A DNA stretch of 64,000 nt from Fistulifera solaris (lineage: Eukaryota > Bacillariophyta > Bacillariophyceae > Naviculales > Stauroneidaceae). Both the position numbers and the translations under genes were made by a program. The DNA is taken from positions 62,001-126,000 of the forward strand of contig AP026124.1 in the NCBI GenBank assembly GCA_030295235.1. The letters are read 5' to 3'. Positions 1 through 64,000 of this stretch are shown here, one piece after another. The first letter of the stretch is position 1. Each line of letters starts with the position of its first letter. Below the pieces are notes generated by a model that was given only the letters and a program-made list of their open reading frames with translations, searched no databases and was not told the DNA's origin.

Positions 1-1
1 C

Positions 2-517
2 ATGAACATACCAACAGCTGGAAACATCTTTTCGGGGTTCCCACAAGACAATGTTCGAGCATTTATTGCAGACGAAAACAGAAAACATCGTATAGTCCTC
101 TGGAGTGTCCGTAATAGTCCCTACTGCGCCGCGACCAAGAAGATTCTTCAACAATTCGGAGCTGTAGTTCATGAATTGGACGACTACAGCAACGGCGATC
201 AAATTCAACGAGAACTTCGGCGGCTGACATCCCACGCCACCTTGCCTATTGTGTTTGTCGATGACAACCATCTGGGAGGTTACGATGCCGTTCGAAGAGC
301 GTACCAGAGCGGTGCCCTGCACCAGGATTTCTCTAACCCTGGCTGCTCCTCTTCGTCGTCATCGCTCGACTTTGCTAGCAACGACTGTCCTATTGAAGAC
401 TATTTCATCCCACGAAGTATGTCCATGTATCCTCGCAAAGAAAGCTTAACGACAATAGTCGAGGCAGAGCGCGGACGACGTATGGGAATGCGATCCCACA
501 GTTTAGGAACATATTAA
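2..517 (+). CDS. Glutaredoxin-like protein with SPYC in place of CPYC
   Basis: Glutaredoxins reduce disulfides or handle Fe-S clusters using glutathione and an active-site cysteine. The thioredoxin-like fold is visible from about residue 28: a beta strand (IVLWSV), the active-site loop NSPYCAAT at residues 38-45, the cis-proline segment (TLPIVFV) and the glutathione-binding LGGYDAV. The first cysteine of the usual CPYC, which is the nucleophile in this family, is a serine here. Only the second cysteine remains, so ordinary dithiol or monothiol catalysis is doubtful. A serine-rich tail of about 60 residues follows the domain. The ATG lies one base inside the window, so a longer N-terminus or an upstream exon cannot be excluded. 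A canonical CPYC paralogue lies 2 kb downstream. The family call is firm; the function is uncertain. Confidence 0.8.
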   Translation: MNIPTAGNIFSGFPQDNVRAFIADENRKHRIVLWSVRNSPYCAATKKILQQFGAVVHELDDYSNGDQIQRELRRLTSHATLPIVFVDDNHLGGYDAVRRAYQSGALHQDFSNPGCSSSSSSLDFASNDCPIEDYFIPRSMSMYPRKESLTTIVEAERGRRMGMRSHSLGTY

Positions 518-777
518 GTCACTTTTGTTATTTTGAAATTTTCATACCAAAATATTGTTTATATCATTGATTCTTTACTTACAAAGTATCCTAATCCGTG
601 AAAGTAGCGCTCCAAGAGGAACAACTTGTAACAACAGATATTAGTGCTTCAGTACAAGTACCCTGTGAACTCCTGTATCGCGTATCCTCAATTACTCTCT
701 TCTCCGGAGAAAGGATATGGCAAGCATTTCATCGCATCTTACAAAATCGGAACGATTCAAGATAATATTTCAAATGT

Positions 778-1779
778 CTACAGGGGCGGCGGTGGAGGAG
801 GCGGAGGCGGCGGGGGCATCATAGGTGGTGGGGGAGGAAGCGATGGAGGTGGCGGCCTAAAAAAGAAGGGGACGAAAATGAGAAGACAAGAGAGACAGTT
901 GAGTCGTCATATGACATACTTACGGAGGTGGTGGTGGCGGCGGAATGGCATTCAATGGCAACGGCGGAGGACTGTAATAGGAGAAGCATCACGTGAGAAT
1001 AACGATTATCCAGCGACAAGACAACATTCCAAGACGTACGGCGGTGGTGGAGGAGGCGGCGGGGGTAATGGAGCTACCATGTCGGCATTGACATGAGCAC
1101 TAGCGAACATATGATTGGGTCGAAAGAACGTAGTCGTAGCGCTCGTTGCAGCAGGTCGCTGTTGCGCTTCTGCCAACATTCGTTCGGCACGTGTTCCGTG
1201 TCGTTCGTTGGTCGGTTTTCCGTCCGCATCCTTCTTGAGTGCGAATTGGACCTGAATTTGACGATTTCCCAAGAATTGTCCATTCATGAGCTCAATTGCG
1301 GTGTCGGCGGCAGCAAAATTGTCGTACGATACAAAGGCAAATCCTTTGGATTGATTGGTTTGTTCATCTCGCACCATATAAGGCGGTTTGGTGAGAGTCC
1401 CAAAGGCCGAAAAGGTATCGTGCAACAATTGTTCATCAACCGTTTGAGGATCCAAGTTTCCGATGAACAAATTAGCGCCAATATCCGGCAGAGACTGATC
1501 CTGCAAAGAACTTTTCGACACTCGCAGCGGACGTCCCATAAGTTTGATCATATTGAGTATCGTAATAGCATAATCGGCTTCAACAACATCTAGAAATTCG
1601 ATGAATCCGTAGCCATTGTGTGTCCCTGTGAGCTTATCCTTGGGCATATAAACTGATTGAACGCGACCAACTTGCACAAACAACTCCGTAAGCAGTTCTT
1701 CCGTACAGGTTGGGTCTAAGTTTCCAACGTAAACGGTCGCATCTTGATTGCGATGCTCGACATGAGCGAGTGATGCCAT
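778..1779 (-). CDS. SF3B4: Splicing factor 3b subunit 4 (SF3B4/SAP49), three exons
   Basis: SF3B4 is the U2 snRNP SF3b subunit that contacts pre-mRNA near the branch point, in the nucleus. Two RRM domains are visible: residues 15-90 (RNP2 VYVGNL, RNP1 GYGFIEF) and 103-182 (LFIGNL, KGFAFVSY), followed by a proline-rich tail as in SF3B4 of animals and fungi. I infer two introns on the minus strand, 972-1039 (donor GTACGT) and 857-923 (donor GTAAGT). Splicing them keeps the proline-rich frame open and gives 288 residues ending at a TAG at 778-780. Without splicing, the frame ends soon after the first poly-proline run. The gene is divergent from the glutaredoxin at 2437, sharing a 657-bp spacer. 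Confidence is high for identity and good for the exon model. Confidence 0.92.
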
Positions 1780-2399
1780 CGGAATTTCTGCGTGTGAGCG
1801 TTTGTTTGTCTGGTTTAGCCTTGATTAATGTAATAAATCACTCCACAAATAAATGATTAGCAAGAATGCAAATTCATGTATAAGGTGAAAAGAAATGAAG
1901 CATTGAACTAGCGAAGTTGGTTGTGTAACTGTACTGGTAATGAAGTCAAACAAAGCTCCTCAAAAATGGTTGCGTTGATCGTTGATCATCATCTCACACA
2001 ATCATCAATCAATCGTCGCCTTATTACTTCGCATCGCGGACGACGGTCGGTCCGCACGGCGTCTTTCTAATTATTAATTAACGACTGGATTATTTATTCA
2101 ATCCGGTATTGGCAACAAAGAACGTCATCGAAAGATGGTTGAGAAAATCATCGACATCCGATCGAACGAGAAAATGAGTTCCAGTTCCTAATGTTGTGAG
2201 TGAATCATCATTATTATTACTCCGTATTTTATTTCACCATCATCCATTACATTCTCATTTTTTCATACTTGTGTAAAAGAACTTCCTTCCCTTTGAATTC
2301 TTTATTCGATTCCAGTCATCTTCCTTTACAAATCTAGAGTATTGCAATTATTTCATCTATATACTTGATGGGAAGCCTTTCTTCGAAATCCACTTCAGC

Positions 2400-2434
<35 letters not shown>

Positions 2435-2436
2435 AC
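1780..2436. promoter_or_regulatory. Divergent spacer between SF3B4 and glutaredoxin
   Basis: This AT-rich spacer must carry both promoters. It holds a degenerate GTACTGGTA at about 1929, one TACTCCGTA at 2218-2226, and a CAA run at its right end. No gene is seen. Confidence 0.5.
2399..2434 (+). repeat. (CAA)12 run directly before the glutaredoxin ATG
   Basis: Twelve CAA units end two bases before the ATG at 2437, so they lie in the 5' untranslated leader. CAA repeats are unstructured and have been reported to favour translation in other eukaryotes; that role is inference here. Confidence 0.85.
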
Positions 2437-2826
2437 ATGAGCGAATTAAAAGACTTTATTCAAAAAGAGCATGAAGCCTCGCCGGTCGTTGTATGGTGCG
2501 TCCTAACCTCTGTTTCCTTTGGTTGAATTGTCTTTTGTCTCCCTTCATCTCACAATACCCCTTCGGTGCACTCTTCTTACAGGTCCAAGTCGTATTGCCC
2601 ATATTGCACGGCCACCAAAGATCTCTTTCAAAAACTTAATGTCCCGCACAAAGTACACGAATTGGATCAAATGCCGAACGGGAGTGACATTCAAGCGGCT
2701 TTGCAACAAATGACGGGACAACGTACCGTGCCGAACGTATTTATTAAGGGAAAACATTTGGGTGGCAATGATGATACGCAAGCGGCGTACCGATCGGGTC
2801 ATTTGCAGCAATTGTTGAGTCAGTAA
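2437..2826 (+). CDS. Dithiol glutaredoxin (CPYC)
   Basis: This is a classical small cytosol-type glutaredoxin of 100 residues that reduces protein disulfides and glutathione mixed disulfides. Exon 1 (2437-2495) begins MSELKDFIQKEH. An 87-nt intron (2496-2582, donor GTGCGT) splits the tryptophan codon just before the active site, giving VVVWSKSYCPYC. The cis-proline motif TVPNVFI, the GSH site GGNDDT and the C-terminal helix are all present. Spliced length is 303 nt, an exact multiple of three. No targeting peptide is seen. It keeps both active-site cysteines, unlike the paralogue at position 2. Confidence 0.93.
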
Positions 2827-2985
2827 GAGAATACATTGGGAATTATACATTCATACTCAGTATAGCTTATCATCGATCCTACAGTTGTTAAATCACTAAA
2901 GGACGACATCCTACATGTGTGCACACACGCACATTTATATTTCTGGAACAAAACAAAAAAAAAAAAACACTCCACAACAACTACT

Positions 2986-4279
2986 CTACGTGTAATGCAT
3001 CTTGGGTGGGGGAGGAAACGGTACTGCGGATTGCGAAGGAGGCCTTTGAAACAGTGCTTCAGCTTCGGACGTGTTTGCAGTAGTCGTTGACACGGAGGTG
3101 GTTCGTATTGGCTCGACTACTGCCGGTTGTGTTGTTGTCGTGACTGGAGGTGGCGGTTGTTTCTGTGGAATATCAACTTCCTCTGCACTCTCTTCACTTT
3201 CATCGTCCTCTCCATGATCGACTTCCATCTCCAACTGAGGTTCTACTTCCAAAAGAGTTCGTGTAGGTGCAACGGCAGTCTCCGATGATGTTTGGGCTTG
3301 CTGTGATTGCGATGTTGTCGGAGTGGGCAACACCCCAACATACCGCACTTTGCGTTCCACACTGGTGCCCTCGGTCGTTCGTGCTGAGGAAGGCAATCGA
3401 TGCAAATATCCCGTTCCCACTTCGGCTCCTAGTAATCCCTTTCCACCCCACTCTAAAGTGGGCATCAGTGCTACGACACGGACCATATCAGAATCAGTAT
3501 TGTAAACGTACAATTCGACGACGTGATCTTCGTGTTGCCGCAGCAAAGTCGCTAATTCAGCGCTCGAATTCAGTGTTTGATGCGTTGTGCCCAGCAAAAA
3601 GTCTTTGAAGGGTACTAATCCTGCAATGGCGGCCGGAGATTGTGGTTCTACCGTCAAAATACGCACCAAACGATCTTCGGCCCCGGCATAATTGTCCAAT
3701 CGAATGGTGACTCCGAGTAAACCTGCACCTCCCCATTGATCACTCGGCGTCAATTCAACCAATCGCGCTTGTTGACTTTTTTATATTGTAAACCACTGTG
3801 TAAGTTGAATAGCAAAGATGAGGGAGTGAAAAATATCAAACACAAAGTAAGAGAGAGATGTATGCAAAGGTCATTTCCACTCGAAGCAGCAAAGAGAAGC
3901 AACACCCTACAAGATTTCCCTGTTCTTGTGGGTCTTCTTTGCCTGACGACATTCTGTCGTGAAAACTTACAGAATTCCATGGGCTTTTCTTTGTATTCAT
4001 TCAGCAATGCTGGTAAATCGACGTCGTTGTATTCTTCACCCGGTTGTAATCCTTCTCCGCTTCCCAGTAGCATTTGCCCTTGTGCACCGACTAAAAAATC
4101 TAAAAGGACACTAATCCCGCTTTGGCAGCTGGTGAATTGGGTTGAACTCCTAGCACACGATATCCTATTGTGTCAATGCCGTCAAAGGGGTCCAAAGTGT
4201 CATCGTCGTCATCGTCATGAAAATCGTTGTCGTTGCCGTTCACGTCTTGATAAGCGGCAGAGCCCTGAGTGTTTCCCAT
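2986..4279 (-). CDS. GRASP: Golgi reassembly-stacking protein (GRASP55/65), frame broken twice
   Basis: GRASP proteins tether Golgi cisternae through two PDZ-like domains anchored by N-terminal myristoylation. The protein starts MGNTQGS, with the required Gly2. PDZ1 (VLGVQPNSPAAKAGL) follows an acidic stretch. PDZ2 carries the family signature TPSDQWGGAGLLGVTIR and a PQSPAAIAGL repeat. The tail is Ser/Thr/Pro-rich, as in the family. One intron (3796-3970, donor GTAAGT) splits PDZ1. Two single-base breaks exist. At the run 4102-4105 one base is missing between VSF and LDFLVG. At the run 3777-3782 one base is extra, just after VYN. With both adjusted, exons sum to 372 codons in phase. An acceptor a little downstream would avoid the second break but would drop the conserved VYN strand. 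Identity is firm. Confidence 0.9.
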
Positions 4280-5423
4280 GACAAAGAAAGAGGTAACTGA
4301 TACTTGGAAAATAGATACCAGGAAGGCTTTTGGAAAGTGACTATCATGAGCTAAAAATAACACAAACGCAATAAACGCGAAAAGGACTTTCCTCGCAAAT
4401 CGCGTCCTCTGGAATTGTTGTATTGGATGCCTACCAGGTACGTGCATATCACGTAGGCTCCGTAGGGAAATTAATTGACAACGAGGTAAACCCGGATATT
4501 GAGTATGGTTTCATTATCCATGTTTCGGGTTTGTTTGAGTGCGATACTCTAATGCATTACCCCAACATCCATCCTTCACACCAGTCAGCGATGTTCACAA
4601 CCAATTCAAAATCAAATCTTAGAAAAGAGCAAAGATACAACGCTTCTAATGTCTACGTGAGAATCACGTAGGGCCCGTAGGAAGTTTATCGATGTAAAAG
4701 GTCGCCAACACTGAATTTTATAAAAAATACGGACACCAACGGTATAAAAGATTATTGGCATTCATCATGAAGGCATGCATTGCAGAAACTGGTCAACGTA
4801 AGAGCTTCTCGAGCAATCAGTACGAACTTTTACTCAGTACGGAGTAATGGTCATCAGGCTCGAAACTTTTGGTTCGTGATTGAAATTCAATCGTGGTTAT
4901 GTTAATTTAACACTTCGTGCTATAGTAAAAACGGAAGCCAACGAGACGAAGTGAATTTCGACGGTAAATCACCACGGCGTGCACCGTTGAAGCTGTAGAA
5001 CGTAAATTCACAAAGTGACTAATGATATGTTTTTTGAGCGACCAGTAAGAACCTATATTTCTTATTAAGTATTAACCCGTCCCGTATAAATTTAGGTTCG
5101 TGTCACAGGTTATCGTAATGTTTGGACCCCCAAGCCCCAAGTCATGTCAACATAAGAATGGATGCGTATGTTGGAGCTGCTACTCGAACTTATTGAAAAG
5201 TAAGCTAAATTCTAGGCCATAGTTGCTTACACTTTCCTTCAAAGGACAGTAAACACTGCTTGATAATGACCGATTCGCTTCTTTGCAAGGACTTTGCTTT
5301 ATTGTTCTTGTTTTGCCAAATATTGCGGTTGAGTACGATTGGATAGTCCTTTGCTTACAGTCAATCGACTTAGATAACTACGACACGGCATGATACATGT
5401 CGAACAAGTTTTTCCGATTCATG
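4280..5423. other. Intergenic, upstream of GRASP
   Basis: No gene is seen in this 1.1-kb stretch. It holds one exact TACCAGGTAC (4432-4441) and one TACGGAGTA (4838-4846). A related pair of short segments containing CACGTAGG and CCGTAGG lies near 4449-4470 and 4665-4682. Confidence 0.6.
4432..4441 (+). promoter_or_regulatory. TACCAGGTAC motif
   Basis: Exact copy, 150 bp upstream of the GRASP start, in intergenic DNA. Confidence 0.5.
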
Positions 5424-6757
5424 CTATTCTTGCCAGTGGATCGATTTAAAGTACTGCACATGTTCGTTGCGAATGTTGTAGCACGGATGCGTGGCTGCCA
5501 CAGACGCATGCCTTGAGAACACGACAATTTCATCCTCCGTTTCACTCGACTTACCGCGATACTGCTGTGCAATTGACAAGCCAGATAGGTTATAGCACGA
5601 ATGATAGAAATCTCGGGTCTTGGATGGCTTGTCGCGTAAACCTCCGTGAATGTCTTGTGCGCATAGTAAAATGTATCGTTCCAACATGGCCGTATCAAAA
5701 GCGCCGCCGAAGTTTTTGTATCATTAGAACCATCATTCGACAATAAAAGATCACTGACTACCGCCAGAGCACCTCCTTGCCAGAAACTATAGCATCCGTC
5801 GACCAGTTTGTTGGATCGACCACTGAATCCACCTTCCAACGCTAATTGCCTTCGCGATGCATAATCGCAAAGCGCACCTAAATCGATCAAATGGGTACTT
5901 TCCATCAATTGCAAAGCCGCAATGGCACAATATGTGTATCCACCGTGTGCTTCGGCACCGGGTTCCCCACCAAATCCACCTTCCCATGTTTGACACGCAC
6001 TGACAAAGTTTGCCCATGAAAGGGGTAACGGTAGTTGCAACAACGAGAGGACGGCAATACAACAATATGTCGCTCGGACATCAATTTCTCCATCGTGATG
6101 CATTCGCACACGACCTTGTTCATCGGCCAGAGTAAGCATCCACTGATAAAGAGGCTTTCGCACTTGCTGCAAGAGGTGTAGTGCCGAGTGTGATGATGAC
6201 GGCTGTAGCGTATCGTTCTTCACCGAATCCATTGCATGTCGTTCATGACTAGCGAGAATCGCCAAGGACATTACTGCCGCATAGGTCGTTGCCGCATGAG
6301 GCAGCTGTCCCGGTCCTCCACCAAAGCCTCCATCCCGTGGATGAAAAAAGAGTTGTAGTGTTTGTACCATAGCTTGACGTTCCTCCGCCGTAGTTTTGTA
6401 ATCGAGCAAATCACACGCATGTAATGTCCAGTAAATCATCCAGGATCGACTGGAATCGAGTGTTACAAAAGAAGGACGCAGTTGGGATCGTAAGGTCGGT
6501 TGAAAGACGGGTGATAAGTATTGTATGTGTCGATCGACCAATAGACAAATATCCAAGTCCTGCTCGTCAACTGACCCTTCCGTACTCATAAGCAATCCCG
6601 ATTGTCGTAAATGATCCAATTGACTGGGAGGCAATGTTGCCAAGTTGACAAAAAACGGTTGACATTCCATTTCGGTTCGTTGTTGTTGTCGAGTCGAGTC
6701 GGTGCGTTTTAAAAACGGCATGACCGTTTGTTGATCGATCTTTCGCACAATCGTCAT
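5424..6757 (-). CDS. FNTB: Protein farnesyltransferase subunit beta, one frame break
   Basis: The beta subunit binds zinc, farnesyl diphosphate and the CaaX peptide, and prenylates Ras-like proteins in the cytosol. The alpha-alpha barrel repeats are plain: DGGFGGGPGQ, then TWEGGFGGEPGAEAHGGYTY, GGFSGRSNKLVDGCYSFWQGG, and finally RDFYHSCYNLSGLS. The DGCYSFW segment contains the zinc-ligand Asp and Cys, and HSCYNLSG supplies the ligand His. At the five-base run 5713-5717 one base is missing. The reading continues in the next frame as FDTAMLERYILLC and ends at 5424, giving about 444 residues, normal for the family. Without the correction the gene would lose its last barrel repeat and the zinc His. 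It is divergent from ISD11. Confidence 0.92.
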
Positions 6758-6789
6758 AGTTTTGCTATCAAAAGTGGGTTGTTGTAGGT

Positions 6790-6799
6790 GTACCTGGTA
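6790..6799 (-). promoter_or_regulatory. TACCAGGTAC motif (minus orientation)
   Basis: Exact reverse-complement copy in the FNTB/ISD11 spacer, 33 bp upstream of the FNTB start. Confidence 0.5.
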
Positions 6800-6913
6800 T
6801 CTTGTTGTTGACTTTTGCTAACAGGCTAATTAATACTCATAGCTCATAGGGCACCTTGGTTGTCGTTGTCGCGGTTACCTGGAGTCATATAATTGCTCAC
6901 ACGACCATTTCGT

Positions 6914-6928
6914 GACTAAACTCCAGTC
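6914..6928. repeat. GACTG-N5-CAGTC palindrome, one mismatch
   Basis: GACTA-N5-CAGTC; a degenerate member of the interspersed palindrome family, intergenic. Confidence 0.4.
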
Positions 6929-7244
6929 TTAGAAATTGCCATTGTAACCCGACTCACGACTCACAGCTCACAGCTTACACAAAGGCTTACAGCTCACAAA
7001 GGGGTATATGTTGCAGCTCATGACTAAAATTCCTTGCCACGTCATCTTCACGTCATCGTCTGTCTTCGCTCGGTCCGACTGGTCGTTCCCACGTTTATAG
7101 CTCTCGTTGCGACCCTTTGCGACGACGCTTTGGTTTATTCATTCGTCTTCTGTATCATCGTCGTCCATTTTGTTCTTACGTTGTCTTTCTTCATCTCGCT
7201 ATATTTTGTATCCCATCGCAAGATACCTAACCGAATACATCAAG

Positions 7245-7615
7245 ATGTCATCACTGCAATTGTATCGTTCGATGATGCGACAAGCCAAACACATTCACGA
7301 TTACAACTTTCGAGAGTATGCCTTGCGTCGTGTCAAGGCGGGTTTTCGTCAACATCTATCTGCGACCGGGTGCGTGTCATGATAGTCGCTCGAGTTTCAA
7401 TCTGGTGTTTGTCTTTGATTCTACGATTCAATCACTTGACAAGTCTAACGTCACCTCCATCATCATTGTTTCATTTTCTGTTGCACAGACCCGAATTGCA
7501 AACGGCCCTACAATTTGGTCAAGAACAATTGCAAGTCATGCAACGGTTTGCCCAAATGTCGCAATCCTATCCGAGTGCTCGATCTGTTATGGAATCTGCG
7601 CCATTTATGGGTTAG
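7245..7615 (+). CDS. LYRM4: LYR-motif protein ISD11/LYRM4
   Basis: ISD11 stabilises the mitochondrial cysteine desulfurase NFS1 in Fe-S cluster assembly. The 83-residue protein starts MSSLQLYRSMMRQAKH and has the Leu-Tyr-Arg motif at residues 5-7. It continues YNFREYALRRVKAGFR, closely matching the ISD11 helix pattern, rather than other LYR proteins. One 119-nt intron lies at 7370-7488 (donor GTGCGT, acceptor TTGCACAG) and splits a glycine codon. Spliced length is 252 nt, in phase. No long presequence is visible, which is usual for LYR proteins. It shares a divergent spacer with FNTB. Confidence 0.88.
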
Positions 7616-7836
7616 TAACAGAGAGAGGACTTTTGTTTTGTAGATTGCTTCCTGAATGATTATACTTTCAAGTGCGAATGGCACCTTTTCTAAACATTGG
7701 ATGCTGGATGCACGAAACAAAATCGACACACGTCACAAGTTACGTATTAAAAAGAATAGCAATAAGTAACTTATGACTTTTATCATCAACAACAGCAACC
7801 ATCATCAATACGGTCTCCACTTTCCCCACATTCGTC

Positions 7837-8397
7837 TTAACGAAACAAATCTTTCATACGCATCGCATCCTTTTCGTACCGCTGTTGCGCTCGCTTCTCA
7901 CGTTCTGCACGCAATCCTTCCTTCCCACCAAATCGTTTGTGTGCTCGTTGTCGTATTTCACTCCGAGCATACAGCTTAACCTTGGCCCAGCGGGGATTAC
8001 GGGGATTCGGACGTTCTTCTACCACCTTACAAACCGATAAAGTGCCCACGGGTAAACAGTACTGTTGCGTAGCCTCGGTTTGAGTCACAAACGGTGATGC
8101 GCCCACTTCAAAATCTTCTAATTCATCCTCGTTGTTTGTGTTTGCCGTTGTAGCATATTCCGTTTTCGCCTTCTTGTGATTGCTGTTGTTGTTGCTGCCA
8201 TTGTCTTTACTAATCTCTATAACTTTCTCTTTGCCTGAATTTTCTACACATTTGTCATTCTGTGATTCTCCTGCTCGATCTATTTCCTCTTCGATCTCTG
8301 CTCGTTCGCCCTCTTCTTTCTCTCCTTCTTGTCTTCGAATCTTTCCTCCTTCCTCGTTCCCATCTTCCATCTCCTTTCGTTTTAGTACAGTATTCAT
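7837..8397 (-). CDS. XPA C-terminal-domain-like protein
   Basis: The protein is 186 residues. The first 80 are highly charged (Glu/Lys/Arg-rich, then Asn/Ser), probably disordered. The last 75 resemble the DNA-binding C-terminal domain of the nucleotide-excision-repair protein XPA: YCLPVGTLSVC, then NPRNPRWAKVKLYARSEI, then RFGGKEGL and a basic helix. The zinc finger that precedes this domain in true XPA is absent, so this is either a shorter relative or has an unrecognised upstream exon. The upstream small frame ends only 26 bp away, which leaves little room for a promoter. I infer a nuclear, DNA-binding role with moderate confidence. Confidence 0.65.
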   Translation of the reverse strand: MNTVLKRKEMEDGNEEGGKIRRQEGEKEEGERAEIEEEIDRAGESQNDKCVENSGKEKVIEISKDNGSNNNSNHKKAKTEYATTANTNNEDELEDFEVGASPFVTQTEATQQYCLPVGTLSVCKVVEERPNPRNPRWAKVKLYARSEIRQRAHKRFGGKEGLRAEREKRAQQRYEKDAMRMKDLFR

Positions 8398-8423
8398 GTT
8401 TATTCCTGGTTCTGTTTTCCTAT

Positions 8424-8609
8424 TTACTGACGAGCTGATGATCCCGATAAAAGTCTACGTTCGTCGGGACCTGCCATAAACCAAAAGGCGCCACGCAATA
8501 CAACAAAATAAACAGTCAATTGTCCCCAAAACCACAATTGAGGATTATTCCACCCTTTGTTATTGCCGTTACCGTTACCGTCCGCGCCACCTGGTTGTAA
8601 TGTAAACAT
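8424..8609 (-). CDS. Small single-span membrane protein, unknown
   Basis: This 61-residue frame has a Gly/Asn-rich N-terminus, one hydrophobic segment rich in aromatic residues (LWFWGQLTVYFVVLRGAFWF) and a basic tail. I do not recognise it. It could be a short subunit of an organellar membrane complex or the first exon of a longer gene. It ends 26 bp upstream of the XPA-like gene on the same strand. It has a clean ATG and aromatic-rich composition but no homology I can name. Confidence 0.4.
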   Translation of the reverse strand: MFTLQPGGADGNGNGNNKGWNNPQLWFWGQLTVYFVVLRGAFWFMAGPDERRLLSGSSARQ

Positions 8610-9246
8610 GAAAAAGAATTATTTGGTGAAATGGAAATTAAGACTTCAATGGAAGTAAATTAAAATAATGATATCACGTCAATGGGTGTTATTGCTGCAA
8701 GAACAGGTTTTGTGAGGCGCAGGAGCGCGCTGGCCGCAGACCGCAGATACAAGGTACGTAGTACGGTACTGTTTACTTGCTACCAGGTACCGGTACCAGT
8801 ACCGCGCGGTAGTTGCTTACCCGACAAAACGAGCGTCTGTCCCTCGCACGACACAACTCGACACTCAACCAACAACCACCGCAATCTTTTTTTTCAATCT
8901 GACTTTCTTATCGCACCAGAGTTTGATTACTCGGACACTTACTTCGAAAAACAAATCCATTGAAGCAGATTTGAAAATTATTTGAACGCATCGACGCTGG
9001 GTTGGTGATAATTATAGGGTGAAATGCATCACCTTGTGCCCCAAGGTTACTATAGAATTAAATGTAGATTCTTCATGCCCCGACTCAACCATATTGCAGT
9101 CCCGGAACTCTTGAATGGCGCTGTCTGTCCTTCGAACGCACAACGGCCGCTCGTGACGTTGTTGCACTTTACAGAGCAAATAAACCAAAAGAGGATTGAT
9201 TATTCCTTACTTCCCTTCTAATTATCCCCCCTTGTTCGTGCATTTG
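8610..9246. promoter_or_regulatory. Divergent spacer with a GTAC-rich island
   Basis: This 637-bp spacer has no gene. At 8750-8815 there are several GTAC tetramers within about 65 bp, including an exact TACCAGGTAC overlapping ACCGGTAC. A CT/CAA-rich stretch follows. Confidence 0.55.
8781..8790 (+). promoter_or_regulatory. TACCAGGTAC motif
   Basis: Exact copy inside the GTAC-rich island between the small membrane protein gene and the gamma-CA-like gene. Confidence 0.5.
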
Positions 9247-10068
9247 ATGATGAGTGTCTCCAAATCAATTCAGGAAGTGCTAGGACGAGCCCTCCGCGAA
9301 ACCGGAGCTCATTTGAAGCGTCAGGGAAATGTCGAAGTACGTTTGTTGATGATTTTATTGGCTTTCCCTCTCGTTTTGTTCTTTGTTGCTTACCATTTTA
9401 AACCCTTCTATTGATTTTCTTCCATTCTTTATTGCACTTTCTGATAGATTTTTTCACGCCATCGTCCAAAAATGACATTTCGCGGTCAAAAGCCCTTTCA
9501 AACGAACGATACCTTCATTGCACCGAGCGCTTCGGTGATCGGGAATGTCACCAATTGGGATCAATCCACTGTTTGGTACAAAGCAGTCGTTCGGGCAGAT
9601 ACGCATCCTATCACAATTGGATTTTCGAGCAGTGTGGGAGAAGGAACGGTCATTACTACGTTGAATGTTGAAGAGTTGGAGGAAACCGGTTTCCCTCCAG
9701 AGACGCACATTGGCCATTATGTCACCATTGGAGCCGGTTGTATCTTAAAATCCTGTCGCATAGATGATATGGTCAGTGTAGGAGACAAGTGTGTCATTTT
9801 AGAGGGAAGTCTTGTCGAAAATAATGTCATTCTCGAACCAGGCACGGTCGTTATGCCTTACCAGCGCATTCCTTCGGGTCAAAAATGGGGAGGCAATCCG
9901 GCGGCCTATGTTGGTGAATTGACGCCGGAAGAAAAGGAACACATTCCCGCGGAAGCCTTGCATGTGCATGAACAAGCAAAAGAACATTTGGTGGAATTCT
10001 TGCCCTACGGATACAGTTACGTGCATTTGGAAGATGTCGAGAAAGAGCAGTTGAGCAAAGAAGGTTAA
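9247..10068 (+). CDS. Gamma-carbonic-anhydrase-like complex I subunit lacking zinc ligands
   Basis: Gamma-CA and gamma-CA-like proteins form the trimeric matrix arm of mitochondrial complex I in plants and algae. The 236-residue protein has the family N-terminus (ALRETGAHLKRQGN, then SRHRPK), left-handed hexapeptide repeats (FIAPSASVIGNV), VVRADTHPITIG, and the C-terminal IPSGQKWGGNPAAYVGEL. The three zinc histidines expected in active enzymes are replaced: VITT in place of V-x-H, and VTIGAGCILK in place of TIGHxxxxH. This points to a structural gamma-CAL type. A 111-nt intron (9337-9447, donor GTACGT) joins QGNVE to IFSRHR in phase. Two adjacent ATGs (9247, 9250) could each serve as the start. 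Confidence 0.85.
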
Positions 10069-10209
10069 CTCAGAAAGGAAACAAACCAAGACAGACGATA
10101 AAATCGCACGATGCACCTGTCTAATCATCCATTTATCAGTACAACAGTCCTATAAAAAGTAAGAATGCATTGCTTTTAATAAAAACTTATTGTGATGCCG
10201 AGTCGAAAA

Positions 10210-11999
10210 CTACCAAAATGACTTTTTGCCCTTATCAATGGGCGGACTATCGATACAAGGTTTCCGACTTGGCTTGTCACGGTAGTGACACTGGACCTCG
10301 GGCTCTTGGATACAACAATCTTGCATCGGTGGTACGGCTTCCACTCCCACGCATTCAGCTTTTACGTACCAGTCTCCCATTTGTTGCAAGAACTTTTGCT
10401 TATTGTCCTTGTTGTGGGTCCAGCTCATATGGAAGATATAAGGCTTTTCGGTCATAAGAGTATTGGACGCAAATTGTTTCATAAATTCTTTGCGATTGTG
10501 ATAATGGAAGCCACCCGGAAACAGTTGCCCTTGAGGATCGTCGCGGCCCAATACCTTGACTTTGAGGCCACGATCGCTGGCGAAATCTGCCAACAGTGTC
10601 GTCAATGCCGATTGATGACTACCACTCTGTTGAATCAGATCGCCCATGCGCAAAAAGACAGAAAACAAGTATTCGGTCCGAGCATTGTGTCGAATGAAAT
10701 AGAAGCCAGTGTTGGGCGAATAAGGAGCGTATCGACTGCTGCGCGCCCCGTCATCTTGAAAGTACAAATCGAAATCACCAATGATTGGAACATTGTCCGC
10801 ATGGAAGTAGTCAAGAGGATTCTTGTACCATACAATATCCACATCTTGAAACAACAAATCGTATCCCAGCATGTTGATCAATTGCACGCAATACACTTTG
10901 GCCATCATCATGCCTGTCGGGGGGGGAAAAGGGTCAAATGAATGACGAGTTCAAAGAAGGACACGAAAGCAACAGACTATTCTTCATTCATCAACGCACC
11001 GGCAAATACTTTATCACCGTAAGCCCGTGCCGCTTTCTTGGGCATTTCACCAAAATCATCACCGACGGCAAAGGCGGTGACACCCCACGTTTCGGCAAGT
11101 GCCATCATTTCATCGTCTGTCGCAAACAACAGTACGCGAGACAAATCCAAGTTCCGAGCCTTGGCACTACACACAAAATTGAGAAACAATTCCGATTGTC
11201 CGAAATTGCACACCATGACGACAATGGTATTCCCTGACCCCGCCGCTTGCTGCGCCAATGGCTTTAATCGTTCCAGTATACTCGGCAATCGCTCCAAATA
11301 ATCTTTAAGAATAGGCCCATAATCATCCAATAAGGTTTGTGCGGCTGGTAAACCGGGTGAACGACCGTTGGGTTGCTGATATTTGGAAACATACTGCATG
11401 GGGTACTTCCGATGCACTTGATTGTTTGTGTCCATCGAAGGAGGCAAGCGTGTAAAATGATGAACGTGAAAGCTTTCCCACTGTCCGACAATACCGACAC
11501 ATTGTCCTTTCCGTTCGGGTTTGATTAAAACAACTTGCATTTCGAGACAGTTTTGGGTGGCTGATATTGAATCTGAAAACATGGGCAATTTTCGCGGATC
11601 GGTCGTTGTTGTAGCCGGTAATGTATCTGGATGTGTATACAACAGCATCACTTGATCGTTTCCTGGTTTATTGGGAATATCCCAAGGTACACCGATATCA
11701 TATTGTTGAATGAAACTCGATCGATCGACCAAAGCCGCACCAGCAACCAATTGTCCGATCGATTGTCTCGGAAAGACGTCCATTCCGGAAGTAAAGGAAA
11801 CTCCACTGACACTGCTGGTAAAACCATCACGAGATTTTTGCATGGATCCACCAAAGAAGACTCCGACTTGAAAAGCAAACACGGCGACCAGGAAATGCGA
11901 TAGTAAAGTGATCGGTGATATCATGCAAAAGCTCAAGAAGCGTTTATTGCTCGCGTTGTTGTTGCGAGAATTCGAGGATACATTGGTTATCGTCACCAT
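10210..11999 (-). CDS. Type II Golgi nucleotide-diphospho-sugar transferase (GT77-like)
   Basis: The 567-residue protein has a short Asn-rich cytoplasmic tail and a signal-anchor at about residues 23-50 (hydrophobic, FLVAVFAFQVGVFFGG). A lumenal catalytic region follows with the GT77-type pattern: MLGYDLLFQDVDIVWYKNP (DVD is the metal-binding DxD), then FDLYFQDDGAR and NTGFYFIRHN. It likely transfers a pentose or hexose to glycoprotein or wall polymers in the Golgi. One intron of 86 nt lies at 10914-10999 (donor GTGCGT). Splicing joins VFAG to MMMAKVYC and gives 1704 nt in phase. The sugar donor cannot be told from the sequence. Confidence 0.8.
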
Positions 12000-12404
12000 G
12001 GTTCATTAAAGGTTAATCTTGTGCTGATTAGATAAGGAAAGGATGGTAAAATAGAGCCAGTACCAGGAAGGAAGAGAGTTTGTGGGAAGTTTATTATTTT
12101 AAATTCGATTCATTCGCAACAAAAACAGAAAAAATAATACGAGTACCAGTAACACTATAATCTATAATGTTTCGGATGCGCGGTCATTTTTCACTCACTT
12201 ATGTCGGTATCAGTCGCAGCGGTATACAAGGATCGAAATACGTGATACCTGTAAGACACCGTAAATTCAAATATGAGCAAAGTGTACATCAATGCCGATA
12301 CGACAGTCTCCGTTCATATTCACTCCGCTACACGTTTTTACAGCTCCGCATTTTTTAACTACGTATTCGTTTTTTTTATTCGATGCGAATGCGAATGACG
12401 AGGA
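12000..12404. promoter_or_regulatory. Divergent spacer between two glycosyltransferases
   Basis: This 405-bp AT-rich spacer holds degenerate AGTACCAG motifs near 12058 and 12141, and no gene. Confidence 0.45.
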
Positions 12405-13763
12405 ATGAATGAGCGTTTTGACTTGCCATCACAAACGATAACCAGTGAATATATATACAATGGTCCTTTGGAAGCAAAAGCAGGTTATTCTTTGGTTTTC
12501 AGCCTTCTCCGTTCCTTTTTGACTCTATTTAATTTCAGCTTATCGCAAACGTACTTGAGTCTTACTTACGACAACAATGCAGCAAATGCAACAAATGATT
12601 CTCTCTCAGTGACAGTTAAAGCGCCCTCATATACACAACAAGAATCGTTTGCCGCATGTATATTAGTACTGGATCAGAATCATCGATTGACGGAATGGAT
12701 TGCTTATCATTACTTTGCGTTACCGTTACGCACACTCATTATTGCCTACGATCCGAAAAGTACATTACGAGCTCGTGAACTCGTACAACGCTGGAAATCA
12801 GTAATAAATATTATTGAATGGGAAGATGATGATTATTTACCGCCCAATTGGGCGGCACAAATGGCTCGTGTCAAAGGAAGTGTTGGAGTCCATCGACGTC
12901 GACAACCGCGCTTTATGAAAGAGTGCACCAAAGTGGCTGCCTCCAAAAAGATAAAACGTGTCCTGCATGCCGATGTCGATGAATATTTACGCATCAATCG
13001 CAACGTCGTGTCATCCGATATTGTCAATGCGTCAGAACCGGGACATATCACCAAATTTCTCAATCAGCTCGAACACAAAAACAATACACTTTTTCCGGAA
13101 TCAACAAACGGATACGGGAGAGCGTGTACCTGTTTCTCTCGCTATCATTATGTACAGGTGCTGAATGATCCATCCAATGGGACGACGCACGAGTACAACA
13201 GTCTTGCATCTTCCTTTGTCGGAAAGGAACACGAGGTTTATTTTGACACATTACGGTATCCCTACCGAGCCGGATTCATTACGGGTCTACCCAAGGGTAT
13301 CATCAATTTGAAATACATTTCGAATTCGGAATTATCGAGAGCCAAAAACGATGTTCATTTGCCTTTGGGAAAGCAGTATTGCGAACGTCCTAATCTCAAC
13401 ACGACACTTTTCATATTCAATCACTACATTGGCAGTTACGAGTCATTCTTGTATAGTGTTCACAACGATCCCCGCTACAATATGACACGAGACAAATGGG
13501 AAGAACGCGTATACGGAGGTGGAGGTATGCTCACGGGGCAAGATGCTTGGAAGACTCTGCCTCCCGTGTTGGATGATACGATTGTCGAATGGTTGCCGGC
13601 GTTTTATCAATGGCAGTCGGAAGAAACGGCGAGCTGGCTACTACAGGACACTGGATTGCGCGCTGTGCTACCCGAGTTAATGGCACAGCATCCCGAAATT
13701 TCGAATTCGTATTATGATCAGGATGCAGAGAAGATACTGATCAACGCGTTGTCACAACAATGA
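12405..13763 (+). CDS. Glycosyltransferase of the GT92/DUF23-like type
   Basis: A single 452-residue frame with a hydrophobic segment at about residues 28-50, consistent with a signal-anchor. The catalytic region begins ACILVLDQNHRLTEWIAYHY, followed by TLIIAYDPKS. The HADVDEYL motif at about residue 187 is the likely metal-binding DxD. Later HYIGSYE and QWQSEETASWLL occur. This order (LDxNxxLxEWxAYHY ... DxDE) is seen in a family expanded in diatoms and assigned to GT92-like enzymes. N-glycosylation sequons (NNT, NGT) fit a Golgi lumenal location. No frame break is seen. Another ATG downstream is possible but would remove part of the membrane anchor. Confidence 0.65.
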   Translation: MNERFDLPSQTITSEYIYNGPLEAKAGYSLVFSLLRSFLTLFNFSLSQTYLSLTYDNNAANATNDSLSVTVKAPSYTQQESFAACILVLDQNHRLTEWIAYHYFALPLRTLIIAYDPKSTLRARELVQRWKSVINIIEWEDDDYLPPNWAAQMARVKGSVGVHRRRQPRFMKECTKVAASKKIKRVLHADVDEYLRINRNVVSSDIVNASEPGHITKFLNQLEHKNNTLFPESTNGYGRACTCFSRYHYVQVLNDPSNGTTHEYNSLASSFVGKEHEVYFDTLRYPYRAGFITGLPKGIINLKYISNSELSRAKNDVHLPLGKQYCERPNLNTTLFIFNHYIGSYESFLYSVHNDPRYNMTRDKWEERVYGGGGMLTGQDAWKTLPPVLDDTIVEWLPAFYQWQSEETASWLLQDTGLRAVLPELMAQHPEISNSYYDQDAEKILINALSQQ

Positions 13764-13888
13764 ACGGAGTAGCGGGTGCAAACTAATTGTTCACTTTCCT
13801 CTTGCACCACAAAGAAAATCAAGAATGAATCAACATGGGATACAATAAGCCGTAAATCAACAGCTTTTTAAAATCATACAGTGGCGTC

Positions 13889-15403
13889 TTAATCTTCGTC
13901 GTCCGACTCTGAGTCTCCGTCATCACCCTCTTCGTCTTCGTCCACTTGTGAAATAAGACTTTCCACGTAATCATCCAACTCATCATCCGACAAAGAGGGC
14001 GAAGGCGTCAGCTTACTCAAGGGAATATCTATTCGTGTCGCCGATGTACGAATTCGTGCGCGTTCGGCAATCTTTTCACCACCAGCAAGTTCATCCGGTC
14101 CGTAAATGCTTTCCATTGCTTTGTCTGATTTTGTGGCAACCACCAATATCTGTTGTTGGGGTGCCGGTAATAAGCTAAGAACAATGCTTGGCGGCTTGAG
14201 CAATAAAAAGTACAACACTTGCTTGATCAGCAGCTGCACTTGTCTTGCTTGCAAGACAAAGACCGCCGGCGCTCCCAACAATAGAATAGCCCGACTGGTC
14301 GGCGTCCGACCACCGAACCAGCCGAAAAACAAAAACAAGCAAAAGCTTCGTATCGATGCTTCCCAGTCAATGTTGAACTGTCGTTGCAGTTGTAGCTTCA
14401 GTGACGTTTTGACGCCCGCGACGGCCACTTGACGAACACGCTGTCCACGAATTTGTGTCATCATGAGTCCCGATTGTTCGGCCGGTGCAATCGGATCGGC
14501 CAACAAGTTTTGTGTTTTGGAACTCGTCAGGAGCTGTGTTTTCCATTGTGTTTGCATGCGTTCGGCTTGTTGACGAATCTGTTCAGAAATGAGCGATGAA
14601 TCGTTGCTGGCTTGTACCTCATTGTCTTTATCGGTATCATCCAACGATGCAGTCGACCGAGATGGAAAGAGTGCAGCGGCGTTTTGATACAATGCAGCTT
14701 CGCTGGCAGCGTACGCCTCTAGCAGTTGAGCAGTCGTCCAGTGTGGTATTTCTTGTTGCAATTGCGGCAAGAATTTCGGGTCAATCGGTGGAACCATATC
14801 GAGTTGCAAAACGAGTCCGAACGCGTTATCCTCATCAATTTCGTCGTCCTCTTCGTCATCATCTTCCTCTTCATCTTCTATTAACTCATCGACAATGGTC
14901 GTGTCCGGCAATCGTTTCCCACGCCATATTAACTCCATTGTGGACACAGGAGGTTTGTTGGGTAATTGCCGACGAATACTCTCTTTGAGTGAAGCAACGT
15001 CACGACTTCGATTGACGTTCAGTTCGAGTGAATGATCTAGTACTTTAAATCCTGTTGCAGTTTGAACTGTAACAGTTACCGGTTTTTGTGAGAGAGAACC
15101 TTTCTTCGATGCTTGTTTAGCATCGTCTTTGTCCTCTTCTTCTTTGTCGTTACCGCTGAACGCTTCATGTCCTTGCGTCGCCGACGCATCATCATCATCA
15201 TCATCTTCTTCTTCTTCTTCTTCAACGATTCCCTCTTGCACACTCGCACCTCCTCGAATGAGCCAGACAGTACCTCTTTGAGTGAACGAGAGTGTCCGAT
15301 AAGTCGCTGGAGAAACGAAAGGTCGATACGCTTCGGTAGTCGATTGTTGCATATTTGCTGTGTATACTAACAAGAACACTGTTATCCGTGATAATGTCGT
15401 CAT
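13889..15403 (-). CDS. Secretory-pathway membrane protein with ubiquitin-like domain
   Basis: This 504-residue protein begins with a signal peptide (SRITVFLLVYTANMQQSTTEA). Acidic and Ser/Lys stretches follow, then a ubiquitin-like fold at about residues 108-172 (VTVQTATGF, RDVASLKESIRRQLP, MELIWRGKRLPD). A second long acidic run is next. A membrane region at about 345-405 (FCLFLFFGWFGG, ILLLGAPAVFVLQA, and a third segment) is followed by an acidic, Ser/Asp-rich tail. The arrangement recalls ER ubiquitin-like membrane proteins such as HERP or TMUB, but I would not assign it to either. Whether it sits in the ER or a plastid membrane is open. No frame break is seen. Confidence 0.7.
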   Translation of the reverse strand: MTTLSRITVFLLVYTANMQQSTTEAYRPFVSPATYRTLSFTQRGTVWLIRGGASVQEGIVEEEEEEDDDDDDASATQGHEAFSGNDKEEEDKDDAKQASKKGSLSQKPVTVTVQTATGFKVLDHSLELNVNRSRDVASLKESIRRQLPNKPPVSTMELIWRGKRLPDTTIVDELIEDEEEDDDEEDDEIDEDNAFGLVLQLDMVPPIDPKFLPQLQQEIPHWTTAQLLEAYAASEAALYQNAAALFPSRSTASLDDTDKDNEVQASNDSSLISEQIRQQAERMQTQWKTQLLTSSKTQNLLADPIAPAEQSGLMMTQIRGQRVRQVAVAGVKTSLKLQLQRQFNIDWEASIRSFCLFLFFGWFGGRTPTSRAILLLGAPAVFVLQARQVQLLIKQVLYFLLLKPPSIVLSLLPAPQQQILVVATKSDKAMESIYGPDELAGGEKIAERARIRTSATRIDIPLSKLTPSPSLSDDELDDYVESLISQVDEDEEGDDGDSESDDED

Positions 15404-15702
15404 TGTTGATTCTTGGCTTGTGTGAAGAGAGGACAGGACTGCGTTACGATTCTCTTTGTTGTGAAAGTGATTATTATTTATTTGAGATAAACATCACCTT
15501 GTTGTTGGGTCGCGTCCTCGAGAAGATCAAAGCCAACGACCTTCCACGTGTTGATGATAAAGCGGCGCGTTTTTATTTCAAAACGTGTTAGGGTTTCAGG
15601 TTACGGATAAGGATGGTTTACCTCGCCCTTTCTCTCTCTAGAGAGTGCTGGTTGACGATTACGATGATGATGTTTTTCTTCTACCAGATTCATGAATTCC
15701 AG

Positions 15703-15717
15703 GACTGGATGTCAGTC
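15703..15717. repeat. GACTG-N5-CAGTC palindrome
   Basis: Exact arms, flanked by a further perfect 9-bp inverted repeat, GATTCATGA (15688-15696) and TCATGAATC (15716-15724). Confidence 0.55.
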
Positions 15718-15851
15718 ATGAATCAAGTTTTTCCGAGCCCAGGCAGGTAACGATACCGGTACAGTACTGGTACTTGTACCATTTTCATTTTTTCGCAGTG
15801 TCCTCATCATAAAGCACGGCCAATACTTAATGATCCCAGTACATAAATTAA

Positions 15852-16034
15852 AAAAGTGGAAAATTCAGTCGAATGTCAAGATTAGATTCTGACGATTAAA
15901 AAATTAGGAATAAAATATATATGTGTTATTTCACCGCAAAAAAAAAAATTATTTAAATGAAAAGTGGAAAATTCAGTCGAATGTCAAGATTAGATTCTGA
16001 CGATTAAAAAATTAGGAATAAAATATATATGTGT
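15852..16034. repeat. Perfect 75-bp tandem duplication, period 108
   Basis: Copies at 15852-15926 and 15960-16034 are identical by eye over 75 bp, each followed by an A-run and TTATTTAA. The absence of differences suggests a recent duplication (or an assembly artefact). Confidence 0.85.
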
Positions 16035-16429
16035 AAAAAAAAATTATTTAAGGAAAAAGGCCGTATTGAATCCATGTTACGCACCCTCTAGTAGAAAGTA
16101 GGAATTCGTTTCGAAAAGTCAAAAATGTACATAATTAATTTTCAATATGAAGAGGAAAAGGATAGAAGGCAACCTACAGTTGTCCAAAGATCCAACTGTT
16201 TGTTGGCAATATACCAGGTAGTGTACCTCAAACCCGAACCCATAGTTTGTGCTCGTCGCTCGTCGGCAAATGGGAAATGGGTCGATGGTTCATCCTTTTA
16301 TAGCTGGTCGACATCAACTGTTTGCCAAATCTCTCTCTCTCTCTACGGAGTTCTTTCTTTATCAACGGTTTATGCTCACGAATCATCATCATCATCATTA
16401 TCGATTCTAGTAATTAAAACACACGCGTC

Positions 16430-17623
16430 ATGCGTAGCGAGAACCGGAAATGCAACCGAAAACGTAGCCATGTTGTCGGATTAGTTCTTATCTTTCTTCT
16501 GGCCATCCAACTTTCCAAGGTTTTCCATTTGAATTACGAGAAAGAAACAGGAAGTGTTCCTCCTCCGACCTGCCAAGAATTTGTTCCAGGTGAACTATTT
16601 CTAAGGGAGCGTACCAATCAATCTGCCATTTCTGAAATCAAGAGCCGGCCAAGACATCCTGAAAAAAGCATCTGCTTTTGGGACTCTAATTGGTTATTGC
16701 ATCAACATTTACCACACGCAATGCAGTGGATATATCGCTGCTGGACCATCTGGGAAAAGTATCCGGGGGATAAGGTGCTCCTCAAAAATCCAGATGATTG
16801 GAAAGTAAAAGTCGCCCGTTTCTTGACAAAGATCTTCAATCCATATTCCAAGGGTGAATTCATTGATGGGATGTTGTCAGCAATGGAGGAAGCGTTCAAT
16901 GTGAAAATCATGTTATCGAATGAAATTAGTGAATATGATCGGCAATATGCTGTCGATGCCACCACTGAAGTTTGTGGAGGAAATCACTGTATGCGTCGAC
17001 AAGATGCGTGGAAATGGACCGAGGGTATACTGCGGCATGAAAATCTTCACGAGGAGAGAATTGGGTGCAAAGGACCAGTACGGATAGGAATTTTGAATCG
17101 AGCTCAGGACAATGGTCGCTCCATACTTAATGCAGGGCGTATCATGGATAAACTGAGGCATGAATATGGTGAAAATGTTCGCGTTGACGAAGGTACAATG
17201 GACGGAAAATCCTTTCGCGAACAAATTGGTTGGTTTGCCTCCCATGATATTGTTTTTACAGGCCATGGAGCTCAGGAGACGAGCTTGCCGTTTATGGCCC
17301 GCTGTGGTGTTATTATGGAGATATTTCCATTCGGCTATTATGTCCCTCATAAATTTGGATCTTTGGCCGATTCAACTCATGTCCGTCACTATTCCATGTA
17401 CGACAACAACACGACAGATCCAATTGCGGATACACAGGCAAAAATCGATCGTTATGCAGACCGAGTCAATGTCCGTGCAGCGAATTTTTGTCCTGCCGCA
17501 GCTAGCATCCTGCATTACATTTCGACAGCTATCCACGATTGGGAACTGTGCTGCAAAGATGTGGAAGAAAGCTTCAATTTTAGTGTAGGAGCTAGCACTT
17601 TTGATGAATTAGCCCAAGAATAG
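16430..17623 (+). CDS. GT61-family glycosyltransferase
   Basis: This 397-residue type II membrane protein has a basic tail and signal-anchor (HVVGLVLIFLLAIQL, residues 15-29). The C-terminal half carries the GT61 (DUF563) signature: RIGILNRAQDNGRSILN, then SFREQIGWFASHDIVFTGHG, then AQETSLPFMARCGVIMEIFP. In this family GHGA and the downstream Glu are near the nucleotide-sugar site. GT61 members include EGF-domain O-GlcNAc transferase and plant xylosyl- or arabinosyltransferases; the substrate here is unknown. Cys-rich lumenal spacing (CGGNHC, WELCC) suggests disulfides. It is intronless and intact. Confidence 0.82.
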   Translation: MRSENRKCNRKRSHVVGLVLIFLLAIQLSKVFHLNYEKETGSVPPPTCQEFVPGELFLRERTNQSAISEIKSRPRHPEKSICFWDSNWLLHQHLPHAMQWIYRCWTIWEKYPGDKVLLKNPDDWKVKVARFLTKIFNPYSKGEFIDGMLSAMEEAFNVKIMLSNEISEYDRQYAVDATTEVCGGNHCMRRQDAWKWTEGILRHENLHEERIGCKGPVRIGILNRAQDNGRSILNAGRIMDKLRHEYGENVRVDEGTMDGKSFREQIGWFASHDIVFTGHGAQETSLPFMARCGVIMEIFPFGYYVPHKFGSLADSTHVRHYSMYDNNTTDPIADTQAKIDRYADRVNVRAANFCPAAASILHYISTAIHDWELCCKDVEESFNFSVGASTFDELAQE

Positions 17624-17937
17624 CAGAATGAGCTTTAGGGTAAATTGTTTCATTGTTTCACAACTTCAACTGCAGCAGATTCAATGCAATTTGTATCTTG
17701 TTGTCAAAAGATAGGCTGCGGATCGTTTTGTCCTGATGTACTTTTTTATGATCCAAGTGTAGGTTTTACCCGTCATATCACGACTGAAATTCAGTCAATT
17801 TAGAGCGGGCGTGTTTACTACGTAATTTCAGTGTTTTTATTCTCTTCATTTCGCGTTCACGTCGTATCGCATTTTTGACTTCATCCAAACTCTACTGGTA
17901 CAATCATAAATCAATCGCATTTAATTAACATAATAGA
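17624..17937. other. Short intergenic region with palindrome
   Basis: 314 bp between two same-strand genes. It contains the exact palindrome at 17782-17796 and no gene. Confidence 0.55.
17782..17796. repeat. GACTG-N5-CAGTC palindrome
   Basis: GACTGAAATTCAGTC, preceded by CAC; exact copy in intergenic DNA 142 bp before the next start. Confidence 0.55.
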
Positions 17938-19006
17938 ATGAGGATTGTTTCCATTTCTTACAATGATCTCGTTGAGCAAAAGCAGGAGACGCTTTTAACT
18001 GCTACAGAAGAAGCCTTCGGACCGCAAGGACTGGGGATCATCGTGATACGAGATGTGCCCGAATTTGCTGTTTTGCGGCAACGTGTGCTTGAAGAAGCGG
18101 CAAAGTTGGGAGAATTGGGAAAAACGAATCACTTTACCAATGTGTTAGATGACTGCATTTCTCCGGAATCGAATTATAGTACGGGCTGGTCTCATGGGAA
18201 AGAACAACTGACGCAGGGTGTACCCGATACCAGCAAGGGAAGTTTTTATGCGAATCCGCTCGTACCGAATTTGCTAGAAGCTGTATTGCAACGGGATGAT
18301 TTCAAAGATATTCATGAGGAGAAGCTACGGAAACAAGCAAATGACAATCCTTCCTTCTTCGCACCCAATGTGTTCCCTCGAGCTTGTCCGGAATTGGAAC
18401 CTGCATTGACGTCTATGGGGAAACTCATTCATCACGTGGGCTGTCTGGTAGCTCGAGCATGTCAAGACTACTGTCGCGAGAAACATGAACTATCCATTCC
18501 ACTGCATAGTATAGTTGCTGAGTCACTCAATTGCAAGGCACGGTTGCTGCATTATTACGATGAACCCAAGAACGGTAACAACTGGTGGTGCGGTTGGCAT
18601 AAGGATCACGGCGCTTTAACTGGCTTGGTACCGTGCATGTATCGGAAAGACGGAAAGGAAATCAAATTGGAAGAACCATCTCTTTATATCCAAACCAGAA
18701 ACGGAGAGAACATAGGTGTATCGTGGCCGGCCGATTGTCTTGCTTTCCAGCTCGGAGAGACTTTTCAGATTCTCACCAACGGCCTCTTGGAGGCGACACC
18801 CCATGCTGTAAAAAAGAGTTGAAGAAGGTTGCACTCGTGAAGCACTAGCCGTCTTTCTTCAGCCGGAGTTTGATTTTCCGCTCACCGCCAATTACACGGA
18901 AGAAATATTGTCATCCACAGTTCGTCCCCTCAAACAACGGTATCGCCCGGGGTGTACGTTTGGAGAGTTTCACAATGCGACAGTACAAGCTTTTCAAGCC
19001 AAATAA
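17938..19006 (+). CDS. 2-oxoglutarate/Fe(II) oxygenase-like protein, one frame break
   Basis: About 355 residues with an isopenicillin-N-synthase-like fold. The Fe-binding HxD is HKDHGALTGLVP near residue 222, and the distal histidine is in ATPHAVK near residue 289. The N-terminus (GLGIIVIRDVP) matches the family's entry strand. At the six-A run 18810-18815 one base is extra. Reading on in the correct frame gives RVEEGCTREALAVFLQPEFDFPL and a stop at 19006, so the C-terminal arm of the barrel is present. Without the correction the protein ends three residues after the distal His. The substrate is unknown. Confidence 0.75.
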
Positions 19007-19165
19007 GCTTCGCAGTTTTGCGCCTTAAAAGATTATGTTTTTATACTCATTTTATTGTCAGCTATTACAATGGCTTATCGGTTTTCTAACACGTCATTCA
19101 TTCGAGTGATCACTGTACATTGCTTTACAATTGCCTCCGTGTGTGTCCATAACACAAAAACTCAT

Positions 19166-20206
19166 TTAAGCAGCATGACTGATTCCTGCTCGAGTTTTCA
19201 TATTGTCAGCATCGATCTTGTTCTTGTATGCGGCGGGTGCCATCAATGGAATGCGTTCAAGAGCGACATTTTTCTGCAACATTTCTGCCAAAGCATCGAA
19301 CCCAGCGTTCGAGATCTTAACATTTCCCCACAAGCGGAGCATCTTGATACTTCTGTTGTCCGCCAATGCAGTCGCAATGACAATGCAACCTTCGTCGGTG
19401 AGGCTGTTGCACGACAAATCGAGTTTCTCCAGAGACTGGTTCAAGCCAATGGCCTTGGCAATGTGGTCGGCACTTTCGTCATTGAGACCACAATGCGGAA
19501 GTGCAAGACCCTTGATGCTTGGAGCAGTCTTGATAGCTTCGGCGAGTGCCTCAAAGTCATCTAAGTCCAGAGCAAGACGGTTCAACGTGAGCTCATTCAT
19601 TTTGGGCGCAGAGATCAAGGACGCCAGAGCCAGACCCCGCACGATAACTTTGACTGGTTGGCTTGCAGCAACACTACCCACAAGACTGACACGTCGTCGA
19701 CGCGTCACCTCAATCTTAACTTTTTCGAGATTCGGAATAGTCGAGAGCGCCTTGATGAAATCGTCCATGACAATCGAGTCATCGTTCAAGCAAAAGTCAG
19801 TGAGATTGAAACCAGTCAATGTAGGGTGATTTTCAATCGCCTTGGAAATAATGGCGAAGTCTTCCGCTGAGCCCTGCAAATCCAAGCAGCCAAACTCGAG
19901 AAACTCGATTTTGTTTGCGTTTTTCAGAAAGTCGGCGAGGACTTTGACAGGGACACTGGCGTGCCAAATGTGAGCCTCTGTGAGAGCCGGCAACGCACCG
20001 ATGGTAGAGAAGAAATCCTCCATATAATTCTCGTCCATGCAGGGTAAGAAATCGCGGTCGAGACGAATATAGTCGACGACCGTGTTCGACGACAGTGCTT
20101 CGATCAAATCCGACATGCTTGCGGCGTAGGCTTCGGGGCTCTCCGTGAGACGAAGCTCCCTTAGCTCGTAGTCGTTGTTTCTGAGTTGCTCGCAGATAGA
20201 AGTCAT
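19166..20206 (-). CDS. Leucine-rich-repeat (RNase-inhibitor type) protein
   Basis: A 346-residue intact frame with LRR_RI-type repeats of about 28 residues, best seen in the C-terminal half: LEKLDLSCNSLTDEGCIVIA, IKMLRLWGNVKISNAGF and KGLALPHCGLNDESADHIA. The N-terminal part (LRELRLTESPEAYAASM) has more degenerate repeats. No signal peptide, membrane segment or kinase domain is present, so it is likely a soluble scaffold. Such stand-alone LRR proteins are numerous in diatoms, and a specific role cannot be assigned. A second, unrelated-looking LRR gene is at 28824-29633. Confidence 0.8.
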   Translation of the reverse strand: MTSICEQLRNNDYELRELRLTESPEAYAASMSDLIEALSSNTVVDYIRLDRDFLPCMDENYMEDFFSTIGALPALTEAHIWHASVPVKVLADFLKNANKIEFLEFGCLDLQGSAEDFAIISKAIENHPTLTGFNLTDFCLNDDSIVMDDFIKALSTIPNLEKVKIEVTRRRRVSLVGSVAASQPVKVIVRGLALASLISAPKMNELTLNRLALDLDDFEALAEAIKTAPSIKGLALPHCGLNDESADHIAKAIGLNQSLEKLDLSCNSLTDEGCIVIATALADNRSIKMLRLWGNVKISNAGFDALAEMLQKNVALERIPLMAPAAYKNKIDADNMKTRAGISHAA

Positions 20207-20660
20207 TATTGCTGTTGTTGATGATAATGAGAGCCCTGAGATTCAAATGATGAGAATTTCGGGAGTTGTCAATTTTATGAAGAATGACTTTGTAGTGTTT
20301 GCAGCCAACTCCTTCGCGTCACAAACATCAACAGAGTGCCCCATGCCACCAACCTCTCCGTTCTTCTTCTCTCGTCTCGCGGTTCGGATTACGGATTCTT
20401 ACGTGAAATGACTGCGAAACCCTGATAATAGACTATCGGAGATCGTGGACTTCATGTATTCGACGCTTATTCTCAATTTCTAGTTTGTTGTTTTCTCCTA
20501 CCGCATTTCATGAAGAAGGCTAAGGCTAATGACTCAATGACTTTTTCGATATTGTTCGTGGTTTTCCTACCTACTACGGAATACAAGCAACCACTTATCC
20601 GCTTATGGAATGACACGTTGTCGACATAGTTAAATAGTACGAAAGTATTTTTGTTTCCTA

Positions 20661-20670
20661 TACCAGGTAC
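20661..20670 (+). promoter_or_regulatory. TACCAGGTAC motif
   Basis: Exact copy in the LRR/ABCG divergent spacer, 16 bp before the hairpin arm at 20686. Confidence 0.5.
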
Positions 20671-20685
20671 GGGAAGGACGTTAAA

Positions 20686-20752
20686 CGTTAAATTCTGCCT
20701 TCAGGTACAAGATTATTCTACGTAGCATCCTCGACAAGGCAGAATTTTAACG
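20686..20752. repeat. Imperfect inverted repeat, 16/17-bp arms
   Basis: The left arm CGTTAAATTCTGCCTT (20686-20701) pairs with the right arm AAGGCAGAATTTTAACG (20736-20752), with one extra A in the right arm and a 34-bp loop. It could be a hairpin RNA, a MITE relic or a regulatory palindrome. Confidence 0.6.
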
Positions 20753-21612
20753 CCGTTTCGGAGGACCCAAGAGAGTCATCGTGGAATTGTGCATCTAGAA
20801 ATCTATTTTCTCCTCTTCCTAAGGTTACCATCAGCTTTTCACTTACTCCGTATTAAGACTTTAATGTTGTGCTTTTAATGCATGCCAAATGAAGCAAAGA
20901 TACTAGTAGACATTGCCGATTACCGCTTCGTGAGACCTTCATTGTATAAAAAATAAAAACTCTAGAGAGGCCGTCGACTACACCTGGTCAGACTAAATTA
21001 ATGGAGGCTAAATAATCCTCCAGCCATTCGAAACGACCATGCAGCCGTTCATCTCATGAAACTCTTAGTGAGCACAATGTTTTCGTTTCATTTGTAATTA
21101 ATCCCCATTAACTGCAATACAATCATTCACTTATTGTATGACTTATCGCTTGGTTCACCTAACGGTGTAGCTTGCAGCATTGTCTCCCAAAAAAGAGTAT
21201 GACTATGCTTAATCTTTACTTCTGGATTTAACAGTGCCGGTAATCTTGGATGACGCATTGTTACAACTTTGAAAGCATTTTATTGGTGGTCGCTAAGTTG
21301 CAAAGATCATTAAGAAAAAGCTACATGGAGACACTCCTGACCTATTTGCTCTTTTCCTTGATTTTATGCGGCTTTCTATACGTTAATAGTTGCGGTAAGG
21401 GCTGTGAATGTAAACTCGTTGCCAATCGCGGTCAATTGCGAGCCTTGTTTGAAGTGATTTGCGCTTCGCATTTTTGCGACCTAGAATGCAGTGCCAGTGC
21501 GAATTTTCAAGATCCGATAGCAACGTTTTTGCATGAAAGGCGACGTTCACCTTTTGTTGCAATCAATTGCGAGATTGAAGTCGTTGTTGCAGATTGAACT
21601 TTTCTTTTCGCC

Positions 21613-23768
21613 ATGCGTATCCGTCTTTTTCTCTTTTTCTTTGTGAGTGCTGCGCAAGGACAGCGATCCATACTTTCATGGGGAAGTCGCCTTAAAAATC
21701 GTGGTGCCTCGTCATTAGAAGGTACGATTGTTTCGTTCATTTCGCTACAAAAACTCACTAAACAAGTCACTAACTTCCTTTTTCTACCAATCCCCATTCT
21801 AGATGAAATTGTAGTAAATGATGATCACATTGAAGCCATGGCCGGTCTGTCGCAAGTCGATTTGTCCTTTGAAGGTATCGAGATGACGCTCCACAAGGGA
21901 AAACAAAAAGAACCCAAACAAATTTTAGACGGAAGTATCCGAGGAAGAGCACGTCCGGGACGTTTACTCGCAATTATGGGTCCTAGTGGTGCTGGTAAGT
22001 CTTCTGTAATGCACGCCTTGGCGGGACGAATCAAAGAAAGCTCGGCGCTACAACTGTTCGGAAGACGATATGTGAATGGTAAAGAACTGGCAGGGGATTC
22101 GCCGCTTCCCGCTGCTCTTATTGAACAAGATGTCAATTTCTTTCCGCACATGACGGTTCGGGAGACTCTGGATTTTCGTGTTCAGTTGCAATTGGGATCA
22201 CGCTTGAGTAAAAGGGCGCGGCGTAAGGTCGTCGACGACATCATGGAACATTTGGGGTTGTCGAAAGTAGCCGATAGTATTGTAGGGAACACCAAAGTGA
22301 GAGGCATCTCGGGAGGCGAACGGAAGCGGCTATCCATCGCAGTGGAAATGATTGCGTCCCCGGCCCTTATCTTTCTTGATGAACCCACCAGGTAAAGATA
22401 TCGTCTACTCACTGCATCGAGATGCTTGTGGAATCTACACTGACTCTTTTGCTTAGTGGCCTTGATGCAACAGCTGCTACCAAGCTAATACAAACACTTC
22501 GCGATCTAGCCGATGAGGGTAAAACAATTGTTGCGGTTATTCACCAACCGAGCCAGCACGTGTTCGACAAGTTTGATGATATCATGTTAGTTTCGGAAGG
22601 GAGGCTTATGTACTTTGGACCCAGGGAAGAAGTTCGTGCGTATATGAATAAGTACGGCTGCAAAGCGCCCGCGGATATGGGAACGGCTGAGCACATATTG
22701 GATTGCGTATCGCCGGATTTGTTGGAAGGTGAAACTGCCGAAGATGCCGAGAATCGTATGGATCGCCTGGCAAAGAATGCCGCCAATCAGAGTATGGATT
22801 TGGGAGTAGTGAATGCTGCGAGTGAGTCCAACAACCAGTTACAGCGCTTTTCTTCGGGAATGAGCCACAGACCACGCTCAAGCTTGTTGACACAATTTCG
22901 ACTACTCTTACAACGATCATTTCGTGAGATAAGCAGAGGGAAGCTAGTTCTTTTCGTGAAACTGGTGCAGCAAGTGACGACAGCATTGATTTATGGAGGT
23001 ATTTATAGTCTGGGTACTAATCAAGCTTCTATCCAGGATCGATTCGGCTTGTTGTCGCTGATTGCTATCGGCACCGCCAACATGGCGATCGCGCAGTCCA
23101 TTCGCGCCTTTCCTCGAGAAAAATCGATCATTTCAGGCGAACTCGCATCTCGAATGTACCGAACTCTTCCCTATTTTGTCGGCAAAGCGTTGGCTGAGAT
23201 TCCCTTGGTCACCTTAATGAGTAGCGTGTTTGGTTCTATTTTATATCGCTTGACCGGTTTAAGTCGGATGACGGGCAAGTTCCGCAATTTTCTGGGGCTA
23301 TTGAGTATGCATGGTATCACGGCGGAAGCAACAGGATTGTTGATTGGTGCCTTCAGTCCGAGTTCCGACATTGCGCTAGCAGTCTTTCCGGCCATTTTGG
23401 TAATTAACATTATTTTCGATGGTAAAAACATCTCCGAAGAGAATACTCCCCGGCTACTGAAATGGGTCCCGAAGATTGGTTTGATCCGTTGGGGCTTTGA
23501 AGGCTTATGCGTCAACGAGTTCGAAGGCTTGGAATTCGACGTGGGTGGTCCCCGGCGTGGACCAGTCGCCAAGACTGGTGCGGATGCACTGGCACGGTTC
23601 GGACTGGGCAGTCGAAGTCTCGGCGATGTGTTACGGGCACAAATGCTTATCACGGGAGGATTCTATGTATTGAGCTATCTGGGCTTGACATTGACGCGAC
23701 AGCGCTTTCAGGTCATGCAGCCACCGTTGGACAGCAAACAAGTACTGGACGATGAGAAAGAGCTATAA
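21613..23768 (+). CDS. ABCG-family half-transporter, three exons
   Basis: ABCG half-transporters dimerise to export lipids or small molecules. The nucleotide-binding domain is N-terminal: Walker A GPSGAGKSS, signature RGISGGERKRLS, Walker B LIFLDEPTS, H-loop VIHQPS. It is followed by a transmembrane domain with several hydrophobic segments (LLSLIAIGTANMAIAQ, EIPLVTLMSSVFGSILY and others). Introns lie at 21722-21802 (81 nt) and 22392-22456 (65 nt, donor GTAAAG); the second splits the serine of DEPTSGLD. Spliced exons total 2010 nt (669 residues). The N-terminus MRIRLFLFFFVSAAQGQ looks like a signal peptide, unusual for an ABCG. A start at the later ATG (21838) would remove it. Confidence 0.88.
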
Positions 23769-23913
23769 TTCAGCTACTCCTACCATTTGATTAGAAGGGT
23801 ATAGATATAAAAGAAAACTTATGATAATTTATGTGATTCTCAATGCAAGAGTTTCCAGTGTATCGATTTTCGTGTTTCATTGCTCGTTGTCTCGTCCATT
23901 CTTTGTCGTTCTT

Positions 23914-24862
23914 TCATTTGTTGGTGAATGCGGGAGTACGCTTCTCCAAAAAGGCTTTCATTCCTTCTTTTTTGATCGTGTGTTGCAAACAAGGATTGAA
24001 AGAATCGCCGTTCCAACCGGAGTCCTTCTTGCAAACTAATCTCTTGCGAGGCATTGACGGCTTCCTTCGCCATCATAACCGACATGCGTCCCTTCCCGGC
24101 AATTGTATGTGCCACTTTGACGGCTTCGTCCACTAAATCATCCGCGGGAAATATTTTAGCGACTAACCCATTCTGGTAAGCTGTCTCGGCATCGATCATT
24201 TCTCCCGTCAAACACAGGTACATGGCCTTTGATTTTCCAATGGCCCGTGTCAAACGCTGCGTCCCACCCGCACCCGGGATGATCCCCAAATTGATTTCCG
24301 GCTGACCGAATTTCGCTTTATCACCAGCGAGAATGAAATCACACATCATGGCTAGCTCACAACCTCCACCCAAACAAAAGCCATTGACGGCCGCAATGAT
24401 GGGTTTTCCCAATTTGGTAATGTCAGCCCATTCGGAGAACATGTTCTAGAGAGAGAGAGAGATTGTGCCAGCGTGCGGTAGAGGAAGACTACGTTGGTGA
24501 GCCTTTCAAAATAAAATAGTGCGACAATAAAAGTCTTCTGTTCGACGCACCTTCGAATACGTATGATCAAACGTTCGATCTTTCATTTCACTGATATCCG
24601 CTCCTGCGGCAAACGCCTTGGTCGATCCTGTGACAACCATACAACCAATGGCATCATTCTGCTCAAACTCCTTCGCCGCGTGAATCAAGTCAGCAAAGAG
24701 TGCATCCGATAAAGCATTAAGAGCTTTAGGACGGTGCAAACGAATCAATCCGACGTTGTCTTGGAGTACTTCGACTTGAATGTTTTCGTACGCTTTTGTT
24801 GTAGTTGAAAGAGTGCGACGAGCGATGAGGCGGGATGTGGGCAATAAAACACTGCGAAACAT
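23914..24862 (-). CDS. ECHS1: Mitochondrial enoyl-CoA hydratase, one frame break
   Basis: Crotonase-fold enzyme that hydrates 2-enoyl-CoA in beta-oxidation. The N-terminus (MFRSVLLPTSRLIARRTLST) is a typical mitochondrial presequence. The oxyanion-hole segments AAGADISEM and GGGCELAMMCD and the catalytic-Glu region INLGIIPGAGGTQRLTR are present. A 105-nt intron (24446-24550, donor GTGCGT) has a CT-repeat polypyrimidine tract. At the six-base run 23968-23973 one base is extra. Removing it gives the normal family ending ATHDQKEGMKAFLEKR and a stop at 23914 (280 residues). Left as is, the frame runs on to 23840 with an unrelated tail. Confidence 0.92.
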
Positions 24863-25489
24863 TTCGATGATTCAAGGATAAGAAGGATGAATGAATGTGT
24901 GTGAACTGGGAGGTGCAGTAATGAATGCATGGATGGGTTAAAGATAACAAACAATGCAGAGGAAGAAAACTAGAAAAAAGAAAAAAAACGAGAAAAAAAA
25001 GATACGGTGGGTCATGCGCGGTGGTGTCAAAAACATAGCAGATCACGGACGTCATAATCACGACTGACTCAGAACCGACATCCAATCGTGACAGAAATGA
25101 AATTGGTATCAAGGTCGACCTTTACCACTACCCACTACCTTCAACTTCAATGCGACATATTCCCCAACATATCCTCATTGAGACCACTTACTTGTACTTG
25201 TACTTGTACAAGAATCGACATGATTTGGAACACCAAACATGAAAATGACAGCAGATGCAATGATGCGAATGTCTACTTTGTACTCGTACTTGTACGCGCA
25301 CTTCACGGAAACTGATCGGAGGAGGAGAACCCGGATATACTTGTGAATGGTAGGCAGCGCAACGAGAGCTCTCATCGCATTTCATTTTGATCCAGTACAA
25401 GTATCTTTTCCTTCTATTGATTCATTTTCTTTTATTTCTTTCCATTTATCATTCAAATAGTTACATAGAATCACACAAAGTATTTTGCA
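24863..25489. promoter_or_regulatory. Divergent spacer ECHS1 / nucleoporin
   Basis: 627 bp with no gene. A run of TTGTAC repeats lies at about 25192-25212 and a second GTAC-rich patch at 25275-25302, similar to the islands in other divergent spacers. Confidence 0.5.
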
Positions 25490-26956
25490 ATGGCGTTCAA
25501 TTTCGGAGGAGGAGCATCGTCGTCGTCGTCGTCATCATCAGCCGATGGTAACAAAGCGCCAGCATTTTCTTTTGGCGGCAACAGTACAGCAGCCGCTCCC
25601 TCTTTTAGCTTTGGTGGTGCTCCAGCCCCTCCACAACCAATACTAGTAGTAGTACGAGCGGTAGTACGGGAGGATTTTCGTTTGGAGGAACACCGGCGGC
25701 GGCGGCGGCGGCTACAGGAAATGCTTTTTTCGTTTGGGGGTACAGCGAGCAGTAGCGCTGCTGCGCCGGCACCATCCGCTGCACCTTCCTTTGGTTCGTT
25801 TGGTGCGACAGCAAGCGACAGCAAATCAACAGCACCATCTTTCGGAGGATTCGGAGCAGCTGGTGACGAAAAGGCCACAGCGGCACCCTCGACGACCGCG
25901 CCGTCGTTTGGGTCGTTCGGAGCATCGACGAATGCCGCCCCCGGTGCCTTTGCGTTTGGCTCCAATGCCCCTTCAGAAAAGGCTGCTCCTGCTACTAATG
26001 ACGCTCCGCAAGCACCTCCCGCATTTGGGGCTGCTCCAGCTACCGGAACTGCATTTAGCTTTGGTGGTAGTGGAGATGCAGCAGCAGCAGCAGCTCCGTT
26101 GAGTGAACGGAACGAGTCGGTATCCTTTGGAGCAAGTGCAGAGACCTCTGCGACGGAGAAAGCGGCACCTGGTACCTTTAGTTTCGGAGGCAGCGACAGT
26201 GGAGCACCCTCGCAAAGCAATAAACGTGCTTCCTTTGGAAATGACGAAGACTCAGTCCCAGTGGGTGTTTCGACACCGGCTTCGAAATCAACTACTACCT
26301 TCCCAGCGGCATCTACTCCCACTGCACCTCCTCCCGTGTCGACGCCCGCCAAGGTGGACGCGACGCCTCGCAAAACAGCCACAGAACCACCGCGTCTTGA
26401 TTATCAAACATTGACGGTCGAACAAATCATCAACAAGTTTCAGAAAGAATTGGAACAGGACGCCATTGCCTTTCTCGAAGAAGCCCGCCGTGTCGCCGAG
26501 TATGATGCCATTTTGCGGGATTCACAGCGAAATATTGTCAAATTGACGCAATTGGCGCATCACACACTGATTGGACAACAGGAATTGGAGCAAATGCTCA
26601 ACGGTATCGACGCTTTTCAGCGGGAGCTCGAGACGACGCTCAATACGGTAGAACAACATGTGGAAGATTTGTTTCAAGCGCAGTCTCATCATTTACCGGC
26701 CGATGCGGACATGGAACGAGAGAAGGCGTATGCCACAGCGAGTGCGGTTGAACAGCGACTTCAAGAATTGTCCGAGTCGCTCCAAACTGTGTTGGGAGAA
26801 ATGGATGCGACACAGCAACGAGTACTGACCGGAGACACGGGAAAGATTGTCCAGATTTTGAGTCAGCACGAAAAGAGTTTGGCTGATTTGGAAACAGCTG
26901 CACGGCGTATGGAATTAGATGTGGGACATGTCAGTAAGCTATTGGAACGTCGCTAA
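25490..26956 (+). CDS. NUP62: Nup62/Nsp1-type FG nucleoporin, two compensating breaks
   Basis: Nup62 (Nsp1) is a central-channel nucleoporin. The N-terminal 300 residues are FG-repeat sequence (FSFGG, FGGFG, SFGSFGA) with Ala/Ser/Thr/Pro spacers. The C-terminal 180 residues form the conserved Nsp1_C coiled coil, starting LDYQTLTVEQIINKFQKELE. Between the runs 25626-25629 (one C short) and 25725-25730 (one T extra), about 34 residues read as an Arg-rich, FG-free segment. In the neighbouring frame the same bases encode FG-repeat sequence (TGGFSFGGTPAAAA). The two breaks cancel, so the coiled coil is in frame. No intron is seen. Confidence 0.92.
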   Translation: MAFNFGGGASSSSSSSSADGNKAPAFSFGGNSTAAAPSFSFGGAPAPPQPILVVVRAVVREDFRLEEHRRRRRRLQEMLFSFGGTASSSAAAPAPSAAPSFGSFGATASDSKSTAPSFGGFGAAGDEKATAAPSTTAPSFGSFGASTNAAPGAFAFGSNAPSEKAAPATNDAPQAPPAFGAAPATGTAFSFGGSGDAAAAAAPLSERNESVSFGASAETSATEKAAPGTFSFGGSDSGAPSQSNKRASFGNDEDSVPVGVSTPASKSTTTFPAASTPTAPPPVSTPAKVDATPRKTATEPPRLDYQTLTVEQIINKFQKELEQDAIAFLEEARRVAEYDAILRDSQRNIVKLTQLAHHTLIGQQELEQMLNGIDAFQRELETTLNTVEQHVEDLFQAQSHHLPADADMEREKAYATASAVEQRLQELSESLQTVLGEMDATQQRVLTGDTGKIVQILSQHEKSLADLETAARRMELDVGHVSKLLERR

Positions 26957-27193
26957 ATAACGGGTTGAGATCATAAACATTGTAAGCCTTAAACCCCTTT
27001 TAAGAAGCTGTATAGCTTTCAAAAGCAAATCAAGTCGTCGAAGTATTAAGAACCGATGATTCGGTGTAATCAATGGATCCGTATTCCTTCATCAAGAATA
27101 ACTATGCACCATTAATCGGTCCATCGGGAACTTATTGGTAACACTTAAGCGGGAAAAGAATCACCATCCACCATTCATGATGAGAGAAATCGA

Positions 27194-27203
27194 TACCAGG
27201 TAC
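27194..27203 (+). promoter_or_regulatory. TACCAGGTAC motif
   Basis: Exact copy just upstream of the palindromic repeat array. Confidence 0.45.
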
Positions 27204-27229
27204 TGTAAACACGGTGTTTTGGATCATGA

Positions 27230-27720
27230 AGAAATTCTGTGCACGGCGGTTTTAGGGGACAGAAATTCCGAGTATTGTCCAGAAATGCTGAAGAGGATGC
27301 TTTTAATCATACAGAATTTCTGGGGTAGTTCCAGAAATTCTTGACCAGTTGTGTTTCATTCAAACCAAAAATCTGGGGCGGTCCAGAAATTCTGGACCAG
27401 TTGTTTTTCGTTCATGAAGAAAATCTGGGTTCGTTCATACAGAAAATCTGGGTCGGTCCAGAAATTCTGGACCACTGATATTTTCATTCATAGAGAAAAG
27501 CAGGGTTGGTCCAAAAATTCTGGACCACTGATAACTGATATTTTCATTCATACAGAAAATCTGGGTCGGTCCAGAAATTCTGGACCACTGATATTTTCAT
27601 TCATACAGAAAAGCTGATAATTACGTTCATACAGAAAAGCAGGGTTGGTCCAGAAATTCTGGACCGCTGATATTTTCATTCAAACAGAAAATCTGGGGCA
27701 TTCTAGAAACTTGGATTTTC
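27230..27720. repeat. Tandem array of near-palindromic 19-mers
   Basis: The 19-bp unit GGTCCAGAAATTCTGGACC, a palindrome around its centre, occurs at 27380-27398, 27455-27473, 27568-27586 and 27647-27665. One variant with AAAAA lies at 27508-27526, and more decayed copies lie at 27329-27346 and near 27275. Linkers are also repeated: CACTGATATTTTCATTCAT, then ACAGAAAATCTGGGTCGG. Spacing is irregular, 53-79 bp. Copies are cleanest in the middle and decay leftwards. It may be a minisatellite, a clustered binding site or a hairpin-rich transcript. Confidence 0.9.
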
Positions 27721-27961
27721 ATACGTTCCAGAAATAGCCGAAAAGCTGTGCAATGATGATTGTTTCGCAGTAAATTCATTTCACCACATTTGCTCTCATG
27801 AGTTCATCTCCTTATTCTGCTTATGAGTTCATCTCCTTATTCTGTGGTTCTGTTCTTGCTCACAGACAGGTCCGAAAGAATCAGGAGGGCATGTTTAATA
27901 GGCAATACGAAGCAGATGATTGACCACTCGATTGGAAACGTACCGCGCCGGTCCATTTACC

Positions 27962-28883
27962 ATGACTCTCATTTGTTCGTTCATCTTTCTATTCTTTTTG
28001 CTACCTGTGAATTGTAGTCAATTGGCTCTTGAATATGTTAAAGTCTTCTCGGGGAATGCTTTCACCAATGTGACGATCTACAAGAATAGAGGAGGAAACA
28101 ATGTGTATGTTCTTCATTTTTCGACGGAACATTTTAGTGTATTATCGTCGAATCGTTTGCAACGTACAACAATGTTGTCGCGACAAAACAATTGCACTTG
28201 GGCCTCGAATGCGGGACCGTATCATGCCGATGGCTCTAGTGTGGGTCTTGTAGTGAGTCACGGAGGAATCCGCCACGAAAGTTACGGTGGTGTAGGATTT
28301 GGTTTGACAAATGACAATACGCACTGGGTGATTGGGACGCCAAACCGATCGGATGTTCCCTATCTGAGCGAGTTTGTGACCGGATTTGATTGGTTAGTGA
28401 GAGATAGTGCGATGGTGAATTCGACCGATACAACCGGAGCCGTTGTAGCGGCTCGAACGGCCATTGGTGTTGACGACGAAGGACGACTTCTTCTCATGGT
28501 TATCGATGGTTGCGAAAAGTGGTACGTACTTTAGAGGAAATTTAAGGTTTTCATCAGAGCTCAGAGGTGGACTGACATTTCGGTACGGTTATCTATTAAG
28601 TTTTAGACGGCGCGGCGTAAACTTGAAGACACTAGCACAAGAAATGATTCAAGTGGGTGCGAGATATGCTGTGAACATGGACGGTGGTGGGTCGACCGTT
28701 TTGGTTCATCGCCACCAAGTGCTGAGTCACCCGACGTGTTTCGATGTTCCGATTCAGTGTGAACGGAAAGTCGCAACAGCCTTTTGTATTGGAGATGCCA
28801 ACCACGAAGAAGCATTGAGCGCTTCATTGTTGTCTACACAACAAGAACAAGTCCGGTTTGAACTTCAAAAAGTAAAAGAGTAA
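27962..28883 (+). CDS. NAGPA-type phosphodiester glycosidase, secreted
   Basis: The family includes animal NAGPA, the uncovering enzyme that removes GlcNAc from mannose-6-phosphate tags, and bacterial phosphodiester glycosidases. The chosen ATG gives a clean signal peptide (MTLICSFIFLFFLLPVNC). Conserved segments follow: NAGPYHADGSSVG, RTAIGVDDEGRLLLMVIDG, then, after an 88-nt intron (28519-28606), RRGVNLKTLAQEM and the signature YAVNMDGGGSTVLV. The donor GTGGTA is weaker than GTACGT four bases on, but the latter would create a stop at the junction. Spliced length is 834 nt (277 residues). The last 60 bp overlap the antisense LRR gene. Confidence 0.82.
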
Positions 28884-29633
28884 GTCCGGATCTGTTTGGA
28901 CCGACTCCAATACTAATACCCAAAAGTTCCAGCCGAATTGCGGGTTCCCTAAAAAGGAACGCCCCATTCGGTTGGCACGACAAAGCATGGAGATGCGTGT
29001 TTCACCTACGTCCGAATCATTCATTGACAAAGCAATATGCTGTATCGCGAGATTGTGTTGCAAAGCACTCTCCATTTCCGCGAATCCATTCGCAGTGATT
29101 CGATTGTGATCCAAACCGAGTACTCTTAATGATGAATTGCGTGCAAGGCATTGCGCCAGTGCAGCGCAGCCTCGATCCTGAATTCGATTGTACCCCAAAT
29201 GTAGTGATTTTAAAGTGTGGTTGAACTGTAAGCATTCCGCTAACTGTTCGGCACTTTCACACGTGAGACAATTATTGTGCAGATAAAGTTCTTCCAGGTA
29301 TACATTTGATTTCAGAGCTGCAGCAATGCTTGAGACATCACTCATATCATTGTAAGCCAAATAGATAACTTTCAAAGAACGATGATGCGGCAGCACAATA
29401 TCTGCAAAGAGTTGCAAAGCATGGCCGTGATGTTTAAAGGATGTAGTCAAGTTGAGGATGCGAAGAACATTATTCTGTCGCAAAGCCTCGGCTAGATAAG
29501 CCATTTGAAACTCGTCCAGGCTTCGAATATTGAGGTTCAAATTCCATAGCTCAGTATCTTGTTGCAGCAACCGCGTGAATTGTTCTTGCAGCCAGAGTGG
29601 AAGGGCATCGTTTGTGTGAAGATGGTTATTCAT
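28824..29633 (-). CDS. Leucine-rich-repeat protein, overlaps neighbour's 3' end
   Basis: A 269-residue frame with five or six LRR_RI-type repeats: LEELYLHNNCLTCESAEQLA, LKSLHLGYNRIQDRGCAALA, LRVLGLDHNRITANGFAEM. The repeat phase is regular, with a consensus LxxLxLxxNxI. After the last repeat the sequence (FLGNPQFGWNFW) resembles the capping ends seen in similar algal proteins. It continues 30 or so residues antisense to the glycosidase's terminal coding exon, so the extreme C-terminus may be fortuitous. It is soluble, with no other domain; the role is unknown. Confidence 0.78.
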   Translation of the reverse strand: MNNHLHTNDALPLWLQEQFTRLLQQDTELWNLNLNIRSLDEFQMAYLAEALRQNNVLRILNLTTSFKHHGHALQLFADIVLPHHRSLKVIYLAYNDMSDVSSIAAALKSNVYLEELYLHNNCLTCESAEQLAECLQFNHTLKSLHLGYNRIQDRGCAALAQCLARNSSLRVLGLDHNRITANGFAEMESALQHNLAIQHIALSMNDSDVGETRISMLCRANRMGRSFLGNPQFGWNFWVLVLESVQTDPDLLFYFLKFKPDLFLLCRQQ

Positions 29634-30342
29634 TCTTTTCGTTCCCTTGAATGCAACTACCGTGCATTTAACTCGATCCTGAAAGACGGTAAATTATTAG
29701 ACGGCTAAAAAAGACTTAAATCGATGGCTCTAGTCGCGAAGTCTATAAATAATGACAAACATCATGAGAAAAATGGACGAAATTTTTTTGTTCTTTTTTC
29801 TTGGCTCGTGGCTCGTGGCTCAAAGCGCTTCTGCTTTTGACGCCGACTGCCTGCATGCCCGACGAACATACTAATGACTGAAATCTAGTCGCGGCAAAAT
29901 TTGAAAAACACGCTGCGGCTCCACCTAGTACTCCGTATATTGAAAGGGGCGCAATTAGGCAAGGCTTATCGACACGAACAATCGATTTGATCTGTGTATA
30001 TAGTAGCATTTATCGTGTTTAAATACTCTTTTCAAACAATGCTTTATCTCATCGTATTATTAGCACTGATTGAACATGGGCTCAGATGGCTGCCCTCAGA
30101 TTAGGACGTCGTTTTCGCCAACTTTTTTTGCATAATAACGTAGTCAACAGAACGTATGCGATAACATTGATTCGCAAGAGGCACGTCATTCTCAGTTGAA
30201 AATAGAGAATTATGTTTACAGTTTATTTGTATCCGATGACTCCTTGACATGAACTTATGCAAACCGGAACTGCTAAATCCGTTAATTCGCAGAAACGATC
30301 TAGTAATATCCGTGCTTTTATGCATTAGCCTTTAGCGATACA
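29634..30342. other. Intergenic region
   Basis: 709 bp without a gene. It contains a one-mismatch palindrome (29876-29890) and a TACTCCGTA (29929-29937) 38 bp beyond it. Confidence 0.55.
29876..29890. repeat. GACTG-N5-CAGTC palindrome, one mismatch
   Basis: GACTG-N5-TAGTC, followed by GCG; intergenic. Confidence 0.4.
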
Positions 30343-31135
30343 TCAGCGCGGCCGTGAAGACTCCAAACTATCATCACCATCATCAACGATTCCCAATTCC
30401 CGAACGACATAGCGCCGCGCTTCTTCGACCAACGCATGAATGTTTTCCCGGCTCAATTCTCCGTCCAATGCATCTTTTTTGTAGGGCTTCAAAAACTTCT
30501 TGAAGGCATCGTGGGCACTATTGGCTTGGTGAGAGCTCGAATACACGCCGACATAGCGACTGGCGCCAGCGAAGTAGACTTGTGCTTGCTGAAAAATAGA
30601 ATGCGAGTGAATTGAGGAAGAAGACAATTGATGTAAGAGACGAACTCGGGATACGTAGCTGCCCCGCGTTTATGCTAGACTATTCCTGTTTAGTACTCAC
30701 CCACTTCCCCGACGGTCGTCGCGTAACGCCTTTGGGTAGGTTCCCGGGGTAACTCTCGATCGACTGCGGTGTATCTGGAACTTGCTGATGGCTACTTTTC
30801 TTAATTCGATTGGGTGAAGCCTTTGATTTCTTGGATTCGCGTCGTGGCGAAGAGGTGCTCGTAGAACGGTTCGTGATTGGTCTCTTTCGAGAGCTGGCTA
30901 CAGCATGCTTGTCCTGGTGCTCGTTCTCGTTCTCATCGTGAAACAGTGCGTGTTGATGAACCTGCTGTGCTTGAGAGGTAGATGTAGCAGTAGAAGGAAC
31001 AATGGAAGACTTTGTTGTTGCACTTGTTGCATGCGCCGGCTTCAATCTTCGTACTTTCGAAGGTTTTTCCGGAAACGCCATCGAAAACAAGGGATTTGAA
31101 TACAATTCCATAAGATCGATGGGAGTTTTGATCAT
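30343..31135 (-). CDS. AP2/ERF-domain transcription factor
   Basis: The AP2 DNA-binding domain is split by a 112-nt intron (30589-30700, donor GTGAGT). The parts are GVTRRPSGKW, then QAQVYFAGASRYVGVYSS, then the amphipathic helix ANSAHDAFKKFLKPY. YVGVY and the preceding RR/KW residues match the three-stranded sheet of the domain. The N-terminal 140 residues are Ser/Thr/Lys-rich with a basic KKSKASPNRIKK patch, probably a nuclear localisation signal. Spliced length is 681 nt (226 residues). The start lies only 13 bp after the stop of the upstream same-strand frame, so the two may be one gene. Such factors are nuclear regulators; the target is unknown. Confidence 0.8.
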
Positions 31136-31148
31136 GGGTTTTGGGAGT

Positions 31149-31954
31149 TCAATGGTCGATTGTTTCCAATTTGAATATCAGTTTTTGTTTCGAAACGGGT
31201 TTGGTGTTCGTGACAGGTTGCAATGTGGTGGTTGTTTTCCGCGAAAGTGGCGGGACGGAAATGGCGATTGGAGCTTCGCTACGTAATGGTGTCTCCGTCT
31301 TCTCGGCTTTCTTCTTCTTCTTCTTTTCTCCTGCTTCGAAAATCTTATCTTCGCAGTTCTTTCCTGAAACACCTTCTTTTGCTGTTTCTACTACTTGTTT
31401 GACAGCTTCTTGTGCACCGTGTGTCTCTGATTCCTCCGCTGGCTTGTTTTGGTTCGATATCTCAATTTCCAACAATGATTGGCTAATTTCTTTGGTTCGT
31501 ATTCCCGTCACCAATTCCAATATAATTTTATACAATTCATCCGTTGCTTGTTTTTGTGGAACTAAATAATACGGCAAGGCCGCTGTTTCAATGCTGGAAG
31601 CCGCAGTATTCTTCAAACGATCCAATTGCGGCAACGTGAATACCCGAACGTGGGCCAGTTGTTGCAACACTTGTGCCACCACCTGTTGCGGTGAAGTTCC
31701 CAAATGAAAGGAAGTCATAACAATTTGTTTGAGTTGTTGATTTCCCGCCCAAATGGCGTGTCGGTCGCTATGAAATGGCAATAATATATCGTGATGTTGA
31801 ATGCCTGGATCAAAGCGAGTGCGATGATCTAAGTGTATGGGCGCACCGGGACGATACAGTCCTTGTTGAATGACATTCATGAGAAGAGCCGGATGTAAAA
31901 TACCGGGATTAGGAGGAGGTGGAGGAAGAATCAAATCAACGGCGGGAAGAAACG

Positions 31955-31985
<31 letters not shown>

Positions 31986-32096
31986 GGGTAAAACGAAGTT
32001 CGTGTTCGCTAGACGCTGATTGTTAGTACTGCTGTGCGTGCTTTCTTGTACCTTCAATGCATCTATTGCACACTTTTGTATAGTATCTTCGCTCAT
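31149..32096 (-). CDS. Unknown protein, possibly N-terminal part of the AP2 gene
   Basis: A 315-residue frame with a poly-Asn run (10 N from a TTG/CAA repeat), poly-Pro, a central structured stretch (DILLPFHSDRHAIWAGNQQL, then a leucine-rich helix region) and a Lys/Glu-rich coil. I do not recognise a domain with confidence. The central stretch is faintly reminiscent of the diatom DUF6824 (DILLGRGG...GN...F), but its key glycines are absent. The stop is immediately upstream of the AP2 start. A single-base deletion within 31155-31170 would fuse both into about 546 codons in phase. Given the many other breaks, that is plausible but unproven. Confidence 0.55.
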
Positions 32097-32464
32097 TGTA
32101 TTCGCTATTGTTAAATGTTGCGAGCGATGAATTTAATATTACAACAACAGTGATGAAGTGTCGTCGCCCTCCTTTCGTCATGCTCGACGGTGTGAGAAGG
32201 AAAGGAGAAATCCTTTCACGCTCTTTCACTGTCGTCTCACATGTGGGTGACGTCTATTCTGTAGCCCCAGGCGTATTATGAGTAAGGGTATTTCCAGTAA
32301 GCTTGTCGCTCCCCCCGCCCAGCTCGCAATAAAAACGCAGCAAGCGGTGCAACAACAAAAAACAAAACATCTGTCGTCATTTGCCTCTATAGTTCCTGTT
32401 TATTATCCATCCTTACCATTTTTCTGTCACTTCTTTCTGTTTTGCAATCACGAACAAAGACATC
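32097..32464. promoter_or_regulatory. Divergent spacer AP2 locus / HDAC
   Basis: 368 bp, with no repeated motif and no gene seen. A pyrimidine-rich stretch precedes the HDAC start. Confidence 0.45.
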
Positions 32465-33834
32465 ATGACGACGAAACAGCGTGTCAGCTATTTCTATCAT
32501 CCTACTTGTGTACGTTCAGTTGCATAAAGATCGTTCGAAACGAGAAATGAGCGTCCTCTTATTGAAACTGCGTCCTCGAATTGTTTTTCTTCCCTTTTAC
32601 TCACTCACAATCCACACGCACTCTTCGTTTGCAGCCACTGTTCTATTACGGCCCGTCGCATCCGATGAAACCGCATCGCATGAAATTAGCGCATCACTTA
32701 ATTCTCACTTACGGATTATACAAGGACATGGAATGTTACCGCCCGCATCCCGCCAGTGCCGGAGAAATGACACAATTTCATTCCGAGGAATACATTTCAT
32801 TCTTGTCGAAAGTATCTCCCGACAATTTACGACAATTCACGACCAGTATGCAGAAATTCAATGCCGGAGATACGACCGATTGCCCCGTTTTTGATGGGTT
32901 GTATGAATTCACGCAATTGTATACGGGCGCATCGCTCGATGGGGCCGTGCAATTGTGTCAGAATCAGACGGATATTGCCATTAACTGGTCTGGGGGACTG
33001 CATCATGCTAAAAAAGCGGAAGCCAGTGGCTTTTGTTACGTCAATGATATTGTCTTGGCCATTCTCGAATTGCTCAAAGTACATGCGCGTGTCTTGTACA
33101 TTGACATTGATGTTCATCATGGAGATGGGGTAGAAGAAGCATTCTATACCACCGATCGTGTCATGACTTTGTCGTTGCACAAATATGGTGATTTCTTCCC
33201 CGGGACGGGACACATTACTGATGTTGGGGCCAAGAAAGGTACAGGGTACAGTGTCAATGCACCCCTCAACAATGGTATTACCGATGATGCCTATTTCGAA
33301 GAGTTGTTCAAACCTATCATGGACAAAATTATGGATGTCTTTCGTCCTGGGGCTATTGTGTTGCAATGTGGAGCCGATTCTCTCGCACAAGATCGGTTGG
33401 GTTGTTTCAATTTGACCATCAAGGGTCACGCGGCCTGTGTCGCCTACGTCAAGTCGTTGGGTGTGCCACTTCTGGTTTTGGGAGGCGGGGGATACACGAT
33501 TCGCAATGTGGCCCGTTGTTGGGCCTACGAAACGGCTGTTTTGGTGAACAAGCCGGATGTTCCGAATGCCATTCCATACAATGATTACTACGAGTATTAT
33601 GCACCCGATTACGAGTTGCATTTAGGACAAGACCCGACGATAGAGAACCTGAATACACCGAAAATGTTAGAGAGCATTCGCGTGGATATTTTACAACAGT
33701 TGTCGGATTTGGAAGGGGCACCGAGTGTGGGGATGCAAGAAGTGCCGCCGTTGTTTCAACGAAGCGAATCATTGGATTCCGTGAAACGAGACCGTAAACC
33801 GCACGCGGCTGAGTTGTATGATTCGGTCGATTAA
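32465..33834 (+). CDS. HDAC: Class I histone deacetylase (Rpd3/HDAC1-3 type)
   Basis: Zinc-dependent deacetylase of histone tails, nuclear and usually in corepressor complexes. Exon 1 encodes 15 residues ([15 protein letters not shown]). A 125-nt intron (32510-32634, donor GTGTAC read as TGT|GTACGT) is followed by [17 protein letters not shown]. The catalytic elements are intact: the tandem His in SGGLHHAKK, zinc ligands in [15 protein letters not shown] and the second Asp in [13 protein letters not shown], and [14 protein letters not shown] with the loop before the transition-state Tyr. Length is 414 residues, normal for class I. The short acidic tail is less elaborate than in HDAC1/2. A SANT corepressor gene starts 3 kb away. 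Confidence 0.95.
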
Positions 33835-33959
33835 AAAAGAAGATAGGAAAATAGAAAATCATATTGACTAAACTGAGAATTTATCGTAGATCGTAGACTA
33901 CTAATGTCTTATCCCTAGAGTACCAATTGTGTAGTAAGGAATATGGATTGAAAGGATTT

Positions 33960-34778
33960 CTATTTTACTCGATAATTCGTTTCGCCGTTCGAACGAATGG
34001 CAGCGTTGTAAATCGATTGCCATTCGGCAAATGATCGACTATTCAAGATTATGGCATTGTTTCGTCCTATTTGTTGCGTCGCAACTGGCCCAGCTCTGTT
34101 CAATCGTTTGTGCCGAAACGATGGAAATGGAAGGATACGGGCTTCGTTTTTCAAACGCCAAGACGGGCTCGTCTTCCGCAAACATCCATTCGGGATGAAA
34201 CGGCGCCAGTGTAATATGATGTCGTAGTATAGGATTGTCATGATCGAAAAAGTCATCTTCCAAGTCGAGGAAGCGATTGTAGAAGTCGTCAAAAGGGAGA
34301 TTATTGCTGCCATTCATGTCGTTGAGCAGAATCACAAACGATATCGCTGTTTGTGGATCTTTCTGGGCTTGATGAAATTCGAGAGCTGCTAATTCAGTTG
34401 CTGCTTCCATATCATCGACCGACGTATCTGGGAGAACATAAAAGTGAATTGCGTGTTTCGTGTCGGTCGATAGCTTGGCCCAAGGACACAAATTGTGTTT
34501 TACCACAAAGTGACGACACCAATTCCATGTTTCTTGCACTTGTTGTGATAATGATAAGTGTGTTGCTGTTTCAATTATTGAGTTATCGAGTTCCCAATGA
34601 TTGTCCTTCCATAAGGAAACATCAAAGATCGGCGGATTGTTGGCAACAAAAGATCATCCTTGAATGTAGCGGTTCGAGTGATGCGTGTTCCTCGCCCTTG
34701 TTGAATGGGTATTATCATCCAGCTACGTGTCGCTTCAACGAATGTTGCTAATAGCAGAAAAATCAAAAACAGTCTCAT
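33960..34778 (-). CDS. DUF1415-family protein with signal peptide, two frame breaks
   Basis: DUF1415 proteins are small conserved proteins of unknown function, common in bacteria and algae. The N-terminus MRLFLIFLLLATFVEA is a signal peptide or first part of a plastid-type presequence. At 34649-34652 one base is missing; with it, the reading goes on as DDLFVANNPPIFDVSLWKD. The family core follows: VVKHNLCPWAK, then AISFVILLND, then HPEWMF and RSPYPSISIV. A second break, one base extra near 34090-34110, links to VATQQIGRNNAIIL and the stop at 33960. Net length is 819 nt (272 residues). The second break is less certain because the C-terminus is poorly conserved. Confidence 0.72.
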
Positions 34779-35322
34779 CTTGCGGGCTTGTTAGTTACTA
34801 CCAGTATGCAAGAAAGGAAACAACAACACTCGCGTTACCTGGTAGGGTAAAGAATACTAAAGAACCCCTACCAGTAGAGTTTGACAAGAAGGTGCAAAAT
34901 GAAATTATTTACTATAGGCCAAAATGTTGACAACCTTTTGGCGTGACTTGATGTCAGTCATGAGACACAACGAAGAATGAATCATCCTCCCATCTTGGTC
35001 GTTTGGTACCTATGACCTAGCCTGTGATACTCGCTATTTCGTTTACAGTGAACTGCTCATAATGCTCGACATTTTCAATATTCTGATCATTACTTTGCGT
35101 CGATATTCCTGTCGACGTTTTTCGTTCTCGCGACTCAGAGCTGCGATCCAATCCTATTGAGGAAGCGAAATAGTATAATGTAGTTTTCTCAATTGCACGA
35201 AGGATCATCCAGGAAACTAGAAGCCGAACGAGTGTGACTGCTTAAACTATATTTATTACTTAAATGGACTCTCGAGGTCCCTGTGCTCATAGTTCATAGA
35301 GGATTGTAGTCAACCATAGGCA
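34779..35322. promoter_or_regulatory. Spacer upstream of the DUF1415 gene
   Basis: 544 bp without a gene. It holds a one-mismatch TACCTGGTA (34836-34844) and a one-mismatch palindrome (34945-34959), 100 bp apart. Confidence 0.5.
34945..34959. repeat. GACTG-N5-CAGTC palindrome, one mismatch
   Basis: GACTT-N5-CAGTC followed by ATGA, the same flank as at 15703 and 42517. Confidence 0.45.
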
Positions 35323-36393
35323 CTAGATATTAATGCGAAATGAGTTGACAATGGCTTCTGCCGTTTCTCTTTCTATTCCTCCTGCTTCAAACTTGACCGC
35401 ATTCGTCGAAGTCATCATCATGTACACATCTCCCGTGGGCGTGACTTCGTAGGCATCCACCAAAGCTCGACGCTCTACCCGCAATCCATTTCCGGTGACA
35501 GTATAGTATTTGATTTGAAAGCGCCGCCGTGTAGCGCACATGTCATTTGGACACTCCGTCAATACCTTGCTTGACGTGACTTTGTATTCATCCACTTCAA
35601 CGCCTTGGCTTTTCACAATGACACCTTGAGGATCAAAGAGACTACTACCCATGAACTTCTTGTTGATCGTCGCCAATCGTTCTCCGTCGGGCAGTTTTGT
35701 GCGCAGTACATACAGACGATCTCCATTGCGCTGATCGACGTATGTAATACCACCTAGAAACTTGTCCAATTGCAACCAATCCGACGGAAATTCAAAGGAG
35801 ATGGACAGGGATCGCTGTTGTTGATTGCTCGGTGCAACTACTTGATCGTCGCAGTGAAATAAATTTCCCAGAGGACCAGTTCGCGTCAAACGCGGTGTCA
35901 AGCCGGGTGCCGCACGGTACGCCCAGGAAGCAATAGTTCCTTGTTCCTCGACAGCCGGAGAAGGACGGTTATTGCCGGGCACAAACGATGGTTGTGAACT
36001 GGCGGTCGATGAGGTGATTTCTTTGAGTTGATTGGCTCGTGACGCAGCCGAACCATCGTAAGCTTTCAGTTGCTCTTTCAATGTAGGATTTCCGCCTCCG
36101 CCGTCGGTTCGCAGTCCAGAGACGTCAATGCCGGCAGAAGCCGATTGTGCGGTTGTGATGGGAATGAGTAGAAATGCTGCCGAAACAAAGTTGCGACGAC
36201 TGCACAAGTCGGTCTCTTTTCTGTATTTAGATATCAAAAGAAGCTCTCGTTTGTTGTGTAGTGCATGATGTTGGAAGCATAAGGACGATTGTGAGAATTC
36301 ACTGGATGGATGTGAAAAACCGTGTGCCGACGGCGTGATGATCAGTAGGGTGAACCCAGCAAGGCGCGCCAGATTAAGCAATTCGGAAAGCAT
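35323..36393 (-). CDS. Thylakoid-lumen PsbP-domain protein
   Basis: A 356-residue intact frame. PsbP-like proteins assist photosystem II or its assembly in the thylakoid lumen. The N-terminus is tripartite, as expected for a diatom lumen protein. It has an ER-type signal (LLNLARLAGFTLLIITPSAHG) with a Phe just after the predicted cleavage (GF), in the manner of the ASAF motif; a transit stretch; then a twin-arginine signal SRRNFVSAAFLLIPITTAQSASA. The C-terminal PsbP fold spans about residues 195-356: SISFEFPSDWLQLDKFLGG, DRLYVLRTKLPDGE, and the closing ETAEAIVNSFRI. It is among the clearest evidence that the host has a complex plastid. Confidence 0.87.
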   Translation of the reverse strand: MLSELLNLARLAGFTLLIITPSAHGFSHPSSEFSQSSLCFQHHALHNKRELLLISKYRKETDLCSRRNFVSAAFLLIPITTAQSASAGIDVSGLRTDGGGGNPTLKEQLKAYDGSAASRANQLKEITSSTASSQPSFVPGNNRPSPAVEEQGTIASWAYRAAPGLTPRLTRTGPLGNLFHCDDQVVAPSNQQQRSLSISFEFPSDWLQLDKFLGGITYVDQRNGDRLYVLRTKLPDGERLATINKKFMGSSLFDPQGVIVKSQGVEVDEYKVTSSKVLTECPNDMCATRRRFQIKYYTVTGNGLRVERRALVDAYEVTPTGDVYMMMTSTNAVKFEAGGIERETAEAIVNSFRINI

Positions 36394-36806
36394 TTGGAAG
36401 AAAGTAAAAATAGTAAAACTATTATCTTGTTATTCCTTGGTATTGTAATGATGATGATTGACGTTTGTTATGGTTACCAGGTACAGTGAGAGAAAAAAGA
36501 GGCAGACCGTTTGTTCGACTGGAGATACGACGAAACGTTTTTTCTCCATCATACATCATACTCACCACATGGGATTCTCCGGATTCCCTCAGTCCCGGTT
36601 CCCGGTTACGTCTGATAGGCGTCCGTACAGAGCGCTACCGCATACCGCGGCGGCCAAAAAGAGGCACCGCACCGCGTTTTGTTTTTTATTATTGCACTGC
36701 AATAAGAATATCGTCTTCATGTTATAAAGAAACAGGACAATTAAGCGTTTGCAACTAATATTTATTTGTCCTGAGTCTTATTTTTGTTCAAATAACAAGA
36801 GAAATA
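36394..36806. promoter_or_regulatory. Divergent spacer PsbP / SANT corepressor
   Basis: 413 bp containing an exact TACCAGGTAC at 36475-36484 and no gene. Confidence 0.5.
36475..36484 (+). promoter_or_regulatory. TACCAGGTAC motif
   Basis: Exact copy in the PsbP/SANT divergent spacer, 82 bp upstream of the PsbP-protein start. Confidence 0.5.
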
Positions 36807-39800
36807 ATGTCGTGGCAACCAAACAACAACAGCAATAACAACAATAGCAATGATGGCTTTCCCGGTGGGCCGACGCGGCGATTTCCGGACTTTTCCGAAG
36901 AGGGTGAAATCGGAGAAGAAGAAGGAGAAATTGTCGTAGCTTCCAATAATCCTCCTCCGCCACCTCCTCCGGGAAATCCGAATACTCCCAATAGTTTGCA
37001 TCGCAGTATTAGTAACGCATCGGCGTCGGGTGCTCCGGTTCCGCCGTTTGCTCGTAGAGGACGGCGGCCCTCGTGGGGCGGTAATCCAGGTGGAGGTCTC
37101 GTCGGAAGCGGTAGAGGTATTGCTGGTAGAGGAGGGATACCACCGCCTTTTGCGGGACGCGGTAGAGCTATAGGCAATCGACATGGTTCATTCACGGGGT
37201 CGGTTCCTTCTTTAACTCCTCCACCGCCACAACAAGTTCGTAGTCAATCCTTTGCCGGCTTTCAAAGCAACGCCAGTGCAGCCAATCCAGGGATGATGCA
37301 CCGACGACCAACGGATCCCAGATTTCGAAGCGGCGAGTTGGGTGGAGCGACGGCCGCTTTGGCGCGTTCCGGCAGTTTCTCTCTGCAAGACACTAACGCG
37401 CCTGTGCTCACGTCGTCGTACAGTAGTTTGGCGGAACTGGCGAATCCGCATGCAGAAATGCTTTCCCGATCGACATCGGCAAGTGCTGTAGCCGAAACTC
37501 GGCCGCGTGAGCCGTCGTTTCATGATGAGGTCTTTTCCAGGAGTGTTGCGCCGCCACCGGCTGACACCTATCGTGCATTAGAGGGCGAGGCTCCCGATCG
37601 ATACACGTCCTTGTCAAACTCTCGTCACGAAGGAAACGCCTTTACTTCTCGAAACGCTTGGTCAGACGCGCCTCCTTTTCGTGAGCAGGAGGGACCGTAC
37701 CGAGAGCCCCCAGCGTTTCCTCGTCAACAAGGAGGGCCTTCTCGTGACGTTCACCCGTTCCGTGAACAAGGAGTACCTCCTCGGGATGGTCCTCCGTTTC
37801 GTGAAACGTCATTGCAAGAATCAAACGTGTGGCGAGGGAATGATGGTTCTGGTGATGCTGGCTTTGTCCCGCGTCAAATTCGGGATGGGCTCCCTCTGTC
37901 TCGGTCAATTTCCGAGCCAGTAGTGCCGCAACATGCGGAGTCTACCACCATTGGCAGTAACTTCCCGCGTCCTCCTCCTCCACCGCTCCCAGTTCAAGGC
38001 GGTGGATATCGTGGCTTTCGAAACGACTTTCGTGGGGAGCATCAATCCGACTTTCCTAGACGATCGCCGCCGCATCGTGGCCGACCCATGTTTGCAGGCA
38101 GAGGAGCTGGTCCTCCGCCCCCGAGCATTTCCCGAAACAGCTCGTTTGGTGCACCGCCACAGCCATTACAATCGGCACACCCTTTCACGGGAAGAAGACT
38201 GGATCCTCGTTTGCAAAGCGAAACTTCGAACAATGTCGACGCTTATTATCCCCCCTACGAGTACAGTAGACGAAGAAGGCGAAGTTTATGGCGATGTCTC
38301 CAGCAGCACCTCTCCGTTCCGAAAATCTTCCTTTCCATCGAATTCACAGTTGCCTTCCGAATCCTTTGGACGTGGCGATCAACCTTCTCAGAGTTCCACC
38401 GCAGGCTCGCCACAACCAAGGAAACCTGTTGTACTTACTCTTTTCCAACCTTCACCGGGCTCGTCGCTTTTACCTCCAGCTCCTTCTATTTCAGAAACTG
38501 TCGAAGAAGCTCCATTATTGACTACGACACTGGAAAATGATGAAGATGCAGACCGTGCCGAAAAAGTCGTGTTGTTTGTCAGCGAGCTTTTAAACAATAG
38601 CAATCGCAAATCGATTGACCCGGGAACTGTCAGCGAACTGCCAAAGAAACACTTGATCCTTCGAGCGGTCTCTTTGATGGACGGCAAGATGAAGAGTAAG
38701 CAAAGCGATGTAGAATCCAAGGAAACAGAACTAGAATTGCAGCTAAAGAAAAACGCAGAGCTTTTCGAGAAAGCTCGGAACGAAGCTGCCGCTGAAGCCG
38801 AACGGAAGAATAAGGAGCAGTTGCAATTTGATAAAGAGACTGACGATAAGGAAATTGCTGAGCTCGAAGCTGAACTTGAAACTATTATGATAGCTCGGAA
38901 AGAAGGTTTTGAACAAGAAGTCGCGGCGGAGGAAATCTTGCCCACAGCATCAACAATGGTGGATAGCATCCGCGCGAAACGGGAAGAGGAAATAAAACAG
39001 CAGATCAAGGTAGCTTCTGAGTCATTCGACAAGGATATTGAAAGCACTCGTTGTCAGCTTGATCAGCTCCAAGAGGAGCTGGCGAAGACTAAGGCTCAAC
39101 TCGCCGCTGCTGAGGTTGAACATGAGGAAAAGTCCAAGGTAGAAGACGCGAGGAGCAAACCCAAAGACACTCAACAGTCTCACCACCTGGTAACCAACAT
39201 CATTGCAGAGAATAGACGTCGTGCAGCAGAAGCCAATATATCTGTTTTTTCGGCGGTTGTTTCTGAGGATGAAAATCAGGTGGACAAACTAGCAATGTAT
39301 GGAGCGCTTGACGAGGCAAAAGATCCAAAATTTGGAAAGACTAGCGCAGAGTGGGCTACGCTGACGCAGCAAGTTAGCGGCTTAGCGGATGCTCTGTACC
39401 ACGAACCGGAAGAAACTCCGTTCTTTGCAAGAAACCAAGAGACGCATGCCGCAATGGAGCCCTTGGTAAAAGCGTTTGTTCGGGATACACAAACGCGCCT
39501 CACCAAACATTGGACAACGTTGGCCGAGGAATACGAATTTCGCTCCCGGGCTTATAAGAGGACACGTAAAGAAAACGAAAAGAAGGGAAAGCAGCGAAAT
39601 TCAATGATGGCAAGGACTTCAATCATCGCACGTACAGTGATGCCCATTCTTGAGTCGACTGGTTCTCCGGGAGCAGCCGCAGGTCGTACCTCTACTAATC
39701 CATATCGACGGGCCAGAAGAGGAAATGAAGTTCGATCTGAATATGAACAAGAGCAGATCATTGCTGAGATTGCGGCCAAAGAGGCAATGGAGAAACGAAT

Positions 39801-41549
39801 CGCGTTTGGCGGATGCAAAACCCCGAGGCAAATTGGGGCTGTTGAACGGCAGTTGACGGCTAACTTTTATAATACCTTCACCGCGCAAAAGGTGGATGTT
39901 GTGGAGCAAGAAAAGTTATGCGCTATGGAGAATATGTGGACCGACACCGAAAAGTGCATTTTTCTGGACAGATTTCTACAGCATCCGAAAGACTTTCGAA
40001 AGATTGCATCCTTTCTAAGGAACAAAACCACTCGTGATTGTATTAAGTTTTATTACGATTCAAAGCAAACGGTTTCCTACAAGGGGGCACTTAAAGAACA
40101 TATTATGCGAAGAAAGCGACGAGGAGAGTACCACGTGTGGGAGGCAACGATTCAGGCAGCTCTATCGGTTGGCGCTGTGGTGAAAGCGGGGACGGACGAA
40201 GAAAATCCCTTGGTATTCACCCTCCCTGAAAATGATTGCACCTACAATACTCGTGATTTACATCCTTTGAACCAGGAAGTGTTTGACTCGATGGAATTCA
40301 ATGAAGAAGAGGCTGCCAGATATCAAGCTAAACTAGACAAAGAGGCGAAGTCGAAAAAGTCAAAGAAACGTAAGGTACCCGATCTATTTTTACTAGAACC
40401 AGAACAGCGCAAGTATCTTCGACCCGATACGCCTGAACAAACTGTGGAAGAAAAGCCATTGAAGAAATCGTTGAGCAAAGCGAGCGTTGCTGAGTCGTTT
40501 CCCATTTCAATGACCGATGAGCAGCCGAGTCACGCCCGCAAATCCGCTTCTAAGAAATGGACCGCATCTGAAAAAAAATTTTCCTTGAGACAGTAGAGAA
40601 AAACGGTAGGAACTGGAAAGTTCTCGAAGATGCAATCGGAAGCAAATCAATTTCACAAATCAAAAACTACTACTACGATTGGAAGAAGGGTGGTAAGGAG
40701 AAGCCGGACAAGAGGGGTTCCAAATCCGACCAAACAGTTGATGGGAAAGTAGATGAATCGCAGACTGAAGATGGCGACATTGCGACTCCGGTACCGAAGA
40801 GAGCGGTATCAGCACAAACCAGTTCTCCCTTGCCAGACCAGCCTGAGCACAATGAGCATCTCGGTATTCCGATGCACCTGCAGCAGAATTCTCCTTTTTC
40901 GCAGCCCTCGGCCAACCTACCGTTTAATGCACACTCACTATCCGGTCTGTCACCAAGCTTTCAAATGCCAGGTGCTCCTGATATCTTAACACAGTTGCGT
41001 CAAATGCAACTTGAACGTTCTAGATCTCGTTCTGGAACGTCGTCTCCTGAATTGACTGCGGATGTATGGGCTCAAATTCAGCTGTTGCAGTCGCAGCAAC
41101 ATCAACTAAGTCGTGAAGATGCTTTTCGAGCACTTGTCCAGCAGCAGCAACATCATCAACAACAACAGCAACACTTGTCGGGTGTTCTTCCTTTCCTACA
41201 ACAACAGCAGCTTCAGCAGCATCCACACGGAGCCTCTATAAACGATTGGAACAACGACCAGCAGTTGCAAAGATTGATTCTTCAGAATATGAGGGGACTA
41301 GGTTTAGGCGGTGGAGGGGGGAACGGGGCACTTCATCAGCTGGCTTTGGCTGGGCTTTCTACTGGCTTGCCTGGTGTAACACATGCTCCTCAAGATCCAC
41401 AACAAGTTGCATTACAGCATCTCCTCGCCTTGCAACAGCAAAATCAAGCACGACCGGAACCATCTAATACCGACGCCTTAGCGCTTCTTGCAAGAGCTCT
41501 TTCAGAAGGAAGAAATAACTCTCACGATCCTGGAAACAATAATCCGTAA
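36807..41549 (+). CDS. Two-SANT corepressor (NCoR/SMRT/Snt1-like), two frame breaks
   Basis: A 1580-residue nuclear protein. The N-terminal third is disordered (Arg/Gly/Pro/Ser, repeated PFREQ segments). A coiled coil rich in Lys/Glu lies near residues 630-780. SANT1 (WTDTEKCIFLDRFLQHPKDF, then IASFLRNKTTRDCIKFYYDSK) is followed by a lysine-rich stretch. SANT2 (KKWTASEKK, then FLETVEKNGRNWKVLEDAIG, then IKNYYYDWKK) follows. The tail is Gln-rich. In NCoR/SMRT, SANT1 activates HDAC3 and SANT2 reads histone tails. At 38250-38255 one C is extra (YYPP then TSTVDEEGEVYG), and at 40571-40578 one A is missing inside SANT2. Together they keep the overall length divisible by three. A 43-nt intron is a less likely reading of the first break. 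Confidence 0.82.
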
Positions 41550-41590
41550 TAATACGCAAAAATAATAAGCGTAATCTCAGTATCTACTAG

Positions 41591-42394
41591 TTAGTTGAGA
41601 ATTTGGAGCTGGTCTCCAAGGGAAAGATGAGCCGATTCATCAATAGCCGCATATATTCCCAGAAAAGGCCCATGCTCGGGAAAGTATTCGGTCAAAAGCT
41701 TGGGAACGTCGATTATTGTGGCAGGATCGTTTGGATCCACGCTGACACCATCGCAGCGCACAGTCTTGCTCAGAACAGTGAGACGCAATTGGTTCTTGTT
41801 AGACACAAGTGTCTTTCCGATCCACGTAAATTCAGCCCACGCTGGTGCATTTTGAATCACAATGTTCGGACGAAAGCGTGAAGCATTCAAGAGGATGCCC
41901 GTCTTCTGTGAAACATCATCCACGGTGGCTTGATTGACAATGTGTACGACTCGGCTATCTTTCCGGTTTTTGATTCCAGAGCTCGTGTTACCGAAATGGA
42001 ATGTTTCTGACTGGATGCATTTTACTTTCTCGCCGGAGAGATTGCTCATGTAGGATGCTAATTTTTCGCGTCCATGCTCGGAAGTAAGGTCGATGGGTCC
42101 TAAAACGTACTCTTGGCTCTCCCGAGACATTAACTCTAACATTCCATCGTGATAGGAAGAATGTAAAGAAGCCAAGAGTCGAGGCTGAGTAAAAGCACAA
42201 AGAAAATTGTCTTTGTGTAGCCATTCTCCTTCCGGCCATTCTCTCGATGCTTTCAATAAGGCGTATCTTCGATCATCCGGAAAACGGCCTGACGACAAGT
42301 CCACGGATGTCAAAGGATCGCCCGACAATCCTTTGACGGCATAGCGATACAGTTCTGTGACTGAGAAGGCTTCGATGGGAGATAACATTATCAT
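41591..42394 (-). CDS. MOSC-domain protein (mARC/Moco-sulfurase C-terminal type)
   Basis: A 267-residue intact frame. It has the N-terminal beta-barrel domain (VTELYRYAVKGLSGDPL, the conserved YP-K-x-G entry) and the MOSC domain (SRVVHIVN, RFRPNIVIQNAPAWAEFTW, then TVRCDGVSVDPND). The cysteine in RCDGVSVDP lies where mARC-type proteins bind the molybdenum cofactor. No mitochondrial presequence or membrane anchor is visible at the chosen ATG, unlike animal mARC. It is probably a soluble sulfur-carrier or reductase component; the substrate is unknown. It is divergent from the kinase gene. Confidence 0.82.
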   Translation of the reverse strand: MIMLSPIEAFSVTELYRYAVKGLSGDPLTSVDLSSGRFPDDRRYALLKASREWPEGEWLHKDNFLCAFTQPRLLASLHSSYHDGMLELMSRESQEYVLGPIDLTSEHGREKLASYMSNLSGEKVKCIQSETFHFGNTSSGIKNRKDSRVVHIVNQATVDDVSQKTGILLNASRFRPNIVIQNAPAWAEFTWIGKTLVSNKNQLRLTVLSKTVRCDGVSVDPNDPATIIDVPKLLTEYFPEHGPFLGIYAAIDESAHLSLGDQLQILN

Positions 42395-43276
42395 TTATTT
42401 CATGGATGAATGAATAGTAGGAATGTGGTGGATGCCCCATCACGTGTGACGAATTTTGTTTCTTTTCAACGAGAAACTTTCACTATAGGCTTCAATTGTT
42501 GGTTGTAAGCAGCCACGACTGCATTTCAGTCATGAATTACAGTATCTGTCATCTGTCCCTGGATAAGGAAACGCACTGCTATGCTGCTTGGTACATTTGG
42601 CGTACGTGATAGTACACAATTTCCCGAACCTCCGGTACAAGGTACAAGTACCGGTACTGGTATTATTTATTCCCTGTGCCGACGTTCCGGCTCTTGACTC
42701 TTGACAAGCGCCGTAATGAGAAATGTTAAAACTAAAAGACTCCGGAGTCCGGAGTCGTCCTCCGGAATTTAAAGAAATAATTAGAATGAGAGTAATGCGT
42801 GTGATGAGTGATGAGTGATGAAATGAGCAGTGACGTATCACAAATGCAAGTTCAACCTTTCTCTTCCCACTTTGCACGCTTACTATCATCGAAAACAGCA
42901 TTCAGGGTTCTGGTTCTGGGAAAAGATTCTATCCTACGTAGTAAAATTAACACTTATTCTTTATTCTTCTTGGTTATTCCATCTGAATAGTAAATAGTAG
43001 CAATGATTTTTCATGCAGTATTCCCGAAAGACAACGAGCACACGGAAAATTTTCGATTGCTATCATCTTGATTGTACTAAACAGAAGAAGACGTTGGGGG
43101 GAGGCGGAGAAAAGAGCTCAGCTTTGCAGCTCGACCTCGCCCCTCCCGCAAGAGACGCGCGGGCCGAAAAATTATTACCGTTGCTCTGGTATTGACGTTG
43201 GCTTTTGTTATATTTTAAGTCCTATCGACTATCGACTATTGATAATTGTTGATTCGAAACTCACTTTTCGTTATCG
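42395..43276. promoter_or_regulatory. Divergent spacer MOSC / kinase
   Basis: 882 bp without a gene. It holds an exact GACTG-N5-CAGTC palindrome (42517-42531), a GTAC-rich island (42630-42662) and repeated CCGGAGT segments (42732-42762). Confidence 0.55.
42517..42531. repeat. GACTG-N5-CAGTC palindrome
   Basis: Exact. CACGACTGCATTTCAGTC (42514-42531) is identical, over 18 bp, to the reverse complement of the copy at 55399. Confidence 0.55.
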
Positions 43277-44620
43277 ATGTCGCGACGATCTATCGAGCTG
43301 GACGATCGACTCTCAAACGATCAAAAGACTTTCACATTGCGTCGGACTCGTCGGGGATCGCACGAAGCCGTGACACTCTCGAAACGCAAAGTCTGGAACA
43401 AGGCCATGGCGATCGAGCGTGTCCGTCAAATCATCGGGACTGATACACCACTTGATCTGGCGACGTTTGATAAGAAAGAACTTCTGTTGGGGAGAGTTCT
43501 GGGCCGAGGAAGCTTCTCTGTTGTAGAGGAAATCACTTCCATCTGTTTTCTGGCGAATTCATCGTCGATCACCAGTCAGCATCGCGAGGAACTTCGTCTC
43601 AAAGAAGAAGAGCGAAACTTTCTGGCACAACATTGTCTTCGATCGTCGGGTATCGGTCGTCCGTCACCGCGATACGCTCTCAAGCGGTTGCAAACGAACG
43701 GCGACTGGAACGGTGTGGCGGATTTGGTCATCGAATCACATTTCTTGCGGCGGTTACAACATCCCAATCTCATCAAAATTAGAGCTGTTTCCGTGGGAGA
43801 TGCCTTTCATCTAGGCTTTTTTCTAGTCCTGGATCGATTATATTGTACATTACAAACTAAATTACGGCAATGGAAGAGAGATGAACGGAATTTGTGGAAT
43901 TGTCGTCGCTCATCCAACATGGGAGAACGCTTAATTGCTGCGTATCATTTGGGTTCAGCGTTGCAATATTTACATGAACAAAGAATTTGTCATCGTGATA
44001 TCAAACCAGAAAATTGTGGTTTTGACATTGTAAGTATTCATTGACTCCCCAGCAGCTGATACGTATTGCGACTCACACATTATCCCCGCCTCTTTGCAGC
44101 GCGGTGACATTAAAATTTTGACCTCGGTCTGGCGCGGGAAATGAGAAATTCGAATGCGGACGGAACCTACAATCTCTCCCACATGACCGGAACGCTACGA
44201 TTCATGGCTCCGGAAGTCTTTCAAGAAGGCAAGTCCTACAATGAGCTTTGTGATGTTTACTCGTTTGCAATTTTATTGTGGCAAATGATCGTGTTAGAAC
44301 AACCGTTCCGACACATGAATGATGAACAGACGTTCGTCAAGATTGTGTTTGAGAAACATGGTCGGCCGGAGCTCGCCAAGGTTCATCCACCGCGGTGTCA
44401 AGCCTTGCTCAAAAAGGCGTGGCACGCTATCCCGAATGAACGCCCTTCCATGTCGGAAGTTTGCTCCGATTTGCGACGAATGACAATGGAAATTGAGTTT
44501 GGCGAAAGCGGTGATTTCGAAACAGCCAGTCGAAGATCTACTTTCATCTATGACGAAACAGAAAATGGAAATATAATGGAAAATTTGAGTGACGGCAGTT
44601 CGAAAAAATCTGTCAAGTGA
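43277..44620 (+). CDS. Protein kinase with DLG motif, one frame break
   Basis: About 424 residues. Glycine loop LGRGSFSVVEE at residue 75; the ATP lysine is in YALKRL; the catalytic loop is CHRDIKPENCGF; the activation segment is KIFDLGLAREM (DLG rather than DFG), ending GTLRFMAPEVF; the C-lobe has YNELCDVYSFAILLWQM. The MAPE and DVYSF pattern recalls tyrosine-kinase-like Ser/Thr kinases. A 70-nt intron (44030-44099, donor GTAAGT) lies just before the activation segment. At the four-T run 44116-44119 one base is missing, right inside KIFDLG. Adding it gives exons totalling 1275 nt. An insert in the N-lobe (about residues 85-125) is specific to this protein. Confidence 0.88.
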
Positions 44621-45180
44621 GAGATATAAATGAGTTTTGCACACCATTTTGAAAAAAGAATCTTGATTACTGGAGGGAAATTTTACAGAGGACGAGTAGA
44701 TGATTCATTTTAGTGTTGATAGAAGCGATAAACCATACAACTAGAGATTGTTTCGAAGCTACTATAAGGTAGTAGCTGGACGACACTCGATGAACGTAAC
44801 TTTGGAACTCAAAAAAAATGGCATGAGCCGTTGATCCGATCGTCTTTCGGCCGCTTCGCACTTCGCACCTCTTCACTCTCCAACTATGTTTTCCGTTCAT
44901 GACTCCCGTGGACGAAGGTGAAAACCGGGTGGATGTGCATTAGATATAAGGATTTATTGTGGTCTACTTTTAAACTGATAGTCACTTTACACGCCAGCCA
45001 CGCCACCTAGTCGACAAAAACGAAACAACAACGCGCATTTCGCAAATTTTCGGAACGCACCGTGTTCACGACTTTTTCTCCTCTGCTCGCCGGGGTCCAT
45101 TTCTATCGCGTGACTGTGCAGGAAGGAACCCTTCACTATGCATACGAGGAACTAGAACATATATTTTCAGTTTTGTTAAA
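44621..45180. other. Intergenic region
   Basis: 560 bp between same-strand genes, with no repeated motif or gene seen. Confidence 0.5.
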
Positions 45181-46482
45181 ATGTCGGCTGGTTTAGGAAC
45201 TTCCAAACGACGAACGGTCGGCGCAAGTTCTTCCGCTGCTTATTTGTTTTCAAAAGTCAAAGTCCCTTCCACGTCGACACAGTCGGTACTTCCATTGCGT
45301 AGAAGAAGAATTACGTCGAGAAGATCACGTCGGAGAATCATCTGGTTCTTTACTATAACTGCGATAGCGGCCTGCTTTCTTGTTTCGTCTGTTTTGCTGA
45401 AACATCGGACCAAACCTGCGATATGGCGCAACCCGATGAATGTAGTTCACGTCGTGCAGACTCGCTTCATGCAATTTCAACCTCATTTATCACAACTGGG
45501 TTGGGCACGTTTCTACCTGTTTCGAGCTATTACTTTACCGAGTATGCTGTTGCAGTCAAATCAAGATTTTTTGTGGATTATCCGAGCCGATCCGAATCTC
45601 AACAGCGAATTGAAAAGTGCTATGAAAGAACTTGTCGAAGACTATCCGAATATCGTATTGAGTGGGAGCAATACAAATCCAGAAGGGTTCAAGTGCTCGA
45701 ACTGTATCGAAGATTTGAAAGAGAATCTGTGGTCGGGTAGCTGGGAAATGATAGAATCCTACTGGGAAGCCGCCAAGACACACACCGTTTTAGAGACGCG
45801 CTTAGATGCCGATGATGCACTGTGGCTAGGTTACATTGACTGGATACAATCAAGAGGAAATGTTGAACACTGGAAGGTTTGGTGCCCTGAAAATCATTTA
45901 GAGTGGCATAGCGGGCGTGTTTGGCGGAATCGTACGTCGGAAAAAGGTAGTTTGATAGGCCTTCATTTACCACATTGCGTAACGGCTGGACTCACTTGGG
46001 GCTACGGCGTAGGAACGGATCTGCACGATACACCTACCCACAAACATGAACAGATTCACAAGCACGTTTCTGCTTGTGCGAAAAATACTACCGATCAATG
46101 TCTGCGTCGGGTGACTCCACCCGATCAAATGCCGTCGGTGTTGCGCGCTCGAACGCTTACCAGCGCTGGGATGGAGCATGTCTTAGCCGATGGCAAGAGC
46201 GAAACACCGGCAGAAGAAAGCTTTCGAAAGAAGTTGCGTCATTCAACCTGGCAAAATTCCCAAGAAGAATTATTTGAAGGGATGATGTTTGTGTTCGGCA
46301 TTAGTGATGTCGATTTGCAGGAGACGAGAGAGTTTCTAGAAGATCACAAGGCAGAAATTGCTATGGAGGCACTGAAAGGGCAATGTACAAAAGGCCATTC
46401 ATGTAAAAACGAAACCAGATTGTTGCTTAACAATGTCTTGCGTGGATCAAAAGAAGATGGAAATGGTCAAGCAATCAAATAG
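45181..46482 (+). CDS. Rhamnosyltransferase-like Golgi enzyme (PF11316 type)
   Basis: A 433-residue type II membrane protein. It has an Arg-rich cytoplasmic tail (RRRRITSRRSRRR) and a signal-anchor (IIWFFTITAIAACFLVSSVLL, residues 58-78). The lumenal region starts VVHVVQTRFMQFQPHL and contains DFLWIIRADPNL and ETRLDADDAL. The RLDADD motif is the probable metal/nucleotide-sugar site. Family members are annotated as putative rhamnosyltransferases on bacterial homology; the eukaryotic substrate is unproven. N-glycosylation sequons occur late (NNT, NET). It is intact and intronless. Confidence 0.72.
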   Translation: MSAGLGTSKRRTVGASSSAAYLFSKVKVPSTSTQSVLPLRRRRITSRRSRRRIIWFFTITAIAACFLVSSVLLKHRTKPAIWRNPMNVVHVVQTRFMQFQPHLSQLGWARFYLFRAITLPSMLLQSNQDFLWIIRADPNLNSELKSAMKELVEDYPNIVLSGSNTNPEGFKCSNCIEDLKENLWSGSWEMIESYWEAAKTHTVLETRLDADDALWLGYIDWIQSRGNVEHWKVWCPENHLEWHSGRVWRNRTSEKGSLIGLHLPHCVTAGLTWGYGVGTDLHDTPTHKHEQIHKHVSACAKNTTDQCLRRVTPPDQMPSVLRARTLTSAGMEHVLADGKSETPAEESFRKKLRHSTWQNSQEELFEGMMFVFGISDVDLQETREFLEDHKAEIAMEALKGQCTKGHSCKNETRLLLNNVLRGSKEDGNGQAIK

Positions 46483-46562
46483 CTTTCTCAATCTAGAAAA
46501 GATTACTAGAGCATTTTTCGCTTCAAATTTTTAAAAAAGGATACATGCTAGTTTTACAATTT

Positions 46563-49500
46563 TTAGCGGGGCCATGCTCCATGATCAAACATGGGGACGC
46601 TGTCGTAGCGATAATCATCGTGTCCACCAATTGTGGCTTTAGAACAAAGGTGCGCTAAACGTCGCTCTAACTGAAATAGACTAGGGAACTCGTTCGAGTG
46701 CTTTTTCGTCCACGCAGCCGCTTTTTGAGGATCCGTGTTTTGCACCGGCACACGCACACCGGTAATGCTTGTCTTGTTCAGTTTCGCGAGTACAAAATCC
46801 TCGATGGTTTTGGGATTGAAAATAGGGTGCTCGGTTCGGTGTTTCAGTATTGAGAAAAGGCCCCCAGAAGCTACCTGTACCAAAAGAGCTGTATCGTGAA
46901 CCCAGGGGCACCACCACATAGGCATGCCCTTTAAATATCCCATCGACTCGGATCGAGTAAGATCTTTAACAACTTCAGAGCGCTCCGAACAGACATATAT
47001 GCTAGAGCGCAGAAGCTGGACCCGCCGCAAAATTGCATTGGCATATCCAACTGATTGCAATGAGTGATTCTCAAGACTCACGCAAGGATCTGGCAAGGGC
47101 GAGGGTTGCAATTTACTCGGCTCGGGATGCACGCTAACACCGAAGGCGGTCGCATAGTCGCCATGGCTGCCTCGGGCATTTCTCGTAGAGCCACCGTTAC
47201 CATTGACACACAAACGAAGACAATGGGGAAGGAGAAATTTTTCCACATAGAAAGCCAGCTGCGTAGTATCCGGGACGGTACAGCTCGGAAGAGCTGTCAC
47301 AATTTGCTGCCTGAAGGATTCTTGGGAGAAAGCGCTGAGGGCCCCGTTTTCAAAAGCGATCCCAGAATCCCTACTGAGATCTTCTAAGAAAGCCGGACTA
47401 ATTTTGACTTCGTCTGACTTCGAAGGAAAGCCGAGAAATAATACAGCGACACAAATCGTCGCTCTCAGTTCAGCGTTCGACAAGAAATCAGATGGAATTC
47501 GATTGATGGGGTCAAAACCTTCGAACTTCCTCGCCTTTTCAATATCAGTATCGAGCTGTGAACCAGCAGATTGGGTCCTTTTCCCTTCCCCTTTCAACTC
47601 AACTTCCCCGGTCGTGATTCGTGACGCGCTCCGGGCGTCTTCGGTGCCATAGTAGCGGAGACTTTCTCCAGCAAGCAACTCTGCTGCGCACGAGTCGCGA
47701 GCATGCACAAGTCCAGTAATAGCATAACGGGTTAAATTCATAGGGATACCAAGAGCACGAAGATAGCGTGGGGCATCTGTGCCGTAGGCAACCTGGGAGA
47801 GGTTGACACTAGCGGGACCATAGCCATAATCAGAACCGTCATTTAAAGTACGGTGAGATGACCCACATTGGTTGCTACCGATACCAATGCCCGAAAACTC
47901 GGGTGCGATTTCGGTGAGCTCAGGAGCAAATTCCGTGATGGCATGCTTGTGAACGCTAATCAAAGTCATTATGTCTGGCGATGTACTCCACAATGGTTCA
48001 GAAGAGGGCTCGTCCCACTCTTGGGGATAAAAACTGTCAGAATGTGCTTCCATTTCGACTGCGTCAAGGATGCAGCGCAAACGAAAGTCAAGTATTCTTG
48101 CATCAGGCATTGATAACAAACGCTCTTCTTCTTCTCCGTTGTCATTTCTGGAACCATCGACTTCGTCTGGCGACAAGTCGCCGACCAACCTAGATTCTAC
48201 CGGAACGCGACCACCAGAAAAAACCGTGTGCTCCTTGACAACCAAAGCTGGTTGTTCTTTCACCGCATCGTGCATGCGCTTAATCAAGCGGGGGAGAGTT
48301 ACAAAGTGGGAATCCGTCCCGTCAAACGCAAATGCATCTTCTACTTGTGTATCAGGCATTTCACTTATGACAGCTTCCGCTTCCGCCCCACCTTTACGCA
48401 GTAATGCGGCGTCCTCTTCGCGTTTTGACGCCGCTTTGGCCGCGGCAGCAACGGCAGCTTGTACTTCGAGCTCCGCTTTGATGCGAGCGGCTTCCAACGC
48501 ATCATCAAAGACAACTACGGCTGCAGAAGATGCTGTTCGGAAGGTTTCTGCAGCATCAATACTCGCCGCATCATATTGGGAGACACGAGCAATCCTTTCC
48601 AAGAATGGTAATTCAAAATCATTGCGCATAGCTTCGTAATTTCCAAGACCATGGATAAACGAGCCGACCAAAAGACTAATGTCGCAATCTCTGTCCCACC
48701 ACGTAGCTGGTGCTTTGAGATTCAAACCTTTGTAACAAGTCCCAACAATAAGCGAGAGCTCTTCAGTCGTAACAAAGCGGGCTTTAAGGTCTGCATCGAG
48801 CGTTGCCAAATCTGACGAACTACAGCCTCGCTTTCCGAGTGCTTCGTGACCTAGGGTTCCTAAGATTGAGTCGAGACAATTATTTATGAAGCGATTCAAT
48901 CGCGAAAGTATCCCAATCCTCCTCAGAGAACGTAGAGCGGCGCCTTGACGAATTTCGAGAACAAAGGTTGGATCCGTGAGTATCAAGGGTAGCCTTAACT
49001 CCCGTTCAAGACTTTCCACCTCCAATTGTGTTTGCAATGCTGTGCGCACAGCATCGCAAATCCAATTTATCTCTTGAGCGCTACTAAACCCGAGCCATTC
49101 TTTCAGCAGCAAGCGTAAATTTGAAGGAGCACTTGCTCGCGAATGAAACCTCAAAGCGACGGCGACCTGCAGGCCCACTTGATATATAAACGCCCGCAGA
49201 AAACTTTCAAGATCTTGAAGAGGAAGACCACACAGATTGGACTCGCTTCGCAGTTTACAAAAACGTGCAAAACCATACCGTATCGTAGCGGCGATGGCGC
49301 GATTGCGCTGGGGAGCTTCCCAGGCCTGTTTAAGTCTTTCTAGCACAGGGTTCGCGTTCTCGGCTCTTTTCAGAGCCTGCATTCTCTCGTTCTTCTTTGA
49401 TTTCTTGGGTTTTGGCTCAATAACCTCCTTGTCCTTGACTTCCTTTGTTATTCCAAGCGGAAGTCGCTTGATAGGCAAGGCGGGTTTGCTCTGCGTCTCT

Positions 49501-52500
49501 TGTTGCTTTTCCGAGTTGATGTTCTCTTGTTTCTTTTTTGTTGCGTCGTTTCCTCTCCTTTGCTTCTTGTTTCTTTACTTTCTGCTCATGGCGAAGTCTC
49601 TCCTTCTCCTCCTTTTCCAATAATTTCTCTAACGCCATCATATCTTTTTTTCGTCGCTCCGCCTCGGCTGTGTCTGCGTGAGGATCGTAGACCTGCACCT
49701 GCTTTCTGCTTCTTTTGACTCCGTCGTCGAGCATCTGAGCGATTTCGTCAGGAGTTTCTTCTTGTACCTCTAAGCCTACTGCTTTTGACCAAAACTCGGG
49801 GTCGTCGAGGTCGACGTCTTTTGTGCCATCGTCTGTGTTAGCCACAAAACTTGCCTTGCTGAAACTTCCAAGTCCGCTACCCAAAGATGATGTGGCAGAA
49901 GCTCCATAAGTCACTTTGCTTGAATGTTCAAGAAGCTGATCAATATCTGTTTCCATAAATTTTTCTGCTTCAGTGTCATCTTCATCTCGAAACACATCAT
50001 ATGCTCCTTTTTCAGCAACTCGTCAATCTGCTTGGCCTGTGCTTCCTTGTCACTTTTCTTTTCAACTTATCTTCGCCCTCTTCGCTCTGTTCTCTACTTT
50101 GAGACATGACTGCCCTTTCCAGTCCAAGCTTTAAGCTTGCGCTGTGAAACATGTGCATTTCGTACGTTTTTGCGGTCAACAGGCTTTTCAAAACGCATAC
50201 ATGAATAGGTGTCATGATGTTCATGCAAAATATGTGATTACGAATAACTTACCGGTAAACACGGACAGCCCTTGTCTGGCCGATACGGTGGGCTCTCGCC
50301 ATCGCCTGCAAATCGTTTTGACTTTCGGAAAGAGTTTATTTGTCAGTCTATGATCGCTTTGTACTGTGAAGATGCCTAGTTTACTTACGGATTCCAGTCG
50401 CTGTCAAAGATGATAACCACATCAGCAGCAGTAAGATTCAAACCAAGTCCCCCAGCTCTTGTACTCAACAACATAACAAAGCGCTGGAAGGACTTCTTCG
50501 TAAATCTATCCACGGCGTGTGTGCGAGAGGAAGATGAAGTTGAACCATCGAGTCTCTCGTAGCGATACTTCTTTATTCTTAAAAGCTCCTCCAGTAAGTC
50601 AAGCACGCGGACCATCTGGCTGAAAATCAATACCTTGTGACCACCATCAAAGAGTTTTTGTAAAAGTTTTTCCATCAAAACCATTTTCCCTGATGACTTT
50701 ATCAGTTGCTCTCCAAAAAGGCGCGAATAGTCTACAATAGCCGGTTCTCCGTCAGTGCCGGCAGCACTCTTCAACTTTGCCGCAGCCTCTGCAAGAATGC
50801 GGTCTTCTGCTCCTTTGATCAAATATGGGTGATTGCAGCACTTCCTTAATTCCATCATCACATTCATCAGGCTAGGAGCATTACTGGGCTTTGCCCCACG
50901 GAACAAAAAGATGTGTTGCGCTCGTAGATCGCCTTGTAGAATGTCTTCTGAATCGGTGTTAGCGACACTTCCAGAATTGTTTCTTCTTTTGGTGGGAGCG
51001 ATTTCTCTACATCCTCTTTTACGCGACGTAGCAGATACGGCTTGAGGAGCGAGTGGAGTTCATTAACTTGCTCTGCATCCGTCATTTCTCCAAACTTTTC
51101 AAGAAATGATTCCTTGTCAGAGAAAACACCAGGATTCGCAAAATTGAGGAGCGCCCATAGCTCTTCTGTCGCGTTTGCAATCGGAGTGCCTGTGAGCAGC
51201 AGGCAGAAGTCGCGAGGCACGTTTGCCAGCTGTTCAAACAAACGAGATTTTGAATTCTTCAAGCGGTGAGCTTCATCCACTATCAGTGCTTTCCACTTGA
51301 TTTTGGATATCACCTGTACGTCTTTCAGAATCACTTCGTAAGTTGTAATCAAGACGTGGAACTTTGTGACATGTTGCTTCTTCAGTTTTATAGCATCAGG
51401 CCGGGGAATGAACTGGTCGGTGAAGTAAAACTCTTGCTCTACAAGAAACTCTCTAGCGTCAGCTGAGCCATGGTATAGCAAAACATTCAAATCGGGTGCC
51501 CAAGACATGAGCTCAGATTGCCATTGACCAACCAAAGACAATGGCGCAACAATAAGGAAAGGTGCGCGGACTTGCGTTGCAGACTGAGTCTGTAATTCAC
51601 GGAGAAATGCCGCTGATTGGATCGTTTTTCCAAGACCCATCTCGTCTGCCAAAATACAGGATCTTTTATTCCACCAATTGAACAACAGCCAATTAACGCC
51701 TTCAAGTTGGTATCCTCTCAATCTGAACCCCTTGCTATTTACTTCCTCTTCGTCATCTGCTGATTTCAATATTGTACCGTCATTATTCATAAGCAGTCTC
51801 GGTCGGCTGGAAATTCCATAATCCGCCGATTCTTGAACTTTACGAAACTCGCGAATATGAGGATGAGGGAGCTCCCTGTAGTCACTGGGTGGCTTTTGTC
51901 TATACCAAAAATCTTCGGCTTCGTCCACAGCATCACGCTTTATGTCACGCCAATACTCCCACGTCATTTCAGCAAAAGGCATTCCTTTCCACTTGACCAC
52001 GTATCTTACATTATCTTCTGGATCCCACGGGATGTCGTTTTCTAAATCTACATCCTTGACCAAATGTTGGTAAAGGGTCTCCTCGGACACTTTGATCGCT
52101 TCGGATTCTTTTTTATGTAAAGCCTCTTGCTCTTCAATCAGATTTGCTGTGCGTTGTTTAGCTAAAACACTCATGTCCATCTCGTTTTCATCACACGCAA
52201 GAATTCGTTCAATCTCCAGACAGTCTCCACCAAAATATTCTTCGGCAGGTTCCAAAAACTGACCATGTATTAGTGTTGTTGTTGATGATTGGTGATCCGC
52301 TCTCATAATCGATTTCCAATTCAGACCCATGTTTGATTCTTGTTGCTGGTAATAGCGGCGAATCTTGTTGCGAGCGGTACTGTTGTTGGACGAATCCAGC
52401 CGTATCACGTCGTCCGCTCGCTCCCACGAGCAATGCAAATGAGAGCGTCCGCGCCACTTGATGAGAAGAACTTCCTCCTTCTCATCCATCACCTCATACG

Positions 52501-53487
52501 TCCAATTACTCGGGTCTTGTGCAGCTTTCAAAGCTTGCAGGACGGGACAATGTGTAGGATTGATTCGCGATAACTCCATCCGTTTGGCAGGATCCGTCCA
52601 AATCGACTTGGACTGAAGCGCACGAGCCTGAAGAGCGAGCGCATCCGAGTGCTCAAACAATATGGTCGGTTCCGGTGCTTTGAGAGTGGTTTTCCGCCGC
52701 ACTTTAAATCCGCATACCTTGTCCAGTACCCATACATGCAAGAATGATTCATTGGAGTACCACAACGTTGAGGGCGTCCCCGGCGGCGGGGCATCTGTTG
52801 CAGAATCAAGTGCGGGCACCACGGTGGCCGAGACCGACGATCCTTCCATGGTTGGATCCAGAGAGGTCTCCTTTGGTTTTTTCGGAGGAAGCAGTTCCAT
52901 CATGGCTTGCTCTTCTTCTGAATCGGTGTCTTCCAGATAAATGGAACGAGGACGCTTTTGGTTTGTCGTCCGCACAGAGTTTGTGCGCGCGGATCGGGAT
53001 CGACTCTCAGCTTCTATCGACAAAAGGGCGAATCTGATCGGGGGAATCCTTCACTCAAATTCAATCCCTTCGTTTGTATGACTAATATCAAAGGGTGCTC
53101 ACTTTTCACACGAATCCGCTTCGGTGGTTTGCGTGGTTCTTCCTCCACTACAGAACTCGAAGTCGAGGTACGTCTCACGACGGGATCATTTGAAACATGG
53201 GACTCGGGTCGAACCACTTCTGCGGCCCTACTTTGCGGTGCATTATCGAACGATGAGGACGGACGTCGAGGAATGGGTGCCTCTAAACTGACTGTACTTC
53301 TTGATGGGTGGTTCATCTGTTGTGGTCGGCTAAAAGTCGATGTTAAAGGATGACGCGGTATCGGAGCATCGATAGCTGCCGAAGCAGACGGTCTGCGTGG
53401 AATAGGCATATCTAGATTAGGCGGTGGTAGACGCTTACGAGGAATGGCGCTCATCAAGTCGGAAGACTTGCTTTCGTCTGGATTCAT
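46563..53487 (-). CDS. CHD: CHD chromatin remodeler (CHD6-9-like), four exons, four frame breaks
   Basis: About 2233 residues. It has N-terminal PIPRRP repeats, two chromodomains (about residues 299-326 and 390-485, e.g. VLLIKWRGRSHLHCSWE and VVKWKGMPFAEMTWEYW), then an SNF2 ATPase with ILADEMGLGKTIQ near 582 and VDEAHRLKN near 708. The helicase C lobe follows (STRAGGLGLNL, AMARAHRIGQTR), then the CHD7-type SLKLGLERAV. The C-terminal half has two HD..LLV-type segments (CDISLLVGSFIHGLGNYEAM; VHDTALLVQVASGG), as in CHD6-9. Introns: 53014-53102, 50322-50388 and 50184-50252. Breaks lie at runs 50904-50908, 50054-50057 and 50008-50012 (one base short each) and 49534-49539 (one extra). With these, all exon phases agree. 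A start upstream of 53487 is possible. Confidence 0.9.
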
Positions 53488-54495
53488 CTTGCCTTTGATG
53501 CACGAAAACAACAAAACGTGAGCGTGACGTTCGTAAAGCCTATTCGCCAGGAAAGAGCGGAGAGTTTCTACGGAGCAACAGCAACCGGAACAACTTACCG
53601 CGACGTTCTTTTCACCTGAGCTTTTTGTTAGCAAGCAAAGGTGACAGTGGCGTCAATATTCAAGGCACAAGTGAACGAATGAGTCGTCGACAAGTAATAA
53701 TGAGAAATAAAGAGCAACTTTGTCGAACCTTAGGAAGTGAGAGAGCAACTTCCCCTCAATAGGATACGGATGCATGTGATATACATTGCTGCAGACGGTC
53801 GCCGCTGTGTATCTGTCGTACATGTTTTACGAAGAAGATTTTTCTCTGGGCATCCGTCATGGTCGCCGAGGCTGGGTGGCTTTATTTTGTCCGCACATGA
53901 AATAATATGGAAACAGTGTCCGCAAATGACGTGGTTACGTTTCTTACTTAATAACCAGTTCGACACTAGGACTTACAAGTACACTAAATTGTGAAATGTA
54001 GGGGGCAGCGTGACTCAACTCTAATGCAATCCCGGAATAACCCTGATGAAAAATCTACCTTATTGTTGGCTAGCAATATACTTTCGTCGAGAGTTCCTGC
54101 TAAACCGTTAAGCGTGTACTCTGATATCACCGGTCTTGTCGTAATTATCGATGTTGGTATTCATTTTGTTGTTGCATTAATTTAAATGAGCCGCCACAAA
54201 TCGAGATAGTGTAGAAATCACAACACTCACAGGCGTACGTTTTTATCAAGCACAAAACCTTGAACAAGATCAACCTAGTATAACGTCGTAGATTGATCAA
54301 TACGAGAAAGATAAAAAAAATCGACAAGGCACGCTTCTCAACGCTATTTTTACATTATTGACAACGCATACCTTCCGTACTTCAAGGCGGAAATACAAAT
54401 CCTTTCCGAAGCTTTTGCACATGCTTGTTCTCAACACCAAATCGCTGCATGGCAGCACGAAAGCAAATTCTAATAAAATGATACGTCTTGTAAGA
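53488..54495. other. Intergenic region upstream of CHD
   Basis: About 1 kb. An open frame continues upstream of the chosen CHD start to 53634, but its sequence is Cys-rich and unconserved. No other gene is seen. Confidence 0.5.
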
Positions 54496-55155
54496 TCACG
54501 ATGTCTCATTCTCAACCTGCTCATTATCTCGGAAATTGTATTCAACTTCCATACCATTCTCCATGAATACCTGCATGATCTTCATATTTCCAGTTCGATA
54601 GGCGACAGATATAGGAGAATACGCCTGGTAATTTCCACTTTCATCCTTCCACTTATCGAGATCATAGCCTTTCTCCAACAATTCTTTTACTTTATCCAAG
54701 TCACCCTCTCTTGTCGCTTTCATCATGATTTCGTCTTCATCACCCTCCAAATGTTTGTATAAATCCATGTTTTGCATAAGAAACTCAACAACATCCTTGT
54801 GACCTCCTTCTCTTGCCAAGTCCAAACCATCTTGACCAGGAGATGCGCCCAGTTCGACCAGTGATTTCACCAAATCCAGCTGCCCGGTCCAGCCCGCCCA
54901 ATCTAGTGCCGTGTACTCGCTGTCATCCTGTTCGTTCATGCCCCAACCGTGATCTATAAAGGTCCGAACCATATCGCTGTAACCGAAATCGACGGCAATA
55001 AATATGGGGGCGTTCTTGCACTCTTTTCCGTCCTTGTCGTTCCATGTAATTGGTATCCGAAAGTCGTAACCGTTCTTTAACAAATCATTCACTGCATCCA
55101 AGTCACCGCTGACACAGGCTTTTGCCATGGCGAGTTGATGCTCTTGTGTTGTCAT
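54496..55155 (-). CDS. Ankyrin-repeat protein
   Basis: A 219-residue intact frame, almost wholly ankyrin repeats: MAKACVSGDLDAVNDLLKNG, then FIAVDFGYSDMVRTFIDHG, then YTALDWAGWTGQLDLVKSLV, then LAREGGHKDVVEFLMQN, then MKATREGDLDKVKELLEKG and VAYRTGNMKIMQVFMENG. No other domain, signal or membrane segment is seen. It is a likely soluble protein-binding scaffold of unknown partner. It is a single exon, with good alignment of the repeats and no frame break. Confidence 0.85.
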   Translation of the reverse strand: MTTQEHQLAMAKACVSGDLDAVNDLLKNGYDFRIPITWNDKDGKECKNAPIFIAVDFGYSDMVRTFIDHGWGMNEQDDSEYTALDWAGWTGQLDLVKSLVELGASPGQDGLDLAREGGHKDVVEFLMQNMDLYKHLEGDEDEIMMKATREGDLDKVKELLEKGYDLDKWKDESGNYQAYSPISVAYRTGNMKIMQVFMENGMEVEYNFRDNEQVENETS

Positions 55156-55201
55156 AATGTCAATAGCGATAGAATTGGTAGGATTTCAACGATAATAATT
55201 A

Positions 55202-55600
55202 TTATTCATCAACTGGCGAGAATAATACTGGTACGAGGGAGATCAAAATGGAGTTTCGAACACGATTGATTGTTTGGTTTTGGTTTTGGTTTTGGTTTTG
55301 GTGATCAGTTTGATCAGTGATCAATCGTATGCGCGCGAAAAGAAGCACCATCACCAGCAGCACCATGGCACGAGAGAGGACGATGAGGGTCAATCCGGGA
55401 CTGAAATGCAGTCGTGAGAAAAGGTCGCTTACACTTTCAGCTAGAGTAAATACGAATGAGATGAAGTTGTGAGCGCAAAATAATAGTTGTAGGGCGGACA
55501 CACGGAAGACTATGGAGGATTGACGCAATGCGATAAAGGATGGACTTAATCCCTGACCAAAGAGTTGCCAGAAAGACATTGCGTATGGTGTATGGCGCAC
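55202..55600 (-). CDS. Possible small membrane protein (weak)
   Basis: A 132-residue frame with three or four hydrophobic stretches (LQLLFCAHNFISFVFTL, LIVLSRAMVLLVMVLLFARI) and a QNQNQNQNQ stretch encoded by a GGTTTT repeat (about 55275-55302). No homology is recognised. It also contains a copy of the otherwise intergenic palindrome (55399-55413), which argues against strong coding constraint. A true short gene or chance. Confidence 0.28.
   Translation of the reverse strand: MRHTPYAMSFWQLFGQGLSPSFIALRQSSIVFRVSALQLLFCAHNFISFVFTLAESVSDLFSRLHFSPGLTLIVLSRAMVLLVMVLLFARIRLITDQTDHQNQNQNQNQTINRVRNSILISLVPVLFSPVDE
55399..55413. repeat. GACTG-N5-CAGTC palindrome
   Basis: Exact copy with the flank GTGA on the right; matches 42514-42531 over 18 bp on the opposite strand. 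Confidence 0.5.
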
Positions 55601-55792
55601 GCCGACTCTTCCCGTTCAACAAATTAATGCAAGAAGTTAACAAACGCACATGCGATACGCAACGAAACCTTCCTTTATGAATAAAAGTATTGTTTATAAT
55701 AACCGTAGTTTATTTACAGACTGAAATCTCGTAGTAACAACAGAACCCGCAATCCAATTTCTCTTTGTTTCGTCACACAACATTATAGCTTT

Positions 55793-57844
55793 TTACAAAT
55801 CCAACTCCTCCTTTCTCGGCTCTCCACTCAATAGTTTATCTTGCATTTGCAGCAATTCCGCGTATCGACCACCTTTCTGCACCAAATCGGTGTGGGTACC
55901 ATGCTCGACGACTTGTCCTTCGTGCATGACCCAAATTCTCATCACAATCCTGAATGGTACTGAGGCGATGAGCAATCAACAAGGTCGTTCGACCTTCCGC
56001 GGCTTGCTTGAGATTTTCCATAATATCCCATTCCGTTTGACTGTCCAACGACGAAGTCGGTTCGTCGCACAAAAGAATCGGTGCATTGGGTTTCAGAATG
56101 GCCCGGGCAATAGCCACCCGTTGTTTCTCACCTCCACTTAACTTCAAACCTCGCTCTCCAACGATTGTATCGTATTGGTTGGGGAACTGCATAATCGTTT
56201 CATGTAAATGTGCTTTCCGTGCAGCTTCCATGACCTGTTCATGCGTTGCCTCCAAATTGCCGTAGTGAATATTGTAATAAATGCTTTCATGAAAAAGCAC
56301 CGTGTCTTGGGGAACAACCGCAATGGCCTTTTGCAGCGATGCGCGCGTCAATTCGGTCTGTACATTGTATCCACCTACTGTAATGTTCCCTTGTTGAGGA
56401 TCGTAAAAGCGATAGAGGAGGCGTAGTATAGTGCTCTTTCCACAACCGGATGATCCGACAATGGCCACTGTCTTGCCTTGCGGGATTTCTAGAGTAGCAC
56501 CTTTCAAAATGGCACGGTCTTGACTGCTGGGGTACTGAAAATGAACATTCTCAAATCGAATGGTGTGACCCATTTGCAACGGATTGTATTCTCGCGCGTT
56601 CTCATGATCGGGGGCAATGGACGATGGTTTCGTGTCCGCCAACTGAAACATGGCTTCCATATCAATGAGTGACTGTTTGATTTCCCGATAAACGGAGCCA
56701 ATAAAAAGAGCGGAATCGATAATTGAAACAACAGCCCGTTCACCAAAACCAAATCTCCTACGGAAGCCGTTCCATCGACGATTTGTTGAGATGTCAAGTA
56801 CATGACACCACCCAATCCTGCACTGAAGATCGCCGCTTGGCCAAAATTTAATAAACTCAATGACGTTTGCGCCTGCAGAGCTGCTTTTTGATATCCCCGC
56901 AAACTCTCTTCATAGCGTTCTCCTTCTCGCTTGGCGTTGTTAAAGTATTGCACCGTTTCATAATTCAACAAACTATCGACAACTCGACCGGAAGCTTGAC
57001 TCTCCAATCGATTCATATCCCGACGAAATTGTGTCCGCCACGATGTGACCCCCACGGTGAAGGCCGTATAGGCAGTGACAGTGCCCAAGGCGACGATCGC
57101 TTGGGCACTCCCAAATTGATAGGCCAACAACCCGGTGACCAGACTGACCTCCAGCAAGGTCGGTATGACATTGAAGACAGCCGCATTGAGTAAAAATGAA
57201 ATACTCCGTTGTCCTCGATCGAGAATTCGACTGAGTTGCCCAGTATTTCTCGACAAATGAAATTGCAAATCGAGTTGTTGGTGAACGTGATCAAAGACGG
57301 TGCGTCCCGTGTGCCGAATGGCATCTTGTGCGACAACGGCAAAGACCGCATTCCGAAATTCTTGAAATCCCACCGCCGCAGCACGACTCATCCCGTATCC
57401 CAGCAACAGGGAAATAGGGACGATAGCGACATCTCCCGTTGTAGTTGTAGTCGTAGTCGTCACATCGAGGGCATCGACTAAATGCTTGAAAAGATAAGGA
57501 ACTTGAATATTGACCGCTTTTCCCGCGACCATGAGCCCTAACGAAATGACTACTCGTCTTTTGTTCTCTTTGGCACGTTCAGGATCGTCAGTGGGAGTAA
57601 TGTTTTTGGAAAGCGTCTTCCATATTCTCCACTGTAAGGTTCGTTCCGAAGATGATTGATCTTCATCCTCGGGTTTGGTGACGGTAGACTGCTGCGTTGT
57701 ATTTGTGGTGGTACCTGAAAACGCGCGTGTTGCATAGTTTAGGCCCAGGTGGTTGTTAGATAGCGTAGAACGACGAGGTTGTCGCGAAGGAAGCGAACGT
57801 ATCCATGAGAAAGACGATGCACGGCAGGAACGAATCGCTATCAT
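55793..57844 (-). CDS. ATM1: Mitochondrial ABC exporter ATM1/ABCB7, two frame breaks
   Basis: Inner-membrane half-transporter that exports a glutathione-linked sulfur compound for cytosolic Fe-S assembly. It has an Arg/Ser-rich presequence (ending ATRAFSGTT), an ABCB transmembrane domain with the family-typical [20 protein letters not shown] and [10 protein letters not shown], and a nucleotide-binding domain: Walker [10 protein letters not shown], signature [12 protein letters not shown], Walker [14 protein letters not shown]-loop AHRLSTI. At the five-base run 56703-56707 one base is missing ([15 protein letters not shown]). Near 55935-55942 one base is extra, not at a clear homopolymer, just before [15 protein letters not shown]. 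The net length stays 683 residues. Confidence 0.92.
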
Positions 57845-58365
57845 TCTTGCTTTTTTTCAATAACTATTCTTTCAGTCCGCCAGTCAATGAGTCCCTTTGT
57901 TCATTTATTTCTTCTTTTGTGCTTTATCGTTGGATATTTATCGTAAAATGAAGAACAAATGCTGAATTCATTTTAGGAAATGCTTCGCTGCTGTTCTTCG
58001 TCACAAGGAATGCGGAGATCGCGAGAGCGAGACGAAGCGTTTGGAATAATGAAAAGGCCACTCGTGACCGCATCTCAATCCAGTCGGGTTTTCAGGATCC
58101 ACAAAATAATACAGATACACAATTTACACAGCGTTATACGTTATACGTTATACGATAAAGGATACGTTTTTGTGAGGCCGCCGCCTGTCCATCCCACCGA
58201 TCTATCCGTTGATCGGCATTTTTCAATTTTTGACGAACAATCATCGTTCGCGCTTTTTGCCATTATTTTTTTTTACATTGCATGTCCACCTGAAGGAAAG
58301 CACTTTTTATTTCTTCTTTCTTTGATAGACTCATTGACTATAAAGACTAAACAAAAAACTCAACC
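57845..58365. promoter_or_regulatory. Divergent spacer ATM1 / unknown gene
   Basis: 521 bp. A threefold TTATACG repeat lies near 58134-58156, and a pyrimidine-rich leader precedes the next ATG. No gene is seen. Confidence 0.45.
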
Positions 58366-59274
58366 ATGGAAAACAAAGCTGCTAAAGAACTCTGGAAGCA
58401 GCCCATTCAAGACACAGGAAGTTTCACATCCGATAGCAAGACGGCAACTGGGCCTTCTTTCATTACGACGGCCGAAACGACCACGATTGCGGCCAAATAC
58501 AACGGCACTGTGTTGCAATTTCTGGACAGTAATAACAAAAATAATGAATTAGTATTCGAAGATACATTTGCTCGGAAAGTAGGATATACGGGTAGAGCAC
58601 CGGATGGGACGTTTGTTCGACGGTGTCAACAAAAACTCGGTAATGGTTTGAATGTATGGTATTTGTATCGGACGACTCCCATCCTAGACGATCAAACACC
58701 TTCATTTATTGTGCCGGCGAGCGAGTTGGCGGTTAAAGAGAAGTCCGAATCATCATCGGCGGCTACAACAGCCACAGAAAACGTCACCGAAAGTGAAGTT
58801 GCATCATCGGTGGCAACCAATGACGACAAGGAGACTGCAGCCATTGATACCACCACCACAGCAGCAGCCGAAGACGAAATTGTCAATCTGTACTTGTACG
58901 CACGCATCATTCCGGTTCGTGGGACGAGTGGAACGGCATCGTACGTCATCTACAGTACGGTCAAAGGCATTGATACGGATTGTCGCGAATCGGGAGCCGG
59001 CTTTCTCTGGAAAGATATTTACAAAGTCGTGAAAATTCCCCAATTTCAGTACGCGGCGCTCATTTTGGATATTTCCGAGTATTCCAACAAGATTGTAGGC
59101 AAATCACAACAAACCAGTGCACTCGATGTGCGTCCGACGTTTACATTGGCTGCCGGAGTCGATATGCCGGCCGTGATCGCCTCATGTGTGCCATTGTTGC
59201 CGGAAGGTTCGAAAGTATGGTTGGGAGCGAGTTTGGCGTCAGATTTATCCGGTATGTTGACGGCGGCTTTGTGA
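58366..59274 (+). CDS. Unknown protein with two ordered regions
   Basis: A 302-residue frame starting MENKAAKELWKQPIQDTG. Residues about 30-115 look ordered (AAKYNGTVLQFLDS, VFEDTFARKVGYTGRAP, LNVWYLYRTTPIL). A Ser/Ala/Thr/Glu-rich linker (about 118-170) follows, then a second ordered part (VNLYLYARIIPVRG, YVIYSTVKGIDTDCRESGAG, FQYAALILDISEYSNKIVG). No signal peptide or membrane segment is obvious; the last 40 residues are rather hydrophobic. I recognise no family. Composition and even codon use suggest a real gene. Confidence 0.6.
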   Translation: MENKAAKELWKQPIQDTGSFTSDSKTATGPSFITTAETTTIAAKYNGTVLQFLDSNNKNNELVFEDTFARKVGYTGRAPDGTFVRRCQQKLGNGLNVWYLYRTTPILDDQTPSFIVPASELAVKEKSESSSAATTATENVTESEVASSVATNDDKETAAIDTTTTAAAEDEIVNLYLYARIIPVRGTSGTASYVIYSTVKGIDTDCRESGAGFLWKDIYKVVKIPQFQYAALILDISEYSNKIVGKSQQTSALDVRPTFTLAAGVDMPAVIASCVPLLPEGSKVWLGASLASDLSGMLTAAL

Positions 59275-59481
59275 GTCGATCGATCAAAATTCAAGGACGA
59301 TAAATACGGAACTTGGCGATGAATGCAACGATGCTACTAGAATGGCATACAAGAAATTGAAAACTCGACAGCTTGAGCCGACAGCACTCTAGTGTATTGT
59401 TATGAATATAGCGGCTTTTCTGTACTATTTACGAAACTTCCACGTGATAATCTAGAAGATCTCACCGTTATTCCTTCACTC

Positions 59482-60294
59482 CTATTCTAGAATATCGTAA
59501 TAGTCCAAATGTTGTCCACTTTTGAACTTTTGATCAAACAATATATCCACAAGTTTTGCGGCAGAATCATCCGGATCAACTAATTGCTTTTGATAATGCG
59601 GCCGGAGTGAAGTATCGAGCAATGGAGCTTGTCGAATTTGATCCGTCATGTCGGTTTCCAAAGGACCCGGCGCATAATTCAATACCAAGACATGTTCTCC
59701 TTCTTCTTCATCTTCTTCCTCTAGCGCCAAAGCGGCATGAAACAAATCTCGTGCTGCTTTGCTGGCCGAATACATACCCATGGAAGGAAAGGCTTGTATC
59801 GCCACGAGAGAAGAAATGTTGACTACCACTGTTTTCGGACACTGCATCGTTTCCTTGGCCCATTGCACGAAACGTGCCGACAACCAACAGGCACTGGTAA
59901 TATTGAAATCCAACACTGCACGCATTTCTTGTAAATTTGTATTCCGACAAGGACCGATGGGTCCTAAACTACCGGCATTATTGATAAAATATAGTTCGGA
60001 TACACTTTCGGAGGATAACTCTGCCAGCAACGACTCGATGCGATGGGATAAATTGTCCATTTGACTGAGATCAATTGCATGACAGTTGACTGTAATATTC
60101 TGATTGGAAGACAGTGCATCATGAATGAATTGTTGCGTGACATGTAAGGTTGCTGGATCTCGTGCCAACAAACATATCTTCCATGGTTCTTGTACCGTCA
60201 TTGTAGAAGAAGAACAAAATTGTTTCACAAACGCCAGAGCGATCGATCTTCCCAAACCCCGCGATGCTCCCGTAACGACCAGAAGTTTTGTCAT
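59482..60294 (-). CDS. SPR: Sepiapterin reductase (short-chain dehydrogenase)
   Basis: NADPH-dependent reductase of the last step of tetrahydrobiopterin synthesis, cytosolic. The chosen ATG gives MTKLLVVTGASRGLGRSIA, with the Rossmann TGxxxGxG at the very N-terminus, as in the family. An upstream ATG would add poly-Ile from an ATT repeat. Also present: YFINNAGSLGP, the catalytic Ser in VNISSLVAIQAF, YSASKAARDLF with the Tyr and Lys, and the sepiapterin-reductase-specific VLNYAPGPLETDM. Length is 270 residues, close to the animal enzyme. Other pteridine-acting SDRs are possible. Confidence 0.85.
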   Translation of the reverse strand: MTKLLVVTGASRGLGRSIALAFVKQFCSSSTMTVQEPWKICLLARDPATLHVTQQFIHDALSSNQNITVNCHAIDLSQMDNLSHRIESLLAELSSESVSELYFINNAGSLGPIGPCRNTNLQEMRAVLDFNITSACWLSARFVQWAKETMQCPKTVVVNISSLVAIQAFPSMGMYSASKAARDLFHAALALEEEDEEEGEHVLVLNYAPGPLETDMTDQIRQAPLLDTSLRPHYQKQLVDPDDSAAKLVDILFDQKFKSGQHLDYYDILE

Positions 60295-60679
60295 AATAAT
60301 AATAATAATGATTGTGAAATATGAATCATAATCATACAACTGCAAGGAACGTTTTTACTTCTGTAGATTGAAATGTATTTCTTGCAACGAATGAATGAAT
60401 CATCATCGTCGTAAAACGCGCTGCGATTAGCTCGAATCATCATCATCATCATCATCATCGATGATGTCTCGTCAGTCGTGAGTCGTGATTCATTCGACGA
60501 TGCGCTCTGTGTGACGTCAGCCTTCGTTGTTGGCGTCTCGCATTCCTGCAACATGCAACAACAACGAGGCTTCTCATGTTTCACAACAACATTTGCTTAC
60601 AATAAATATATTATTACACTTTCTACAAACCAGTTCATCTTATTTTTCTCTTTGTTTTCATTCAAAGAAATTACAACAA
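60295..60679. promoter_or_regulatory. Divergent spacer SPR / repeat protein
   Basis: 385 bp with ATT and ATC/CAT microsatellites (about 60291-60307 and 60436-60460), and TGACGTCA-like TGTGACGTCAG near 60511. No gene is seen. Confidence 0.5.
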
Positions 60680-61700
60680 ATGAAATTTTCTTTGTTGATC
60701 GTTTCCGCTATTGCAGCAAAGCAGTCATCAATGGCCTTTGTGGTGTTCCATCAACCCACAACAATGCACCATGGTGCACCACGACAATTCTTTCTTCTTT
60801 CGTCCGAGTCGTCAACCAACGAACAAAAAAGTCGGCAATTTAGTTGCCGACGATGAATGGAATGGTTTGAGTCTCGAATTGGCGGAAGTGGTACGATTGG
60901 CGGTCGTGGAAGATTTGAAAAAGAATACACGGGAATTTCTGGGGAAGGATGATTACAAAGTAGGTGATCTCAGTAAAGAAATTGACTCGCGTGTCAAACA
61001 AGGAGGTGCGTCATTTCATGGAATCCTCTGGGATCTGTATCTGCAAAAAACTCCGTCACTTTGACTTGGCAATGATCACTCATTTCTCGTTTTGTTTTTT
61101 TCAGTGGCACAAATGAGAAATAAACAAGATTACGAATTGGGCGATTTTGTTTTGGCCATGGATGAAATGGCCAAGAGTATGACTGAACAAATGACAGGTA
61201 AAGAATATGAAACGGGAGATTTATCTTTGGAGTTGGACAAACGGATCAAACAAAAAGTTGCCGATTGGGCCGGTAAAGAGACCTACGAAGTAGGGGATTT
61301 ATCACGTGAAATGGTGAAGCGTGTACAGGTGCGTTGCATAAAATACTTTCACACGGAGGCAAGTCAAACGAAACAATGCTCATCATATTATTACTTTATT
61401 GTGTTTTTACCTTTATTTGTTTTTGTATAGAGCCGCGTGGAAGAATTCACAGGCAAACCGTACGAATTGGGTGATGTGGCCCGCGAAATTGAAAGTCGAC
61501 GTCGTAATTGGATCCGCGATTATCTCGGTGCGGAAGCTGCCGACAACTATCAATTTGGGGATATTACGAAAAAGGCCGTATCACAATTTACGGGCAAAGA
61601 CGAGTACGAGTTTGGTGATATTACGAAAAAAAGTCATTGGTGGTTTGTTTTCAGGAAAGAAAAAGAAGACGGAATGATCGACAACGCTTTGCGTGGCTAG
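60680..61700 (+). CDS. Predicted plastid protein of Y-x-x-G-D repeats, one frame break
   Basis: About 272 residues. MKFSLLIVSAIAAKQSSMAF has a signal peptide ending at a Phe, resembling the diatom ASAF plastid-entry motif. After a short linker the protein is seven units of about 20-35 residues with the core G-K-x-x-Y-x-x-G-D-[LIF]: GKDDYKVGDLSKEI, NKQDYELGDFVLAM, GKEYETGDLSLEL, GKETYEVGDLSREM, GKPYELGDVAREI, NYQFGDITKKA and GKDEYEFGDITKK. Introns lie at 61006-61104 and 61329-61430, both with donor GTGCGT. At the six-A run 60825-60830 one base is extra; removing it makes the total 819 nt. I do not know a function for this repeat. Confidence 0.75.
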
Positions 61701-61804
61701 GTAGGGTAGATAGATAGGCATATGAAAGGCAGAAGAAGTTAGCTAGTAAAACAAAACCTTTATCGTTTATTTATTGATATCAGACCTTTTTCACGTACAT
61801 GTTT

Positions 61805-62476
61805 TCAAAACAGAACACGAAATTGCCCCATCACTAGTGCCAACGTCGACGACCAAAGAAACCCATTCCACGAGCGTGTTGCTGACGATGTCGGTATACC
61901 ACTGGTGTTGGACAATACCGGAGAAACTGTACCACCGTCAGTTTGATTGTTTGTGATGGAAATGGTGGGTGATGCTGTCAACACAGCAGTAGGAGACTCC
62001 GTGACGACGATTGATGGTTCCGCGGATAAAATCACCGGAGCCACACTGGGTGATTCCGTGAGTATCACTGGACTTCGCGTCGGGCGAAAGGTCGGTAAAG
62101 TCGTCGGAACACACTGATCCAAATAAGGTTGAAAGTCGCATTTCAATTCACACGTATAATTTAATGTTTGCAGCGAAAATGGATCGACTGTACACGTTTG
62201 ATACCATGCTAATGCTTCCGCCTCACAGACGGAACAACAACGCACCAATCCACAAAAGATTCTTTGTACATCATCACAGCTTTTGGGTTGGGGAGTGACT
62301 AAAGTAGGCGTACCGTCGGTCGGATCTGGATCGCAGGCTCCACAGGGACAGGGAGAATTGTTCAAGACGCAATCGCGATAAGGTTGCAAGCCGGCTGTTG
62401 AGCATTCCTGGCCTTGCAGTGTTCTAAGTAATACGAAAACCAATGAAAGAATCAAATAGTAGTGATAGAATGACAT
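61805..62476 (-). CDS. Secreted Cys-rich, TESP-repeat protein, probably GPI-anchored
   Basis: The ATG at 62476 gives a signal peptide (MSFYHYYLILSLVFVLLRTLQG). A Cys-rich domain of about 100 residues follows (PCPCGACDPD, FCGLVRCCSVCEAEALAWY, CELKCDFQPYLDQC). A Thr/Ser/Pro stretch with repeats of T-x-S-P (TESPSVAP, TESPTAVLTASP) is next, then a hydrophobic C-terminus (GFLWSSTLALVMGQFRVLF) like a GPI signal. Such PT-rich ectodomain proteins are common in diatom cell walls. Function unknown; likely cell-surface. Single exon, intact. Confidence 0.68.
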   Translation of the reverse strand: MSFYHYYLILSLVFVLLRTLQGQECSTAGLQPYRDCVLNNSPCPCGACDPDPTDGTPTLVTPQPKSCDDVQRIFCGLVRCCSVCEAEALAWYQTCTVDPFSLQTLNYTCELKCDFQPYLDQCVPTTLPTFRPTRSPVILTESPSVAPVILSAEPSIVVTESPTAVLTASPTISITNNQTDGGTVSPVLSNTSGIPTSSATRSWNGFLWSSTLALVMGQFRVLF

Positions 62477-62936
62477 TTTTGATAGGTAGTGAGTAATATT
62501 ACGAAGAAGAAAGAGAAATAAGTGCAAGTTACTGCATCGTTATTGTCATCGTTCATGTTGCCAAAATGCCGATCTCCATCCATTCGTCCATTATTCATTC
62601 GTGTTTCATTCGTTTGCGTTTTGGCAAGACTGGTACCATTTCCGTTGGATTGTTGTACGACATCAGTTGTCTGTTGAAAAGTCTGTGGCGGAGAACCGTG
62701 ACGATGCAGTGCGATCTTTAACATCGCATGATGCTACCTGGTACCGTACCTGGTACTTCCTTCATCTTTCTTCATTGTTGCTGTACTTGGTACTTCTTGA
62801 CACCGTTTTCTTATTAGATCGATTCAAAAGGCTTAAATATTCAAGAAAAGACTGGTGTGTTGAACGGCGATTCAAGTTCCCGTCGATGCGCATCGAGAAA
62901 CTCTTGTCATTCGCCATTTTGAGAATTCCTTCCGTC
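62477..62936. promoter_or_regulatory. Divergent spacer with paired TACCTGGTA motifs
   Basis: 460 bp. GTACCTGGTA (62746-62755) and a second one-mismatch copy (62734-62743) are 12 bp apart, with another GTAC repeat at 62781-62793. No convincing gene. Confidence 0.5.
62746..62755 (-). promoter_or_regulatory. TACCAGGTAC motif (minus orientation)
   Basis: Exact reverse-complement copy in the PT-rich/TDP2-like divergent spacer. Confidence 0.5.
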
Positions 62937-64000
62937 ATGACATTTACTGTACGACCGATTTCTTCACGAACAACTACTACTACTGCCTCAAGAGATATGC
63001 AAGAACAAAATACAATGGATACTATCAATAGCACAGGTGCAGCGCTTGGTGGTACAACAACTGCTCACGTTTCACGAGAAGAAATGCGTCAGCGAAGACT
63101 GGAGGCTCTAGGACAGGCTGAATTTTCTACCGAAACGTCTGCTGCAGCTGCTCCTTTTTCCGGTCAATCTTCTGCGCGTCATCCTATTTATGACCTTTGC
63201 AACAGCGATGATGATGATGACGACGACGATGATGATGATGTAAAAGAGGATAATCCACAAACACCAACCGCTAGCAATGAAAGCGATAGTGACGATGATG
63301 ATAGCGTCAATCTTTTGGATTATGCTATCGTGGCACCATCGCGGAGCACACGATCTATGCCAAAGACGTCTTCCAGCTCACGAAAACGCCCAGCGGCAGC
63401 GCTCTTGTCGATAAATCCCACGTCCCCGGCTAACTTTCAAATTGTCACCTACAATCTATGGTTCCAAACGGTCCATCCTACCGAACGCATGAATGCCATT
63501 GCACAGATTCTATCGCAGTGCCATCAACCCGACAACCCACTCGTTATGGTAGGGTTCCAAGAGGTCATACCACTGCTGGCTTCGGTGCTATTTCCCGCTC
63601 TGGAACTCCAAGGATATACCATCGTGCGTCAGCCCATTAAATTCGTTCCTTACGGATGTGCCATGGCAATTCGAAATGACGTGGCTACCATTCTGGACTC
63701 GGGGTTTCGACCCTTCCGTCATTCGAATATGGACCGTGGTATTTTGTACGCGCGAGTCCGACTCTCGACGGCGCAGGAAATCTTGTTTACTACGACCCAT
63801 TTGGAATCATGGGCGGGGGAAGACCATCCCGGATCGACGCAACGACAAAGTCAAATTCTGGAAATGGAAGCCTTTTGCGTACAGACCGTATCCATATATC
63901 CCAATGTACAATGTGCAGTCATTACGGGTGATTTGAATTGGGATGATGAGCGAGCACGCAGTGCTGGACCGGATCCCGTGATGTTAGGGCATTTGAAAGA
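62937..64000 (+). CDS. TDP2-like endonuclease/exonuclease/phosphatase-fold enzyme (cut by window end)
   Basis: The frame is open from ATG 62937 to the window edge (354 codons seen). An N-terminal disordered region includes an Asp-rich run (GAT/GAC repeat, about 63207-63240). From about residue 165 the Mg-dependent phosphodiesterase fold begins: FQIVTYNLWF, then MVGFQEVIP (catalytic Glu), then MDRGILYARV, then TTHLESWAG, then VITGDLNWDDE. The order and THLES/GDLNWDD motifs match TDP2, which removes topoisomerase II adducts from DNA 5' ends. The final SDH motif would lie beyond the window. A related Mg-dependent phosphodiesterase is the alternative. Confidence 0.78.
   Translation, partial: MTFTVRPISSRTTTTTASRDMQEQNTMDTINSTGAALGGTTTAHVSREEMRQRRLEALGQAEFSTETSAAAAPFSGQSSARHPIYDLCNSDDDDDDDDDDDVKEDNPQTPTASNESDSDDDDSVNLLDYAIVAPSRSTRSMPKTSSSSRKRPAAALLSINPTSPANFQIVTYNLWFQTVHPTERMNAIAQILSQCHQPDNPLVMVGFQEVIPLLASVLFPALELQGYTIVRQPIKFVPYGCAMAIRNDVATILDSGFRPFRHSNMDRGILYARVRLSTAQEILFTTTHLESWAGEDHPGSTQRQSQILEMEAFCVQTVSIYPNVQCAVITGDLNWDDERARSAGPDPVMLGHLK

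Follow-up and report, generated by a model that had tools for sequence, protein, structure and literature searches.

A nine-base TA-flanked dyad enriched upstream of genes in the diatom Fistulifera solaris: insertion scar or regulatory site?

What accounts for the recurrence of one short word, TACCAGGTAC, in the spacers between genes of a stretch of Fistulifera solaris DNA, and is it a regulatory element or the trace of a mobile process? The window, i.e. the whole stretch under analysis (64 kb), comprises positions 62001-126000 of contig C2 and encodes eukaryotic protein domains, among them SNF2/chromo, Nsp1_C, and XPA_C. F. solaris is described as an allodiploid diatom with two subgenomes (PMC5935921). 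Two genes of the window were tested for counterparts, and each had one 90%-identical partner on contig C1. At least 151 HSF-domain matches were present in the genome, many of them at like positions on neighbouring contig numbers (C5/C6 and C13/C14). Comparisons between C2 and C1 are therefore referred to below as comparisons between homoeologs.

All seven exact copies of TACCAGGTAC that the first-pass annotation had placed in the window were confirmed at their positions, compared with 0.00 in dinucleotide shuffles. A search allowing one mismatch returned 16 matches versus 1.34 expected, some of them being a second reading of the same dyad, from the opposite strand. The one-mismatch copies that had been named before (16212, 34836, and 62734) were present, and further ones exist, e.g. 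at 26165. Across the whole genome (51.7 Mb, 61 contigs), TACCAGGTAC occurred 973 + 974 times in exact form (1,947), whereas the reversed word occurred 53 + 42 times (95). GTACCWGGTAC was found at 905 genomic places versus 42 for its control. The genome-wide excess of the short dyad is about 20-fold, and the motif is real. The word was not described as a motif in the article texts consulted on diatom promoter motifs, the F. solaris genome, and TA-transposon footprints. Footprint literature searched for TACCAGGTA and judged by title contained nothing on diatoms.

The motif was characterized in a contiguous 264-kb stretch of C2 that includes the window and in which coding segments, assigned by codon usage, make up 51% of the bases. 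The core unit proved to be the nine-base dyad TACC[A/T]GGTA, with TACCGGTA as a sister form. The former was present 36 times versus 0.5 expected and the latter 20 times versus 1.1 expected, each with 0 copies in predicted coding sequence, and the intergenic excess of the 9-mer was 65- to 70-fold. When TACC and GGTA half sites were paired at spacings from -3 to 20, intergenic DNA contained 40 pairs one base apart and 20 directly joined (coding DNA contained none of either), and each of the other spacings stayed in single figures. In 36 of the 40 one-base-spaced dyads, the middle base was A or T. The boundary of the nine bases is sharp, as 36 of the 41 intergenic copies of TACCAGGT, counted on either strand, ran on with A. 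Further TA-x-TA words were also over-represented, namely TACAAGTA (22 versus 5.2), TACCAGTA (19 versus 2.7), and TACGGAGTA (11 versus 0.7), and one-mismatch variants of the dyad summed to 44 versus 15.5 expected. From the end of a motif, the next TA followed at three to five bases in 27 of 72 cases versus 12.8 expected (loci L011, L014, and L025 were omitted from the C1 part of this analysis), and 5 of the 12 neighbouring motif pairs within 60 bp on C2 were at TA-sharing distance.

The position of the motif relative to genes was biased. In the 264 kb, TACC[A/T]GGTA was distributed as 17 copies in divergent, 15 in tandem, and 4 in convergent spacers, compared with 8.9, 17.0, and 10.1 expected from spacer length (p = 0.003 for divergent). 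For TACCGGTA, the corresponding counts were 10, 9, and 1 versus 5.0, 9.4, and 5.6 (p = 0.013 for divergent). Between 400 and 700 bp upstream of predicted coding starts, 17 copies of TACC[A/T]GGTA were found versus 5.1 expected and 12 of TACCGGTA versus 2.8. In the same 264 kb, GATC and CATG were free of divergent or upstream bias, and GTAC overall had a mild one. A lack of upstream enrichment or an equal frequency in coding sequence had been named beforehand as evidence against a shared promoter element, and within the 264 kb neither was seen. Location upstream of genes and absence from coding sequence, as looked for in a transcription factor element, were thus both found with the codon-usage gene calls. 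The initial statement that every copy lies outside genes held for the exact copies, all 20 of which in the 264 kb are outside codon-usage coding segments, but not for the one-mismatch copy at 26165, which is located within an ORF with an Nsp1_C domain (25490-26956).

Within the window, the original assignment of five of the seven exact copies to divergent spacers was too high, because only three are clearly of this type. The copy at 8781..8790 (+ strand) is situated between an XPA_C-domain ORF and a hexapeptide-repeat ORF and has a TA in common with TACCGGTA at 8788. That at 20661..20670 (+) separates an LRR ORF from an ABC-transporter ORF, with TAGTA in the homoeolog, and the divergent copy at 36475..36484 (+) corresponds to a 6-bp gap at TA in the homoeolog. 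Two copies look tandem: 4432..4441 (+), which adjoins a GRASP55/65-domain ORF and has been kept in this position by the C1 homoeolog as well, and 27194..27203 (+), upstream of a NAGPA-domain ORF. At 27194, the codon-usage call gave convergent flanking blocks and the NAGPA-domain ORF makes the spacer tandem, which shows that the gene calls are rough. The context of the remaining two, 6790..6799 (- strand, with the ATG of a prenyltransferase-domain ORF about 33 bp downstream) and 62746..62755 (-), is uncertain because the neighbouring ORFs 7034-7615(+) and 61805-62527(-) had no Pfam match. The homoeolog kept the copy at 4432, had two substitutions in the core at 6790, and did not keep those at 8781, 20661, 27194, 36475, and 62746, the last being absent from it. 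It was also without the core dyad TACCTGGTA at 62735..62743, whose next copy is 12 bp away. The core TACCAGGTA at 16212..16220 (+) is represented by TACGTA in a poorly aligned stretch. At the core dyad 34836..34844 (-; TACCTGGTA on the + strand), the homoeolog is net 6 bp shorter, best explained by 7 bp at TA combined with a substitution and an indel of one base. The sister dyad TACCGGTA occurs at 50250..50257. GTAC-dense patches had also been annotated, and three of them were found again, by count at about 15754 (15754..15780, with TACCGGTA) and 42630 (42635..42662, holding TACAAGGTAC at 42636 and TACCGGTA at 42649) and by reading the sequence near 8750 (8748..8803, surrounding the copy at 8781).

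Conservation was assessed by aligning C2 spacers with C1 loci, 17 at first, 25 for the second anchor test, and 27 for the filled-versus-empty scoring; L004 did not align, and L068 was not kept. Because the C1 loci L001-L030 had been picked for holding the motif, comparison from the C1 side is tilted towards "lost in C2." Locus L058, which overlaps the C2 stretch of L059, was part of the 17-locus alignment, the indel scan, the length-difference survey, the 27-row identity count, and the first anchor test and was left out of the per-base identity, the second anchor test, the filled-versus-empty scoring, and the period-7 control. Per-base identity between C2 and C1 was 0.61 for the dyad and 0.61-0.71 for its flanks to 350 bp (16 loci, 27 rows). 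In the same test, other words lay between 0.59 (TATA) and 0.79 (CCATGG, 7 sites), and TACCGGTA itself gave 0.47 (5 sites). A loose heat-shock-element-like pattern yielded 0.81 versus 0.74 beside it, suggesting that the test may be able to detect constraint. Of the 27 aligned rows, 3 (two loci) had an identical dyad, compared with 8-15% identity among nearby control words; with L058 included in this count, the kept site 129922 was scored gapped on the C2 row. By eye, copies were retained at 4432, 129922, and 260815, about 3 of 23 distinct sites, and two TACCGGTA copies were kept in the homoeolog at L066. Differences consisting of substitutions only were seen at 6790 (two) and 169318 (one). Conservation above flanking DNA, likewise looked for in a transcription factor element, was thus not seen in the aligned spacers. 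Because the dyad is no better preserved between homoeologs than its surroundings, a conserved promoter element is unsupported; of the shared promoter element proposed at the outset, the promoter-side location stands, but the conservation does not. The homoeologs also differ in motif density, with 20 copies on C2 versus 9 on C1 in homoeologous blocks (p = 0.04) and 36 in the first 428 kb of C2 versus 17 in the first 430 kb of C1 (p = 0.009).

Several copies coincide with length differences at TA. In well-aligned spots, TA-CCWGG-TA of one homoeolog can be matched by just one TA in the shorter one. The difference is 7 bp at 147140 and 187320 (264-kb coordinates, as for the next two sites), 14 bp or two units at 166393, and 23 bp at 152578, and some of the differences have a TA at both ends. 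The differences at 34836 (net 6 bp) and 36475 (6-bp gap) are less clean. When filled and empty states were scored, the empty one was favoured by at least 4 edits in 7 of 12 anchored motif rows versus 16 of 108 control TA-N4/5-TA words (p = 0.002), and three other thresholds gave p = 0.006-0.009, the rows being partly dependent. Against a period-7 direct-repeat control, the motif scored higher at a threshold of at least 2 bp (p = 0.001-0.005), and p was 0.02-0.08 at one of at least 3 bp. With microhomology of at least 4 bp, about 30% of the controls were "empty," and the motif, at 3/5 to 6/10, was not clearly higher (p = 0.06-0.15). The first anchor test retained too few motif rows for use. The second retained 10 of 33 TACC[A/T]GGTA rows, 2 of them with exactly TA in the homoeolog; among anchored control words whose middle was two bases long, the figure was 8 of 413. 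A set of 48 clean indels showed microhomology without TA preference (3 TA among the dinucleotides), and paralogous copies in the 264 kb and the C1 loci (L011 omitted) provided no clean empty site. The motif's own direct repeats make a 7-bp loss by slippage likely, and thus gain and loss fit the length differences alike. The homoeolog length differences are real, and insertion gain and slippage loss give one and the same picture.

On these grounds, we tentatively and narrowly favour a biased, TA-centred, transposon-scar-like insertion over a constrained transcription factor site. A TA would become TA-CCWGG-TA or TA-CCGG-TA, repeatedly, in DNA upstream of genes, and the inserted units would afterwards erode roughly as fast as neutral sequence. 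Recurrent events at one spot would build the GTAC-dense patches, because every event would create a fresh G-TA-C target. The events would be gains rather than losses, the insertions would presumably be made by a TA-targeting enzyme, and open promoter chromatin may attract them. A large excess without visible conservation is hard to maintain by selection. As rough arguments, the one-mismatch neighbours look too few to feed gains by point mutation, and their count is of the order that 36 exact copies would leave behind through neutral decay. The density difference would also fit an ancestral burst whose copies were later lost neutrally. Evidence against insertion comes from TACCGGTA, which adds 6 bp and could be tolerated in frame, yet is absent from predicted coding sequence, and from the sites that differ by substitutions and the few kept copies given above.

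The closest known chemistry would be the excision scar of a TA-duplicating DNA transposon. Sleeping Beauty excision is reported to leave non-complementary overhangs of 3 nt and to add one TA (PMC7351741), and mariner and Sleeping Beauty scars are given as 2-3 bases left behind (PMC7351741, PMC2642840). The near-constant A/T centre of the dyad would fit an overhang mismatch of the Tc1/mariner kind (Sleeping Beauty, Mos1), whereas the insert here is 5 (CCWGG) or 4 (CCGG) bases and not 2-3 (PMC2642840). Profile searches of the genome gave 0 matches for Transposase_1 (PF01359), a weak negative because the control genomes also gave 0, and 0 for DDE_3 (PF13358), for which 3 of 14 controls were positive. 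In the 264 kb, a search for paired TACC[A/T]GG ends carrying matched inner repeats, as would delimit a mobile element, gave no pair, and none of the seven TA-flanked inverted-repeat pairs started with CC[A/T]GG. A mariner terminal repeat, scanned with up to 4 mismatches, was rejected as the source, since the 264 kb and 29 of 30 C1 loci (L011 omitted) contained no convincing copy. The dispersed repeat at 15946-16043 was dismissed as a miniature element, with no inverted repeat of at least 12 bases in 15800-16200, and the C1 insertion opposite the C2 site 124406 turned out to be a tandem array with a unit of roughly 220-230 bp by eye and not a transposon with a motif end. In view of the scar size of 2-3 bases and the lack of matching transposase or ends in these searches, the mechanism is called scar-like and is not assigned to Tc1/mariner. 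The mobile or repeat-derived origin suggested by the first-pass annotation fits the TA-centred length differences, but no source element was found for it.

A putative dimeric transcription factor that binds TACC/GGTA half sites with a spacer of 0 or 1, often between divergent gene pairs, is a possibility that we take seriously without believing it probable; its sites would turn over rapidly by point changes and slippage. The strict dyad with only two spacings speaks for such a factor, as do the roughly twofold excess in divergent spacers with few convergent copies, the accumulation 400-700 bp upstream, and the absence from predicted coding sequence, and 7-bp slippage losses are what the dyad structure would lead one to expect. 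Palindromic transcription factor sites share the dyad symmetry, the promoter-side location, and the absence from predicted coding sequence, but the dyad described here is without visible constraint between homoeologs at the aligned sites. The twofold density gap between homoeologous blocks and the apparent scarcity of one-mismatch precursors from which point mutation could make new sites also argue against this explanation. The one F. solaris promoter motif encountered in the literature consulted is TABASTA, which a promoter study (PMC5935921) gives as its most abundant motif, with 2113 genes in one subgenome and 1588 in the other, and associates with higher expression. It too is a TA-x-TA word upstream of genes. 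However, TABASTA has 7 bp, TA[CGT]A[CG]TA, and is not matched by TACCWGGTA with its five bases between the TAs, and its six words total 85 versus 59.7 expected in the 264 kb, a far weaker excess.

The motif could instead be the commonest unit of a self-expanding low-complexity tract, in which GTAC-rich quasi-repeats with a period of 5-7 bp lengthen and shorten by replication slippage. Intergenic GTAC-GTAC spacings of 5, 6, and 7 occurred 13, 23, and 15 times versus about 2 expected, with harmonics, whereas none of nine other four-base palindromes exceeded 10 at its intergenic peak; the GTAC-dense patches point the same way, as does L010, where GTAC repeats enclose a length difference of 29 bp. 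Many copies are isolated, however, and the clean cases have a single TA in the shorter homoeolog, from which slippage cannot create CCWGG, so that we consider this origin improbable. Dispersed repeats are common in host DNA, but that the word is debris of a repeat family carrying it is very hard to believe, as the alignment of 66 copies had no base past the immediate flank with a frequency above 0.48. A single repeat family was rejected, since there was no strong similarity past the 9-mer and its flanking base.

Returning to TA-centred insertion, its fullest version is rather unlikely as a whole: a process aimed at TA, and stronger in one parental lineage than in the other, would have seeded thousands of palindromes upstream of promoters and left unequal homoeologous promoters but no recognisable surviving transposon. 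With its excess but no conservation between the examined homoeologs, the motif departs from the usual rule that enrichment goes together with function. The alternative to a process that writes such words would be a transcription factor network that rewires very fast. If a mutational or mobile process does write motif-like words into promoters, searches for motifs in diatoms would be misled by it, and it could be a driver of expression bias between homoeologs.

On C1, the contig homoeologous to the one from which the window is taken (C2), locus L066 holds three copies of TACCGGTA, the sister dyad in which the TACC and GGTA half sites are directly joined, inside about 160 bp. Compared with C2 (185101-185255 in the coordinates of the 264-kb stretch, which start at C2:62001), two of the three copies are kept, and the third reads TACCAGTA on C2. 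This cluster gives the sister dyad its best case for being under constraint. At a second C1 locus, L057 (C1:199860-201030), units of roughly 220-230 bp are arrayed in tandem; the corresponding C2 spacer lacks this array.

One repeat, dispersed or tandem, accounts for many of the strongest intergenic 10-mers in the 264-kb stretch; it includes words like TTTTCTGGGTACGTGAAAACACC and is seen for example at 240535-241231 (C2:302535-303231). GAA/TTC palindromes, e.g. CCAGAAATTCTGG, were found repeatedly in the window, and the genome that holds them contains at least 151 HSF-domain matches. Both strands carry long ORFs that overlap the one encoding an Nsp1_C domain (window 25490-26956).

Two dispersed repeats were also observed, one of ~100 bp (window 15946-16043) and one of ~1.2 kb (L043:8063-9287, at another locus of the genome). 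With 39 candidates scored for each, close copies of both lay on even-numbered contigs up to C20; on odd-numbered contigs, those of the shorter repeat extended from C31 to C39 and those of the longer were confined to C31. The contigs bearing these copies apparently represent one subgenome, and both repeats may be of use as subgenome markers.
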